Part shown: positions 1 to 64,000 of the stretch, in pieces | Position numbering within the stretch: the stretch's first letter is position 1 | Layout of the letters: the number at the start of each line of letters is the position of its first letter | Origin: Sarcomyxa edulis | Taxonomy: Eukaryota > Basidiomycota > Agaricomycetes > Agaricales > Mycenaceae | NCBI GenBank assembly: GCA_009761415.1 | Contig: QUOL01000016.1 | Span: 1 to 64,000, forward strand | DNA length: 64,000 nucleotides | Reading direction: 5' to 3' | The notes under the pieces: model-generated | Seen by the model: only the letters and a program-made list of their open reading frames with translations | Databases searched by the model: none | Told to the model about the DNA's origin: nothing | Made by a program: the position numbers and the translations under genes

Positions 1-1
1 A

Positions 2-520
2 GATATCGGAGAAGTCCTAGCAAACGAACAAGCAAGAAAAACCCGTAATGGCAAACCGCTGGAACCTACGGAGAAACCTGTACCTGCTATGCGAAGGAAA
101 GGACCCCCCGGACGACCTCAGCCGCTCCCTGACGATCCGGTCAGCCAAGTTCCTCCCAAAAGGAAAACGGTAGAATTCGAAAAGGATGCGACCGAAGGAA
201 GGAAGCAGGTACAAACTGGTCCGCAGTATAAATTCTCAACGCCGATAGAAGATCCGGAGTTGGCAAAAAGGGTCTTGAACGATCACTTGATACTCAGATA
301 TCCATCTCACAAAGAGAATTACTTTCGCTTAGCCTAGACGTCAGAAAACAGTACAAGGAACTGGTGTCTACTAAAAGGATTCCGACGGTTGGACGACTCG
401 AGTCGATTAATCCGGACAACATCGACGAACCGGACTCCAGTTATAATCCTTCGGTACGAAAATCCGAACGGACCGGACGAAGAAATTCTCCTCACGGGCT
501 CATCCATTGAAAAAACTCAG
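2..520 (+). pseudogene. Gag-pol linker upstream of the protease, frameshifted
   Basis: The frame is open from base 2 to the stop at 337 and is rich in K, R and P, as expected for the end of gag or the gag-pol linker. From about 285 the likely protein continues in another frame (reading ...ISISQRELLSLS... then VRKQYKELVST) up to about 470. That stretch resembles the helix found before the protease in many basidiomycete Gypsy polyproteins. A further change of frame near 485 leads into the protease. At least two small indels therefore separate pieces of one former reading frame. It is a partial feature, cut by the window edge. The family assignment rests on position and general resemblance. Confidence 0.6.
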
Positions 521-1104
521 AGTAATCTACCCGACTATCGAGGATGAAAAGGTCGAATGTGTGTTGGACGGAGGGTCGGAAAATAATTGCCATGAACAAG
601 GGACTTTGGCAGAAACTCGGAATACACTTGAGACCGGACCATAAAATCACTATGGAATCGGCCAATAGCCAGCATGACACGACTACGGGGCTTATCGAGG
701 ACCTTAAATTTAATATCGGAGGACTCGAAATCTATCTGAAGGTCCATGTGGTGGAAAACGCTCCGTTCGAAATACTAATGGGACGACCATTCTTTAAACT
801 AACGGGATGCGTTACCAAGGACTATACGACCGGAAACCAGGACTTGACCTTGACCTGCCCTAATACAGGAAAGGTTGTCACAGTTCCAACGTTCGTCAAC
901 CAAAACGATCTTCACCGACATCGGTGGGTTTTCGCCCGGTCGGAGGCCGTCAGTAGTCGAGACGAAACCTTCGAAAAAGCATATCGGGTCAAGTATTTTA
1001 CGGTGACCGACGATACCCAGACTGCTGAAATTAACGATCATAATGTAACAACGAACTCGACGACACGATTTTTCCCCTTCCAGACTGGGCCACCCAGCAA
1101 GTAA
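498..1104 (+). pseudogene. Retropepsin-like aspartic protease, frameshifted near its active site
   Basis: The frame through 498-585 encodes an I-E-D-E-K-V-E-C stretch, then the active-site motif V-L-D-G-G-S, the retropepsin-like D-(S/T/G)-G turn. The downstream part (A-M-N-K-G-L-W onward, with a later flap-like segment and the I-L-M-G-R-P-F motif typical of the C-terminal half of Gypsy proteases) lies in the +1 frame, opened at 544 and closed at 1104. The switch falls in the run of A residues at about 577-581, so a one-base change splits catalytic loop and body. A programmed shift is possible but unlikely, because other frameshifts are scattered through the element. About 300 bp of unassigned linker follows before the RT frame. 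Confidence 0.7.
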
Positions 1105-1411
1105 CATATTTACCGGAAACACGCTACGAAAACATGGAAACGGAGGGAGCGGAGCAAACCCTCAACCAGCCCTCATGTGAAAATTGTATACTAAATGAAA
1201 TACGCAATGCCTGACGCTTTCGGACAACAAAATACCGCAGAAGAGAAAGAAGGGGAAGAAGTACAAACCGGTAGATAAAAGGACCCAACCGGTCGCTGCT
1301 ACGCTACCAGAGGAATACAGGATAGTACGAAAGTTCCCGTCGGACCCGCTGGAAACGCTGCCTGAGCTACCAACGCATCCACCGCGATTCGAACCAGGCA
1401 CGAGATATACG

Positions 1412-4129
1412 ATGGAAAGGATGATGGAACAGAATATCAACCCGGACGGCTTTTTATGGCCTGAGGAAGAAAAACTAGTCCATCATATAATCAAAACGCA
1501 CGAAATGGCGTTCGCCTGGAACGAGATGGAAAAGGGCCACTTCAGATCGGACTACTTCGAACCGATTAAGCTCCCAGTTCTTGAACACACCCCTTGGAGC
1601 TATAAAAACATTCCGATACCACCGGGAATACGAGATAAGGTGGTACAGGCAGTCAAAGACAAGATAGCGGCAGGAGTATATGAACCATCGAATTCATCGT
1701 ACAGGTCGAGGTGGTTCTGCGTGCCAAAGAAGGATGGGGTATCGTTAAGGATTGTGCATGATTTACAGCCTCTTAATGCTGTAACGATAAAGGACGCGGG
1801 CTGCCCGCCAATCGTCGAAGTCTATGCGGAGTCCTTCGGTGGGGCCACAATATATGGAATGTTCGATCTGTTTGTGGGATTCGACCACAGAATCCTCGCT
1901 ATACCCTCAAGGGATCTTACGACGTTCCAAACGCCGATGGGCACTTTCAGGTTAACAAGGCTTCCACAAGGATACACTAATTCGGTCCAGATACAACAGG
2001 GAGATGTTTCGTTCATCCTGCAAGACGAGATTCCGAGCATCACACAACCGTTCGTGGACGATTGTCCGGTGAAGGGACCAGCAACGTACTACCAATCGGA
2101 AACTGGGGAATACGAAACAATACCGGGCAACCCAGGGATAAGGAGATTCGTGTGGGAACACCTGGTGAACGTCAATCGAATCGTTCACCGAATAAGGCAT
2201 GCAGGAGGAACGTTCAATGCCAAGAAATCATTTCTGGCAGTACCATCGGTCGTCATTGTTGGCCACCGCTGTAACGTGCATGGCAGGATCCCGGATGAAA
2301 CAAAGGTCCAGAAAATCAAAGATTGGCCGCCCTGTGAAGATTTAACAGATGTCCGAGCCTTCCTAGGAACGCTCGGACTAATGAGAATCTTCATAAAGAA
2401 CTTTTCGCTACATGCGCGGCCGCTGGTCATGCTTACACGAAAGGATGTCGATTTCGTCTTCGGATTGCCACAGATAAAAGCCATGGAAACGCTCAAACAT
2501 CTCTTAATAACCTCTCCGGCACTCCGAGCAATAGACTACCACTCGGAAAGGATGGTCTATCTAGTTGTCGATTCGTCTTGGAGGGCGATGGGCTGTGTCC
2601 TGCTGCAACTCGGACAAGACGGGATCGAATATCCATCCAGATTTGGCTCTATTACATGGAATGAACGCGAGCAAGGATACTCCCAGGCAAAAATCGAACT
2701 CTATGGCTTATTCAGGGCCCTCAGGGCTTATAGGTTATACATAGTCGGGGTTAAAAACTTGACGGTCCGAACAGATGCGAAATATATCAAAGGGATGCTA
2801 AATAATCCGGATATACAACCTAATGCGGCTATCAATAGATGGATAGCAGCTATCCAGCTGTTCACGTTCAAACTAGAGCACATTCCAGGAACGGCGATGG
2901 GGCCGGCGGACGGTCTATCTAGACGACGAAAGGCCCCGGAAGACTCGGAAGAAGAAGACGACGTCGAAGAATGGATCGATAGGGCATGCGGATTTTCGGT
3001 CGAAATGCTAAACTGGAACGAAAACAGAGCTCGGTCAATATTGGATACGGTGCCGCCTCATCGATTAATGATAAATGACCGCGATTTTCCCGAAGCCATA
3101 GCAAAGGCATATTTCGCCTCGTTACCTGGCCGAAGAAGAGAAGTATCGGCAGTCCTTATTGGCGAAGTTGTCCCGAACGTGGTTATTCCTCAGTCGACTC
3201 TCGCCATCAAACAAGACGAAGAACTCGTACGAATAACGGAGTACCTTGAAACGGCGAACAGGCCCGAAGGATTGTCCGATAAACAATTCAAAGCGTTTAT
3301 GAAGAAAGCAGCTCACTTCTTTGTCCTAAATGGGCAATTATGGAGAAAGGACAGGCAGCTGAAACACAAAGTCGTACTCCCACCGGAAAAGAGGATTCAA
3401 ATAATGGCCGAACTTCATGATAAATTCGGGCATAAAGCAACGTGGACAACGAAGGTCAGGCTGATGGATAGGTTTTGGTGGCCAAGCATGAGCAGAGATG
3501 TGTCCTGGTTCGTCAGGACGTGTCACCAATGTCAACTCAGAAACAGTTCGAAGATCCACATTCCTCCGACTGTGGCGGTTCCGTTTCCGCTATTTGGGAA
3601 AATCTACATGGACACAATGCACCTTCCTACAGTCGATGGCTTTCATGTGATTGCTCATGGACGATGTTCGCTCAGCTCATATCCGGAGTGGAGAATGCTG
3701 AAAAATGAAAGCGCTGTTAATCTGGCCAGTTTCATCTTCGAAGATGTCCTATGCAGATGGGGAAGTATAATGGAAATCGTCACGGATAATGGGAAACCTT
3801 GGGTCAAAGCGGTCGATCACCTCAAAAAGCAATATGGAATCAATCATATACGAATTTCGGGTTATAATTCGCAAGCGCAGGGGGTCATCGAGCGAAAGCA
3901 CTACGATGTCCGAGAATCGCTCATTAAGTCGTGCGATGGGAATCAATCAATTTGGCCGAAAGCAGCGCATGCCATATTTTGGGCCGAGCGGATTACAATT
4001 CAGAAATCCACGGGGTATTCGCCATATTACATAGCGCACGGTGTCCAGGCGATACATCCGTTTGATTGGAACAGTCAACATACATGCACCCGTTTATCGA
4101 CGAAGAAATGGACTTCGGAGAACTCATAA
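1412..4129 (+). CDS. Gypsy Pol: reverse transcriptase - RNase H - integrase
   Basis: This 905-residue open frame has the domains in Ty3/Gypsy order. RT (about residues 95-290): VPKKDG, a D in the G-M-F-D motif, LPQGYTNS, and F-V-D-D as the Y/F-x-D-D catalytic box. RNase H (about 385-510): D of YLVVDSS, E of KIELYG, D of RTDAKY and a final D in GPADGLSRR. Integrase (about 640-890): an H-x3-FGH / C-H-Q-C zinc-binding module, then D (YMDTMHL), D (VTDNGK) and E (GVIERK), with 34 residues between the last two. The catalytic residues are all present. The frame leaves the true coding phase at about 4070 and ends 60 bases later. The first Met at 1412 is probably not a real start, since Pol is normally made as a fusion. 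Confidence 0.92.
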   Translation: MERMMEQNINPDGFLWPEEEKLVHHIIKTHEMAFAWNEMEKGHFRSDYFEPIKLPVLEHTPWSYKNIPIPPGIRDKVVQAVKDKIAAGVYEPSNSSYRSRWFCVPKKDGVSLRIVHDLQPLNAVTIKDAGCPPIVEVYAESFGGATIYGMFDLFVGFDHRILAIPSRDLTTFQTPMGTFRLTRLPQGYTNSVQIQQGDVSFILQDEIPSITQPFVDDCPVKGPATYYQSETGEYETIPGNPGIRRFVWEHLVNVNRIVHRIRHAGGTFNAKKSFLAVPSVVIVGHRCNVHGRIPDETKVQKIKDWPPCEDLTDVRAFLGTLGLMRIFIKNFSLHARPLVMLTRKDVDFVFGLPQIKAMETLKHLLITSPALRAIDYHSERMVYLVVDSSWRAMGCVLLQLGQDGIEYPSRFGSITWNEREQGYSQAKIELYGLFRALRAYRLYIVGVKNLTVRTDAKYIKGMLNNPDIQPNAAINRWIAAIQLFTFKLEHIPGTAMGPADGLSRRRKAPEDSEEEDDVEEWIDRACGFSVEMLNWNENRARSILDTVPPHRLMINDRDFPEAIAKAYFASLPGRRREVSAVLIGEVVPNVVIPQSTLAIKQDEELVRITEYLETANRPEGLSDKQFKAFMKKAAHFFVLNGQLWRKDRQLKHKVVLPPEKRIQIMAELHDKFGHKATWTTKVRLMDRFWWPSMSRDVSWFVRTCHQCQLRNSSKIHIPPTVAVPFPLFGKIYMDTMHLPTVDGFHVIAHGRCSLSSYPEWRMLKNESAVNLASFIFEDVLCRWGSIMEIVTDNGKPWVKAVDHLKKQYGINHIRISGYNSQAQGVIERKHYDVRESLIKSCDGNQSIWPKAAHAIFWAERITIQKSTGYSPYYIAHGVQAIHPFDWNSQHTCTRLSTKKWTSENS

Positions 4130-4677
4130 CGCGAAGAGCGATGAAGCTTCAAAGACGGGAAAAGGAGCTATCGAAAATACAGAGAGACAAGTACAAGGCT
4201 AGGCTCGAGTCGGCAGAGCAATTCCTGAAGAAGTATGAAGGACAGATTTACGATTTCAAGTTCGCCCCGGGGAGGCTCGTACTCATCAGAAACACAAGGA
4301 TCGAGAAGGAACTGAATAACAAGATGAAGCCCCGATATATAGGTCCGATGGTTGTTGTCCGGCAAACGAAATCGGGAAGTTATATACTCTCCGAAGTCAA
4401 TGGTGCGATCGCGGAACATCGATTTGCGGCGCACCGACTGGTACCATACTTCAGGAGGAACGAAATCACTATCCAAGTCACAACTTTAGTAGGTAAAACT
4501 ACGAAACAGCTGAACGAGATGGCGGACGACGATACACCAGACGAATACAGCTTGGTGGAGCCAGGGGACGACTCGCTACCAGGAACATACAGGACGAGAC
4601 TTTGGCAGTTCCCCAGGAAACCGGAACACGAAGGGACGACGTTAACGCCAGAACAAACGGGGCAAAAGAGGACGTAG
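4066..4677 (+). pseudogene. Integrase C-terminal tail (GPY/F module), out of frame with Pol
   Basis: The frame that opens at 4066 overlaps the end of the Pol frame. It continues the integrase protein with a basic helix (R-R-A-M-K-L-Q-R-R-E-K), then the GPY/F-type module Y-I-G-P-M-V-V-V followed by an S-Y-I-L-S-E motif and H-R-L-V-P-Y, which closes Gypsy integrases that lack a chromodomain. A one-base loss at about 4067-4072 separates it from the catalytic core. The acidic and polar tail to residue 203 has no recognised domain. The TAG at 4675-4677 is the end of gag-pol. Confidence 0.8.
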
Positions 4678-4783
4678 GGCCGGCGAGGCAACGATAAAGA
4701 CTTCTTAAAATTTCACCTTATATTCATCTGGCTTATTTAACAAGAAATCGATTCATATTTCTACATTAAAGGTGGTGTCCACC

Positions 4784-4800
4784 GAGAAAAGGGGGGGGAG
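4784..4800 (+). other. Polypurine-tract-like sequence just after pol
   Basis: Seventeen purines without interruption (GAGAAAAGGGGGGGGAG) begin 107 bases after the pol stop. They follow a small GGTGG-TGT-CCACC hairpin. In most Gypsy elements the polypurine tract that primes plus-strand DNA synthesis lies here, against the 3' LTR. In this element the LTR is much further downstream, behind the antisense genes, and has its own purine tract. This one may be a central or ancestral tract. That function is inferred. Confidence 0.5.
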
Positions 4801-4869
4801 CGTACAAAGTCGGAAATCTGCGACGGGTTATCAAAAACAAACAAGAAAATACGAGAAGGTGGACTTGTG

Positions 4870-6248
4870 CTACAAGAACGCCATAGCAATCTCCTCCTCG
4901 TCCGCCTCATCGATAGCATCCTCGATCAAGACGCGATACGCCAAACCAATTTCCTTCATTACTTGATCAATAATCGGGGTCATATGATCAACGACAACGG
5001 GGCTTAGCACGCCAAAAGCGGACGAATCACTGGCACCGTCGAGAAGACGGGACCTAGAATTGCGAACGATGGCATCCATTTTCTCGCTGCGTGCGATACT
5101 GGAATCAGATCGTGGCCGAGGATGGTGCTCCGGAGACAGGCGAATGACTGGACGTCTGGGGTCGATACGCGAAAGGGAGCCAGAAGCCACGTTACGAAGG
5201 AGGGGAAGGGCTGACGAACTAGCAGTCGGGTTCGCCGATGTCTTAATCTCACCGGACGCCTCGCTGGAAACGACTTCGGGCCTTTTTAGGACCTTGATGC
5301 AGCCGGTAGCGCGAGCCATTAATTCGCCTACAAAGGGGAAAGAATTTCTATGGTTGCAGTTGTGTCCGTCACTACAGGGAGAAGGCTCACTGAGGTTATC
5401 CTCTCCACCTACGAGATTGCATGCGGACTGCTTCCCTTCACAGAAGTCGCATGCTTGAGACCTGAAACCGGGGCAAGAAACGTCATTGCGAATACATTCG
5501 GAACATCGGTAGTCCTTGAAGAGGGTAAAAGATGGGGTCAATGACTTGAAAAACATAGGATGAGATACGGGGAAAGACTGACTCTGGCTCGGATAAAAAA
5601 GAGGCGGTTCTTTCTGGATGCTCTATCCTGTTTCGCTGAAGAAAGTGTTCGATAGGCTTCAACTGCTGGGAGGACGGTGATTTTGGGTACGGGGAAGCCG
5701 GTAACTTTTCTCGACCGACGGGTAGGTTGGCTGGTCCGTTCCCTCCCCGGAGAGTCACTTTGGGGCTCGACATCGCTAGCAGCTACGACCATTCGGACGC
5801 GGGCAACTTTAAATGACCGGCTTACGGGCGCGAGAAGAGTACTTACAAGAATCGGCCAACTCGTCGCTCGAAAACTCAGGATCGAAATTAGCAACGGCCA
5901 CGGTGCGCGGAAGATTATACGAAATGGCCTCGAGAAGAAAGTCGGGAACGTAGGGAAAGTTATTAATGAACTTTATAACGGACGAATTCAATTCCGGAAA
6001 ATTGTGGAAATAGGCTGGCGGAGCCCTAGGATAACCGATCGATAAAAGGGTGAACATCATGGACCTCAATTCTTTCGACGACTTCGTGATACGATCAGGC
6101 ATTAATTGCCTGTAAACACCGAAAAGCGAACCGGGAATTCGTCTAGTCGATATAAGGGCGCTTCGCTGAGCAGCGGAGAGGGTTCGCAAATCAGTATCAC
6201 CAGAAAGGGCGGACAAGAGAGGCTGTGCGACGGTGCCATCCAGAATAT
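4870..6248 (-). CDS. Antisense gene A: Zn2Cys6-like cysteine-cluster protein
   Basis: Minus-strand exons 6248-5847, 5782-5583 (or starting at 5806) and 5514-4870 keep frame through introns 5783-5846 (GTAAGT donor) and 5515-5582 (GTCAGT donor). The first exon could not be fixed, so the 5' end is partial. The N-terminal domain contains S-T-R-R-I-P-G-S and P-Y-V-P-D-F-L-L-E-A-I. The middle is basic. Right after the last intron comes a cluster of six cysteines spaced C-x2-C-x6-C-x7-C-x2-C-x6-C, the spacing of the fungal binuclear zinc cluster, although the usual run of basic residues is weak. The acidic C-terminus ends D-E-E-E-I-A-M-A-F-L. Gene B (12941-14703) is a clear paralogue with the same domain order and the same intron before the cysteines. 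No function is known. DNA or RNA binding is only an inference from the cysteine pattern. Confidence 0.75.
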
Positions 6249-7041
6249 CTGAACAAAAAACTTGTTATCAAACCAACTATGGACGATGAAGGAATATCGC
6301 GAACCCGTGATCGACCTATTAAACTTTCCTGAAAAAGCACCAGTGGTGGACGACATATCTAAGAACCCTGATGGACGAAGAAGATACCGTCAATAAAAGA
6401 GGTTTCGAGAATAAAAGACCTCTCCTAAAAAGAATCTCAGCCCGGGTATCTCCAGCCACGTGGAAAAGAAGCCGAATCGATTGCCGAAACGATAAGGTCT
6501 TTGGTAAACAACCGCTCACAAAAAGAAGGATGGCGATCTATGAGGAGAAGAGGAAAAGGATGCTGCTACGCACTAATAGCAATAAGAACCTGGAAGTCAA
6601 AATACGAACGTTAAATTGGAAGAACACGAAAGGAAGAAATACGAAGAACCGAAATACGAGACAAGCAAGAAAGAATAGTATGGTTGGCGCATGGGGCTTA
6701 TAACCTCGTAACGGAACGGATAGAGAGCGACGGCTCTCCTGTACACAGTGACGAAATACTGCGAAAAAGACCACGGACGACAAACGATCGAAAGAAATTG
6801 GAAGAAAACGACTATGCGGGGTTCGGAGACGGTAGATCTGGCTGGCCAGCGGATCTACTGACGCAGACCGAACCCAATTATGCGCTGATATGATAAAAGT
6901 ATGCAACTCACGACGTTTTACAGATTTACGAGGAGACCGAGACGCTGGGTCTCACACTATGCAAAATTATGAACGAATTATGCGCCTGTTATCAGGCATT
7001 TATTTTACAAGAGACAAGGAATCGGAAACTCATCGGACGGT
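6249..7041. other. Stretch between antisense genes A and C, no confident gene
   Basis: The first 250 bases are the 5' side of gene A. The minus strand around 6445-6465 reads V-A-G-D-T-R-A-E-I, matching V-P-G-D-T-R-N-E-I upstream of gene B, so a short upstream exon or conserved leader probably lies here. From about 6700 the sequence is almost the same as the inner element from about 15175, marking the start of the duplicated block. Plus-strand open frames here are low-complexity K/R/N shadows. I see no other gene. Confidence 0.5.
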
Positions 7042-7977
7042 CTACAGAATGGTAGTATCAGGTACCGCTCCAGCTCCTCGACGATTAGCCCTTGCCCCTC
7101 CGCGACCTCTCACACGCGTCGCACCGTTCCGAGGATCTACCTGTCCGAAAGCTCCAGGGCCGAAATGAACTTGGTGGAGGCCTCCGAGACGAGGATCGGG
7201 AACGTCTCCATGAAGACGGACCTCTTCAAAGCCCTCTTTTACGGGAAACCTCGCGACGAAGGGGACAAGAGGATATTGAGGAGCAGGAAGAACAGGATTG
7301 GGAACGAAAGCCGCCCGCAATTTGAGCAGGTCGTTAACTTGCTGCTGCTTCATTTCGGGGAGCACGCCGTACACGTTGTACGCATCGGACGACTCAAATC
7401 CATCGAAATCCAGGGCAGTTCCGACGTATCCGACCTAGAAAAAGACGAAAAGAAATAAATCAACGAAGAATGAGAACCAAGAAATATGTAAAACGTGCCT
7501 GGGCAACCATCTCGCTCTTCACCGACGACAAAAGATACCCAACGTTCCTAACGTTGACCGCAACGTAGTCCCCCTCGAAACCAAAGTTCTTCAGAAAGAA
7601 CTCGAGCATGGCGACGGTAGTGGTGGCTTGAGCGGGAATTGGAATGGTATCCCAAGAGCCTGATTTAATGGCCTCGGAGGCTCGGAGTTTCATAGCTTGA
7701 TGCTGGACGGACGATGTTGAAAGAGGAACGATGAAGGAAAAACAAGCGAGCCGCTTACTACGTAATTGACGATCCGGGTGAGGAGGGTCCTGACCCAGAG
7801 CCTTTCCTCGAGAGGAACGTCCGTCGGACACCTCCCATTAACGGAGAGATGAACGATGCCTAGGAGGCTACGAATTGACCGAGACCAGATGGTGGTCGGA
7901 GACCTCTCATTCTCGAGGTCGGGATCCTGGGGATTTTCGGGAAAGCGATTTGCAGACAAACGGAGAATAAAGGACAT
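7042..7977 (-). CDS. Antisense gene C, outer copy: 271-residue protein of unknown function
   Basis: Exons 7977-7759, 7702-7499 and 7434-7042 (219+204+393 nt) give 271 residues. Intron 1 is GT-AG (GTAAGC). Intron 2 begins GCACGT and is read as GC-AG, and both keep phase 0. The protein starts MSFILRLSANR, contains I-W-S-R-S-I-R-S-L-L-G-I-V and M-L-E-F-F-L-K-N-F, and ends in a Gly/Arg-rich tail (R-G-R-G-G-A-R-A-N-R-R-G). In the tail exon the inner copy differs from it by two silent changes at adjacent Val and Gly codons, where the alternative frame would have a stop, so this frame is preferred. A TATATAAA lies about 52 nt upstream of the ATG. There is no known domain. It resembles the family of D, E, G and H only distantly. 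Confidence 0.7.
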
Positions 7978-8028
7978 CGTTGATGGAACTTTACTGACTT
8001 AAGGATCAGAGCAAACGATTCGGGGAGG

Positions 8029-8036
8029 TTTATATA
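8029..8036 (-). promoter_or_regulatory. TATA box of antisense gene C
   Basis: On the minus strand this reads TATATAAA, about 52 nt before the ATG of gene C. The inner copy has the same sequence at 16509-16516 before its gene C. It supports a separate minus-strand promoter inside the element. Confidence 0.6.
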
Positions 8037-8078
8037 TGCAGACTACAATAAGTGGCATATGATTCTGGGAGCGTTACT

Positions 8079-8797
8079 TTACTCCGTCGTTTCCTCCTCC
8101 GACCCTGGCCAGTCCTCCGCGTCGCTATATCCTGCACCTTCGGACTCCCCCTCGACTACGACAACGCGCTTAGGTACGACCCTTTCGAGGAGATCGAGAC
8201 GGATCGATCTGGTCATCGCGCTTTCCAACGCGGCATCCCCGGGCTTCTCGTACTCCGGCCAATCGAAGGCATCTTCAGCCGACGCGTAAGCCGCCAGGGC
8301 GCGTATGCTAAGCTCGGTAAGAGCTCGGACGGCTTCGACCTCCCAATGAATGGGGCTTGCTGGCTGAATTCGGACAGCCCGACAAATCAAGCGCAAATGG
8401 CTAATCGTTCTATTCATCTCGGACGGAATCATGTATAAACGCCTGTCCTGCTTGTTCAGCTCCTGCCACTGGCTGTGGAAATGGACCTGTTACCGATCAA
8501 GTGAAAACCCGTTAAACAATGAGATCGCTAAGGGTCGAGCTTAGACCAACGTACCGCGAGGAGCAACACGATTTGCGCATTGCAGTAGTAGGGAACCCTC
8601 TCGCGACCAGTTAAAGCTACGAAGTAGCCATCGGGCCCGAGTTCACGGAATATAAAATCGGCAACGAGGCCGACAGCGGGGCGCAGGAGGCACCTGAGAT
8701 AGTGAATCATTCCGTCACGATCAAGGATATCGAACGTTGCTGCCTCTTGGGCAAGAGTGTTCAAAAGGACTTGGTGTAGGGGTTCCATAATTTTCAT
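8079..8797 (-). CDS. Antisense gene D, outer copy: 216-residue family protein
   Basis: Exons 8797-8555 and 8486-8079 (243+408 nt) are joined by a 68-nt intron with a GTACGT donor and an AACAG acceptor, giving 216 residues. The N-terminal half carries the family signature in the form D-G-M-I-H-Y-L-R-C-L-L-R-P-A-V-G-L-V, then Y-F-V-A-L-T-G-R and a short hydrophobic helix. The C-terminal half is acidic (W-P-G-S-E-E-E-T-T-E). Exon 1 is identical at protein level in the inner copy, and exon 2 differs at three residues. A TATAAAA lies at 8839-8845, about 42 nt upstream of the ATG. The gene runs against the retrotransposon transcript. It has no recognised domain and no signal peptide. Confidence 0.75.
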
Positions 8798-8838
8798 GGG
8801 CTCTGCGGTGACCTGTACGGAGGAATTGATTCACCCTT

Positions 8839-8845
8839 TTTTATA
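8839..8845 (-). promoter_or_regulatory. TATA box of antisense gene D
   Basis: The minus strand reads TATAAAA, 42-48 nt before the ATG at 8797. In the inner element TATAAAG is found at 17318-17324, the same distance from its gene D. Confidence 0.55.
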
Positions 8846-8883
8846 CTAAAAATATCGCGCTATTCAGCTATCGGACACCCCTT

Positions 8884-9479
8884 CTACTTGCCCGTACCCT
8901 CCCCTGCCAACCGTATCACGAACTCCGGAAATTCCACGGCAGCTGCCTCTCGGTGCATTACAGGGACGATAGACCAAAGGAACTCCTTCGTTAAATCCTT
9001 CCTCTTCACAAGTACATCCTCATCGTACCCGAGCTCAACTCCGTGATGGATAAGGAATAGCTGCACCATGCTTGCGAGGCGCAACGCTTCTGACGGAACC
9101 ACGGCCTCGTCTCCTCGGCCAATTGCCGTCACCCTATCCCTAAACCGTAGAATGGCATCCTAGAAGACGTAAGGTTAACACTCCGAAGCTCACCGAGTGA
9201 ACCACGGACGCCTACCAAATGATCCAACACGATGCGGAACCAGCCTTTCGTCTCGCTCCATATGATTGGTTCAACGGTGTCTCTCGGGGAACTCGTTATA
9301 AGATAAGCCGCGTACCCCCGCTCGACGATCTCCATCATAGGGCGGAGGCGGAACCGAAGGAAATTTGTAAAGCCCTCGGTAGGAGCGAAATCCCCGGCAA
9401 GAACTTCAGGAGGATGAGCGTACGACAAAAACTCGTCTCGGAGAGCTTGAGTAAACGATGAACTAACGACATGCGACAT
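8884..9479 (-). CDS. Antisense gene E, outer copy: 179-residue family protein
   Basis: Exons 9479-9216 and 9159-8884 (264+276 nt) flank a 56-nt intron (GTAGGC donor, TTCTAG acceptor) and give 179 residues. The family signature is very clear: E-G-F-T-N-F-L-R-F-R-L-R-P-M-M-E-I-V. It is followed by a W-S-containing segment and a leucine-rich part (R-L-A-S-M-V-Q-L-F-L-I-H-H). The inner copy differs at a few residues (for example M/V after R-P-M, V/L, F/Y). TATAAAG lies at 9522-9528, about 43 nt upstream. No known domain was recognised. Together with D, G and H it defines a paralogous set that is probably old, because the four are far more different from each other than the two element copies are. 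Confidence 0.75.
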
Positions 9480-9521
9480 TTTGGCTGGAATAACGATGGC
9501 TATCCTGCGCCAGCTGGCGTT

Positions 9522-9528
9522 CTTTATA
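9522..9528 (-). promoter_or_regulatory. TATA box of antisense gene E
   Basis: The minus strand reads TATAAAG about 43-49 nt before the gene E ATG. The inner copy has the same at 18001-18007. Confidence 0.55.
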
Positions 9529-10541
9529 CCTCATCGGACTTAGGACTGACGTCTCGGACCGATAAGAGGTGTCCGAACGGACTCCGTGCAGCCACTGTTA
9601 ACCGTTGGATTTTCCGGACCGTGCCTTATCAGAAGCAGTAAAGACGCATGTTCTTCGGTATAGATGCTCACGGAACGATTGTGAATGCCACATGCAAAAG
9701 AACACGAGCTGGCCGCCACGTCGCGCCGCTACCCTGGGACCATCTTTTCGACTATTGTCGCAGGTCCTTGCCTCACCTGATACACTTCGCCGTGTCTCGT
9801 TCCTTCGCAAAGATTTCGCAAGATCGCGGTCACATCACCCGCACACGTATTAACCCGCACAGTCTCAACTGCGCCGTAAGAACAACGACGATCAGGACGC
9901 AAGCCACCTCGATCTAAACGGCCATGACTTCATGAAGCCACTGGCGCTTGACGGCTGTCGGCTTTGAGCGCTGTAGAAATGCAACTGCATCATCTTGAAG
10001 AAGAGAACAGCATCTTGCGCCGGCCGAGTTATTGAACGGGACGAGAAGATCATCCTGACATCGCATATCGGCGAGGCTACGGAAGAACGAAATGATGACC
10101 AGGCCACTGAGCGATATAGCGAAATTGTAAAGGAGAAAAGCTCTGAAAGCATTAATAACCTCTCTCCGTTCTCATCTCACTCGCCTCCCCTCTGAACTTT
10201 CCTCTCATCAAGAGCCGCTGACGGAGTTACGAACTGTCCGCGATTCAAATGTCTGCGCACAGCGGGTGGAATCATCGGACATCGGTACCCTTTATAAAGG
10301 AGGTTGGGAGGCTGCCCGAAATCGTTGTTGCCCTCCGGACTGACAGTGCATTCCATAAACTACAAGATCTCTGAACACGGCACGCGAAAGGAGTGTTTAC
10401 CCATTAAAGTACCAACGACGACAAAAACCCCCTCGGTCACATCCAGGAAAGCTTCCCCGCTACGCGTGCGTTCTGAAATGCGAATTTCCGACTATTAGTA
10501 TCCCTCTGAGGGGCCCAAAGAACGAGACCGACGGCGCCTGC
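9529..10541. other. Conserved spacer 'F' between antisense genes E and G, coding status unresolved
   Basis: This kilobase is kept in the inner element (18008-19023) but has more indels than the flanking genes. On the + strand one frame near 9655-9700 encodes R-Y-R-C-S-R-N-D-C-E-C-H, and the two copies there differ by silent changes in the N-D-C codons. Around 9975-10130 the + strand reads a charged, coiled-coil-like segment (L-E-E-E-N-S-I-L-R, then E-R-D-E-K-I-I-L) split between two frames. On the minus strand a TATAAAG at about 10291 precedes a short ATG frame that is shortened in the inner copy. I could not build a gene that is intact in both copies. A decayed gene is likely. Confidence 0.4.
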
Positions 10542-10785
10542 TTACCAGAACACCAGGTCCTCAAATTCGGGATACTCCTTTGCCCCGCCAGTCAATGAAG
10601 CGTTAACGTCGGCCTCATCTTTTAGTGACTGAAGCATTTCCCTCCTCTGACCGACGCTGCTGAGGGCCCAGTCCCCGTGAAATCCGACCTTGTCATAAAC
10701 GATAAGACTGAACTCCATCATACGGGATACCTCTGAAGGAATTTTAAATTCGGCGGCGTTGGCATCGGTCCTGGCCCGCTGACGG
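10542..10785 (-). pseudogene. Antisense gene G, outer copy, C-terminal part cut off by the inner element
   Basis: These bases encode the last 80 or so residues of gene G (…Q-R-A-R-T-D-A-N-A-A-E onward to …F-E-D-L-V-F-W stop). The reading frame runs straight into the 5' LTR of the inner element at 10786. The missing N-terminal part is found at 22554-22913, beyond the inner element's 3' LTR. The intact version is at 19024-19626 in the inner element. Gene G of the outer element is therefore disrupted in this genome. Confidence 0.85.
10782..10785 (+). repeat. Target-site duplication (acgg), left side of inner element
   Basis: The bases acgg directly before the 5' LTR are repeated at 22554-22557 directly after the inner 3' LTR. 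The undisturbed site in the inner element's own copy of gene G (around 19262-19266) has acgg once. This fixes the element ends as TGTGAGG...CATCACA. Confidence 0.85.
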
Positions 10786-12534
10786 TGTGAGGATGCCAGC
10801 ATCCCCAGCCAAGGAATCGACAACTATACAACAACCTACTCTTATGCGACTCCCCAGACATAGCTAACTACAGAGACACTGGTGGTATTACCACAAACGA
10901 CTTACTTTTCGAATGACCGGACACTGAAAGACACCAAGTACCCGCTACTTGACGGTTCCTCCCCGAAAGCGGCCTCTTCATCCACTCACGAAACGCTAAC
11001 CCGCCTTCGGTCACGTCTCAGAACGTTTTGGAATACCTGAAATCACACACGAACAACTTCTCCGAAGGAAATCTACCGCCAGAACCCAATTCCCTATCGT
11101 CGTTTCACCTGACCGAAGGCCCAATGTACTCGATCACCTCTCCGCAGCCCCCTAGATCCTTCGGACAGATCCCAAATCGTTTCAGCAGGCTCCCTTTCAC
11201 CTCTAGAAGACCTCATCGAGAGATACTTCACCGATAAAACATTGCCACCAGTCGACATACCGCCAACGTGATGCTTACTGCCCTGAGCTGTTCTTCCTAT
11301 CAAATCGGACATATTCCCTTTACATTGTGATCTCAATTCACACCTTTCCATGCATCTGGACGCCTCGTTAAGACCTCCGTCCACCCTGACCAAGTGGTGC
11401 TACGGAATATTCTTCCCTCTGTGTTTATCACATGACACAGCACTTGTAAGCGAGGTATCGCCCGCTAACAAAGACACTACAGGTCTCCGCCTAGCAACCC
11501 ACATCAAATTCACTCTTCTCGGACAACTTTGGCCGTCGCATCTTGGAAAAATCTATCGGAAGCTCCCCATCATCCTGCTCACTCGGACATGTTTCATCCC
11601 TTCACAAATTCACCTTGCAACGCTTTCAGAAAACACCTCAGGCCCTAACCTTTCACACTGAGCGAGGTTCGGACACATCAAAACCAATACCGGATCTGTT
11701 TCATCATTGGAGATCTCGGGGACCTTGGGATGGCACTCGGGGTGAAGAATTAGGCAAGGACAGGGAAGGAATTCATATATAAAGTAGGATAGGACATGGA
11801 GAACGGTAGATAGAACCAGTGTGGACGAGAACCAGAGGAACATACCCGAATCGACCAACTACCCAGTCACTCTCTATAGGAATTCTATCTCTTTCTCATA
11901 CTTCTGAAACCGAGACAAGGAACGATTACAGGAGTCGGTCAAAACAAGAGAAAAAGGACTTGATTCAGTCGGCAGTACCACTCCCGGAACAAAGGAAGCT
12001 CTCCGAAATCAGTCCAGAACTATCCGAAACCCTCGAAGCTCTTCGAAATCAGTTCAAGAACTGTCCGAAACCTTCGATAGCTCTCCGAAGACGTTTTACA
12101 GCTATACAAAGCATCGGTCAGCTCACCAAAAGCTGTCCGAGGCCCTCGTAGGTTCTCCAAGAACGAACTTATAGCTGTCCGAAGCCCTCGATAGCTCTCC
12201 GAAGACGTTTTATAAGCCGTCCAAAGCATCGATCAGCTCTCCGAAAGCTGTCCGAGGCCTTCGTAGGTTTTCCAAGAACAAACCTATAGCTGTCCGAAGC
12301 CTCTAAACGGCTTACCGAGAACGAACCTACAAGTCCGAAGCTTACCTCTCACCTCATCATCTCATACCCACCTCACCACCGTTTTACGGACACATTATCC
12401 AAACACAAGTCATTGGGCATTAGGATTTCTCGCTACGTAAAATCCCCTCCGAGAAAACGTCACCTTACCCCCTAGAGGCGAACTATAGTTAGGAGTCTAG
12501 CACATCTACTCCTAGCGCCGCAGTCCTCATCACA
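10786..12534 (+). repeat. 5' LTR of inner element
   Basis: It starts TGTGAGGATGCC and ends CCTCATCACA, so it has TG...CA ends. A TATATAAA at 11776-11783 is a good U3 promoter for + strand transcription. Downstream of it, 11995-12335 is full of imperfect copies of a 10-12 bp unit like AGCTCTCCGAAG, arranged partly as a 114-bp block repeated twice (from 12075 and from 12189). The open frames in the LTR on both strands are not supported as genes. Confidence 0.95.
11776..11783 (+). promoter_or_regulatory. TATA box of the LTR promoter
   Basis: TATATAAA is present in all three LTRs (11776, 21795 and 25082). It lies about 990 bp into the LTR, so U3 is long and R/U5 is about 720 bp. Transcription would run on the + strand, in the direction of gag-pol. 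Confidence 0.6.
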
Positions 12535-12536
12535 AC

Positions 12537-12554
12537 TGGAGCCCACCGCGAGGG
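12537..12554 (+). other. Primer binding site of inner element
   Basis: Two bases after the LTR end, TGGAGCCCACCGCGAGGG begins with TGG, complementary to the universal tRNA 3' CCA, as expected for minus-strand priming. I do not assign the tRNA. The matching site of the outer element is left of the window. Confidence 0.7.
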
Positions 12555-12564
12555 GATTTAAAAG

Positions 12565-12828
12565 GTGTCTACTAGACGAGTTACCCGAGCCCAAACTCGT
12601 TTAGCTGAAGCAGAGCTTCAAGCCTTCTCTCAAACTTCCCGTATACCACATTTATCCGTCTATTATCCATAAAACGACCCCTCCGAAGAAATCACTCCGT
12701 CCGAATCATCGATAAAATCTCGATTGATCCTCATCCTAGACGCTTCCTTCCAAAACATAGACATCACACAGAAAAAGAATCACTTCTCACCCCTATCTAC
12801 AAGACGCCACTCCCGACAAGTATATTAG
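12565..12828 (+). pseudogene. Short gag remnant of the inner element
   Basis: Just after the primer site the + strand reads S-T-R-R-V-T-R-A-Q-T-R-L-A-E-A-E-L in a 35-codon frame that starts GTG instead of ATG. A shifted frame then runs to 12828 (S-E-E-I-T-P-S-E-S-S onward). The position, a polar leader-type sequence right after the PBS, suggests the N-terminus of Gag. The rest of gag and all of pol are missing. The family assignment is by position only. Confidence 0.5.
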
Positions 12829-12940
12829 AACAAAATACACGTCTCTCGGTGCCCGGAATTAAAAGAAACAGGATCGTGGATTATTTTCTTATAAAAATAC
12901 ATAGGAAACAAAAATATCACTTTCAATCCAAACTACTGTT

Positions 12941-14703
12941 TTACGCGGTATCGGCCTGCTCCTCCTCGAAAATAAACCCGTATTGATCCTCAACTTGCGA
13001 TATTGCGGCATCGATAACGCCCGACAACTGATCACGGATGACCGGGGCGAGCTTACCGAAAACCTCAACACCAGCAGCGCCGTCAAGTATCTTGACCTTC
13101 AAGCCGTCAACCATTAACTTCCATTTTTCTCGACGACCTGTGACCTGCTGATTTTGGGAGGCAAACGAGGGATCGACCAAGGAAGGTCCAGGGATGCCGG
13201 ATGGCTCAACGTTACCCGTATCATCGAAACCTTCGGACCGAATTGCGGGTTCTTGCAGAGGAACGACCTTGCGAGTTTCGGGCATACGCATCTCGCCGAA
13301 AGAGATCGGCACTTCAGACAAAGCGCTACTGGGTGCTGGCTCCGCAGCGTGACGACCACCGACGAGCTTGGGTACTGCAAATAAAACAGAGAGCAATAGA
13401 TTCAAGAGGAATGCGATCCTTGAATAGAAAAGAAAACGCACCACGAATTTTTAAAGGTACGAACTGGGATCCCTCGACACCGACCGGTGAAACCTCGCGA
13501 GCCTTCCCCTTTCCCTTGTCTCTAGAAGGCATTTCTCGCCGCTCATCGATGATCGAGGGACCGGGAAGACTATCGGAGGTTTCGGGCACGGGAGCGACTT
13601 TCTTTGGGGCGATGACGATTTCCCCCAGTTCGATGGCCCGAGAAAGATCGAGAAGGCCTTCGTCTTCGTGGATGTCGCAACCGGTTCTCCGAGCAAAGCA
13701 CCTGTCGCAGGCATGACTACGATGTCCGTTACAAGTAACGTTGTGCTTGATACATCTGCTGCAACGCCAGTCCTATAAAGTGGGGTTTTTAGTACTAAGA
13801 GGAGGAACGGAAGAGAAAAAACGCACTAGATGACGAATGAGATAAGGCTGTTGAGCCTTCAAGATACGACCTGCTCTTTTCGAAGAAATACCGGGGGGCT
13901 TCTTGATGGGAACCGCGCGAGTTGCTGAGGGAGGAAGAACTACAATACGAGGACGAACGACGTCCGTATCGAACTCCTTCCTTGTGCGTTTAACTCCCCG
14001 AGGACGTCTGACTCTCATATCGGGGAACGGGGCGTCTGCTTCCGAACTCTCGGGGTTGACAGCGAACGGGGTGCCGGTGGTTGCTGGGGGTGGGTTTGTT
14101 GCATGAACTATAGCGTTGCCGCTAGGACCAGAATCGGTGTCTCCGGCTAAAAGGAATGGATCGGAATCAGTAAATGGAGAACGAGAAAATGAAAAAAAAA
14201 ACTAACTTACCGAGCTCGTCGATCTCGTCCTCGGACAAATTGGGAAACTCGGACGTCCCCAGTATCTTTTCGAAGCTACCGTACCAAGGAGCAGGAGTCT
14301 CTTCCTTCGCGGGAAGGAAGAGGGGAGTACGACGAGGAGGAAGGTTATATTCAAGGGCCTCTAGAAAGAAGTCGGGGACGACGATGAGTTGACGTACGAA
14401 GCCGATGATATCATCGTCCAACGTAGGAAATTCATCGAAGGCTGGAGGAAAGGGGGGCGTCCACCCAATGTGCAGGAATGCCACACAAACTGAATGGAGC
14501 TCCTCGCGACTTCTAGCGGTTGTTGGTCGGAGCTCCTCGACCAAACCATACTCAGTACCGGGAATTTTTCGTGACGAATTCATTGAGGCCATGACCCGTG
14601 CCGGGACCGTTGTTGTAGGAAGGCCACCGGATAGTGCCAGATTGAAAGCCTCGGAGAACGTGAAATCGGGGGCGGTCTGGGACGATGACGATGGTGGAGC
14701 CAT
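12941..14703 (-). CDS. Antisense gene B: Zn2Cys6-like cysteine-cluster protein (paralogue of gene A)
   Basis: Exons 14703-14211, 14146-13827, 13772-13442 and 13374-12941 (493+320+331+434 nt) give 525 residues. Introns have GTAAGT, GTGCGT and GTGCGT donors, and all phases agree. The start chosen is the ATG at 14703 (M-A-P-P-S-S-S-S); an upstream exon is possible. The N-terminal domain has S-S-R-K-I-P-G-T and V-V-P-D-F-F-L-E-A-L, as in gene A. A basic region (R-R-P-R-G-V-K-R-T-R-K) follows. The cysteine cluster C-x2-C-x6-C-x7-C-x2-C-x6-C comes directly after the second intron. The C-terminus is acidic, with I-L-D-G-A-A matching L-L-D-G-A-S in A. A nuclear or nucleic-acid-binding role is an inference. 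A and B are clearly diverged, unlike the other duplicated genes. Confidence 0.82.
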
Positions 14704-15521
14704 TGGAGTGGTCTTAGGAGGTAATGGGAGAGGTGATCGAGGCGCGTTTGGTGCTGGAAAGGTGATGGGCAGAGGGCGAGAGAGATTTGATCGATAAAGT
14801 TCGAAAGTGATTCCATACCTCGGCGATCTCATTTCGGGTATCTCCAGGCACGTGTTGATCTAATCGCGCTTCGCATCTCGCGGCAGCACCAAACAAAGGG
14901 GAGGCCGATGCCAAACATCCACTTGTAACCGAAGGATCGGACAGCCTAAAGGAGATCGAGCTCGATCACCTCGAAGGACGAAGAAAATCGAGACCGGAGA
15001 ATGACAAGCAAGGAGATAAAAGTCATCGGAGCAAGCGTTTCCAGGCGAATAAGCACGACTGGAAATAAAATAACGGAAGTCATCGAACGTAAAAAGTTAA
15101 GGGTTAAACGGTACCCAGGAAGTCAATAAGAAGAACGAACGATTAAAGCAAGCACGAAACGGACAAGTCTGCGCCATGGGAGTCATAAACCCATAACGGA
15201 TAGAGAGCGACGGCTCTCCTGTACACAGTGACGAAATACTGCGAAAAGACCACGGACGACAAACGATCGAAAGAAATTGGAAGAAAAACGACTATGCGGG
15301 GTTCGGAGACGGTAGATCTGGCTGGCCAGCGGATCTACCGACGCAGACCGAACCCAATTATGCGCTGATATGATTAAAAGTATGCAACTCACAACGTTTT
15401 ACAGATTTTCGAGGAGACCGAGACGCTGGGTCTCACACTATGCAAAATTATGAACGAATTATGCGCCTGTTATCAGGCATTTATTATACAGAAACAAGGA
15501 ATCGGAAACTCATCGGACGGT
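14704..15521. other. Upstream of gene B and start of the duplicated block
   Basis: The minus strand at 14835-14870 encodes V-P-G-D-T-R-N-E-I, conserved with the same place before gene A, probably in a leader exon ending at a GTATGG donor. From about 15175 the sequence matches the outer element from about 6700 with few differences. No further gene was seen. Confidence 0.5.
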
Positions 15522-16457
15522 CTACAGAATGGTAGTATCAGGTACCGCTCCAGCTCCTCGACGATTAGCCCTTGCCCCTCCGCGACCTCTCCCACGCGTC
15601 GCAGCGTTCCGAGGATCTACCTGTCCGAAAGTTCCAGGGCCGAAATGAACTTGGTGGAGGCCTCCGAGACGAGGATCGGGAACGTCTCCATGAAGACGGA
15701 CCTCTTCAAAACCCTCTTTCACGGGAAACCTCGCGACGAAGGGGACAAGAGGATATTGAGGAGCAGGAAGAACAGGATTGGGAACGAAAGCCGCCCGCAA
15801 TCTGAGCAGGTCGTTAACTTGCTGCTGCTTCATTTCGGGGAGCACGCCGTACACGTTGTACGCATCGGACGACTCAAATCCATCGAAATCCAGGGCAGTT
15901 CCGACGTATCCGACCTAGAAAAAGACGAAAAGAAATAAATCAACGAAGAATGAGAACCAAGAAATATGTAAAACATGCCTGGGCAACCATCTCGCTCTTC
16001 ACCGACGACAAAAGATACCCAACGTTCCTAACGTTGACCGCAACGTAGTCCCCCTCGAAACCAAAGTTCTTCAGAAAGAACTCGAGCATGGCGACGGTAG
16101 AGGTGGCTTGAGCGGGAATTGGAATGGTATCCCAAGAGCCTGATTTAATGGCCTCGGAGGCTCGGAGTTTCATAGCTTGATGCTGGACGGACGATGTTGA
16201 AAGAGGAACGATGAAGGAAAAACAAGCGAGCCGCTTACTACGTAATTGACGATCCGGGTGAGGAGGGTCCTGACCCAGAGCCTTTCCTCGAGAGGAACGT
16301 CCGTCGGACACCTCCCATTAACGGAGAGATGAACGATGCCTAGGAGGCTACGAATTGACCGAGACCAGATGGTGGTCGGAGACCTCTCATTTTCGAGGTC
16401 GGGATCCTGGGGATTTTCGGGAAAGCGGTTTGCAGACAAACGGAGAATAAAGGACAT
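15522..16457 (-). CDS. Antisense gene C, inner copy
   Basis: Exons 16457-16239, 16182-15979 and 15914-15522 give the same 271-residue layout as the outer copy. The second intron starts GCATGT here and GCACGT in the outer copy, so both copies keep a GC donor. Residue differences from the outer copy include K/R, A/T, G/A and V/G in the Arg-Gly-rich tail and T/S in exon 2. The frame is intact. TATATAAA lies at 16509-16516. No function is known. Confidence 0.7.
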
Positions 16458-16558
16458 CGTTGATGGAACTTTACTGACTTAAGGATCAGAGCAAACGATT
16501 CGGGGAGGTTTATATATGCAGACTACAATAAGTGGCATATGATTCTGGGAGCGTTACT

Positions 16559-17277
16559 TTACTCCGTCGTTTCCTCCTCCGACCCTGGCCAGTCCTCTGC
16601 GTCGCTATATCCTGCACCTTCGGACTCCCCCTCGACTACGACAACGCGCTTAGGTACGACCCTTTCGAGGAGATCGAGACGGATCGATCTGGTCATCGCG
16701 CTTTCCAACGCGGCAACCCCGGGCTTCTCGTACTCCGGCCAATCGAAGGCATCTTCAGCCGACGCGTAAGCTGCCAGGGCGCGTATGCTAAGCTCGGTAA
16801 GAGCTCGGACGGCTTCGACCTCCCAATGAATGGGGCTTGCTGGCTGAATTCGGACAGCCCGACAAATCAAGCGCAAATGGCTGATCGTTCTATTCATCTC
16901 GGACGGAATCGTGTATAATCGTCTGTCCTGCTTGTTCAGGTCCTGCCACTGGCTGTGGAAGTGGACCTGTTACCGATCAAGTGAAAACCCGTTAAACGAT
17001 AAGATCGATAAGGGTCGAGTTTAGACCAACGTACCGCGAGGAGCAACACGATTTGCGCATTGCAGTAGTAGGGAACCCTCTCGCGACCAGTTAAAGCTAC
17101 GAAGTAGCCATCGGGCCCGAGTTCACGGAATATAAAATCGGCAACGAGGCCGACAGCGGGGCGCAGGAGGCACCTGAGATAGTGAATCATTCCGTCACGA
17201 TCAAGGATATCGAACGTTGCTGCCTCTTGGGCAAGAGTGTTCAAAAGGACTTGGTGTAGGGGTTCCATAATTTTCAT
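16559..17277 (-). CDS. Antisense gene D, inner copy
   Basis: Exons 17277-17035 and 16966-16559 with the same GTACGT intron give 216 residues. Exon 1 with the Y-L-R-C-L-L-R-P-A-V signature is unchanged. Exon 2 differs at three positions (E/D, M/T, D/V). Nothing breaks the frame. TATAAAG lies at 17318-17324, 41 nt before the ATG. Confidence 0.75.
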
Positions 17278-17362
17278 GGGCTCTGCGGTGACCTGTACGG
17301 AGGAATTGATTCACCCTCTTTATACTAAAAATATCGCGCTATTCAGCTATCGGACACCCCTT

Positions 17363-17958
17363 CTACTTGCCCGTACCCTCCCCTGCCAACCGTATCACGT
17401 ACTCCGGAAATTCTACGGCAACTGCCTCTCGGTGCATTACAGGGACGATAGACCAAAGGAACTCCTTCGTTAAATCCTTCCTCTTCACAAGTAGATCTTC
17501 ATCGTACCCGAGCTCAACTCCGTGATGGATAAGGAATAGCTGCACCATGCTTGCGAGGCGCAACGCTTCTGACGGAACCACGGCCTCGTCTCCTCGGCCA
17601 ATTGCCGTCACTCTATCCCTAAACCGTAGAATGGCATCCTAGAAGACGTAAGATTAACACTCCGAAGCTCACCGAGTGAACCACGGACGCCTACCAAATG
17701 ATCCAACACGATGCGGAACCAGCCTTTCGTCTCGCTCCATATGATCGGTTCAACGGTGTCTCTCGGGGAACTCGTTATAAGATAAGCCGCGTACCCCCGC
17801 TCGACGATCTCCACCATAGGGCGGAGGCGGAATCGAAGGAAGTTTGTAAAGCCCTCGGTAGGAGCGAAATCCCCGGCAAGAACTTCAGGAGGATGAGCGT
17901 ACGACAAAAACTCGTCTCGGAGAGCTTGAGTAAACGATGAACTAACGACATGCGACAT
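17363..17958 (-). CDS. Antisense gene E, inner copy
   Basis: Exons 17958-17695 and 17638-17363 give 179 residues. The signature reads F-L-R-F-R-L-R-P-M-V-E-I-V. The intron and TATA box (18001-18007) match the outer copy. The differences from the outer copy are few and mostly conservative. Confidence 0.75.
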
Positions 17959-19023
17959 TTTGGCTGGAATAACGATGGCTATCCTGCGCCAGCTGGCGTT
18001 CTTTATACCTCGTCGGACTTAGGACTGACGTCTCGGACCGATAAGAGGTGTCCGAACGGACTCCGTGCGGCAACTGTTAACCGTTGGATTTTCCGGACCA
18101 TGCCTTATCAGAAGCAGTAAAAATGCCTGTACTTCGGTATAGATGCCCACGGAACGACTGCGAATGCCACATGCAAAAGAACACGAGCTGGCCGCCACGT
18201 CGCGCCGCTACCCTGGGACCATCTTTGTCGACTATTGTCGCAGGCCCTTGCCCCACCTGATACACTTCGCCGTGTCTCGTTCCCTTCGCAAAGATTCCGC
18301 GAGTTCACAGTCACATCGCTCGCACACGTATTAACCCGAACAGTCTCAACTGCGCCGTAAGAACAACGACGGTCAGGACGCAAGCCACCTCGATCTAAAC
18401 GACTATGACTTCATGAAGCCACTGGCGCTTGACGGCTGTCGGCTTTGAGCGCTGTAGAAATGCAACTGCATCATCTTGAAGAAGAGAACAGCATCTTGCG
18501 CCGGCCGAGTTATTGAACGGGACGAGAAGATCATCCTGACATCGTATAAAGGCGAGGCTACGGAAGAACGAAATGATGACCAGGCCACTGAGCAATATAG
18601 CGAAACTGTAAAGGAGAAAAGCTCTGAAAGCATTAATAACCTCTCTCCGTTCTCATCTCACTCGCCTTCCCTCTGAACTTTCCTCTCATCAAGAGCCGCT
18701 GACTGAGTTACGAACTGTCCGCGATTCAAAATGTCTGCGCACAGCGGGTGGAATCATCGGACATCGGTACCCCTTATAAAAGAGGTTGGGAGGCTGCCCG
18801 AGACCGTCGTTGCCCTCCGAACCGACAGTGCATTCCATAAACTACAAGATATTCAAACGCGGCACGCGAAAGGAGTGTTTATCCGTTAAAGTACCAACGA
18901 CGACAAAAACCCCCTCGGTCACATCCAGGAAAGCTTCCCCGCTACGCGTGCGTTCTAAAATGCGAATTTCCGACTATTAGTATCCCTCTGAGGGGCCCAA
19001 AGAACGAGACCGACGGCGCCTGC
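17959..19023. other. Spacer 'F', inner copy
   Basis: This is the counterpart of 9529-10541. It differs by several one- to three-base indels that shorten every candidate frame, for example near 18226 and 18730. No gene is intact in both copies. Confidence 0.4.
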
Positions 19024-19626
19024 TTACCAGAACACCAGGTCCTCAAATTCGGGATACTCCTTTGCCCCGCCAGTCAATGAAGCGTTAACGTCGGCCTCAT
19101 CTTTTAGTGACTGAAGCATTTCCCTCCTCTGACCGACGCTGCTGAGGGCCCAGTCCCCATGAAATCCGACCTTGTCATAAACGATAAGACTGAACTCCAT
19201 CATACGGGATACCTCTGAAGGAATTTTAAATTCGGCGGCGTTGGCATCGGTCCTGGCCCGCTGACGGTATGCAACGATGAGTTCCTGCGCAGAAGGATTT
19301 TTTTTTAGTATCTCTGCGTTGCCCCGCTGAAAAACGGTGGAAGCCCGTACAACGTTCTCGACGAAAAACCGCATAAGCCGCCTCGACAGTGTATACTGCC
19401 CGATAACGCTATCGGTGTCATCGGGAAATGCTGTCACCCTATGGGGAAGCGTCGCCTGGATGACACCGAACATCATACGAAGGCGTTTGCGGAAGAATCC
19501 ATCGAAGCCCTCGTGCGGATAGAAGACGGGTCGAATAAAGGACGGGACGTTCAGCGTCATGAAGTAGTCGCAGAGCCTCTCGCGAGCCATTTGCATACTG
19601 CGGGCAGGCATTTCGATTTTCAACAC
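19024..19626 (-). CDS. Antisense gene G, inner copy (intact): 200-residue family protein
   Basis: A single exon encodes 200 residues. The family signature is present as E-G-F-D-G-F-F-R-K-R-L-R-M-M-F-G-V-I, followed by a helix-rich part and C-terminal P-E-F-E-D-L-V-F-W. A TATAAA lies at 19641-19646, only 15 nt before the first ATG, so translation may start at the Met six codons further in (M-P-A-R-S). The last sense codon overlaps a GTAAGC donor, so an additional 3' exon cannot be excluded. The outer copy of this gene is the one split by the inner element. Confidence 0.72.
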   Translation of the reverse strand: MLKIEMPARSMQMARERLCDYFMTLNVPSFIRPVFYPHEGFDGFFRKRLRMMFGVIQATLPHRVTAFPDDTDSVIGQYTLSRRLMRFFVENVVRASTVFQRGNAEILKKNPSAQELIVAYRQRARTDANAAEFKIPSEVSRMMEFSLIVYDKVGFHGDWALSSVGQRREMLQSLKDEADVNASLTGGAKEYPEFEDLVFW

Positions 19627-19640
19627 GACGGGACTCGTCG

Positions 19641-19646
19641 TTTATA
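19641..19646 (-). promoter_or_regulatory. TATA box of antisense gene G
   Basis: The minus strand reads TATAAA just upstream of gene G. It is also present upstream of the split outer copy near 22930. Spacing to the first ATG is short. Confidence 0.4.
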
Positions 19647-19706
19647 TGTACATGAAGACTGCATGCCCTCGATCACCTCTCCGAACCCTTCCCTCTTCTC
19701 GCCGCC

Positions 19707-20645
19707 TCATGCCCCCGACAAGCCGTTTAGTCCCTGTTCAATAATCGCTGCCCCGCCAATCAAACCGTTCCTCTCCTCTTCGGATAACGTCTCCAAAAGC
19801 AGGCGAAATGCCCCGTGTGTTGCCAAGCTCGCGAGTGGCTGGACTGTGCCTCTCCGATCAGCTCGTTGCCGCACCGCTAAAGTGTCAGAATTCTTACCGG
19901 ACAAGGCCCTTTCTACCTCGGCCACCTCCATTTCTTCGTCCTCGTCGTCCGTTGCAATACTTATGACGGATATGCCTTCGTCTTCGTTGTTAGCCGGATT
20001 CTCTTCCCCTTCGAGGCTGTTGCCCCTGTCCGTACTAATCGTACCATCTCGATGTACCCTGGGACCGCTGTATGGATGCTTCTTCAACACGGCATGCGCA
20101 TGGAACCGACCACGCGGGTCCGCCTCGATGTAATCGAAAGCGACGCCAAATGTCGATCGGCGGGCATATTCTTCTATGAAGTACAAGATAACGTCGATCT
20201 TATGTGCCTCGTCCTCGTCCTGATCCCCGGAAAACCCTACGACGTGGACACATCGCTGCACCTGGTAAACGGCGGTCACTGCTTCCTTGGGAAACGGCTC
20301 CGTGGTATCGTCCATGCACCTCCCCTTCAGTACCCATCTAAGTCTGAGCATGAATACCTTAACCTTCGCAATTAGCACGGACCCCCTGAAAGGCGCACAC
20401 GCACCCACCATGTGCTGGCACAAGATTTTAACGTGCTTTCTCAACGTGTATACACCGTGACTCGAGAACTCCGGAAGGAGAACGTCCGCCACTGCATCCT
20501 GAAAAATGCAGCTAACAACTAGGTGAACCATGGGACGGATATTGTTACGCAGGTATCCGAGGAAAGTTGCCATCGTAATATCGCCATCTATCCCGTCTAG
20601 ATCGAGGCAGCGCGTAAAGAAGAGTTCTTTTGCTATGGGATCCAT
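19707..20645 (-). CDS. Antisense gene H, inner copy: 312-residue family protein
   Basis: A single 313-codon frame. Residues 25-50 carry the signature T-F-L-G-Y-L-R-N-N-I-R-P-M-V-H-L-V. The middle is Cys/His-containing (R-C-V-H-V-V-G-F-S-G-D). Then comes a strongly acidic stretch (A-T-D-D-E-D-E-E-M-E) and a C-terminal helical region. It is the gene nearest to the 3' LTR, with its start 160 bp from it, so it may be driven by sequence between the LTR and 20645. Against the outer copy (22994-23932) I counted 17 base differences: 11 silent, the other 6 changing four residues. That pattern is expected for a protein under constraint. No known domain was recognised. Confidence 0.82.
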   Translation of the reverse strand: MDPIAKELFFTRCLDLDGIDGDITMATFLGYLRNNIRPMVHLVVSCIFQDAVADVLLPEFSSHGVYTLRKHVKILCQHMVGACAPFRGSVLIAKVKVFMLRLRWVLKGRCMDDTTEPFPKEAVTAVYQVQRCVHVVGFSGDQDEDEAHKIDVILYFIEEYARRSTFGVAFDYIEADPRGRFHAHAVLKKHPYSGPRVHRDGTISTDRGNSLEGEENPANNEDEGISVISIATDDEDEEMEVAEVERALSGKNSDTLAVRQRADRRGTVQPLASLATHGAFRLLLETLSEEERNGLIGGAAIIEQGLNGLSGA

Positions 20646-20788
20646 TTGGCTTGTTGCTTTCAGGAAAGCCCTGGCTGTCTTAACCTTGGAATTTATAGGT
20701 CCTTGGCCGGTCGTCCTTGCCCTGTTTTGGTCACGGGCACGTTGTTGTGTTTGCCCTCCGGATGATCGACCGGGGACGGTCGATATTT

Positions 20789-20804
20789 AAAAGTTAGGAG
20801 GAAG
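20789..20804 (+). other. Polypurine tract of inner element
   Basis: AAAAGTTAGGAGGAAG ends exactly at the 3' LTR. It is purine-rich apart from two T. It is in the right place to prime + strand DNA synthesis. The same tract stands at 24076-24091 in the outer element. Confidence 0.65.
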
Positions 20805-22553
20805 TGTGAGGATGCCAGCATCCCCAGCCAAGGAATCGACAACTATACAACAACCTACTCTTATGCGACTCCCCAGACATAGCTAACTACAGAGACACTG
20901 GTGGTATTACCACAAACGACTTACTTTTCGAATGACCGGACACTGAAAGACACCAAGTACCCGCTACTTGACGGTTCCTCCCCGAAAGCGGCCTCTTCAT
21001 CCACTCACGAAACGCTAACCCGCCTTCGGTCACGTCTCAGAACGTTTTGGAATACCTGAAATCACACACGAACAACTTCTCCGAAGGAAATCTACCGCCA
21101 GAACCCAATTCCCTATCGTCGTTTCACCTGACCGAAGGCCCAATGTACTCGATCACCTCTCCGCAGCCCCCTAGATCCTTCGGACAGATCCCAAATCGTT
21201 TCAGCAGGCTCCCTTTCACCTCTAGAAGACCTCATCGAGAGATACTTCACCGATAAAACATTGCCACCAGTCGACATACCGCCAACGTGATGCTTACTGC
21301 CCTGAGCTGTTCTTCCTATCAAATCGGACATATTCCCTTTACATTGTGATCTCAATTCACACCTTTCCATGCATCTGGACGCCTCGTTAAGACCTCCGTC
21401 CACCCTGACCAAGTGGTGCTACGGAATATTCTTCCCTCTGTGTTTATCACATGACACAGCACTTGTAAGCGAGGTATCGCCCGCTAACAAAGACACTACA
21501 GGTCTCCGCCTAGCAACCCACATCAAATTCACTCTTCTCGGACAACTTTGGCCGTCGCATCTTGGAAAAATCTATCGGAAGCTCCCCATCATCCTGCTCA
21601 CTCGGACATGTTTCATCCCTTCACAAATTCACCTTGCAACGCTTTCAGAGAACACCTCAGGCCCTAACCTTTCACACTGAGCGAGGTTCGGACACATCAA
21701 AACCAATACCGGATCTGTTTCATCATTGGAGATCTCGGGGACCTTGGGATGGCACTCGGGGTGAAGAATTAGGCAAGGACAGGGAAGGAATTCATATATA
21801 AAGTAGGATAGGACATGGAGAACGGTAGATAGAACCAGTGTGGACGAGAACCAGAGGAACATACCCGAATCGACCAACTACCCAGTCACTCTCTATAGGA
21901 ATTCTATCTCTTTCTCATACTTCTGAAACCGAGACAAGGAACGATTACAGGAGTCGGTCAAAACAAGAGAAAAAGGACTTGATTCAGTCGGCAGTACCAC
22001 TCCCGGAACAAAGGAAGCTCTCCGAAATCAGTCCAGAACTATCCGAAACCCTCGAAGCTCTTCGAAATCAGTTCAAGAACTGTCCGAAACCTTCGATAGC
22101 TCTCCGAAGACGTTTTACAGCTATACAAAGCATCGGTCAGCTCACCAAAAGCTGTCCGAGGCCCTCGTAGGTTCTCCAAGAACGAACTTATAGCTGTCCG
22201 AAGCCCTCGATAGCTCTCCGAAGACGTTTTATAAGCCGTCCAAAGCATCGATCAGCTCTCCGAAAGCTGTCCGAGGCCTTCGTAGGTTTTCCAAGAACAA
22301 ACCTATAGCTGTCCGAAGCCTCTAAACGGCTTACCGAGAACGAACCTACAAGTCCGAAGCTTACCTCTCACCTCATCATCTCATACCCACCTCACCACCG
22401 TTTTACGGACACATTATCCAAACACAAGTCATTGGGCATTAGGATTTCTCGCTACGTAAAATCCCCTCCGAGAAAACGTCACCTTACCCCCTAGAGGCGA
22501 ACTATAGTTAGGAGTCTAGCACATCTACTCCTAGCGCCGCAGTCCTCATCACA
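20805..22553 (+). repeat. 3' LTR of inner element
   Basis: It is colinear with 10786-12534 at a constant offset of 10019 bases. I saw one base difference (21650 g against 11631 a). It is followed by the acgg target duplication and then the rest of outer gene G. Confidence 0.95.
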
Positions 22554-22557
22554 ACGG
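22554..22557 (+). repeat. Target-site duplication (acgg), right side of inner element
   Basis: Second copy of the 4-bp acgg found at 10782-10785. Confidence 0.85.
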
Positions 22558-22913
22558 TATGCAACGATGAGTTCCTGCGCAGAAGGATTTTTTAGTATCT
22601 CTGCGTTGCCCCGCTGAAAAACGGTGGAAGCCCGTACAACGTTCTCGACGAAAAACCGCATAAGCCGCCTCGACAGCGTATACTGCCCGATAACGCTATC
22701 GGTGTCATCGGGAAATGCTGTCACCCTATGGGGAAGCGTCGCCTGGATGACACCGAACATCATACGAAGGCGTTTGCGGAAGAATCCATCGAAGCCCTCG
22801 TGCGGATAGAAGACGGGTCGAATGAAGGACGGGACGTTCAGCGTCATGAAGTAGTCGCAGAGTCTCTCGCGAGCCATTTGCATACTGCGGGCAGGCATTT
22901 CGATTTTCAACAC
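22554..22913 (-). pseudogene. Antisense gene G, outer copy, N-terminal part
   Basis: It encodes the first 120 or so residues of gene G including the family signature, then runs into the LTR. It matches 19263-19626 except for a few substitutions and one codon fewer in the Lys run (I-L-K-N against I-L-K-K-N). It belongs with 10542-10785. Confidence 0.85.
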
Positions 22914-22993
22914 GAAAAGACTCGTCGTTTATATGTACATGATGACTGCATGCCCTCGATCACCTCTCCGAACCCTTCCCTCTTCTTGCCGCC

Positions 22994-23932
22994 TCATGCC
23001 CCCGACAAATTGTTTAGTCCCTGTTCGATAATCGCCGCCCCGCCAATCAAACCGTTCCTCTCCTCTTCGGATAACGTCTCCAAAAGCAGGCGAAATGCCC
23101 CGTGTGTTGCCAAGCTTGCGAGTGGCTGGACTGTACCTCTCCGATCAGCTCGTTGCCGCACCGCTAAAGTGTCAGAATTCTTACCGGACAAGGCCCTTTC
23201 TACCTCGGCCACCTCCATTTCTTCGTCCCCGTCGTCCGTTGCAATACTTATGACGGATATGCCTTCGTCTTCGTTGTTAGCCGGATTTTCTTCCCCCTCG
23301 AGGCTGTTGCCCCTGTCCGTACTAATCGTACCATCTCGATGTACCCTGGGACCGCTGTATGGATGCTTCTTCAACACGGCATGCGCATGGAACCGACCAC
23401 GCGGGTCCGCCTCGATGTAATCGAAAGCGACGCCGAATGTCGATCGGCGGGCGTATTCTTCTATGAAGTACAAGATAACGTCGATCTTATGTGCCTCGTC
23501 CTCGTCCTGATCCCCGGAAAACCCTACGACGTGGACGCACCGCTGCACCTGGTAAACGGCGGTCACTGCTTCCTTGGGAAACGGCTCCGTGGTATCGTCC
23601 ATGCACCTCCCCTTCAGTACCCATCTAAGTCTGAGCATGAATACCTTGACCTTCGCAATTAGCACGGACCCCCTGAAAGACGCACACGCACTCACCATGT
23701 GCTGGCACAAGATTTTAACGTGCTTTCTCAACGTGTATACACCGTGACTCGAGAACTCCGGAAGGAGAACGTCCGCCACTGCATCCTGAAAAATGCAGCT
23801 AACAACTAGGTGAACCATGGGACGGATATTGTTACGCAGGTATCCGAGGAAAGTTGCCATCGTAATATCGCCATCTATCCCGTCTAGATCGAGGCAGCGC
23901 GTAAAGAAGAGTTCTTTTGCTATGGGATCCAT
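22994..23932 (-). CDS. Antisense gene H, outer copy
   Basis: This 312-residue frame is intact. It differs from the inner copy at four residues (G/S, P/S, E/G, G/N) but at 11 silent sites, by direct comparison. The G/N change alone uses three base changes in one codon. Domain layout is as described for the inner copy. Survival of the frame in two element copies, one of which has lost its own gag-pol, suggests the protein matters to the element. Confidence 0.82.
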   Translation of the reverse strand: MDPIAKELFFTRCLDLDGIDGDITMATFLGYLRNNIRPMVHLVVSCIFQDAVADVLLPEFSSHGVYTLRKHVKILCQHMVSACASFRGSVLIAKVKVFMLRLRWVLKGRCMDDTTEPFPKEAVTAVYQVQRCVHVVGFSGDQDEDEAHKIDVILYFIEEYARRSTFGVAFDYIEADPRGRFHAHAVLKKHPYSGPRVHRDGTISTDRGNSLEGEENPANNEDEGISVISIATDDGDEEMEVAEVERALSGKNSDTLAVRQRADRRGTVQPLASLATHGAFRLLLETLSEEERNGLIGGAAIIEQGLNNLSGA

Positions 23933-24075
23933 TTGGCTTGTTGCTTTCAGGAAAGCTCTGGCTGTCTTAACCTTGGAATTTATAGGTCCTTGGCCGGTCG
24001 TCCTTGCCCTGTTTTGGTCACGGGCACGTTGTTGTGTTTGCCCTGCGGATGATCGACCGGGGACGGTCGATATTT

Positions 24076-24091
24076 AAAAGTTAGGAGGAAG
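24076..24091 (+). other. Polypurine tract of outer element
   Basis: Same 16 bases as at 20789-20804, ending against the 3' LTR. Confidence 0.65.
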
Positions 24092-25836
24092 TGTGAGGAT
24101 GCCAGCATCCCCAGCCAAGGAATCGACAACTATACAACAACCTACTCTTATGCGACTCCCCAGACATAGCTAACTACAGAGACACTGGTGGTATTACCAC
24201 AAACGACTTACTTTTCGAATGACCGGACACTGAAAGACACCAAGTACCCGCTACTTGACGGTTCCTCCCCGAAAGCGGCCTCTTCATCCACTCACGAAAC
24301 GCTAACCCGCCTTCGGTCACGTCTCAGAACGTTTTGGAATACCTGAAATCACACACGAACAACTTCTCCGAAGGAAATCTACCGCCAGAACCCAATTCCC
24401 TATCGTCGTTTCACCTGACCGAAGGCCCAATGTACTCGATCACCTCTCCGCAGCCCCCTAGATCCTTCGGACAGATCCCAAATCGTTTCAGCAGGCTCCC
24501 TTTCACCTCTAGAAGACCTCATCGAGAGATACTTCACCGATAAAACATTGCCACCAGTCGACATACCGCCAACGTGATGCTTACTGCCCTGAGCTGTTCT
24601 TCCTATCAAATCGGACATATTCCCTTTACATTGTGATCTCAATTCACACCTTTCCATGCATCTGGACGCCTCGTTAAGACCTCCGTCCACCCTGACCAAG
24701 TGGTGCTACGGAATATTCTTCCCTCTGTGTTTATCACATGACACAGCACTTGTAAGCGAGGTATCGCCCGCTAACAAAGACACTACAGGTCTCCGCCTAG
24801 CAACCCACATCAAATTCACTCTTCTCGGACAACTTTGGCCGTCGCATCTTGGAAAAATCTATCGGAAGCTCCCCATCATCCTGCTCACTCGGACATGTTT
24901 CATCCCTTCACAAATTCACCTTGCAACGCTTTCAGAAAACACCTCAGGCCCTAACCTTTCACACTGAGCGAGGTTCGGACACATCAAAACCAATACCGGA
25001 TCTGTTTCATCATTGGAGATCTCGGGGACCTTGGGATGGCACTCGGGGTGAAGAATTAGGCAAGGACAGGGAAGGAATTCATATATAAAGTAGGATAGGA
25101 CATGGAGAACGGTAGATAGAACCAGTGTGGACGAGAACCAGAGGAACATACCCGAATCGACCAACTACCCAGTCACTCTCTATAGGAATTCTATCTCTTT
25201 CTCATACTTCTGAAACCGAGACAAGGAACGATTACAGGAGTCGGTCAAAACAAGAGAAAAAGGACTTGATTCAGTCGGCAGTACCACTCCCGGAACAAAG
25301 GAAGCTCTCCGAAATCAGTCCAGAGCTGTCCGAAACCCTCGAAGCTCTCCGAAATCAGTTCAGAGCTGTCCGAAACCTTCGATAGCTCTCCGAAGACGTT
25401 TTATAACTATACAAAGCATCGGTCAGCTCACCAAAAGCTGTCCGAGGCCCTCGTAGGTTCTCCAAGATCGAACTTATAGCTGTCCGAAGCCCCCGATAGC
25501 TCTCCGAAGACGTATTATAAGCCGTCCGAAGCATCGATCAGCTCTCCGAAAGCTGTCCGAGGCCTTCGTAGGTTTTCCAAGATCGAACCTATAGCTGTCC
25601 GAAGCCTCTAAACGGCCTACCGAGAACGATCCTACAAGTCCGAAGCTTACCTTACACCTCATCATCTCATACCCACCTCACCACCATACGAACACATTAT
25701 CCAAACACAAGTCACTGGGCATTAGGATTTCTCGCTACGTAAAATCCCCTCCGAGAAAACGTCACCTTACCCCCTAGAGGCGAACTATAGTTAGGAGTCT
25801 AGCCCATCTACTCCTAGCGCCGCAGTCCTCATCACA
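24092..25836 (+). repeat. 3' LTR of outer element
   Basis: It is 1745 bp and nearly identical to the inner LTRs up to about 25320. The tandem-repeat part (25300-25640) differs by substitutions and small indels, accounting for the 4-bp length difference. TATA box at 25082-25089. The next bases are acgg, as for the inner element, then host coding sequence. Confidence 0.93.
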
Positions 25837-25839
25837 ACG

Positions 25840-26231
25840 GGACTCATCTCCACGATCCTTGAATCTGGTGCTATGTTTGCGATCGCGATCGCCGTCGTCC
25901 TTGGAATCGAAGCTTCGGGAGGCCCTGCAGCTTTTGTTGATCTCTTCGGTATCGCTCAAGTAGTTGTAAGCTAATGAATTATGGGCCCCATGATCATCAT
26001 ACTAGGAACTGATTCTATCTCTGTGCCTAGACTATGTCGCCGCTTCTAATCATCGTCAGAGTCGGTCTTGGTCTGACCCATGGCAATGGTCGCACTTCGG
26101 ACCTCGCGGCTCGCGGTATCGAGATAACTGTCAGTCGCGAGGAAGTCCGTGACATTGCGTTAAACTCGTCTGAAGCATATGCTATGCATTCCGTGGCATC
26201 TGACGGCAAAGACAAAGCATCGAACATTTGA
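25840..26231 (+). pseudogene. 3' fragment of a host multi-pass membrane protein gene, cut by the outer element
   Basis: Immediately after the LTR the + strand is open for 40 codons: a hydrophobic segment S-G-A-M-F-A-I-A-I-A-V-V-L-G-I, then D-L-F-G-I-A-Q. A 71-nt intron (25960-26030, GTAGTT donor, CCTAG acceptor) joins it in phase 0 to T-M-S-P-L-L-I-I-V-R-V-G-L-G-L-T and a polar tail ending at 26231. The pattern ESGA...hydrophobic...GIA...P-L-L-I-I-V-R-V is that of the last transmembrane helix and tail of a membrane protein family very common in Agaricomycetes (often with an N-terminal DUF6533). The upstream exons should lie left of the retrotransposon. The family name is from memory of the pattern. 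Confidence 0.65.
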
Positions 26232-28493
26232 TATCCACATATACATTCTTTACACCAATGAAATAGCATGGTATATGCGATGTGTAGACTTCAGCCTTTA
26301 TTCCATCAGGAAAAACCAGAAATCACAATTAGGTACAATTGTGACGAATTATCCTAATCACTCTAATCTGTCACTCAATCGTTCTAACTAGAACTAATGG
26401 ACAACTCACCAGAGCTATTTTCACCTTTTTCTGGTTTTTAGTGACAGAAATATATCGAGATCCCGTATTGGCAATAATTTGTTCAAGCCGTGAAAACCTC
26501 GAAAACAACACAATAAGTGTATGATGACTTAAGATGGAGCATGGGGGCTAACGAAATTTGGCATAAAATGATTTGAAAAAAAATAAGAGGTGCTGCTACA
26601 GTGCTACTACGAGTTTGAGCTTCCGAGAGACTCGAGAATAGAGAATGACTGGAGAATCAAGATAGTATCTATCAATGAAGTCGTGTCCGAGGGAATCAGC
26701 AGCAGAACACATAATTGTTGAGAAAAGGACGCACCTTGACATATTTGTGTAGTGATTGAGAAGGCGCTCATCCGTAGAGGCGTGTTTACCGTCGATACCA
26801 GCTCTCCGTGTGAAACTGCCCGCTATGCTGATCGAGTGAAGATTTGGCATCACCAAAACGAAAGAGGTGTGAAAAATGAAAAGAGGTGCGGCTATGTGTG
26901 GGCTGTTGGCGCTGCCAGAGTCAGAACTATACAAAGAGTGAACGATGTCAGTCCAATGTCCGGAGAAGGATTATCTGCATCAACGCACCTATGATTTCCT
27001 GTCTATCACCGTGATCCCATGGACTCTGATATGATACAATCTCTCCTCTGGCCCTAGCTGAAGTACCATTTGAACCTTTGGCGTTCAATATTCAGCCTTA
27101 CATCGCAGATGCGAGAGTTGTGTGCTATAGAGATTGCATGGTGGTGAGCTGAGCGAGGGCAACAATGCTTGCGAGGAACGAACTCGTGAGTCAGTTCAAA
27201 CTCCGACGTAACTCCGATCGACGCTGCCACATCATCAACACGTCGTAGATTTCTCTTCCCCCAACTCCTTCCTTCCCTTCCAAAGTTCCATATACCCACA
27301 AACCGCGTTCGCTCCTTGGAAGATTCAAAGGACCCTACTCAGGTCAGCACTCACTGCAACATTCTTCTAAGGTATGTCCCCATCACATAGACCTCTTTCA
27401 CTGATATTTTTCGGTGCCAGATATACTAGACTGGGTCTTATATCCTTTTGTACCACTTAAGGGCCTCTAGGTGAGTACACAATTACCTTCTTAATACATC
27501 AGCTTCTTATTTCGAACTAGACACTGGTGCCATGTGTTGGTTGAGAGTCTCGGACATGGGCACTTGGACTGTGAATGATTGTGGAGGGGGCGGTATTTAG
27601 GTATGTTTCCTTATCTTCTCTCAACATGCCGATACTGACATAGACTCGGAATCACTCAGGTATTGTATCCCTAGTCGGTCATCGATCTTCAAGGTTCTCG
27701 GCGCGCGCACCAATATTGTAGCCTTTCGACATCAAGTACTCAGATATGGCAGTATAATAGATATAGATAGATAGCCTTCAGTCTTCCGATCTCATTCAGA
27801 GCTTCGGCAATTGGAATATACAATTTTTTGCTTGACTTCGAGTTGGTGCAAACTGTACATTTAAAATAAAGGATGAAAACTGTATTAATCTCGGGATACT
27901 TTGTGCATATATGATACTAATTCTCAACTAATTGGTACGGATTAGTGCCTACTGAAAAATGCCAGACACAACTAGGCGAATTAGATCGATTAGCGCTTAG
28001 TTCCAATTAGTGAAAATTTCCAGCTAATTAGCACTAATCCTACACAACTGTGACTAATTGTATAATGAGGGTTTTCCTGATGCTCTCTCTCTTTTCTTAT
28101 TCTGTCATTAATTGTGTGATAGAGGTCAATGCTGATTGTTACGAAGAATTAGATTATTGTAGTCGGGGACCGTTGGAGCAGAGCGTTGTTGTTTGGCTAT
28201 CCCATGTGGCATTTGCACCCACAAGGACCCATAGGCTCAAACACGGACATCTGATCTTGCTTCCGTATTCCTCGATTAAGCAATAGCATCATCAATCAAC
28301 CAACCATCCGAACCTGCTTATTACAATCAATACCATTCTGTCTACGAGCTCAAGAAAGAAGAAAAAGGAAGGGAAGTAAATATATATTATTTATGCCTAT
28401 AGCTAAGCATGGCAGATAAAATTCCAAAACCAACAACGAAACAAAAGTTGATGAGCAGGCGTTCCAGCCCAAGTTTTCTCTTCGCTTCTCAAT
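26232..28493. other. AT-rich intergenic region
   Basis: No supported gene. Open frames (for example minus 26596-26934 and minus 27054-27299) have no family resemblance and no convincing splice partners. A cluster of CTAATT/AATTAG motifs at 27917-28060 includes a 10-bp inverted repeat (ggattagtgc at 27939, gcactaatcc at 28031). It also contains the 3' flank of CYP51. Confidence 0.5.
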
Positions 28494-30826
28494 TTACTTT
28501 CTGCGTCTGAACGTAATATTTCTAGGCGTCAATGGCATCGTGATCATCGTCTGTCAGAATAAAGAAGAAACGTGAGTATAAAGAAAACGCGTCGATAAGA
28601 GAACAGGCAGATCGTACGTGATAGTTGTTTCCAGGGAAAGGCTGATCGAGACGGACTTCAAGATGTCGTACGAGCGTCGTGAGGACGGTTCCAAGCTGCA
28701 TGTAAGCGAACTGTAGGGTTCAAAAGAGTTGAGAACCGCAGTAGAAACAAGAAAAAAAGGGTTCCACCGTACCTGTTCTCCAATACATCTGTGGCGTCCG
28801 GCTCCAAAAGGAAGGTAAGAGCTAAGAGATAGCATCGACTCGTCAGGAAGGTCAAGCACAGATCAAGGAAAAGACGACTAACCTATCAGTTCCTTTACTG
28901 ACCGCCCCAAACCCAAAATCGACCTTTTCCACCGCCCCCTCCGTGTATTCCTTATACTCCTTCGCCGCCACGCCATTCGGGTCACTCCAACGATACGGAT
29001 CCCACACATTCGCATCCTTCCAGATCCTTGGATCCATCTGACTCACCGCCGGTGACGACAAAGCCACATGGCCCTTTGGTACAACGTAGACACCGTCTTC
29101 TTTTCCTTTAGGCGTGCCGAGTGTACGGGGTACAGCGACGGGTTCCATGACGGTACGCATGATGGAGTGGATGGGAGGGTGCATGCGGAGGGTTTCCCGT
29201 ATGCAGGCGTCGAGGAGGGGAAGGTCGCGGAATTCTTCGTAGGTCATGGAGCGGAGGCGGCCATCGGGAGTGCCAAAGTATTTGACTTGTTCTTGGTACA
29301 GGGCTTCGCTGGATAGGTGGTAACAAACCAAAACAAGGAAAGGGAGGGGGGAGAGAGGAGGTGGTCAGTCAGGACGTATGCATACAAGGGAGAAGGAACG
29401 GTGCGTACGAGATATCAGGTCTGGAAGCGATGTGGAGGAGTGCCCAGGAGCCGGAGGCCGATGATGTGTGTTGACCGGCCATGAGGAGTGCGATTAGGAT
29501 GTGAGCAATCTCGTGGTCGGGCAGTGGAATGCCGTTACGGTAGCTTTGGGAGATGAGGGCCGTGATCATATCGGGTGCGTGCTATTTGGTGTGTCAGCTT
29601 GAAGGTGTATAAAGGATCAGACCCATTACTTACGTCGTCAGTGGGCATACGTCTTCGGGCCTGGATGATGTCGATGTAGAACTCTGTGAGTTTAGCATTC
29701 GCTCGGTCGCGTCTACGATAACTAGGCTGTATACACATTCAATGCATGCCCGGCGGATCAAGAAACCCAAGGAACGTACGAGTGGCAAGTTTGGCAAGGT
29801 GAAGTTCAAAGGCGTGAACCCTCCGTCAAGATCCGTGTACAACTGAGCAAACGTCTTGTCAAGTTTACTCCGTACTTCGGCGCCTTGGAGTGTCCTGGAA
29901 GCAGTGAGGATGGTAATCTGTGCTAGGATCTCCGTAACGTCGAATGATCCCCATTCGCCTTCTTCGGAAGGACTGTGATAAGCTTTGAACGCCGAGTCGG
30001 TCTTGATGAACTCTTCCACTTCGTCTTCGACCATACCGATGTGCGTACGGAAATTCTCCGCGGTTAAACCTACTTTTATGAACCTGGGATGATTAATTGT
30101 GTCAGCGCCACGGTTCGAGAAAGAGAGGATGGAGCTGTGTGTCGGTCGTACTTTTTCTGTTCCATGAATTTTGCTGGAGAGCAGGCAAGGTCGTATACGA
30201 CGTCTTTGCCGAATACTGGAGTCGTAAGATGCTGTGAAAAGACATTAGATACATATATCATTGCTACTTTGCAAGTGGCGTCGAGACTCACGGTATAAGC
30301 TTGGGCAGCGGACATGGTGGTTACTTTTCCACCGAGAACAAAGTTGTTGCCTTCGGTTCCAAGGGCTGTACGAGGTTGTAAGTACGGAGCCTTATCTTTC
30401 GATCATTCGAATTTTGTACGCACTGACGGTCATGGTAGAGCCTAGCATGACAAACGAAAAGACATTCCCGTACTAGAATAGAGACGATCAGCGTATGATA
30501 TTGACGATGAAAGGACATTCCGACGCACTTTTTCACGCGATTCGAGTAGAAATTTGAGAGGGTCATGTCCGTACAGTGCTGCCGATCCAAAGATGGGTAT
30601 ATAGTAGAAAACTAGCGGTGGGAGAGACGGATCGCGTGGAATGATCTGTTCAAGACTCGTAATGAGCTATGAACGACAAGTCAAGAAGTTGGACGCTCAC
30701 CAATTGCCAGAGGACATTAACGACGATGGCGACGATTGGGAAGCAGATAACGGCGAGTGCTGCTGTCAGCGTTGAGTGGGGAAGGAACGGCTGAACGGAT
30801 TGCCAGAGATGGTTGAAGGAGGACAT
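28494..30826 (-). CDS. ERG11: Lanosterol 14-alpha-demethylase (CYP51), ergosterol synthesis
   Basis: A multi-exon cytochrome P450 of roughly 540 residues. It removes the 14-alpha methyl group of lanosterol or eburicol in the endoplasmic reticulum and is the target of azoles. The start at 30826 gives an N-terminal membrane anchor ([17 protein letters not shown]). CYP51 landmarks follow: [16 protein letters not shown] before the B' region, I-helix [14 protein letters not shown], the E-T-L-R of the K helix in [17 protein letters not shown], and the haem loop [12 protein letters not shown] in a very short exon (about 28803-28850). The last exon reads [10 protein letters not shown]. Early exons are 30826-30701, 30645-30529, 30472-30424 and 30365-30292, all in phase. 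The gene is divergent from RPP40, 355 bp away. Confidence 0.95.
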
Positions 30827-31181
30827 TTGGCGAGAAGAGGCTGGAACGAGGAGGCCCTGGTACTGCACGGGTGTTTTTGAAATGGACTCACCGCAGAAGA
30901 GTGGTTCGAGGTTTGCAAATTCAAAAAAAGAGGGCCAATGAAATAAAAGTCACCAACATCGAACCACTTCACATTCGGATCACTCCATCATCAGCATGGT
31001 AACCCAGCCAGTAGATAGTAGTATAGTGAGCTAGGTAGCTAGGTATTTTGTAGAATGAATTGAAGAATATACCTATGAGGAGCACACCAGCACTGGCACT
31101 GAGAGGCCATACTTGAGCTCAAACATTCTTCATCTTCAACTTCCACCTTTGGCCTACCTTCGATTCCCAAGTGCCCTAATA

Positions 31182-32632
31182 ATGGATGTGCCACCTCAAG
31201 AACACCGTAGAACGAAAATCTCAACAGGCTCAAGCCCAAATCCAAAACTAAACAACCTACCAAAATCTCATCCTTTCACCCAACAGGAATGCCCTTGAGC
31301 GCTAAACTTGTGGTATCGCTGCATGATAATAATCGGTGACCGTCCCAACAGCTCGACATCGTCTTCCCATCCTCCGAAGAGCTGCAGACCATTCTATGTC
31401 GGCTGGAAACCAGTTACTACAAGTCTAGTCTCCTCTTGTCTGATATCGTGCAAGGAGCAGGCACTAGAAGGTGAGGCATGTTATCTCGATCACCGTGCTC
31501 TATATTCTAACGTCTGCAGCAGTTTCTCAGCCGTGACGAATGATACTGACACCGATGACTGCTGGTGCATCGACCCTCGAGGCCTTTTGACTCTATCCGT
31601 CGGGAAAGACACCTACGAGCGTCTATCGCTGGTAGGCAAGAAGCTCCCGTTCAAAAACTGCGACCAAAGGCATGGCATGTACACAGCCGATGTAACTATC
31701 CTTCAGCAAAGCTTATGTCTAGTCCTCGCAGTCATCCGTCTTCCCTTGCAAAAAACCGTCACCGTCGCGTCGAGCATCACCAAAAGGAACGCGGCATTGA
31801 AGGAATGGGACGCGCGAAGAGCACGTCCTTGGACCGTCCTCAGCAGTACGTGCTTCCGCACTCACCTCTGGCTTTACCTTTGCATCTAAATCCCAAATCA
31901 GCCATTCCACTTGACTCTGCCCAGCAGCATATCCCCGTAGAATGCCAAGTCCGTCATCTACCCAACATTCAGGTCCCAAATCTAGTATCCATCCCACCCC
32001 GACCCAACACCAGTAAAACGAAAGCATCATCTTCTTCCGATGCTGCCGAACTACTAGAAGATTGGAATACCGAAATGGCTGATTTATTCGAATGGGTTGG
32101 GATGGCTTGTCTCGGTGCGCAGAGGTATGTGTCCAATATATCAACCCAGCATCTGTTCTTCTTCATTACTCATCTTCTTTCCTGTCGTCCCAATCTATGA
32201 CTTATCTGGCCATCCAACACTCTTAGACTATCAGCAAATGACCGAACAGACCCTTACATATCCACCTACACACCCCCAACACCCTCCACCATCCAAAATG
32301 CCACACATCTCCGATGGCGAGGTCTCATCGGGCCCGAGTTCGTACAACTCGTTTTGGACGCTATCACTGCGGCAAATTGTAGTGCATCGACATCATCACC
32401 ACCCTCCAGCTTCATCGCGATAACAGCACAAGCGTTCCCCAACTCCCCCGTCTCGTATATCCCAGACTCCGAAAGTGGTGGTGAGGGCCCGATGAGGATG
32501 CCTAGGGAGGATGCGGAGGATACTTGGTGTTTGATTCTTACTCGTGGACAGGCTGGTTCTGGAGACGCGCAGTCTCAATCTCAGTGGGTGATGGTGGAAA
32601 GCGTGGGCAAGTGGGATACTCGATGGGGGTGA
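31182..32632 (+). CDS. RPP40: Ribonuclease P/MRP protein subunit Rpp40
   Basis: Exons 31182-31286, 31352-31470, 31520-31674, 31732-31845, 31902-32124 and 32227-32632 total 1122 nt, 373 residues. Rpp40 is a protein subunit of RNase P and RNase MRP, acting in the nucleus on tRNA and rRNA precursors. Family landmarks: N-P-K-L-N-N-L-P-K-S-H-P-F-T-Q-Q; L-T-L-S-V-G-K-D-T-Y-E-R-L-S-L-V-G-K; L-F-E-W-V-G-M-A-C-L-G; H-L-R-W-R-G-L-I-G-P-E-F-V; and C-terminal V-E-S-V-G-K-W-D-T-R-W-G. Intron 3 begins GCATGT (GC-AG). Intron 1 appears to begin GA instead of GT (31287-31288): either a mutated donor or a base error. Without removing it the frame stops at once. Confidence 0.87.
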
Positions 32633-33153
32633 GTTTACACGTACGTACGGCCTTTGTTCCTCATTGTTGCCATTTGGAATTGAATGAAACGAGAATGCAT
32701 GTCAGATAGGCTATGTACTTGATACTAGACACACGAGAGTCAACGAGTGTATAAGTAAAAGCCAGTCAGCAGAGCAAAGCAAAGCATAGAGTTTGTATAT
32801 CAGCGAATAAGTAGACGGGGCACCGGTTGGTGCTATGTAAGTGAAGAGGTCAGGGTAAAAGATCATAGGAAAAAGGTCTATATGTAAGTATAACTCGTAC
32901 TGTTACACAAAGCCCCTCATCCCATTCCGAAAGAGATCCACGATAGAAAGGGGAATAGCAGTAAGACTAGGAGAGACTGAACTGACGGACTTAGTAGAAA
33001 ACAGGAGGATATATGAATGAGTTGGAGTACAATGGAGGAATCGAAAGAAAGATTGAGCATCCCAGACTCTATCCAGGAGTGAACTGAGTGAGTGGAGCAC
33101 GGGAATGAGTGCTCCACCCTTTTGTGTTTGGGTGTTTGGGTGAAGAGTTCAGG
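32633..33153. other. Convergent intergenic region
   Basis: This is the 3' flank shared by RPP40 (+) and the disordered protein gene (-). No gene or repeat was recognised. Confidence 0.5.
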
Positions 33154-34242
33154 TTACGTGACGGTATCGCGTACGCGGAGAAGGGTGGGCGCGATATGGG
33201 CAAGAGACATGCGTGCGTTTGGGTTGGTGAGAGGGCCTGTGGTAGCTACAATGGATGGAGAAGTGCTAGTGGTGTTCGTGTTCGTGTTGGTGGCGCTCGT
33301 GCTCGTGGGGGTGACCATGGGAGAGGGAGAGGTGGGGGCGTTGATACCGGGACGGAGGTTAGCCCAGCTGTACATTCTTGGAGTGACAGAAGGTGGTGGG
33401 GAGGGTGTGAAGTTGTGAAATGTTAGGTGGGAGGTGGAGGGTGGTGTTGATGGGTAGAACGAAGTGGGTGAAACGGGTGAGAGAGGTCTGATAGGCCGTA
33501 CAGTCATAGACACTGGCGGGTGGACATTAACGTCGATCGGGGTAATATCGACAGTACGACGCATGAACGAAACGCCGCTCTCAACACTGTCGTCTTCAGA
33601 GTCCGAGAGCGGGTCAGAGGTACGGAAAGACGGTGGAGGCAGAAACGGGGGGTGATCTGGCAACGTTACCGATCGGGTGCGATTACGACGAGCGCTATCA
33701 CGTCCAGAATCTTCCCTTGAAGCATCGTAAGGGTTCGCGAACACAGATGTATACGCCTGGCCCTGGCCTTGACCCTCTCGCCGCATGGCTATGATATCTG
33801 CGATCCGTGGGGCTCGCAAAGGTGTACGGTCTGGTATGTGCATAGGCAAGGCCGATACGAGAGTGGACAGCTGTCGGTTTTGGATGGAATATCGACCGTC
33901 CCAGTCGAGAGGCGTTGCCGAATAGTACGCGTCTGCTACCGGGTCAGCGTCGGGTCCTACGGCCATGGGACTGCCACGATCGCTACCCTCGCTCGATGCA
34001 GCAGAGCTGTTCCCTTCCATGATGAGTGTCTCCGCTTGCTCATCCGAGTCTTCATCCTCTCGAATACGAGGTACGAATGCCTCGTAAACTGCATCCTCGA
34101 AGAATTCATCCCCGTCAGGATCGAATGAATTCCAGGAAGACCATTTCTCGTATGTGTATGGAGCTGGAGGTTGTGGTTCAGGCTCTGCATGGACGATGGG
34201 CGGTAGAGAGACGTATGCCTGAGAAAAGAGAGCTCGACCCAT
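33154..34242 (-). CDS. Hypothetical low-complexity, probably disordered protein
   Basis: A single 362-residue frame without introns. It is rich in S, P, T and D, with an acidic N-terminal third (F-D-P-D-G-D-E-F-F-E-D), a Q-G-Q-G-Q repeat, many S/T-P pairs that could be phosphorylated, and an N-T-N-T-N-T-T-S-T-S run near the end. There is no signal peptide, membrane segment or known domain. The start at 34242 follows a clear stop upstream. Length and composition make chance unlikely, but I do not recognise the family. Confidence 0.7.
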   Translation of the reverse strand: MGRALFSQAYVSLPPIVHAEPEPQPPAPYTYEKWSSWNSFDPDGDEFFEDAVYEAFVPRIREDEDSDEQAETLIMEGNSSAASSEGSDRGSPMAVGPDADPVADAYYSATPLDWDGRYSIQNRQLSTLVSALPMHIPDRTPLRAPRIADIIAMRREGQGQGQAYTSVFANPYDASREDSGRDSARRNRTRSVTLPDHPPFLPPPSFRTSDPLSDSEDDSVESGVSFMRRTVDITPIDVNVHPPVSMTVRPIRPLSPVSPTSFYPSTPPSTSHLTFHNFTPSPPPSVTPRMYSWANLRPGINAPTSPSPMVTPTSTSATNTNTNTTSTSPSIVATTGPLTNPNARMSLAHIAPTLLRVRDTVT

Positions 34243-34666
34243 GTTGTACTTTTTTTCGGAGGAAGTGAGGTGTTAAGGATTGCTGGTGGATAAAGAGTGC
34301 GATTTTTCGTGCGAGGGTATCAGAATGAATAAAGGGTATAATGAATAAGATATCGACTCTTTTCCGAGCAGTCTATGCACTGAGATAAGTACGAGGAAGG
34401 AAGAAAAGACGCGTCGAGGGAATGTGATCAAGATCAGCAGAGTTTTTCTGACTTTGTAGCCAAATAGACGGATTTCGCACACGTTTTACACTGACGGATC
34501 GCCGTACCCCAAGCACCAAAGTGTGAGTCCAAACGTGTAACAGTCAACCAGATAGTTATACGGGGATGATATAGGTCAAGAGGGTGTAAAGACGAAGCGT
34601 TTCCAATGCAATGAAGTGGCGTACAATACAATCCAAAAGAAATACAGCTTACATTCGAGTCGGAAA
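34243..34666. other. Short intergenic region
   Basis: This is the promoter side of the disordered protein gene and the 3' flank of the NAD(P)HX dehydratase. No further feature was seen. Confidence 0.5.
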
Positions 34667-35979
34667 TCACAATTTACCCTTGTCCTGTCCTTGGGAATCC
34701 TCTCCAAAGACCTCCGCAAACGCCTTGCCCAACTCGGGTAACATGTCTTGCGTTACCACACCCCTCCCTTCCTTGAAAAACGCTCTACGGCTGGCGGTAC
34801 GAGTGACCATACTTCCGCCTATAGCAGCTAGTATCGGAAGCCGTGAAGCTGGAATGCTTTTGTCACTACAGATTTGGAAGGCTCAGTCGACCACCATATG
34901 ACTGTAATAGCAGAGACACTTACCCGAAGGCCCCGTCTTCGTAACATTTGCCCCAGGCTAGCATGGCTCCTACAGTTCCACTCAAAATATCCCCTTGTCC
35001 TCCGCACCTCTTCAAACCACCCTCTACATCGACCTCTACGCTCTCTTTCGCTTTCTCTTTGTCTGCGTCTACATCCTCAATTTTACTGTCTTCCAGATCT
35101 GCAGCATCCCCTGTGGTGTCGATCGATATGATGTCCGTCGCACCTTTCTGCAGAACTGTCACACCTCCCAATTCCCGACTTACCAACCCTGCCAACTCGC
35201 TAGCAGGTGTCTTTGGATTCACACCCACTTGTTGGCTTAGCCGTTTGAATTCGACAACGTTAGGCGTGACAATGGCACGGCGGTATCCTTTGATGACGGA
35301 TACATCCTTTCCGACCATCCACAACGCGTCTGCATCAAGGACTACGAACATCCCCTGCGCACGTGCTAAGGATAGAGCAAGTTTGGCGAAGGATTGCATG
35401 TAGGGTTCGCGGCCTAACCCTGGGCCAATGATGAGGACATGTAAACGAGAGAGAAGAGATTCCAACTCGGGGCGGACTTTCTCTAGAGTCCTAAGACGCC
35501 AGTCGCGTAAGCGCTATGAGCCAGATCACGGTTAGAAGGATACTTGCGAGTCTTCACGTAGAATTGGATGGACTATCAGATCTGGAGAGTATGATTTGAT
35601 TGCACCAGCTGCCGATGGTGAACATATGACATGCGATAGGTCTACCCCCTTTATAAGCAACAAGTTTAGCTATTTGGACTAGGATCTGCGGCAGTGGTAA
35701 CATACGAATCTCAATGCCGAAATAGCAGCGAAATAAGGCGCCCCTGTGTAACTAAAGACGAGTTCAATGATACGTTGAAAGTCACAGTGGGCTTCGAGTC
35801 TTCGACTCACTCTAATGCCCCGCCCAGAACTCCCACTCGACCTATCGTACTTGCATCAATTTATAAAGTCCATGTGGGTGAAGTCGTAAGGACTTGCCAG
35901 ATTGGCCTTTGTGCAGAGTTCCGTTGAGCGGTGGGATGATCTGTTTGACTTGGTCAAAGATAGCTCTAGGAACGGGCAT
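34667..35979 (-). CDS. NAXD: ATP-dependent (S)-NAD(P)H-hydrate dehydratase
   Basis: Exons 35979-35898, 35841-35811, 35751-35706, 35648-35548, 35490-34924 and 34865-34667 total 1026 nt, 341 residues. The enzyme repairs hydrated NADH/NADPH (NADHX) using ATP or ADP. Motifs: [63 protein letters not shown]; the G-G-x-G-D-x-L-S-G signature; and a C-terminal [12 protein letters not shown]. An acidic insert (about 30 residues rich in D/E/K) precedes the G-G-Q-G-D loop. Introns 1 and 4 use GCAAGT donors (GC-AG), and no GT donor keeps the frame at those places. Confidence 0.94.
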
Positions 35980-37148
35980 GATGGCGGAAGGAGGAATTTG
36001 AGACTTACTCATCGCCTCTCACTGCGACACATGTCTCGTCTATCCTCCATTTCTATCTCGAGCACTGAAGCGAAACAGTCTTTTCTTCGAAAGACCCAGA
36101 GGGGCCTTGCCTTGTAAACGGAACCTCTACGATATCCCCTCATAGCGTTCTACCGGAGACTGGAGTCACGGAGACAGTCGCGTCGTCGCGAACTGTGCAT
36201 CACCATGTCCCCATCGCCCCATGGTCTAAACTGGAACCCGAGACTAAATAGTGAAGAACATAGCGAAACTTTTGGGATACTCCAGACTTGAAGCTTGACG
36301 ACTGTACACTGACGCCGCGTAAGGCCGCATATACAGTAAGCCTCCCGAAAACACGAAAAAATCTAGCCGACGAGCGCTGGCCACCGTCCCAAGTCTTTCG
36401 TCCGGTTGCTCAGGTTGCGCCACATCGACTCCCAGATTATGATCATCCAAGTTCTGTAAAATAAAATAGTATGCTGGCTCGCCAGGTAGTCCGAGCTCAG
36501 CGGCGGAAATCAATCCACGCAAGCGTCCCCTGGAATCCTAGTCTGCGTTGAGTCTGCGCGTCGAGGAAATGAGCCGCGGAAAAAGCCGAGTCAAGTCAGC
36601 CGAGCCGGAGTGTGGGCAGCGGGCACTGTTCTGGAGCCTTATACTGCGTCAGAACTCATTAGATCCTCATGAGAATCTCGCGGATTGTTAAGAGCGTTGT
36701 AAAGAGTCCCAGTGATTATTTCTGTAATTTTCCAATTTTTTGAGCATGTCCTTGACCATCCAACACCGAGAAACAGCAGATGGTGTTCTGGAGTGGTCAG
36801 TTCGTCACGGATTCTTCTCAAACTTTCGCGGATTGTAGATGGGCATGCTGGACAGCATAATTGAAGTTTTCGTCGCCTTTCAATCTATACGAATACAGTT
36901 TTGAGAGCCTCCAAGTTGCGAAACGACGAAACACGTGACTTTTTCGAAAAATTTTACTTTTGGCCCAAGGCCTTTTTCATCCCCCGGCAGATAGATTTCC
37001 TCGCTTCGCTCGGAAATAAGATACACAAGACCTCCGATGTTACTCCCCCAAGTGCTGGTTCACTGCTGGTCTCAATTCATTCACAATCTTTCCATAACGC
37101 GCAGGTGCCTCCCAGACCACACTTATATACCTCAAATACTCCGACACG
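35980..37148. other. Intergenic region between NAXD (-) and the GH16 gene (+)
   Basis: Divergent promoters are expected here. No gene was found. The minus frame at 36244-36522 has no family resemblance. Confidence 0.5.
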
Positions 37149-38542
37149 ATGTATACAAGCCCGTTAGCCCTCCTTGGTCTCTTTCTTCCTATCTCTGTCT
37201 TTGGAGTGCCCACTTGGCGTGCCCGCAGTGGCGCTCTAAATTCGAAAGTACCTTCTAGCGACGGGACTGGGACTTTCACCCTCCAAGATAAATACATCGG
37301 GGAGGACTTCCTAACGTTCGTTGTGGTCAGTCTTCTGTGTCGCAACCCTGCTAAAATGTCTACCGCAGGAAATGGGACTTCTTCACCGGCACCGATCCAA
37401 CGAACGGGTATGTCCTTTCTCTCATGAATCGATTTCGGAAGACTCTAACACCCAGACCATAACAGCACTATCAACTATCTAAGCCATAAAGACGCAATTT
37501 CGAAAGGGCTAGCCATCGCCAGTAAACACCAAGCCATTCTTGCTGTCGATTCTAATACCACGCTCGCGTCTGGGGAGAAACGTGACTCGTAAGGCTTGCC
37601 TCTATATGAATAATCATATTAGATTCATGATACTGTGCCATGCAGTGTGCGTATCAGCTCGAAGAAGACCTATAACGGTGGCCTGTTCATAGCTGATTTC
37701 AAGGCGATGCCTTTCGGTTGCAGTGTATGGCCAGCCTGGTGGTCAGTGTCCATTAAGGACTGAACCATTCCCACTCATTCACATCTTCTTCTTCGACATC
37801 CTTCACAGGTCTGTAGGCCCGGGTTGGCCGGCAGGAGGGGAGATAGGTTAGTCGAATTATTCTTCCTGTCACATGTTCGTTGGATTTAGTATCGTCTTCT
37901 CGATGAAACAGACGTCATCGAAGGGGCCAACACGCAGAAAACTAATCAGATGACCCTCCATACGAGCGCTGAATGCAGCCTCCAAGACTCTGGCGATCCT
38001 TCCCAACTCTTCAGTGGCACAGCCGGCTCACACACAAGCTGCACTAGTAGTCACGACGACAACAGTGGATGTGGAATAACAGATGTCGACCCTCAATCGT
38101 ACGGCGATGGCTTCAACAAAGTCGGGGGTGGCGTCTACGCTCATCTATGGGACCCTTCTATAGGCATTAAAATCTGGCGTTGGACTAGGTCGCAAGTTCC
38201 TTCCGATATCACGTCTGGGTCTCCCGATCCCGAAAGCTGGGGTACTCCGGCAGGGTTCTGGGCTAACGGCGCCTCCTGCGATATTGCATCGCATTTTCAG
38301 GACCATGTGCTTACGATTGACACGACGATATGTGGGGATTGGGCGGGCTCGGCTTATGAGAGCTCTGGGTGCCCTGGGACTTGTGCAGATGCTGTGGCTG
38401 ATCCGAAGAATTTCGTCGGTATGTTGCTTGCTACTTTGAGTCTCTTTTACGAATATTGATCCATGCACCCATTGGGATAGATGCCAAGTGGGTAATCAAT
38501 TCTATAGCTGTGTATAATTCCAGTTCTTCACAGTCAACATGA
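37149..38542 (+). CDS. Secreted GH16 beta-glucanase (endo-1,3(4)-beta-glucanase type)
   Basis: Exons 37149-37315, 37369-37407, 37466-37588, 37646-37741, 37809-37846, 37912-38418 and 38481-38542 total 1032 nt, 343 residues. Residues 1-20 are a signal peptide (ALLGLFLPISVFG). The mature part opens with the typical T-L-Q-D-K-Y-I-G-E-D-F and W-D-F-F-T-G-T-D-P-T-N-G. The catalytic strand is G-G-E-I-D-V-I-E-G-A-N, giving the E-x-D-x-x-E nucleophile and acid/base motif of GH16. W-P-A-W-W and a Cys pair near the C-terminus also fit. It should cleave beta-1,3 or mixed beta-1,3/1,4 or 1,6 glucans outside the cell, in wall remodelling or nutrition; the exact linkage cannot be told. The first donor is GTTCGT, chosen because it alone keeps the frame. 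Confidence 0.93.
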
Positions 38543-38994
38543 GGTGGAGCTCGAAGGCGATTCTTGACGGTATTACTGCATCATATTCTTGGTGTCGTGC
38601 TTGTGGAGAAAGTACATGCTTTGGCAGATGAATAGATCCCGTCATATTTGAGGGTTCTTACTTATCCAAGCGCTTTCCACGTCCGATTGCGTCTTACTTG
38701 GGTTTGCTGAAGCATTTCTGGGCTGTTTTGTCAATAAGTTCGCAATGATTTGACCGCTTACAATGACAGATCAATCGTGATGCAGTCTTGCATGTCAATC
38801 CGGAATTTCATAACAAGGAACCCAAAGAAATCAGAACTATGTACTCTTTGACTCATCACCTATCCTACAAGGTTTGGCGCGTAACTGAAATAGTTGTAAC
38901 GTGAGGAAGTGATATTTGTCCCCGACCCTTCTTTTTCGAGTGGATCAGGCATGTCGTCCGAATAAAAGCACCAAGTACTTACCCAACTGTGCAT
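38543..38994. other. Convergent intergenic region
   Basis: 3' flanks of the GH16 gene and the small secreted protein gene. Nothing else was recognised. Confidence 0.5.
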
Positions 38995-39349
38995 TCAAGG
39001 GGTTGGAGCAAAGAGGGCGACAGTAGCGCAGATGCCAGAACAGCTTCCTAGAGCTGCATTGCAGGCTAGGGCAGCGGCTGGTGCGGCTGGTGCTGCGATA
39101 ATAGTTCCGAATGTCAGACCAGCTGCAGCGTAGCAAGCTACGGCTAGAGTATTACAGCCTATGAGAATAGCAGTTCACAGGTCAATCCGCAAGTCAGTAG
39201 AGCCAGCGGCGAAAGGCATCGATGGGCATCGATAGTGGATCAGGACCGTACTCACCAGTCTGACAAGCAGCGTACGCAAGAGGTCCCCCGTGTACCAATG
39301 AAGCCGACCCAAGCAGCACAACAAGAGACGAGAAGACAGAGACGCGCAT
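38995..39349 (-). CDS. Small secreted cysteine-rich protein
   Basis: Exons 39349-39256 and 39158-38995 (94+164 nt) give 85 residues. The first 20 or so are a signal peptide (V-V-L-L-G-S-A-S-L-V-H-G). The mature part has Y-A-A-C-Q-T-G-C-N, V-A-C-Y-A-A-A-G, an Ala-rich hydrophobic stretch and C-N-A-A-L-G-S-C-S-G-I-C, seven cysteines in all. Small proteins with this A-C-Q-x-G-C-N ... C-Y-A-x-A-G layout are widespread in fungi and have been annotated as zygote-specific-like, but the role is unknown. A GTAAGT 14 nt after the stop hints at an intron in the 3' UTR. Confidence 0.82.
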
Positions 39350-40743
39350 AGCGAGAAGATACGAGGTCGAGCTGGTTGAGTGGTGAGGGAAAGTGGGAAG
39401 GCAGTTCTACCTCTCAAGGCCCGACTGGGCTCTTACTTATGGCGAACCTACATCAAACCCAAAGAGCTCGTAAGTTACCGATGGATATGAGCGTCTCTTG
39501 AGATGAGTCTAGAGCTTTCCTAGGATCTGCGTGTTCCGAATCGATAATCAGGCCTGCATTGTCTCGCAGCTAAGTAAGAGTATCAGAGCCGTGGTCGTAG
39601 CGCACGCTGGGTCGTTCGTACATTGCTACAGAAATGCAGCCGTAAAATGGACAGGGACAGGGACAGGGACAGGTCATACTCGGGCGAGCTTGAAGATACA
39701 CAGCTAGAAATGAGCGCTAGAAACCATCAGTAGCGCTAGCATGATAAACACACGTTCCCTGCACGTACGGTAGTCACTGGTAGGTATAAATAAAGATGAT
39801 CCTTCCAAAAGCCGCACAACGGCACGGCTGATACAATCGAACCTGATAAATCCAGTCCATGCGAACGAAATGCTTTTGAATGGTATGGTGCAGCAGGTAC
39901 AAGCGGACGTGGTCGGACCTGACCTGAATTGACAATGAATTTTCATGATGGATGGTCGGATAAAACGTTCAACGCGAGTCACGATCTCACGATCGGTCAC
40001 AGTTACTGAGTTAGGCCCCTGTGAAAATATTACCTTCTTGATTCTTGATTCTCGACTTCATCCTGAGTGAATTCCAAATGCTCCGAATCCCCGACGGATG
40101 TTGTCGAAGACACTTCGAAATCTGCAGTGGCAGGCCTACGTCTCATGCAGGCCCAGTAGCCGTGGAGTAACGGATAAACCATCGAAGAGGATGGTCGCAG
40201 AGACTTGGTAGGTAGAGAAGTCTACCGTCACCTTCTTTTCCACTCAATTTCCACTCAATTTTCCCCAAGCTGTCCAGGATTTAGCTTGTGCTAGCTTAGT
40301 CTCTGCCAAAATATGCTCTTATGATCTGCACTGGGGTGCTTCTATCACTTGGTGAGACACTTGTTTTTGTTTCCATTGCGGAAATCAACTCCCAAGTCAC
40401 TCACTCAATGTTCGCGGGACGGATCAATTTTGCATCGCCCCCCGTTTCTCACTGTCGACCGTATGTTTTGCAAATACATCTTGACGGTGCGTTTTTCCCA
40501 TCGAGCAAATTCCATGTCATGTCAAGACTTCCTACTTCCATGCCACTGAATTCTGATTTGGCCTTCAGGTCCCGGTGTTCCTGATGTGACTTGCACCTCT
40601 CGGTATGCCCAAAATGGGTACCGAGTACTGCTCACCATATAAAAGCAGAGCTGCTCTACCGGGTTTCATTAACTCTAGTTAGCTACCTATCTAGCCTTCA
40701 GACGAGCTCTACCTTCTACCCTCTACTCTCCGTTCCATTCGAC
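39350..40743. other. Intergenic region
   Basis: Promoters of the two divergent secreted-protein genes. A short GGGACA repeat lies around 39650-39672. Open frames at 39704-40000 (-) and 40321-40584 (+) are not supported. Confidence 0.5.
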
Positions 40744-41481
40744 ATGTTGTTCTCTCGCATTGCCGCACCTATCGCTCTCTTCCTCTCCCTTGGGAGCTCT
40801 GTCTTCTCTGCACCCACTGCTGATGCTGCTATCGCCAAACGTGCAACGACTTCCCAAGTCGAGACAATCCTTGAGACCCTACAGGCATCTACCCAGACCA
40901 TTCTTCCTCAAATCAGTAAGTCTGACTCAAATTAAAGATCATCGACCCTTCTGACGTATATATCTGCATCGAACAGGTAGTCTGACATCTTCTGGGACTG
41001 CTACGGACGAGAACATCGTGCCGCTCTTGACCGAGTTGTTGGGCTCTGTAAACACCGCAACGAGTTCCTTGAACGACTTGTCCTCCGGCGGACTTCTAGG
41101 CCTCAAGAGGCAATCCCTCACTGATGTTGGCGGTCTCCTTTCGGGCATCCTTTCGGTCAGTCTTTTGTTTTAGCTCCAAACTCGCTGCTGACCATCGACT
41201 CGACGTGCTTAGTCCATCCTCTCGGTCACCGGTACAATCCCCACTGCCGGCCTCCCCGCTTCAACCAATATTTTGTCAAGCCTTCTGCCTACTCTCACTA
41301 GTCTTCTTTCCGTGGTTGTTGCTCTGCTCCCGGGAGTTCTTGGCATTGTAACGGGCTTGTAAGCCACTTTCTCTTTTCTTTCGTTGTTGCATGATGATTG
41401 ATGTCTTGATTGCGCAGGCTTGGTGGTCTTGGAGGCGGTCTCCTTAGTGGTCTTCTTGGAGGTCTTCTTGGAGGTCTTTGA
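40744..41481 (+). CDS. Secreted hydrophobic Gly/Leu-rich protein, unknown function
   Basis: Exons 40744-40915, 40977-41155, 41213-41358 and 41418-41481 total 561 nt, 186 residues. It has a signal peptide (IALFLSLGSSVFSA) followed by a short pro-region ending A-I-A-K-R, a dibasic Kex2-type site. The middle is a predicted helical region with L-T-E-L-L-G-S-V-N-T. The C-terminal half is strongly hydrophobic (L-L-S-V-V-V-A-L-L-P-G-V-L-G) and ends with a Leu-Gly repeat (G-L-L-G-G-L-L-G-G-L). There are few or no cysteines, so it is not a hydrophobin. A surface-active or wall-associated role is a guess. Confidence 0.8.
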
Positions 41482-41978
41482 AGGTAGAAGAGGTAGCGGT
41501 ACATATGGTCTTCTCGAATTTTTCATCCTTTCTTTGGTATATCTATGAAATTTTTCTCTGGTATTGATTCGTGCGATTCTTCTTCGGACTCAATTTGACT
41601 TCTTGGCTTTACGATTCTGTGTGGCCACAGGCAAGAGCGGCACACTGCGTAGTTTAGCTTTTCTTTCTACGAATATATCCAGTTCGGCTTGGACACAAAA
41701 GTGGCCAAGTGGTACTCAAACATGCCCAGATACAGTGACAAGACGAACAAATACACCTACCACAAGATTGAGAATCACGCTACTATTTTTGTAAACAGCT
41801 AGTCTTGGCTTGCCGAGACCTTGCAATTGAAACAGGAACAAACTGTAGTTTCTTATGAATCTTATCGTATCAATTATTTCTGCGTTCTAGCATGTATGTG
41901 AATTGTAGAACTTCGCCATCGACGTTGGGGCTGGAGCTCTGGAGCCCCATCGATTCAAGTTGGTCCCATTCGGACACT
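41482..41978. other. Convergent intergenic region
   Basis: 3' flanks of the Gly/Leu-rich protein gene and the BTB gene. No feature was recognised. Confidence 0.5.
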
Positions 41979-42994
41979 CTACACTTTGATCTCTAACACC
42001 ACCTGCATGCTGCAATCAGTATCGACGGTACGGCGAACACTTTTGCATCATGACTAACCTTTGATACCACTCGGTCGACTTCTGCCGCAAATTCTCCACA
42101 AAATTCGGTCATGTCGATAAGTGCCCCGCGCTGGCAGTTCGTGCACCCATTCGCCCCGATCAAGGCTTGCGCGAGCATCTTCGGACACTGGACCGTCGCT
42201 CCAAAAGGTCTTTCATACAAGGCTGCCTGCGCCTCGTGCATGAAGTCCGTCCACCACCTGGAATACACCCACTTGACCCTGTTTCCAGAGATGGTGATAC
42301 ACATAGGCGATGTACGTCCCGTACACGCCATGCAGTCCATCCACACGTATGTGTCTCTAGTCACCCATATCATGGATTTAGCCAAGGCTACGTTCCTAGC
42401 GACCTCTGAGCATCGCTGGTGATACTCCTGTAATCTATGGAATGCGCCTGCGGATATGAGTTCCAACTCGGGAACGTAATCTCGTCCGAGTATGGGCAGG
42501 CGTAGACTGTGTCTCCCGGCCATCCTCGATTCCTGTTCCAATGAGTTTGATAGTGCGATAGCAAAGACACGCAACGGTTCTTTTTCGACAAATCTCGGCT
42601 CGACGAATATCTTTCGAATGTAGGACTCGACCCCGTCCATCTCGTACTTCCGGGAGGCTTCCAAGGAGTCAACGACATCTTGCAACGTGTCAAACGTCGG
42701 CTCGCCCATAGCCCCCCTAGGATAACAACATCTCAAGACTGCCTCTACTGTCCTTTTCCCTTCAGCCATCGAAATGACTGGTATACCATCCCTGAAAGGA
42801 TCTTCAGGATTTTGTCCTTGCGGCAGTGTAAACATCGCCGCGAAAACAGGGGATGCATGCGCTAGGAAGACTTTCAAGACTCGAAAGTCGATAGCATCCT
42901 TCGATCGGAGAATAATGTCTGCTCCGGGGTCATCGAAAGGGGAGCCCGCGTCCACAATTTCCTGTACAGTGGTTGATGGCGATTCCGACGACAT
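41979..42994 (-). CDS. BTB/POZ domain protein
   Basis: Exons 42994-42059 and 42002-41979 (936+24 nt) give 319 residues. The 56-nt intron lies just before the last eight codons; ignoring it would add a spurious tail. The N-terminal domain reads A-D-I-I-L-R-S-K-D-A-I-D-F-R-V, then V-F-L-A-H-A-S-P-V-F-A-A-M-F, a BTB fold start with the usual H-x-x-x-L/F-x-S-P-V-F pattern, followed by V-I-S-M-A-E. The C-terminal half contains a Cys pattern (C-M-A-C and C-T-N-C) and ends V-V-L-E-I-K-V. This architecture is a large expanded family in Agaricomycetes. BTB domains mediate dimerisation or Cullin-3 binding, but the partner is unknown. Confidence 0.9.
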
Positions 42995-43280
42995 GCACTA
43001 GCTGTTGGACTTTCAGATGGTGGACAAGGTGGGCAAAGCAAGCAACGCACTGAGAAAAGTCAGAATCGACAACCTCGAAGTTATAGCGTACTTCGTTACA
43101 GCATGCGGGTTAGTATTACGACCTACCGTTACCGGTGTTTCAACTTTAAGCTTAGAGGACATAACTTGAACAATTTCGATTCTATTATAGTTACAGCATT
43201 CATTTTTTCCATTAGTCCATTTCCTCGTATTCTGTTGCAGTACGTGTTTCTCCGATTTTCCCGATATAGAAAGCACGCGA

Positions 43281-45318
<2,038 letters not shown>

Positions 45319-46817
45319 CGATGTAGGAGAACAAGAAGGGGAATTGTCGAAACAGCCGAGAGCAGTCAAATAGAGAGTTTGCGAAAGCCGCCAGATCATG
45401 CTTAGTCAGCCGCCAGCGGCATTTTGCCATTGCGATAGCCGCCAGCAGCTTGAGCTCTATCGACGACACAACCAACTAATTTCAATACTTGGTCTCTCTC
45501 TCTCGCTGCCCGAGTCTCACAGAAGTCTTTGCTCGACGCTTTTATCGCAGGAATCGCGCTGGAAATCAGAGAAACAGCCATGCGGCCACAAATCAGTAAA
45601 TCTGGTGGTCACCCACACATATCACCTATAGTCCGAATGGCAACGCACAGATAGTTATGCAGAACTCTCACAGACTACTGCAAGGGTGCTAGGGAGCTGC
45701 CGCCGCCCTTCAACAATATCCGTACTCGTTGACCCGATGTGGGTCAATAGTATGGCACACGAGCACTGATCAATACACCGTACGCTCCTCATATTATACT
45801 CTCGTTTGTATGCGCTCACCCTCAGAGACATCTTTCTGAAGCTTCTACACTATCTCGATCATGAATCAGTGACAATTTGTGGTACTTTGTGAGGCTATAC
45901 TGGAGCCTTCGATGTCGACAGATCTGCGTAGAAGGCCATGCTCCGTATCCTTGAGTGGCATCCTCAGATTCTATACAATCCAAGCATAAATCCCATCATA
46001 ATCACAATGGCTAGGCATAGAGATATGAACGAATTTTCTGGGAGCGATCTCCCGGGAAGTAAATGGCACATCCACGTACTTCTGGGACACATATCTATCC
46101 TTAGTTTTGGCAGTGTACATGTCACTCTGGAAGGCTAACAAATACACCATTTATGTTCTCTATCTTCGAGCTGTTCTCTCCCGGAAGTCCAAAGATCTTA
46201 TTTCCTTCATGATGATACAATTTCTGAAGATTGAAGCGGTATAAGTGCCTAAAAACTTGAGAGGCCTGACTTATAAAGTGAAGCAATGTATTGAGTATGA
46301 TTTGAAAGGAACCTTGTCATGGTAGCTATTCCTGAGGACGATATAGAGGTCGACGAGAGCGAATATCTGATGCACAGCCACAAGCCGCACCGCGGCTTTC
46401 GCAATGAGCCAGACCGGCCGCACGCCGCAATCGCAAACTCTCTAATATAAGTACGAATCTCAAATCGCGTACGGGACCGGGGCCATGGCCATGGCTACAG
46501 TTGATGTCATTCGAGGCTATTGGACTACAATTTCAAACAACTTTTTTTATTCATAGATCCTCCTAGAACGTGTCCGGATATCATCAGAACGGGAATACAT
46601 CTTCAACCAAACGGGAATGCAAGAAAACAGACACGAAAAAACCGGAATACGGGTCACTATAATTCCACCTACGTTATCCCCGGCAGCCTTCTTTCACCCG
46701 CTCGTCCCACAACGAGCAGATCGTATAACTAGAGTCAGCTCTTGACATCTAGTACTCCTCCATATTCTGCTCTTCACCGAGAATCTCAGCGTGCGAGCGG
46801 TGCTCGAGTTCAGGTGT
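45319..46817. other. Intergenic region
   Basis: About 1.5 kb between the PGM promoter and the 3' end of the BCS1-like gene. Small open frames only. A GCCGCCAG motif recurs around 45386-45445. No gene is supported. Confidence 0.5.
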
Positions 46818-48793
46818 TCAGGTGGGTTTCGTCTTCGCAAGGCGATCCGCGCGTTCCTTCTCCACCCAGGTAGAAAGATCTTTCACCGCGTCGTCTGGCC
46901 TGGTTTTGTAGACCATGAGATAGCCCTGGAGACTCGCCATCGAGAACTCGCGTTCGGGAATCATACTCGAAAATTGAGACGCGAGTTCAGTAATCTCTCG
47001 ACGAGAAAACTGGGGAGCACGTTTGTGATCCGAATGATCAATGAAGGAAGGCTCTTTGGGTTGGACGATGGGTGATACTTCGGGCGAACTGTCGAAAAGA
47101 TCAGACTTCTCGGAAATCGATGATGTCTCTAGGTCACCCTCGGGAAAGTTGCCGGATGAACTGTAACCCGAATCCAAGCTTTCCTTGTCAACATCCTCAA
47201 CCTTTTCGCTGCTATCGAGTGGGGTAGGAAGATAGAAACGACTGAAGAGTTCTCGTGCTTGGAATTGACTGGCGAGTTTAAATTCGACATGGATATCCAT
47301 CCGTCCAGGACGACAGAGGGCGGAATCCAGGGCGGAGTATTTGTTACTGTGAGAGCACGGGTCAGTCGACTGCACTGGACACATAAATGTAAGGATACTG
47401 ACGTCGTTGCATATAGTATACGACCCTCTTGAGCTCCAACACCATCCAGGGCATTTAGAAGCCCACTGAGACTAAGGCGGCTGGATGGTGGAGGAGTGCC
47501 AGCTTTTGGCTTCGAAGGATCATCTGGGGTACCAGGGGTGTTGGAAGCCGTAGGCTCATCACGATTCACACCATGATGGAATGCCGCATCGATATCTTCG
47601 ATAAGCGCGATGCACTTTTCAGGTAGTTCAGAGATCAGCTCGCTGAGAGCTGTATCATCGAGGCCTGCACGAGAGAGGGATATGACATAGACGTCAAGTC
47701 CTAATTCTCCAGCCATGCTATGTATCATGGAAGTCTTCCCGCTTCCTGGAGCACCATAAAGGAGGTAACCTCTTCGGAATGGGATTCCACGCTCAGCGTA
47801 CCAGTTTTTGCTTTGGAGGAAATCCCGGGCATCATCGACCAGAAGATCCTTGATACCTGGATCTAGAACGATGGAACGTAGAGGTCGTTTGGGTCGAGAA
47901 GCTGCGCATCTCCAATTATTGCTACTGGAAAAATTGTCGAGGATTAGACCCGAAATGATTCACTCATCGAACCTGTACTCACATATCTGAAACCCAAATC
48001 GAAATGTTGTGTTGTCGGGTGGACATATATTCCTTCTTTGCTTCAAGAAGTAACTGATTCAAGATATTGTGATGGCGTGTCATGATGCTGCAACATACAA
48101 CTATGCTCAGCTGGATTATAATTGATAAATATATGATGGCGTACCTTAGAATAAGTGTTTCTTCTCTTTGACCGCCATAACCGGTTTGTTGCTGTCTACG
48201 AATGATAGTAATCCACCGACGCTTGTACCAAGACGAATAGGTTGTAGAGACGGATGGAAGAAAGGCTATTTTCCGACCACTGGTATCGGTGAGTTCGTTT
48301 TCGTCTTCTTCTTGGTCGGGTAGCAGGACAGCAGAGTTGTCGTGTCCGAACACTCGGGTACTTATTTCCAATTGACGCGTCTGATTCCACGAGGATTGTC
48401 GGGCAAGCCAGACCATCATCCAATCTACATCACAACACGGATCAAATACATCTCAGAGAGAATACGCATTGAAGACGTACCGTAGCTGCTGTCATTCTCA
48501 TCAAGATATGCGGTGATCCAGAACGATTCAATAAGCTTGTAGTAGAGAGAGAATCCAAATCGACGACATGTCTCGAAGAACCCTCCGATGATTATGAGCT
48601 TGATCCAGTCACGCAGCGCTGAGAACGAAAAAAGCAGGGTGATGAGCGATGATATATCTGATGGCATGGTCATTGGTGTAGGAGTGGGTTGTGGCGCTCC
48701 AAGTCCTGCATCGGGAGCCGTCGAGTTGGTAGCATTAGTTGCAGTTATAATCCCAGAAAGGATCTGTTGTAGTAGCACAAACGACGAAGCCAT
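46818..48793 (-). CDS. BCS1-like AAA ATPase
   Basis: A multi-exon gene on the minus strand. The start at 48793 (M-A-S-S-F-V-L-L-Q-Q) is preferred over an in-frame ATG 51 nt upstream because it sits nearer the hydrophobic region. The N-terminal part contains a membrane segment (W-I-K-L-I-I-I-G-G-F) and a BCS1_N-type region. The AAA core has Walker A G-A-P-G-S-G-K-T-S, Walker B I-A-L-I-E-D-I-D-A-A-F, and the sensor/second region N-K-Y-S-A-L-D-S-A-L-C-R-P-G-R-M-D. An acidic Ser-rich insert of about 60 residues precedes the C-terminal helices. BCS1 itself inserts the Rieske protein in mitochondrial complex III. Basidiomycetes have many BCS1-like paralogues, so the exact role is open. Confidence 0.9.
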
Positions 48794-49288
48794 TCTTGAG
48801 CGGGGATGGCCGGTAGTATGAGACGGGGGAAATTGGAAAAACACAACGTTCTCAACGCCGTTTTATAGCAAAATAACTCATCATATCTTGATTGCGGTGC
48901 CGAGCCATCGATTGTCCTTTAGCGAGATTTACGAGGGCCAACAAAAACGAGGCAAGGTGTGCGAGGCGCTTGACTCATAGTCTGACTAGTCTGGAGGCAT
49001 CGCTGGTGTCTGATGACGGCAGTGCACTGGTATCGAGTGCACCGCGTACAAATTCTAAGGTCTTTTGTGGGTTGTATGTCAGAACAAGGGGAATAAGACG
49101 CGATAAAAGAACAGATCAAGAACGGAGGCTGTGAAAAATTTGGAAAGAGAGAGTCAGTGTGCATGTGGCGGTGCCGTGAAATTCGTAAATTCGACTCCGA
49201 GTCCATCATGCTTGTGACTGTCAAGTTGCCCTGCTCTGACTCTGAACACTGGAATATCGTCTTTTTTTGCACTGCCTTGCGTTGACCG
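48794..49288. other. Divergent intergenic region
   Basis: Promoters of the BCS1-like gene (-) and the dolichyldiphosphatase gene (+). No other feature was seen. Confidence 0.5.
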
Positions 49289-50293
49289 ATGTCGCAAACA
49301 TCTCTAGATCTCACCCATGTTCTTTGTACGATCTTGTCGCATTTCTCGCTCAGCAGCCACTGACTAATTTTATAGACGATGCTTCCTCCCACCTTTCTCT
49401 GGCCATGGCTCTGATAACACTTAGTCCAATACTTCTCATGGTGCAGAAATAAAAGCCAATTATTGCGCATCAGGGGACTCACTATCAATCTAGGCCGCCT
49501 ATGCTGCGTTGGCTGTACAGACTCGCGAGCTGATCATTATCACTATGTGGACTGGTCAAGTCCTATGCGAGGGCTTCAGCTGGGTATTGAAAAGAGCTGT
49601 TAAACAAGACCGACCGATTGGTGCGTACCTTATCGTCGATAACGCGTCCCACATAGAACTGACTGTACCCACGAGCGGTCTCATAGGCGCTGGGAACGGC
49701 TATGGCTTCCCCTCCTCTCATAGCCAATACATGGGCTATTTTGCTTCATTTTTGATTTGCCGTACGATATCATGACCCTATTCAACCACAGGATCATCGA
49801 CATTCTAATGCGGACAGCGTAATCTCAGATCTCTATTTCCGTCATCGTTTTGCATCCACGGGGTCTCTTCTCCTCGATCGAGCTTGGAGAGTAACGCTCT
49901 ACCTCGGTATCTCAGCATGGTCCTTTGCTGTTGCATATTCAAGGTCTATATATCTGGCCTGTAACTCTACGTCGACCCCCAAGTTCTGACTATACGCCCT
50001 CCAGGTTACATTTGAACTATCATACCCCAAATCAAATCATTTGGGGCTTTGGGATAGGCGCTGTCTTTGGCACCCTACTATATATGGTGTCAGAACTTAT
50101 ACCCAGTTATAGACCGACATCGATATTCGGGAAAACAAGGGTCTTCCTTATCGAAAACCCTGTCTCGACATGGCTTCAGATTCGGGACGGTTGGGCTGTC
50201 TGGGAGGACGGGGGCCGCGAAAGTGAATGGAAGAGGTGGAGAGCTGAATGGAACAAACAGCGGACAGCTGTCGAAATAAAACGATCTCAATAG
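49289..50293 (+). CDS. CAX4: Dolichyldiphosphatase (PAP2 family)
   Basis: Exons 49289-49325, 49376-49440, 49494-49620, 49687-49761, 49829-49943 and 50005-50293 total 708 nt, 235 residues. The enzyme removes a phosphate from dolichyl diphosphate on the lumenal side of the ER so that the carrier can be reused for N-glycosylation. The PAP2 motifs are K-R-A-V-K-Q-D-R-P, P-S-S-H-S-Q-Y-M-G and S-R-L-H-L-N-Y-H-T. Four hydrophobic segments are visible. The C-terminal W-L-Q-I-R-D-G-W-A region fits the family. The exon 5 acceptor at 49828 was chosen because it gives C-H-L-Y-F-R-H-R-F, the family sequence. Confidence 0.92.
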
Positions 50294-51657
50294 CGGTGCA
50301 CGAAGCGCTCGTCCACTATGAGTCCTCCCATCTATCCGATATCTTCCGAGTATCATCAAATGATAGTTGTTTATCTTCACCGCTGGGCTCTACTCCAGAG
50401 CTGGTCCTTCCGTGATGCCTTCGTTTTCTGCTGAAAGCTAGCTTGGTCGTATCACCATCTTTGCAAAAGCCTTTCTGGGGTTCGAAGGCTCTGAGGTTCT
50501 TCCGAATCTTCAGTAGCTTGGCCAGCCTTGGCCACACCATCACAGATCTGGGGTACTTTGTCCTGGAGAAATCTTTGACATCCAGCGGGGAAGTTCACCA
50601 AAATAGACTGTACCGTATTCTCAAGTGCGCTCCAATTCATTCTGCAGATATGTTTATACGGGTGACTATCCTATCAATGCATTGGCAGCTTCCTTCCCCC
50701 GAAAAGGTCCAATATAAGTGCATTGTCATGAGGTGCTCTGTCAAATTTGTGCTTATGGAGGTTCTCTCTTTGCGTCACTTCTCTACTCTCTCAGGGGCTC
50801 TCTCAGGACTGTTCGTTGAGTCGCCTCGAGCTCAGTTTGGTTTGTTCTCATTGCTATACTCGATCCCCGCAATCTCTTGAGCTGTGAGCTGATGCAATCC
50901 ATTCTAAGGTTCAAGTGGACCTCGCTCGTTTGTAGGCGTCATTTCCGTTGAATGCTCCATCAGACTCGGAATCGCGATAATTAAATCTCCCTTTGTAAAA
51001 TCAACTATCTCTGAGTCTGATTTGCCTCACTATTGGCTGCCTTCTGCCTCCACTCTATCATTATTATGTTCGACAGTACTTATATGATTGAAATTGTACG
51101 CGTCGTACGACTTGCGTATGACCGCACTGATACATCTTCAAGCACGACGGGCAGGCCCTCGATGCGTCTATGGAATGAGTCGAGTAATCATGGTGAATAT
51201 GGCGTGACTCTTCCAGAGTGCCACTTAACAGTTTCGCAGTATGATGCTTGATGACCATGGAATGGCTTCCGAAGCGCGAGCGCGTGAGTTTGGCGTGAGA
51301 TCACGGGTTGGTCACGTCACGAGAATCGCGATCAACGACGTTCAAAGTCCGACTCCGACTCCGTTTCCGGTTCGTTCCTCCAACTTGAACCTGAACCGCT
51401 ACCGCCACTCCCTCTGCTCTATGTCTACGACTGCACGCCTTGCTGGCTTTCTTTGCAAAGCTTTACCACGAGATTCAAGGTCTCAAAACCGAGTGTTCTA
51501 CGACTGCTTCTTCTATGGCCACCCTCGAAGTCCTTATCATCGATTGGCCTCCGCCCGCGACGAGGGTCCCCGCTTCGCCGAATCGCCACACATCTCGTTC
51601 TGGCATTCATGTTGCCACCAACATATCAGCTCTATTCTAATAACGTTGTAGTGTGAC
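50294..51657. other. Region without a confident gene
   Basis: A minus-strand frame at 50452-50640 (starting M-N-W-S-A-L-E-N-T-V-Q) and an overlapping one ending at 50316 could be two exons of a small gene convergent with CAX4, but no splice join could be shown. Plus frames around 51241-51656 (for example L-L-A-F-F-A-K-L-Y-H-E-I) may be upstream parts of the decayed gene that follows. Confidence 0.3.
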
Positions 51658-52458
51658 TATGTTCAACTCGCTCGGAGACATCGCATCGCAGGATCATACG
51701 AAGATCTGCCACGCCTCAAAGGCGGATGGCCTCAAGAGCGCTATTGGCCCAACAAGATTGCTCGTCAATCGACATTACGCGCCTCAAATGCGACTAGGCC
51801 TCGAGGAGGATTTTTGTCTAGCGCTCGAAGCGAAGCTTTTGTGCTTGGGCCATAGACTCCGCGTTATATGGTGGCTGGCACTGTCGACCACAAGTCATCG
51901 GTCCATAAGAGGAACGGACGTCGCAAACGTATCGAAGGCTTGGAAAGCGAGTGATCCAGAGTTGACGCCTGCAATAGACCTGGGAGTGAGATGGTTCGAT
52001 CATGATGGTCTGTCGAAGAGTTCCAATGTGCGGTCGCTCTGACTCCCGAGTTTACCGCTATCTGGGATGACATCGGTAACGACATCTGGGACGACGTTCA
52101 CGCTAAAGTTGCAAGTGGTGGCTATCATGTTGCCATTTTGTTCGTCTTTGATTCTCAAACTACGACGTGGCTTGGAGAAGCTGATCTCTCGACGCTCGGA
52201 CTTGTGTTTTGACGATTTCGACGACGCAAAAATGGAGACCTCAAGACTGCAGTGTCATGACATGCTGGTGCAGCCGTACTCCCGCGTCGAGTCCTTGAGA
52301 CTTTGCAATCACACGGCGGCACAAGTCGCGTTTGTCAATAACCTTACTCGATGCTACGAAGTCCACCGGAAAGCAGCAGTACAGAACCCAACATCATTGC
52401 GTACACATGGATCATGCCTTCTACAGGTGTAGCCATTGTTAAACAAGAAGCTCCTTAG
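51658..52458 (+). pseudogene. Decayed protein-coding gene with scattered stop codons
   Basis: One frame (codons starting 51658) reads convincing protein: Y-E-D-L-P-R-L-K-G-G-W-P, R-Y-W-P-N-K-I-A-R-Q-S-T, then after several stops V-A-L-T-P-E-F-T-A-I-W-D-D-I-G-N and H-V-A-I-L-F-V-F-D-S-Q-T-T-T-W, and finally N-I-I-A-Y-T-W-I-M-P. At least four TGA/TAG codons interrupt it, several in contexts where a C-to-T change of CGA or CAG would explain them. No introns remove these stops. I do not recognise the family. Confidence 0.5.
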
Positions 52459-53352
52459 TGCAGCTGCCACTGCAGCGACATCAGAAGAGAAGGACAATGA
52501 CCGAGGACAAATCTCACAGCAGTGGCAATTCAAAATTTCTGCAATTAAATCTGCTTGACATACATGACAAAAAAACAGTCAAACAAAATAGAAGAGAACA
52601 TCTGTCGTTCGTTTACACCATCCGAAAACACAAGGACGATAGATCTCAAAAGAATTTCGGCTCTGTAGACGAGCTCGCAATGGCATAACTGGGTTCTTGA
52701 CCGAATAAGCGAATACTATTTTTTTTTTCGTTTGGGATGGACTGATTGTGCAGCCATAGGCCTACACTCTATGATACTTGTGTATGTTCATTTTGGAGAT
52801 GAAGTATGATCCAAGTGCTTCATATTTTCAGTTAGATGAGGTACAGTAAGAACTATGCTCCCAAATGTGAACAAGATAATTAGAAGAGCTCGAGGTTGAA
52901 GGGAGAGGGAGGAAGCAACAAAATGACCATATATATACCACTGTGGTGTAGGTTTCCTCCATGGATTTCATATACTTAATAGGTCTTTCGAGCGACGTGA
53001 AGAGGGCTGCTTCGATTTCGACTCACCCAAGGATCACATGACCGATGCTCCCACGAGCCAGCCAAGAGGTGCTTAAGTCACTCTGGCCAAGTCTAAGTTA
53101 CTTATGCAACACTTTGGTCTCGCTGGCTGACTTCCGTAGTCAGCATCAGACAATTTGATTACTGCACCGTGCGCCATATGCATCAATTGCAAATTGATCA
53201 TCGATATCGATAATCGCAGCAATCGAGCGAATCGACGTTTGTACCAGGTACCTTCGTCCATGGACCTCCATGCACGAATGATGGACTTGGATCTTCGACC
53301 AAGCTTGCACTGACAAATCTAACAACGAGTATCGTATTCATGTACAGAAAAT
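52459..53352. other. Intergenic region
   Basis: It holds the downstream flank of the decayed gene and the 3' flank of the MFS gene. No gene was recognised. Confidence 0.5.
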
Positions 53353-55937
53353 TCATAAAGTGTACCTGTATCCGCTCCATTCATCGCCTTTCTCCCGTTT
53401 GGCATCCACCAAAGTCTTGAATCGTCCATTCCTCTCGTTCTGCGCCGCGCCGTCTTTGCCGTCAGACTCGATAATTTCGTCCCGCTCCCCTCTCTCGCGT
53501 CGCGTATTCTCCGCTTTTAGGAGGTACCGATATAAGATGGAGAAGAAGATTCCAAGCCCGATATACATGAGAACGAGCCCATGGCCAAGTGGGTACCATG
53601 GCTTATCCTTGGCGCGATACTAGGAAGATGGGATCAGGGCGGTCCGTGGAATGGGAAGAGATCATCACATACGACATTGGAGCTGACTGCTCCATTTATG
53701 TTGCCGCTGGGAAGGTCGTGACATCTCAGAATCGGGAATATCATGCGTATAAAGGAGGACTTACAAGCTTATCGTCATAGCCAAAGTCACGCTACGCTTG
53801 TAAGATCCTTCGACGTTGTTCGAGACCCATGCACTTGAAAAAAATGGTTCGGCGAACATCAGCATCGAAAATGGGAGTAACTCACATCGTGTTGGCTAAC
53901 GAAAGCGTATGAAGCATGAGGATAAAGGAGACATTGGACAGGTCAGGACACACTCACGAACGACTGGATAGATGCCGCTGATTGTTGAGAATATATAGAT
54001 CAGCCGACGACGAGGGACAGAGTATGGGATAACGAACCAGGTCGCGAGGAATACAGCGAAGTAGGATAGCGCGGCATTGCGAGAGACTACCAAGATAATG
54101 TACCCAGCAGCTCCTATATCGAGTACGCGTCAGACCAACTTAGGATATACTCAATTTTAGGGACGTTCTCACCGAGACACAAGAATACGCTAGGCCGTAC
54201 GTTGAGTTTGGATTCAAATCGAAAGATGATATGCTCACATGTTAAAGTAACCTCGCTGGCCCCACCTGTCGGCCAAGAAACCAACGACGCAAGTTATTGT
54301 ACAAGCAAAAACGTAAACGGGAACGGTGAGTAGATTCGCCGGTGTTGCCTCAAAGCCTACTCATATGATAAGTTATCTTGGTGATGCCGCAGCACAGAAC
54401 TCATACCAAGCTATAAGACACAAATATCCAGTTCAATCTAGGTAGAACGATCACACGAATAAGTCATGCGTACCTGATTTATAATACTGGGTAAGAATAA
54501 GGAGAAGGCGTACAACGGCATATCACTGCCGGTATAGACAATCACTAGGAAGAGTGAGAAGATAAGTATGACGTTCGCGAGATAGGTTCATCGATCGGTC
54601 ACTTACTTCCCATCCAAGTCTTCCAGTCAAGAAGACTCTTCCATATATACTTCATCTTCAGCTTCTCGCCGGCCGCGCTAAACTGGTCGTCTTGTTGCAG
54701 CCGTCGGATAACGACAGTTCTCTCCGCCTCAGAAAGGAATTTGGCTGTGTCGGGAAAATCCTGGATGATCCAAAACGAGAATATACCTGCAACGACAGTG
54801 ATGAGTCCTGTGGGATAAATCGTCAGGGTGCGCTCTCATGAGGAAGGACATAGTTTGTTTGCTAACCCTCGAGGATGAATATCCAGGCCCATGCAGGTTT
54901 CCCGCCTATACCGGCCATGTTCGAAATTGCCGCCTATAAATTCCACAACGATGAGACATGGTCTTGTCCAGGTGGCTACGAGTTGAGTATTGAACGTACG
55001 GCAAGCAATCCTCCGAACGCGCCTGATACTGTTGCAGCTGAGAAAAATATTGCGGCCCGAATTCCAAACTCGGATCTCTTGTACCAACTATATCCAGGTA
55101 AGTCAAAGACGGAAGAATTCAGGTCACGGCTCACCATGAGAGATAGTAATTTACTCCTGGGAACAATCCGGCCTCAAAGACGCCTAGCATCCAGCGCATT
55201 CCTAGGTAAAAAAGCGCCTGAGTATCCAGGTGCAAACACCGCAATATGTAGGATTCATTGTCACCTAGCAGTCCTCCATAGTTATGAACAAGTCCTTGTA
55301 CAGTCTACAGATCATTATGAGTCGAATACGACTAGGAATGCTTTGCTTGGACAACTTACCATCATAATACCCCAACATGTCATCAACAGCGAAAGCCAGA
55401 TAGAAGGCCGTAGACGCTTAAGGAATACATTAGAGGGAACCTGTATCGCTGGTGAATCAGCCTAGCATCGAGCACGAATGAACAAAGTGGACAAACCTCG
55501 AAAATAGCATACGAGAAGAAGAATATTGTCAAACTAATCAGATATTGGTTGTCGGTCATATGAAGGTCGCCTTCCAGGTTGTATAGCTGGGAAACGACTC
55601 GTCAGTACGAAATGTCCTGAACAGGAGTGCGTGTGGCCCCACTTTGGCGCTGTCAAAGGAGAGGGTCAGCGACCGCGATTCGAAAGCATGCGTACATCGC
55701 TCACTTTCCAATACTCGTTCGATCCAAGAAACTAAGCAGATATAAGAACGATAGCCACGGAATCAATGCTATGTCGAGTTTCCTGAGCAATTTGCGTTCG
55801 TTGACGCTGCTAGTGTCTACATCCGGGTTATAAATGGGTTGCTCCACTATCTGTTCTTCGACTTGTATCGTCGCTTCCTTGTCCGTCGATAAGCGCGAAG
55901 AGGCAGGGGATGAGGGGGATATCTTGGACTCGTCCAT
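53353..55937 (-). CDS. MFS transporter, anion:cation symporter type (allantoate permease-like)
   Basis: A multi-exon minus-strand gene. The start at 55937 gives a cytosolic N-terminus and R-K-L-D-I-A-L-I-P-W-L-S-F-L-Y-L-L, then L-S-F-L-D-R-T-S-I-G, the TM1 and D-R-x-x-I-G motif of the fungal ACS/Dal5 group. Further exons encode L-T-I-F-F-F-S-Y-A, R-W-M-L-G, a W-Y-K-R-S-E-F-G-I-R-A-A-I-F-F-S segment (the conserved W-Y segment near TM5), and G-K-P-A-W-A-W-I-F-I-L-E-G (TM6). The last exon ends with Y-I-G-L-G-I-F-F-S-I-L-Y-R-Y and a long charged tail. Members carry small organic anions such as nicotinate, pantothenate or allantoate. The substrate cannot be told. Confidence 0.87.
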
Positions 55938-57765
55938 GGATGCAACAGGACGTGCGGGGTAGAATTGTGGGGAAGAGCACTTGAAACGATGCTGTTCAGG
56001 CGACCCTTACTTATCGTCCTCGGCTCAACGGCAAAGTATAGAGAAGCATGAGCAGATGCGTACCTGATGCGTTACGGAACTCTTTCCCCACACCACACGT
56101 GACGATACCGCGCAAAATGGAGATCAAAGAGCGGACACGGGTTCAGTCTATCCTCGAAAGCCGAATGAGAATACACGAAAATATCGATATCTCGGATATC
56201 CATGCTTTCCTATAGGCTAATACGCACGCGGGCCGCCATTCCATTGGGAGATGGCCAGTATAACTCAGAGGTTTGAGATCATACTACGAAATATAGACCA
56301 GAAATGACACATTGTCTCTGGTGATGAGAACGACGAGCCTTGATTTCAAGGATTCAGTCAGAAAACTCACATCTGATCCACACACAAGCCCGGCGGCGCC
56401 TGCCCTGTCAACCTTTTTCCAAACCTTTTCTTAGGTCTGTCGAGGGCGTAGGTTCGACGGTGATGAGATCCAAAGAAAGACCTTGGGTGATAGATTTTGT
56501 TAAGCTGTCCTCGATATCCTTGACCATAGCATAGCTGCAGGCTTCACCGACAACTCTTGTCATTGTGATCATATATGCATAGCCGGTGCCAGAGTCGCGT
56601 CGAGGGCCTAACGATTTTGGGCGCTCACAACTCCGGACTTGTGGGTCCGCGAGCCTGAAGTGACTATACGATTGTCGGCAAGATATTGGTGGCGAGTAAG
56701 GAGTAAGTAACTGTAGAAATTCGAAGTTGCTCGTCAGTGAAAAAAAAATCGACTTCAGAGTCAGCATCAACTTGAAACGCGTCGCAGGCTCGGGCGTCGA
56801 CGCAGCCGTCCTTCAACTCGAAACTCCTCCACTTACCATCACTGACACTCAAGAGCAATGTAGAGCGGAATCTTCTTCTAGCCTCCTCTTGTTAACTCAT
56901 TCATACTCCTCTATGTCTACAGCCACAACTTGAATCGGGAAGCTCTCTGACGCCTCAGGCTCACGCAGCATCACGGCTCCGACTTAGATCTAGAGAGTCT
57001 CCCACTGATTCTGTTGCAGGAACTTTCCCAGATCCCCAGGACCCAATTGTGTCCATTCGAGCTTTGGAGAGCGTCATACGAACGAACCAGTACTCAGCGT
57101 CTCGAAAGCAAAACACACCAGTTGCACATTCTGATCACGGACCATCCAAAAACGCGTACATCCTCACCGCGAGCCTGGTTCGCAGAGAGCAACAAATGAC
57201 TGGTATAAGGGTTGAAGGCTTACAAGGGGGATATATTGATGTGACTTTCACTTTGAGTATAGAGAGGGCGAAAACCAACACGTCCGGTATTTATTGTATT
57301 TTATTTCGTTCCCGAAGGCTCACCTTGGGATTTTCACCCAGCAGCCTACAATGCCAAAAAGCTTTTGTCAATGCGAATGTGATTTAACCATGCGTGACCA
57401 TCTTGACATTCTAAATGTAGCCGGCGCTGATCTAGACGCGTTGCCAAAAGCAAACGATGACCTCTCAGAGGCAAAAAATAATGTTTTCCACTGGGAGTGC
57501 AGATTCGACTGCAGGTCGGGGTTTTTGCATCGAACTGGGTCGGACTCTAGAGTCTAGACAGGCCAGGCATTATGCGTGCATCACCAGTTCTTGCGATGAA
57601 GGACTTCTATCTACGGGAAATGCCTTGTCTGTGGGATACACTTACCTTCACTGTCTACTAAACCTCCACGGTGGAGGACGGCGCCAGACATCACTCTCAC
57701 GAGCCCACGTAGTTCTGATACGGACCTCAACTCTTCTGGCGCATTATACCATTTTGAAGACGACG
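55938..57765. other. Region with weak coding candidates only
   Basis: On the minus strand 56408-56640 reads G-T-G-Y-A-Y-M-I-T-M-T-R-V-V-G and 56700-56858 reads D-A-D-S-E-V-D-F-F-F-T-D-E-Q-L. They may be two exons of one small gene, but the join is uncertain. Elsewhere no gene is supported. Confidence 0.3.
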
Positions 57766-57945
57766 ATGGCATACACGTCTTATCCTCAATATTCCCAGCC
57801 GTACTACCGAGAGTCGTTCTTCTCGGAAGCTACATGTGGCGTCGAGGATGTTATTCAAACTCATGTGTATCGAAATGCTATAAACGCCACCTACCTCGAG
57901 CCTTCCAGACTCCTTCGAGAGCTCGCACGCTCGATTATACGGTAA
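57766..57945 (+). CDS. Possible small protein, 59 residues
   Basis: An ATG frame, M-A-Y-T-S-Y-P-Q-Y-S-Q-P-Y-Y, Tyr-rich at its N-terminus, ends R-E-L-A-R-S-I-I-R at 57945. The composition looks protein-like and the start is clean, but there is no homologue I know and no context to support it. Confidence 0.25.
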   Translation: MAYTSYPQYSQPYYRESFFSEATCGVEDVIQTHVYRNAINATYLEPSRLLRELARSIIR

Positions 57946-58852
57946 TTCTGCCGGTCAGATCACTGCGTTCTTGTAGAGTGCGACGACACTAGTCCCCCAC
58001 CTGTCTTTGAAAGCCAAGAGCATTTATCACGGATCATAGTCGTCTATGTTCAGAGGCATCGCACCTCTGCTGTTTTCACAAATGATTAAAATGCGGCCAG
58101 CACCATAATTCTTGAAGAGGATCACCAGAGCTCCTAGCCCCTACTGCTGGATAATACGCCTGAACACATGCCGGCCTTCGATTCTGATAGCTTCATCTGA
58201 TGACTTGGCCTTTGACGATCCAAACCTGCAACCGTGACCGTTCCGAAATTCCATAAATCTACTCGTATGAAGGTAAACCCTTTTCGCGCTCCAGTCGATC
58301 CAAACCAAGCAGAGCCGCATGCAAGTTGGTCTAGACAGGAGTGTGGCGTCGTCTTTCCATGCTCCTTGATACTCAAATATTCTATACTGATATCTTGCTG
58401 CTTTGTTCGAGACGATATTATAGTGCTAGTCTCGACACAAACGCTGTCCTTGATCACATTATGTTTCTGCGAAGCCAACTGTTCTCGCTAGCCATTGCAG
58501 TCTCATTTCGGAGGTCTCTCTCCTGCTTGTGTGTGCGTACTTGACCTTGCGCAGCAATGTCTGGAGTTCCTAACAATCGACATCGAACAAATTTCTTCGG
58601 CTTGATATATCGACTTACTGCCACCCAACAACCAAGAGTACAGAGTAGCATCGCATTATATACCGTGAAAGTACCCAATTACGAGGTACATATTATTTGA
58701 TATAAACAATTTCGACAGATGTAACAGTAAGTACAACAACTTCAAAACAAGAACGAAAGCAGAGTATGTATTCCAACTCAAAGTAAAATTCGAGGAACGA
58801 GGCGGGAGAGCAAAGGGGTATACGTATCGTACGTGTAAAAAATCTATGTGTA
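57946..58852. other. Intergenic region
   Basis: It contains the 3' flank of the Zn2Cys6 gene. No gene was recognised. Confidence 0.5.
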
Positions 58853-60304
58853 TCAATTTTTGGGCGGGGCTGCCTTCAACATTACCTTCGGGCCGGGTTT
58901 CGACAGAGGCGTTTTTTTCTTGCGTATACCACGGTGGCTCTCTGCCGGGTAGTTGCATTGGAGCTGTCTCCTTTGGCACTGGCTATGAAAGGGGATAAAG
59001 CATGTTAGTAATTGAACCATATTGAACAACAATGAGGCACGATAAGAAAAAACGTGCACTGGCCCATTCATCGAATGACTAATTAAGAAGGTAAAGATAG
59101 AGAAACGTACGTGCAAGTTCGATCCGAGCTTTCTGGTGGAGGGGGACCGCATGCTATCTTTCTACCTCTGCAGAAGAGGCATGCTAGGGAAGGTTTCTTG
59201 TCTGGCGCTCTCTTCCCAGGTAACGGACTAAGTCGCATCGTGAGACGAGGCGACGTAGAATATCGCGATGTCCATCGCGATGGTGGGTGTTTCTGGGACT
59301 GCAAATGGAGGTGACTTTCCGACGAAGAAGCGTGAGGACGCCGACGACGCGTATTAAGACTATTATATATTTCGGCAGAGCCCGATGCATCCTGGGACTG
59401 AGAAACCTCCGTCTCCGATTTGATGACAGCGCGAATGAGAGCGGGAGCGTGAATCGTAGGGGATACGGATACGCTCGAAGCCCAACTGGTCATAGGATAC
59501 TCGGCTTCCTCTTGGACAGGAGAGCTGTACCAGTCCCGAGGCAGTACGTCTTGGTCTTGCCTCACATTTGAGCCTGAAGCATAAGGAGTGTACGAGTCGG
59601 CGGGAGAGAGTGGGGATGTGGGATAAGTATGGCTTGAGGTACATGAGGTTTCGGATGGTTCATATGGCCGGTGCATACGAATGGGGCTACCGGGGTACAT
59701 CTGATCGATCAAGTCACCGAAAGAGCGCTGGGAGGGTACGACAAGGTTACTTGGGATAGGCTCTACGTACGTGGGCTCCGTTGAAATGGGAGACAAGGCA
59801 AATGGCTCATAAATTTCATAGGTTCCATTCGCCACCTGCTTATGAAATGAGTGTTTTGAGTCAATGTAGGAGTGTATGAGCGTTTCGCACCGCAGGAGAG
59901 CCGTTTTCAACAGCTTCGTACTCATTGTCTACCTGTTCGCAGGTTACACGATACGGTGATTCGCGGTCGTCGGATATATACCGAACGAGAGGGGAAATCA
60001 CAGGAGTTGCGCAGTCTTGGACTACATCGGAGTATGCCGATCCGTGGATGTTTTGGCCAGAGTTGTCCGGCAACTCTGGTGGTGGTGTGAGGTGGTAATA
60101 CTCCGGCTGAACGAAAATATCGGGCGCGTCCGAGTTCATCAGAGAAGGTAAAACTTCGGTAGATTCGGGCGAAGAAGCTGAATAATTTAGCTTGTCATTT
60201 CCGCTAGAGCTCGGGTACCCATTACCGTCTGTATCGTAGTAGAATGCGGCTCCGTGAAAGTATTGGTCGTCATCAAGGTCGTGAAGAATCCAAGTGTTCA
60301 AGGT
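58853..60304 (-). CDS. Zn2Cys6 transcription factor with the finger near the C-terminus (5' end open)
   Basis: Exons 60304-59933, 59835-59111 and 58982-58853 keep frame (372+725+130 nt). A further upstream exon with the ATG is needed, because 60304 follows a CTCAG acceptor. The long N-terminal part is Ser/Pro/Tyr-rich and probably disordered. The finger is split by the last intron: K-K-P-S-L-A-C-L-F-C-R-G-R-K-I-A-C, a Pro-rich loop, then C-T-Q-C-Q-R-R-Q-L-Q-C, i.e. C-x2-C-x6-C-x12-C-x2-C-x6-C. A basic tail follows (G-I-R-K-K-K, then K-P-G-P-K). A finger at the C-terminal end is common in basidiomycetes. DNA target and pathway are unknown. Confidence 0.87.
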
Positions 60305-61309
60305 CTGAGATTGCGTGGAACCAGGGAACGTCCGTGAAAAGACTTCGTCCGTTTCTCGAACGAATCGTTCAAAGGGCGAAAGACTCTTTCAGTCACGATT
60401 ATGAGAACGAGACAAGATTAGCATATGCCGTGAGCACTCACCGCGTATGAATCTGTTTCCATCCTACAGCGTAGATGAAGAGTCGCAACGTAGTTCCACG
60501 CGTCGAATATGAATCTATTTAGTGAGACGTGGATAGAAGGACTTGTTCAGTCTGTAGTTATATCTTCGAGTATGCGAGTTCGTGGGGACGAGAATCGTGA
60601 GCGACAAGTTGTGAGGCGATATTACAAGCAAGTGTCGAGGGTTAAGAGAATGTCGAAAGAAAGGGGGCAATATAACGCAGATAGAGCAAGGTTTATATCA
60701 CAAAAGGTCCGAGCTAAGGCCTAGGTATGAGTAAAAGGGGCAGCAGAACGAGGTGAGCCCTGGTGAGCCACGCTAGTCTCTTTCATGGTCGCTTCTATCA
60801 TATGACCTTCCTTCTTGGACCAACCATGCCGTAAAAGTTCACTTGAGTCGCTTGTTTTTAGATTAGACTAGGACTGACTTGGACGCACTTGAATAACTTG
60901 GATGACGACCGGACGAGGAACAACTGCGATCCACAGACCACACATTGAACCGTACTTTCTGCTCTAAGTTGTGGAGTGGGGCGTGGGAGGACGTTCAACT
61001 GAGTTGATGCAGAGCTTGATTAAAATCGCCCAATGGGAAGACCGCATACGTGGTGGGATGTTTCACTAATTTTCTGCATGACAGCGCTAGCGTTGCTCGA
61101 CCCGGTGTTCACACAAACCTGAAAAGTACCCAGCAATCGCGAATCATACCCAGAAGATCAGTGTTTTAGTAGTTGGTGGAGTTTAAGTTCAATGAATGAC
61201 CTTCATTTGATCATTGTCTAGTGAATCGCGAATGGCTTGGCTCGTTGCTGTAGGCTGGAAGTTATAAGGTTTATCATACCCGCATTGGTCAATGTCATTG
61301 AGTACAACG
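60305..61309. other. Promoter side of the Zn2Cys6 gene and 3' flank of SPC3
   Basis: The missing first exon of the Zn2Cys6 gene should be within the first few hundred bases. No other gene was recognised. Confidence 0.5.
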
Positions 61310-62269
61310 CTATACACGTGGTTGACTGTCAGGGAATGCAATTGGCTCGGCTGTTCTCCCAGCCTCCCCATATGTGAGGACTCCAACATGAGGCATCAGA
61401 TTGTACTTCAAGGAGTAGTGGGCAGGGGGTACGTTCCTAGATAAAATAGCGATAATCAGTAAAGGGTACATGGTTGGTTAGCAATCTACGCGACGTGCAG
61501 CTGAGTGGATATGGATTGACGCAATGAACACGGGCACAGAACGTAGAACAATAACAACAGAAACTTGAGGCCAAAAGTTTCCAATGGACGTGACTTACTT
61601 GAACGTCGATGAGATCTCGCGGAACGCATACTTGTTTTTTCCGACGACGTTGATCATAGCGTCTTCTTTGCGGCGTACAATTCGATCCCAGACCACGACT
61701 GAGTTCTTCACCTATAGCAAACAAGATGTCAGTTAAACATGTGTCGTAGGCAGAGCGGGCCGCCTCAGGATTTAACGAGGATATATTGTCAGGAGGCCAA
61801 AGAACAGAAGAGGGATGAAGGACTGGAATGAAGACACGCACCCCTCCTGAGTTGTTGTAATCTGCTTCTAGATACAAGAATAATTGCTTCGTATTCCAAT
61901 TGAACAGTGGCGTCAAATCTACAATGTACGAGGATTGAAAATGCAAGTCAATTCGCTACGTATTGCAGAAGGTATGAGGAACGTCAAGTGTACCAGCGCT
62001 TATGTTGAAGTTGACGAACGCGAACTCTTGGTGGTGGTTGGGGTATCTTCGAGAGTTTGCTGGATGTCTTTTGTGACCGGCCGGTTAGCTTAGGAGTTCG
62101 ATAACGCGATACAACGCGGTACGCACACTTTGACTGATACAATTCCAATGTCGCCCTTGACGTCCGGATTGAATAAGAACGATGAAAGCGCTATAGCTCC
62201 GAGCAAAGCCATAACGAAGGACGAGAGAAAAGCAGAAAGATTGTTGATCCTGGCGAAGATACTATGCAT
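61310..62269 (-). CDS. SPC3: Signal peptidase complex subunit 3
   Basis: Exons 62269-62127, 62046-61994, 61918-61842, 61711-61599 and 61436-61310 total 513 nt, 170 residues. SPC3 is an essential single-pass ER membrane subunit of the signal peptidase complex. Landmarks: N-terminal M-H-S-I-F-A-R-I-N-N-L-S-A-F and a transmembrane helix; F-A-F-V-N-F-N-I-S-A-D-L-T-P-L-F-N-W-N-T-K-Q-L-F; V-V-V-W-D-R-I-V; and H-Y-S-L-K-Y-N-L-M-P-H-V-G. The length equals the family norm (about 170-185). All five exons were fixed by phase and family sequence. A transposon-like element begins 131 bp upstream of the start codon and may replace part of the promoter. Confidence 0.94.
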
Positions 62270-62393
62270 TTTGAATGGAAGTGGCCTGTCCAGCTATCGT
62301 CAGAGATTCGTCGACTTTTTATCAAGTGAGTGAGGAAGCTGAGAGGTAAAGAGGAGGACGTTTAGGTCGACGTGTTCGTCCGAGTCCGAGTCG

Positions 62394-62399
62394 CGTCAA
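62394..62399 (+). repeat. Target-site duplication of the TIR element (cgtcaa), left
   Basis: Identical to 63882-63887 on the other side of the element. Confidence 0.75.
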
Positions 62400-63881
62400 T
62401 ATGGAAAGCCGGACTGTCAAGCCTCCGAAAAGTTGCCAGGAATAGAAATTGAGCAGGACCCCGAGTGTCGCATCCTCCGTAACCGCTGTGCGACGCGTTA
62501 AGTGCGCGTATACTGTCTGCTCAGTGTCTTTTCGAGGGGTTTCTGGTATGGATAGCATCAGTACACACTTATTACTCATGATGAAGCCTTTGTATTGCTT
62601 CAAAACAGACTGGCAAATGGGAATCATACAAATTCAAGGTGATCTACAGAACTATATGAAGTCGTGACCGAACTAGAGAGCCAGAGAAGGGACTCTGCGT
62701 CCCTGGGGATACTATATTGACAAGCTGGGAAATATCCCATGGTAGAATTTGATAAGAGAGGGAAATCACATACTCCAGTCCTTAAAGGTCCAACTTCAAA
62801 GGTGTTGCTGTGAGCTTCAGCTTTCTGTTCGGGTTGGTTGGTTGCAATGTCGACATCACTGAAGGCAAGACAGCGATGAGTCATGGGGAGAATGTGATTG
62901 ATGTTTGACCCAGCGGGATATCGCTAGTCTGTGAATCCACGGGACCGAAGGAATATATACTATAAGACTCACTCGCAGCCAGGAGCGTAAACGTAGATTT
63001 CAGAACATCGATCCCGGCTGAGAGTCTCCCGGTATGGTATAAAAGACTGCACGGAGCCTAAGCGAAGCATTAAACAGTAGTGTATTTAAGGTAAAGAGAG
63101 TGGCACACCAACGGATATGACAGTATTGAGAATTTATGAAGTCTCGGAAGAGAGGGCGAGGAATACTGATTCCACATGTATTCAGTTCCACGAGGACCAC
63201 GATTATAGTCACTAGACATGAGCAGGCACAAAAATCTAGCCACAAAAGGACAGCCAATTGACAGAAGCTCACCCTGTCCAAAGACCCAATCGAGGGGATT
63301 AAATGGCAGGCCGCACTCTGCAGTTGATTGCAGCTTGGTACGAGGTCGCCGCAGAAGTGCGGCTAGCGCTCGCACTACTATTGTACGCAAATTGCTCGTG
63401 GATTGTTATCATGATAGAGGACTTACCTCATCCTATTTGCGGAGCGAAAGAGGCGGTGATCATGCGGACGCAACCTACGAAAGATACAGACCTCGGAACA
63501 GCTGTAGGTCATTGATAATCACATGTATATCCTCGTAACGTTGAAGACTCACAATGGGAGCACAGATAAACACCGCAACACTGGCCACAGAAAATCCTAA
63601 GGATTTCTGGCATTGGATGTTGGGCGGCAGCGAGAACAAGTATGAGCATGTCATCTAGGACCTTCATCACTATCCAATATCCAGTATTCAAGAACTAATA
63701 GGGGTCCAGGAACTTCTAGATGGACAGACGACGAAAGGTATCAAGCAGGATGCATCGTCATGATATTCGCCGCGCTCGCTCAAGGCGTCGGGGTCCTGTG
63801 CACAAAGAACAGTAATTAGCGCGGAGCCTCAATTTCCATTTTCGGGAATCATTCGGAGGCTTGACAGTCCGGCTTTCCATA
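62400..63881. mobile_element. TIR element (1482 bp), probably non-autonomous DNA transposon
   Basis: The left end (62400-62453) and the right end (63828-63881) are inverted copies of each other. The outer 30 bases, starting TATGGAAAGCCGGACTGTCA, are perfect and the inner 24 partly match (about 46 of 54 overall). The 6 bases next to each end are the same: cgtcaa at 62394-62399 and at 63882-63887, a perfect target-site duplication. The interior has only short open frames on both strands and no recognised transposase. The superfamily is not assigned. A 6-bp duplication excludes Tc1/mariner (TA), hAT (8 bp) and Mutator (9-11 bp). Confidence 0.8.
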
Positions 63882-63887
63882 CGTCAA
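63882..63887 (+). repeat. Target-site duplication of the TIR element (cgtcaa), right
   Basis: Identical to 62394-62399. Confidence 0.75.
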
Positions 63888-64000
63888 GCTGTCCTGGGTG
63901 GGCCGCTCGGAAACTAACAGACACAAATTTACCACTCAAATTCACAAGTTCATCTCGACTCGAGAAATACATCTCAATGCATTTCTTAGAGCCATCATGC

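Follow-up and report, generated by a model that had tools for sequence, protein, structure and literature searches.

Why would an LTR retrotransposon carry, between pol and its 3' LTR, a whole block of genes on the strand opposite to gag-pol? The question is raised by the first 64,000 nucleotides of contig QUOL01000016.1 of Sarcomyxa edulis (the window), which contain two copies, A and B, of one Gypsy-type LTR element, family F1. Element A occupies positions 1-10785 and 22554-25836, its 5' end lying beyond the contig edge, and element B (10786-22553) is nested inside it. In element B gag-pol is absent and the antisense cassette is retained. The pol frame of element A is interrupted, giving two overlapping frames of 976 and 203 aa, whereas that of the C40 copy of F1 runs to 1270 aa. 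The window has three LTR copies (about 10786-12534, 20805-22553 and 24092-25836), and the two belonging to B differ by 1 substitution. The insertion of B cuts gene G of element A in two and is flanked by a 4-bp target duplication, ACGG. The third LTR had been called tandem in the earlier note; a tandem duplication is ruled out by the nested insertion with ACGG at both sides, and this LTR is actually the end of A, which resumes at 22554. Rfam and tRNA searches of the window gave no matches. The features are as follows.

1..4677, + strand: element A, part of gag-protease, and pol (RNase H, integrase H2C2); pol frame interrupted near 4066-4129, whole counterpart in the C40 copy
4870..6198, - strand: element A, gene AB; exons 5847-6198, 5583-5806, 4870-5514; start codon unsettled; six-cysteine cluster 5419-5505
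7042..7977, - strand: element A, gene C; exons 7759-7977, 7508-7702, 7042-7434; TATAAA at 8034
8079..8797, - strand: element A, gene D; exons 8555-8797, 8079-8486; TATAAA at 8845
8884..9479, - strand: element A, gene E; exons 9216-9479, 8884-9159; TATAAA at 9528
9700..10300 (approximate limits), - strand: element A, relic of gene F; TATAAA at 10296; open in the second family, F2
10542..10785, - strand: element A, second-exon part of gene G, severed by the B insertion; rest at 22554-22898
10782..10785: target site duplication ACGG, 5' copy
10786..12534, + strand: element B, 5' LTR with ten TGTCCGA/TCGGACA motifs
12941..14703, - strand: element B, gene AB (525 aa); exons 14211-14703, 13827-14146, 13442-13772, 12941-13374; six-cysteine cluster 13677-13763
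15522..16457, - strand: element B, gene C; exons 16239-16457, 15988-16182, 15522-15914
16559..17277, - strand: element B, gene D; exons 17035-17277, 16559-16966
17363..17958, - strand: element B, gene E; exons 17695-17958, 17363-17638
19024..19611, - strand: element B, gene G; exons 19351-19611, 19024-19284; TATAAA at 19646
19707..20645, - strand: element B, gene H; exons 20409-20645, 19707-20363; TATAAA at 20697
20805..22553, + strand: element B, 3' LTR
22554..22557: target site duplication ACGG, 3' copy
22638..22898, - strand: element A, first exon of gene G
22994..23932, - strand: element A, gene H; exons 23696-23932, 22994-23650
24092..25836, + strand: element A, 3' LTR

F1, a Gypsy-type LTR retrotransposon, was active recently and has complete copies of about 17.5 kb. 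The plus-strand gag-pol in the window has Pfam matches to protease, RNase H and integrase H2C2. The C40 copy has a gag-protease frame of 878 aa and a pol of 1270 aa with RNase H and then integrase H2C2, so that gag, protease, RT/RNase H and integrase stand between its LTRs in the Ty3/Gypsy order. A scan of F1 pol with PF00078 (RT) gave no match, and the RT was identified from its resemblance to other pol frames, ones with a PF00078 match. The LTR ends are of the TG..CA type (TGTGAGGA..TCATCACA), and ACTGGAGCCC follows the LTR, where a tRNA primer-binding site would be expected. The 4-bp target duplications are identical in all eight LTR pairs and also in the C40 copy. A Pfam scan of the 1270-aa pol frame found no chromodomain at its C-terminus at E<=1. 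No LTR pair was found around a control Gypsy element.

The region between pol and the 3' LTR of F1 is an antisense gene block with its own introns and TATA boxes, under purifying selection. The earlier note had described such a multigene cassette, with introns and TATA boxes of its own and kept in a copy that has lost pol. This description holds: the genes listed lie on the minus strand and gag-pol on the plus strand, five genes have a TATA box 35-57 bp before the ATG (five of the seven TATAAA on the cassette strand are so placed, P about 5e-7), and element B is the pol-less copy. Its count of at least six genes (A/B, C, D, E, G, H) also stands, to which F, located between E and G, is added as a further gene, degenerate-looking and relic-like in F1 and open in the F2 copy read. 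The modelled introns are of the GT..AG type in the C40 copy and in the AB gene of element B. The intron of gene G varies from 63 to 68 bp among copies while the exons stay in frame, and gene H of the F2 copy changes frame at the same place as in F1. However, AAG is the acceptor in H and in both A-type AB introns, and four C1-type copies lack an AG at the place mapped for the first AB intron; these observations count against the explanation proposed below.

The genome contains at least 31 copies of the F1 cassette and nine of the second family, F2. The two families are about 79% identical in pol and 27-49% identical in the cassette proteins. In the F2 copy read, the stretch from pol to the 3' LTR has the antisense genes in the order AB-C-D-E-F-G-H, as in F1. 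With gene C as query and E<=0.01 as limit, a search gave 31 F1 and nine F2-type loci with no further matches, and a search with gene G returned the F1 loci and eight F2-type places; in both, only first-look candidates were scored. Within this scope, the genes did not turn up as ordinary single-copy host genes, a possibility raised in the earlier note, and the frames are conserved both in other copies and in F2. Linkage to the LTR was also borne out, since all 14 of the 3' LTRs among 30 LTR loci examined lie directly behind a cassette. Capture from host genes that persist in this genome was rejected as an explanation, as no host copy of G or C was found at E<=0.01. A search for the cassette in more distant Gypsy families found none in the 9.1 kb downstream of L049, an RT relative at 52% identity and one of seven such relatives at 50-55% identity.

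None of the 14 modelled F1 exons contains a stop in the coding frame. Coding on the plus strand was considered instead, as one opposite frame has nearly the same substitution pattern, but was rejected: for 12 of the 14 exons the opposite strand is stopped in all three frames. The youth of the copies, with 0-2 substitutions between LTRs in eight pairs, could mean that the cassette genes are functionless passengers, still open owing to recent amplification. This reading is very improbable and already contradicted: pooled pN/pS between copies is 0.06-0.11 (six non-independent comparisons of four copies, pol-less ones included; P 3e-10 to 6e-24), and F2 keeps the gene order and protein sequence though synonymous sites of pol are saturated.

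The cassette had also been said to encode several related proteins and a zinc-cluster protein, and both parts agree with the present analysis. In profile comparisons paralogy is clear for E-G (98%) and E-H (82%) and suggestive for G-C (41%); other pairs give at most 20%, and one reversed control gave 9%. AB has a six-cysteine zinc-cluster-like motif, C-x2-C-x6-C-x7-C-x2-C-x6-C, in 14 of the 15 distinct AB copies read, in a search that allowed x6 and x8 spacing; in the AB of the F2 copy the first x6 is x8, which counts against the assignment. The F1 spacing is that of Zn(2)-Cys(6) clusters, but PF00172 scores 14.0 bits (E 0.054) over profile positions 20-31 of 39, below its curated cut-off of 21. 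The cysteines are, by eye, preceded by a basic stretch. The AB proteins of A-type and B-type elements are 32% identical. No cassette protein has a Pfam relative above cut-off; for C-H none is convincing, one Laminin_B match having E 0.026, and PDB sequence searches gave nothing convincing. The TRP28 domain (PF04195) was absent from the cassette proteins and exons scanned (Pfam, E<=1, part at E<=0.1). Searches of protein databases gave 3, 1 and 1 matches, and a search of viral contigs gave none. AlphaFold models are of low confidence (mean pLDDT 46.0 for G and 46.6 for the N-terminal domain of AB).

Each family has its own CGG-containing 7-mer word across LTR, gag-pol and cassette, TGTCCGA in F1 and CCGATCG in F2. 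In F1 the word TGTCCGA occurs 10 times in the LTR (expected 0.27), 9 times in gag-pol (1.16) and 6 times in the cassette (1.26), and in F2 0, 2 (expected 0.96) and 2 (1.8) times, respectively. The word CCGATCG occurs in F2 22 times in the LTR (expected 0.73), 10 times in gag-pol (1.65) and 38 times in the cassette (3.8), and in F1 0, 0 and 2 times (expected 2.25 in the cassette). As CCGATCGG is a palindrome, it is counted twice; distinct places in F2 number 13 in the LTR (shuffle mean 0.60, maximum 4), 8 in gag-pol (mean 1.60, maximum 5) and 34 in the cassette part on L048 (mean 3.17, maximum 10). When the word was chosen in the LTR and counted in gag-pol, P was 3.6e-6 and 9.2e-6, and none of 19 host stretches reached 1e-3. 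In synonymous-codon shuffles the family's own word was in excess in all four gag and pol frames (p 0.004-0.021), and the other family's word in neither of the two pol frames tested. The F1 word is about equally frequent on both strands (5:5 in the LTR, 5:4 in gag-pol), which fits recognition of DNA rather than RNA.

Several observations count against the words. TGTCCGA is outside the ten most enriched 7-mers of the F1 cassette alone, CCGATCG is third by enrichment in F2 gag-pol, five of the ten words in the F1 LTR are inside tandem repeats, and the test of a word in one part was also positive in three of five stretches of the low-complexity control L049. Moreover, A-type and B-type elements share the LTR word despite their diverged AB proteins, so there is no one-to-one correspondence between the word and AB as a whole sequence.

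One possibility is that the zinc-cluster-like AB binds the family's word on double-stranded DNA, so that the family would recognise its own copies. Bound AB, aided by the C-H paralogues, may turn on or desilence the promoters of the LTR and of the cassette genes, both in autonomous copies and in those without pol. Antisense placement would make the introns and termination signals of that strand invisible in the sense genomic RNA, as expected from established biology, and the spliced genes would survive reverse transcription for this reason. By analogy with VANC and the VANDAL transposons, we infer that AB activates or desilences the DNA of its own family. The whole explanation, a conserved antisense block with family words and AB self-recognition activating or desilencing its own family, has in our estimate a probability of about 0.5. 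Its more specific form, that a zinc-cluster protein reads a word written across LTRs, cassette and gag-pol and changes together with it, giving each family a private anti-silencing system, is tentative, at slightly less than even odds. Among the roles suggested in the earlier note (silencing, integration or expression), the family-specific motif favours expression or anti-silencing.

The regulatory proteins of some retroviruses are trans-activators or repressors, and AB might likewise be an ordinary auto-regulator of the LTR and cassette promoters with no silencing role; the motif would then matter near promoters, its gag-pol copies being marginal. In both families the LTR has the highest density of the word; the single TATAAA of the LTR has five TCGGACA upstream and five TGTCCGA downstream, E and D have motifs 48 and 32 bp upstream of their TATAAA, and the F relic has one 15 bp downstream of its own. 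However, both families have an excess of the word, beyond codon usage, inside gag and pol coding sequence, where a factor acting only at promoters needs no sites, and we consider plain auto-regulation rather unlikely.

Control of integration is improbable. Here the cassette proteins would tether or restrict integration, for instance to CpG sites or repeat-rich regions, or limit copy number. It would agree with the NCGN form of all 30 flanks read, with the position of B in A, with an F2 element that has F1 sequence on both sides, and with seven pairs of F1 loci no more than 50 kb apart (random expectation 1.34), a count weakened by its inclusion of the nested pair of the window and possibly of shared arrays. 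On the other hand, it is usually the integrase that determines the target bases, and only one of 16 5' flanks examined is F1 or F2 sequence, so that insertion into own copies is unsupported as the main mode. Similarly improbable is a role elsewhere, in the particle or in interaction with the host, or a viral origin, with the motif a by-product of repeat turnover or of binding by a host factor. As Pfam and PDB offer no convincing relatives of C-H, any role is possible for them, and the LTR motifs are partly within tandem repeats; but each of the two families, which share a genome, has an excess of its own motif in gag and pol coding sequence, and AB has zinc-cluster-like cysteines preceded by the basic stretch. 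Self-recognition by AB remains the preferred reading.

The set of up to seven genes shows clear purifying selection, one genome has two families with it, and the family-specific words make the regulatory hypothesis directly testable. If it is true, self-recognition anti-silencing, shown for Arabidopsis DNA transposons, would also operate in a fungal retrotransposon, and the antisense placement would be explained as the orientation that lets intron-bearing genes survive retrotransposition. AB resembles the fungal Zn(2)-Cys(6) factors (PF00172) in the canonical cysteine spacing in F1, in the basic stretch and in the CGG of the candidate sites of F1 and F2, derived from word enrichment; unlike them it falls below the Pfam cut-off and is encoded by a retrotransposon. 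In Gal4 the ACDxC half of the cluster comes first, whereas in AB, by eye, it is second.

Among the titles and abstract openings listed by searches of open-licence papers, no fungal Gypsy element appeared with a cassette of several intron-bearing antisense genes, and the main text of PMC3248453, on fungal LTR elements, does not contain the word "antisense". LTR elements of bdelloid rotifers with captured ORFs (PMC5408684, in part) have, as F1 does, additional ORFs beyond gag-pol. According to parts of PMC11963269 and PMC7264820, plant Gypsy elements of the Retand/Grande/RIRE2 type have antisense ORFs, no chromodomain and a long region between pol and the 3' LTR. Every representative element has at least one antisense ORF, and gag or pol domains are missing from some young clusters. 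Antisense ORFs of 600 bp or more number 104 in the 63 clusters, and 57 of these carry TRP28, a domain predicted to bind DNA. A regulatory role has been proposed; the antisense ORFs of plant LTR elements are described there as of unknown function. With these plant Gypsy elements F1 shares the lack of a chromodomain, the long region behind pol with its antisense ORFs, and the occurrence of copies that have lost gag or pol domains. Unlike them, F1 and F2 have up to seven intron-containing, partly paralogous genes with TATA boxes, a zinc-cluster-like protein and a family-specific motif, with no TRP28 found. In Arabidopsis, according to parts of PMC5735166, each VANC protein binds short motifs that have built up in its own VANDAL family, often as tandem repeats and differing between related families, and both the binding and the loss of methylation were measured. 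F1, an LTR retrotransposon characterised here by its sequence pattern, differs from the VANDAL elements, which are DNA transposons, and AB is not the same protein as VANC; common to both is the proposed way of working, with short family-specific motifs spread over the element and a diverging protein encoded by it.

The window opens contig C8, one of the 40 contigs that make up a genome of 35.6 Mb. Self-comparison reveals three occurrences of one LTR, about 1,749 bp long, and the junctions resolve two elements of the Gypsy-type family F1. Element A carries gag-pol. Element B lacks it and is inserted in element A, with the target duplication ACGG on either side; its two LTRs are one substitution apart. 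The elements in the window and the complete copies elsewhere in the genome are as follows.

Window, before base 1 to 10785, resuming 22554-25836: element A
Window, 10786-22553: element B
C40:1061733-1079251: complete F1 copy, about 17.5 kb, gag-protease frame 878 aa, pol frame 1270 aa
C1:2004806-2022287, minus strand: further complete F1 copy
C12:984683-1005290: complete copy of the second, related family F2, LTRs 2,090 bp and 100% identical to each other

The window also holds host genes at 41993-47959, encoding a BTB-domain protein, a phosphoglucomutase fragment and a BCS1-like AAA ATPase. These genes, the shortness of the introns and the zinc-cluster-like cysteines point to a probable fungal origin.

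The genome contains at least 40 F1 LTR copies (40 scored out of 110 candidates, a lower bound). The 14 pol matches with at least 99% identity and the at least 15 loci with B-type AB, the version of the AB gene found in pol-less copies, show that autonomous and pol-less forms occur in similar numbers. Flanks were surveyed for the 30 of the 40 listed LTR loci that were cut out: 16 lead into gag or B-type sequence and are 5' LTRs, 14 are 3' LTRs, and none is a solo LTR. The eight LTR pairs compared differ by 0-2 substitutions and no gaps, and thus transposition is recent. The 4-bp target site is NCGN in all 30 flanks (16 of 5' and 14 of 3' LTRs), the first base never being T and the last never A; target choice is strictly CpG. 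The F1 loci are clustered, with seven pairs at most 50 kb apart versus 1.34 expected at random (31 loci; the maximum of 2000 simulations is seven), and several lie at contig ends.

An earlier note described at least six genes, several with introns and TATA boxes of their own, lying antisense between pol and the 3' LTR. The gene models, built by hand on the C40 copy and then mapped onto the window, confirm this cassette, and its end directly precedes the LTR at all 14 3' LTRs. Counted from the 3' LTR towards pol, the genes, all antisense to gag-pol, come in the order H, G, F, E, D, C, AB. The seventh gene, F, is a relic in F1 and open in the F2 copy. The modelled introns are 40-73 bp long. The acceptor is AAG in H and in both introns of the A-type AB of gag-pol copies, whose start codon is ambiguous. 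There are seven TATAAA boxes on the cassette strand in 7.6 kb versus two on the opposite strand; five of the seven sit 35-57 bp ahead of a start codon, one each for H, G, E, D and C (P ~5e-7), and a sixth stands before the F relic. An intron precedes a P.E-like motif at a matching place in C, D, E, G and H, a match that is partly circular, as the splice sites of H and G were chosen with its help. Independent support comes from H of F2, which changes frame there, and from the varying length of the G intron. The cassette products had been described as related small proteins; this holds clearly for the paralogous E, G and H, and less so for the others.

The reading frames are conserved in other copies, as the note had anticipated.

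dN/dS of cassette genes versus the C40 copy (per-gene counts are small, and sequence exchange between copies is possible)
H: 0.02-0.10, 5 copies
G: 0-0.04, 5 whole copies
E: 0-0.13, 6 copies
D: 0.15-0.30, 6 copies
C: 0.02-0.33, 6 copies

Four copies, of which two are pol-less, were also compared in six pairings: pN/pS pooled over the five genes is 0.06-0.11, and all five genes are open in 4/4. The copy on contig C3 has one stop in H. Retention of the cassette in a copy that lacks pol, which the note had described, is borne out: in the two pol-less copies tested it is open and under selection, which suggests a benefit to the carrying copy.

The AB gene behaves differently. Nucleotide identity in AB (window 4870-6198 versus L041/L042) is only about 78% between copies whose aligned stretch spanning cassette and 3' LTR matches at about 96%. 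The dS between C40-type and C1-type AB is about 0.7 and dN is 0.11-0.12. Thus AB has been exchanged as a module, the versions being alleles, and B-type AB adds a third one at 32% identity. On C1-type copies the C40 AB model meets frame-breaking gaps in 4/4 and a stop in 3/4, and on the C3 copy one frame-breaking insertion, so either this model does not suit all copies or AB is damaged in some.

Family F2 was detected through protein searches. In the copy on C12, AB, C, D, E, an F that is open, G and H are arranged and oriented as in F1, the other F2 loci being known as matches only. Identity to F1 is 77-83% for pol, 46-68% for gag, 45-49% for C, 44% for H, 33-41% for G, 27.5% for D and, within one short segment, 44% for E; synonymous sites of pol are saturated. 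Gene C occurs at no fewer than 31 F1 and 9 F2-type loci (E<=0.01), and none of the matches scored in the genome at this threshold lies elsewhere. Ordinary host copies of gene C without LTR linkage, a finding of which the earlier note would have counted against its structural interpretation, were thus not found, and that interpretation is supported. The C12 copy has F1 gag-protease sequence on one flank and an F1 LTR on the other. Its flanking 4-mers, ACGG and TCGG, both fit NCGN but are unequal, and thus recombination or deletion is likely. A relative of protein H (79% identity over 80% of the query) is present in a public collection (source 'lgn', P0005), which makes it probable that the gene also occurs outside this genome.

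Each family has its own word, TGTCCGA (TCGGACA on the other strand) in F1 and CCGATCG (counterpart CCGATCGG) in F2. An open ranking of 7-mers over the first 1150 bp of the F1 LTR, joined by the 150 bp ahead of six cassette TATA boxes, has TGTCCGA as its most frequent word (7 versus 0.27 expected). It ranks first in F1 gag-pol (9 versus 1.16) and is missing from the ten top-ranked 7-mers when the F1 cassette is taken by itself. In F2, CCGATCG is the most enriched 7-mer of the LTR, takes second place in the cassette and third place in gag-pol, where it is counted 10 times versus 1.65 expected; these are eight distinct places, with shuffles giving 1.6 on average and at most 5. In neither family is gag-pol enriched in the word of the other (0 in F1, 2 in F2). 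Within the window, 50 of 55 TGTCCGA fall inside the element. Of the ten such words in the LTR, five sit in tandem repeats (about 41 and 115 bp) that follow its TATA box, at 11995-12301.

When the best LTR word is chosen first and then counted in gag-pol, P is 3.6e-6 (F1) and 9.2e-6 (F2); applied in this way to 19 host stretches, the test yields a P of at least 8e-3 throughout. The word test was positive in 0/6 on a control Gypsy stretch and in 3/5 stretches of L049, which has low-complexity repeats; thus it is not proof against low-complexity sequence. Downstream of another Gypsy RT, L049 (4948-7813) carries purine/pyrimidine-rich repeats, whose inverted arms are long and reach 251 nt at 91%. 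Under synonymous-codon shuffling the own word is in excess in F1 pol (p 0.006), F1 gag (0.021), F2 pol (0.0065) and F2 gag (0.004), whereas the other family's word is not (p 1.0 in F1 pol, 0.15 in F2 pol). Each pol frame has five own-word sites; at two of them the amino acids are identical in the other family.

CGG, the triplet that Zn2Cys6 factors recognise, is part of both words. AB has six cysteines with zinc-cluster-like spacing in 15/15 distinct copies read (C-x2-C-x6-C-x7-C-x2-C-x6-C, with x8 for the first x6 in the F2 copy). TGTCCGA is about equally frequent on both strands, which fits a protein reading double-stranded DNA. From the observed gene set, its conservation and the family words, we infer that AB may recognise the word of its own family; so bound, it would activate or desilence the element, with C-H as candidate partners. 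The antisense placement may be explained by the introns, because retrotransposition would strip them from genes in sense orientation.

LTR elements with antisense ORFs (aORFs) are an already known kind. In structure, the closest analogues are the plant Retand-type elements, (PMC11963269, PMC7264820), but their antisense-ORF domain TRP28 is not found in the F1 cassette. In function, the closest proposed analogue is the system of VANC anti-silencing proteins of Arabidopsis (PMC5735166); unlike the VANDAL elements that encode them, the F1 element is not a DNA transposon. F1 is outside both groups, and is unusual among known aORF elements in its gene number, introns, own TATA boxes and family-specific words.
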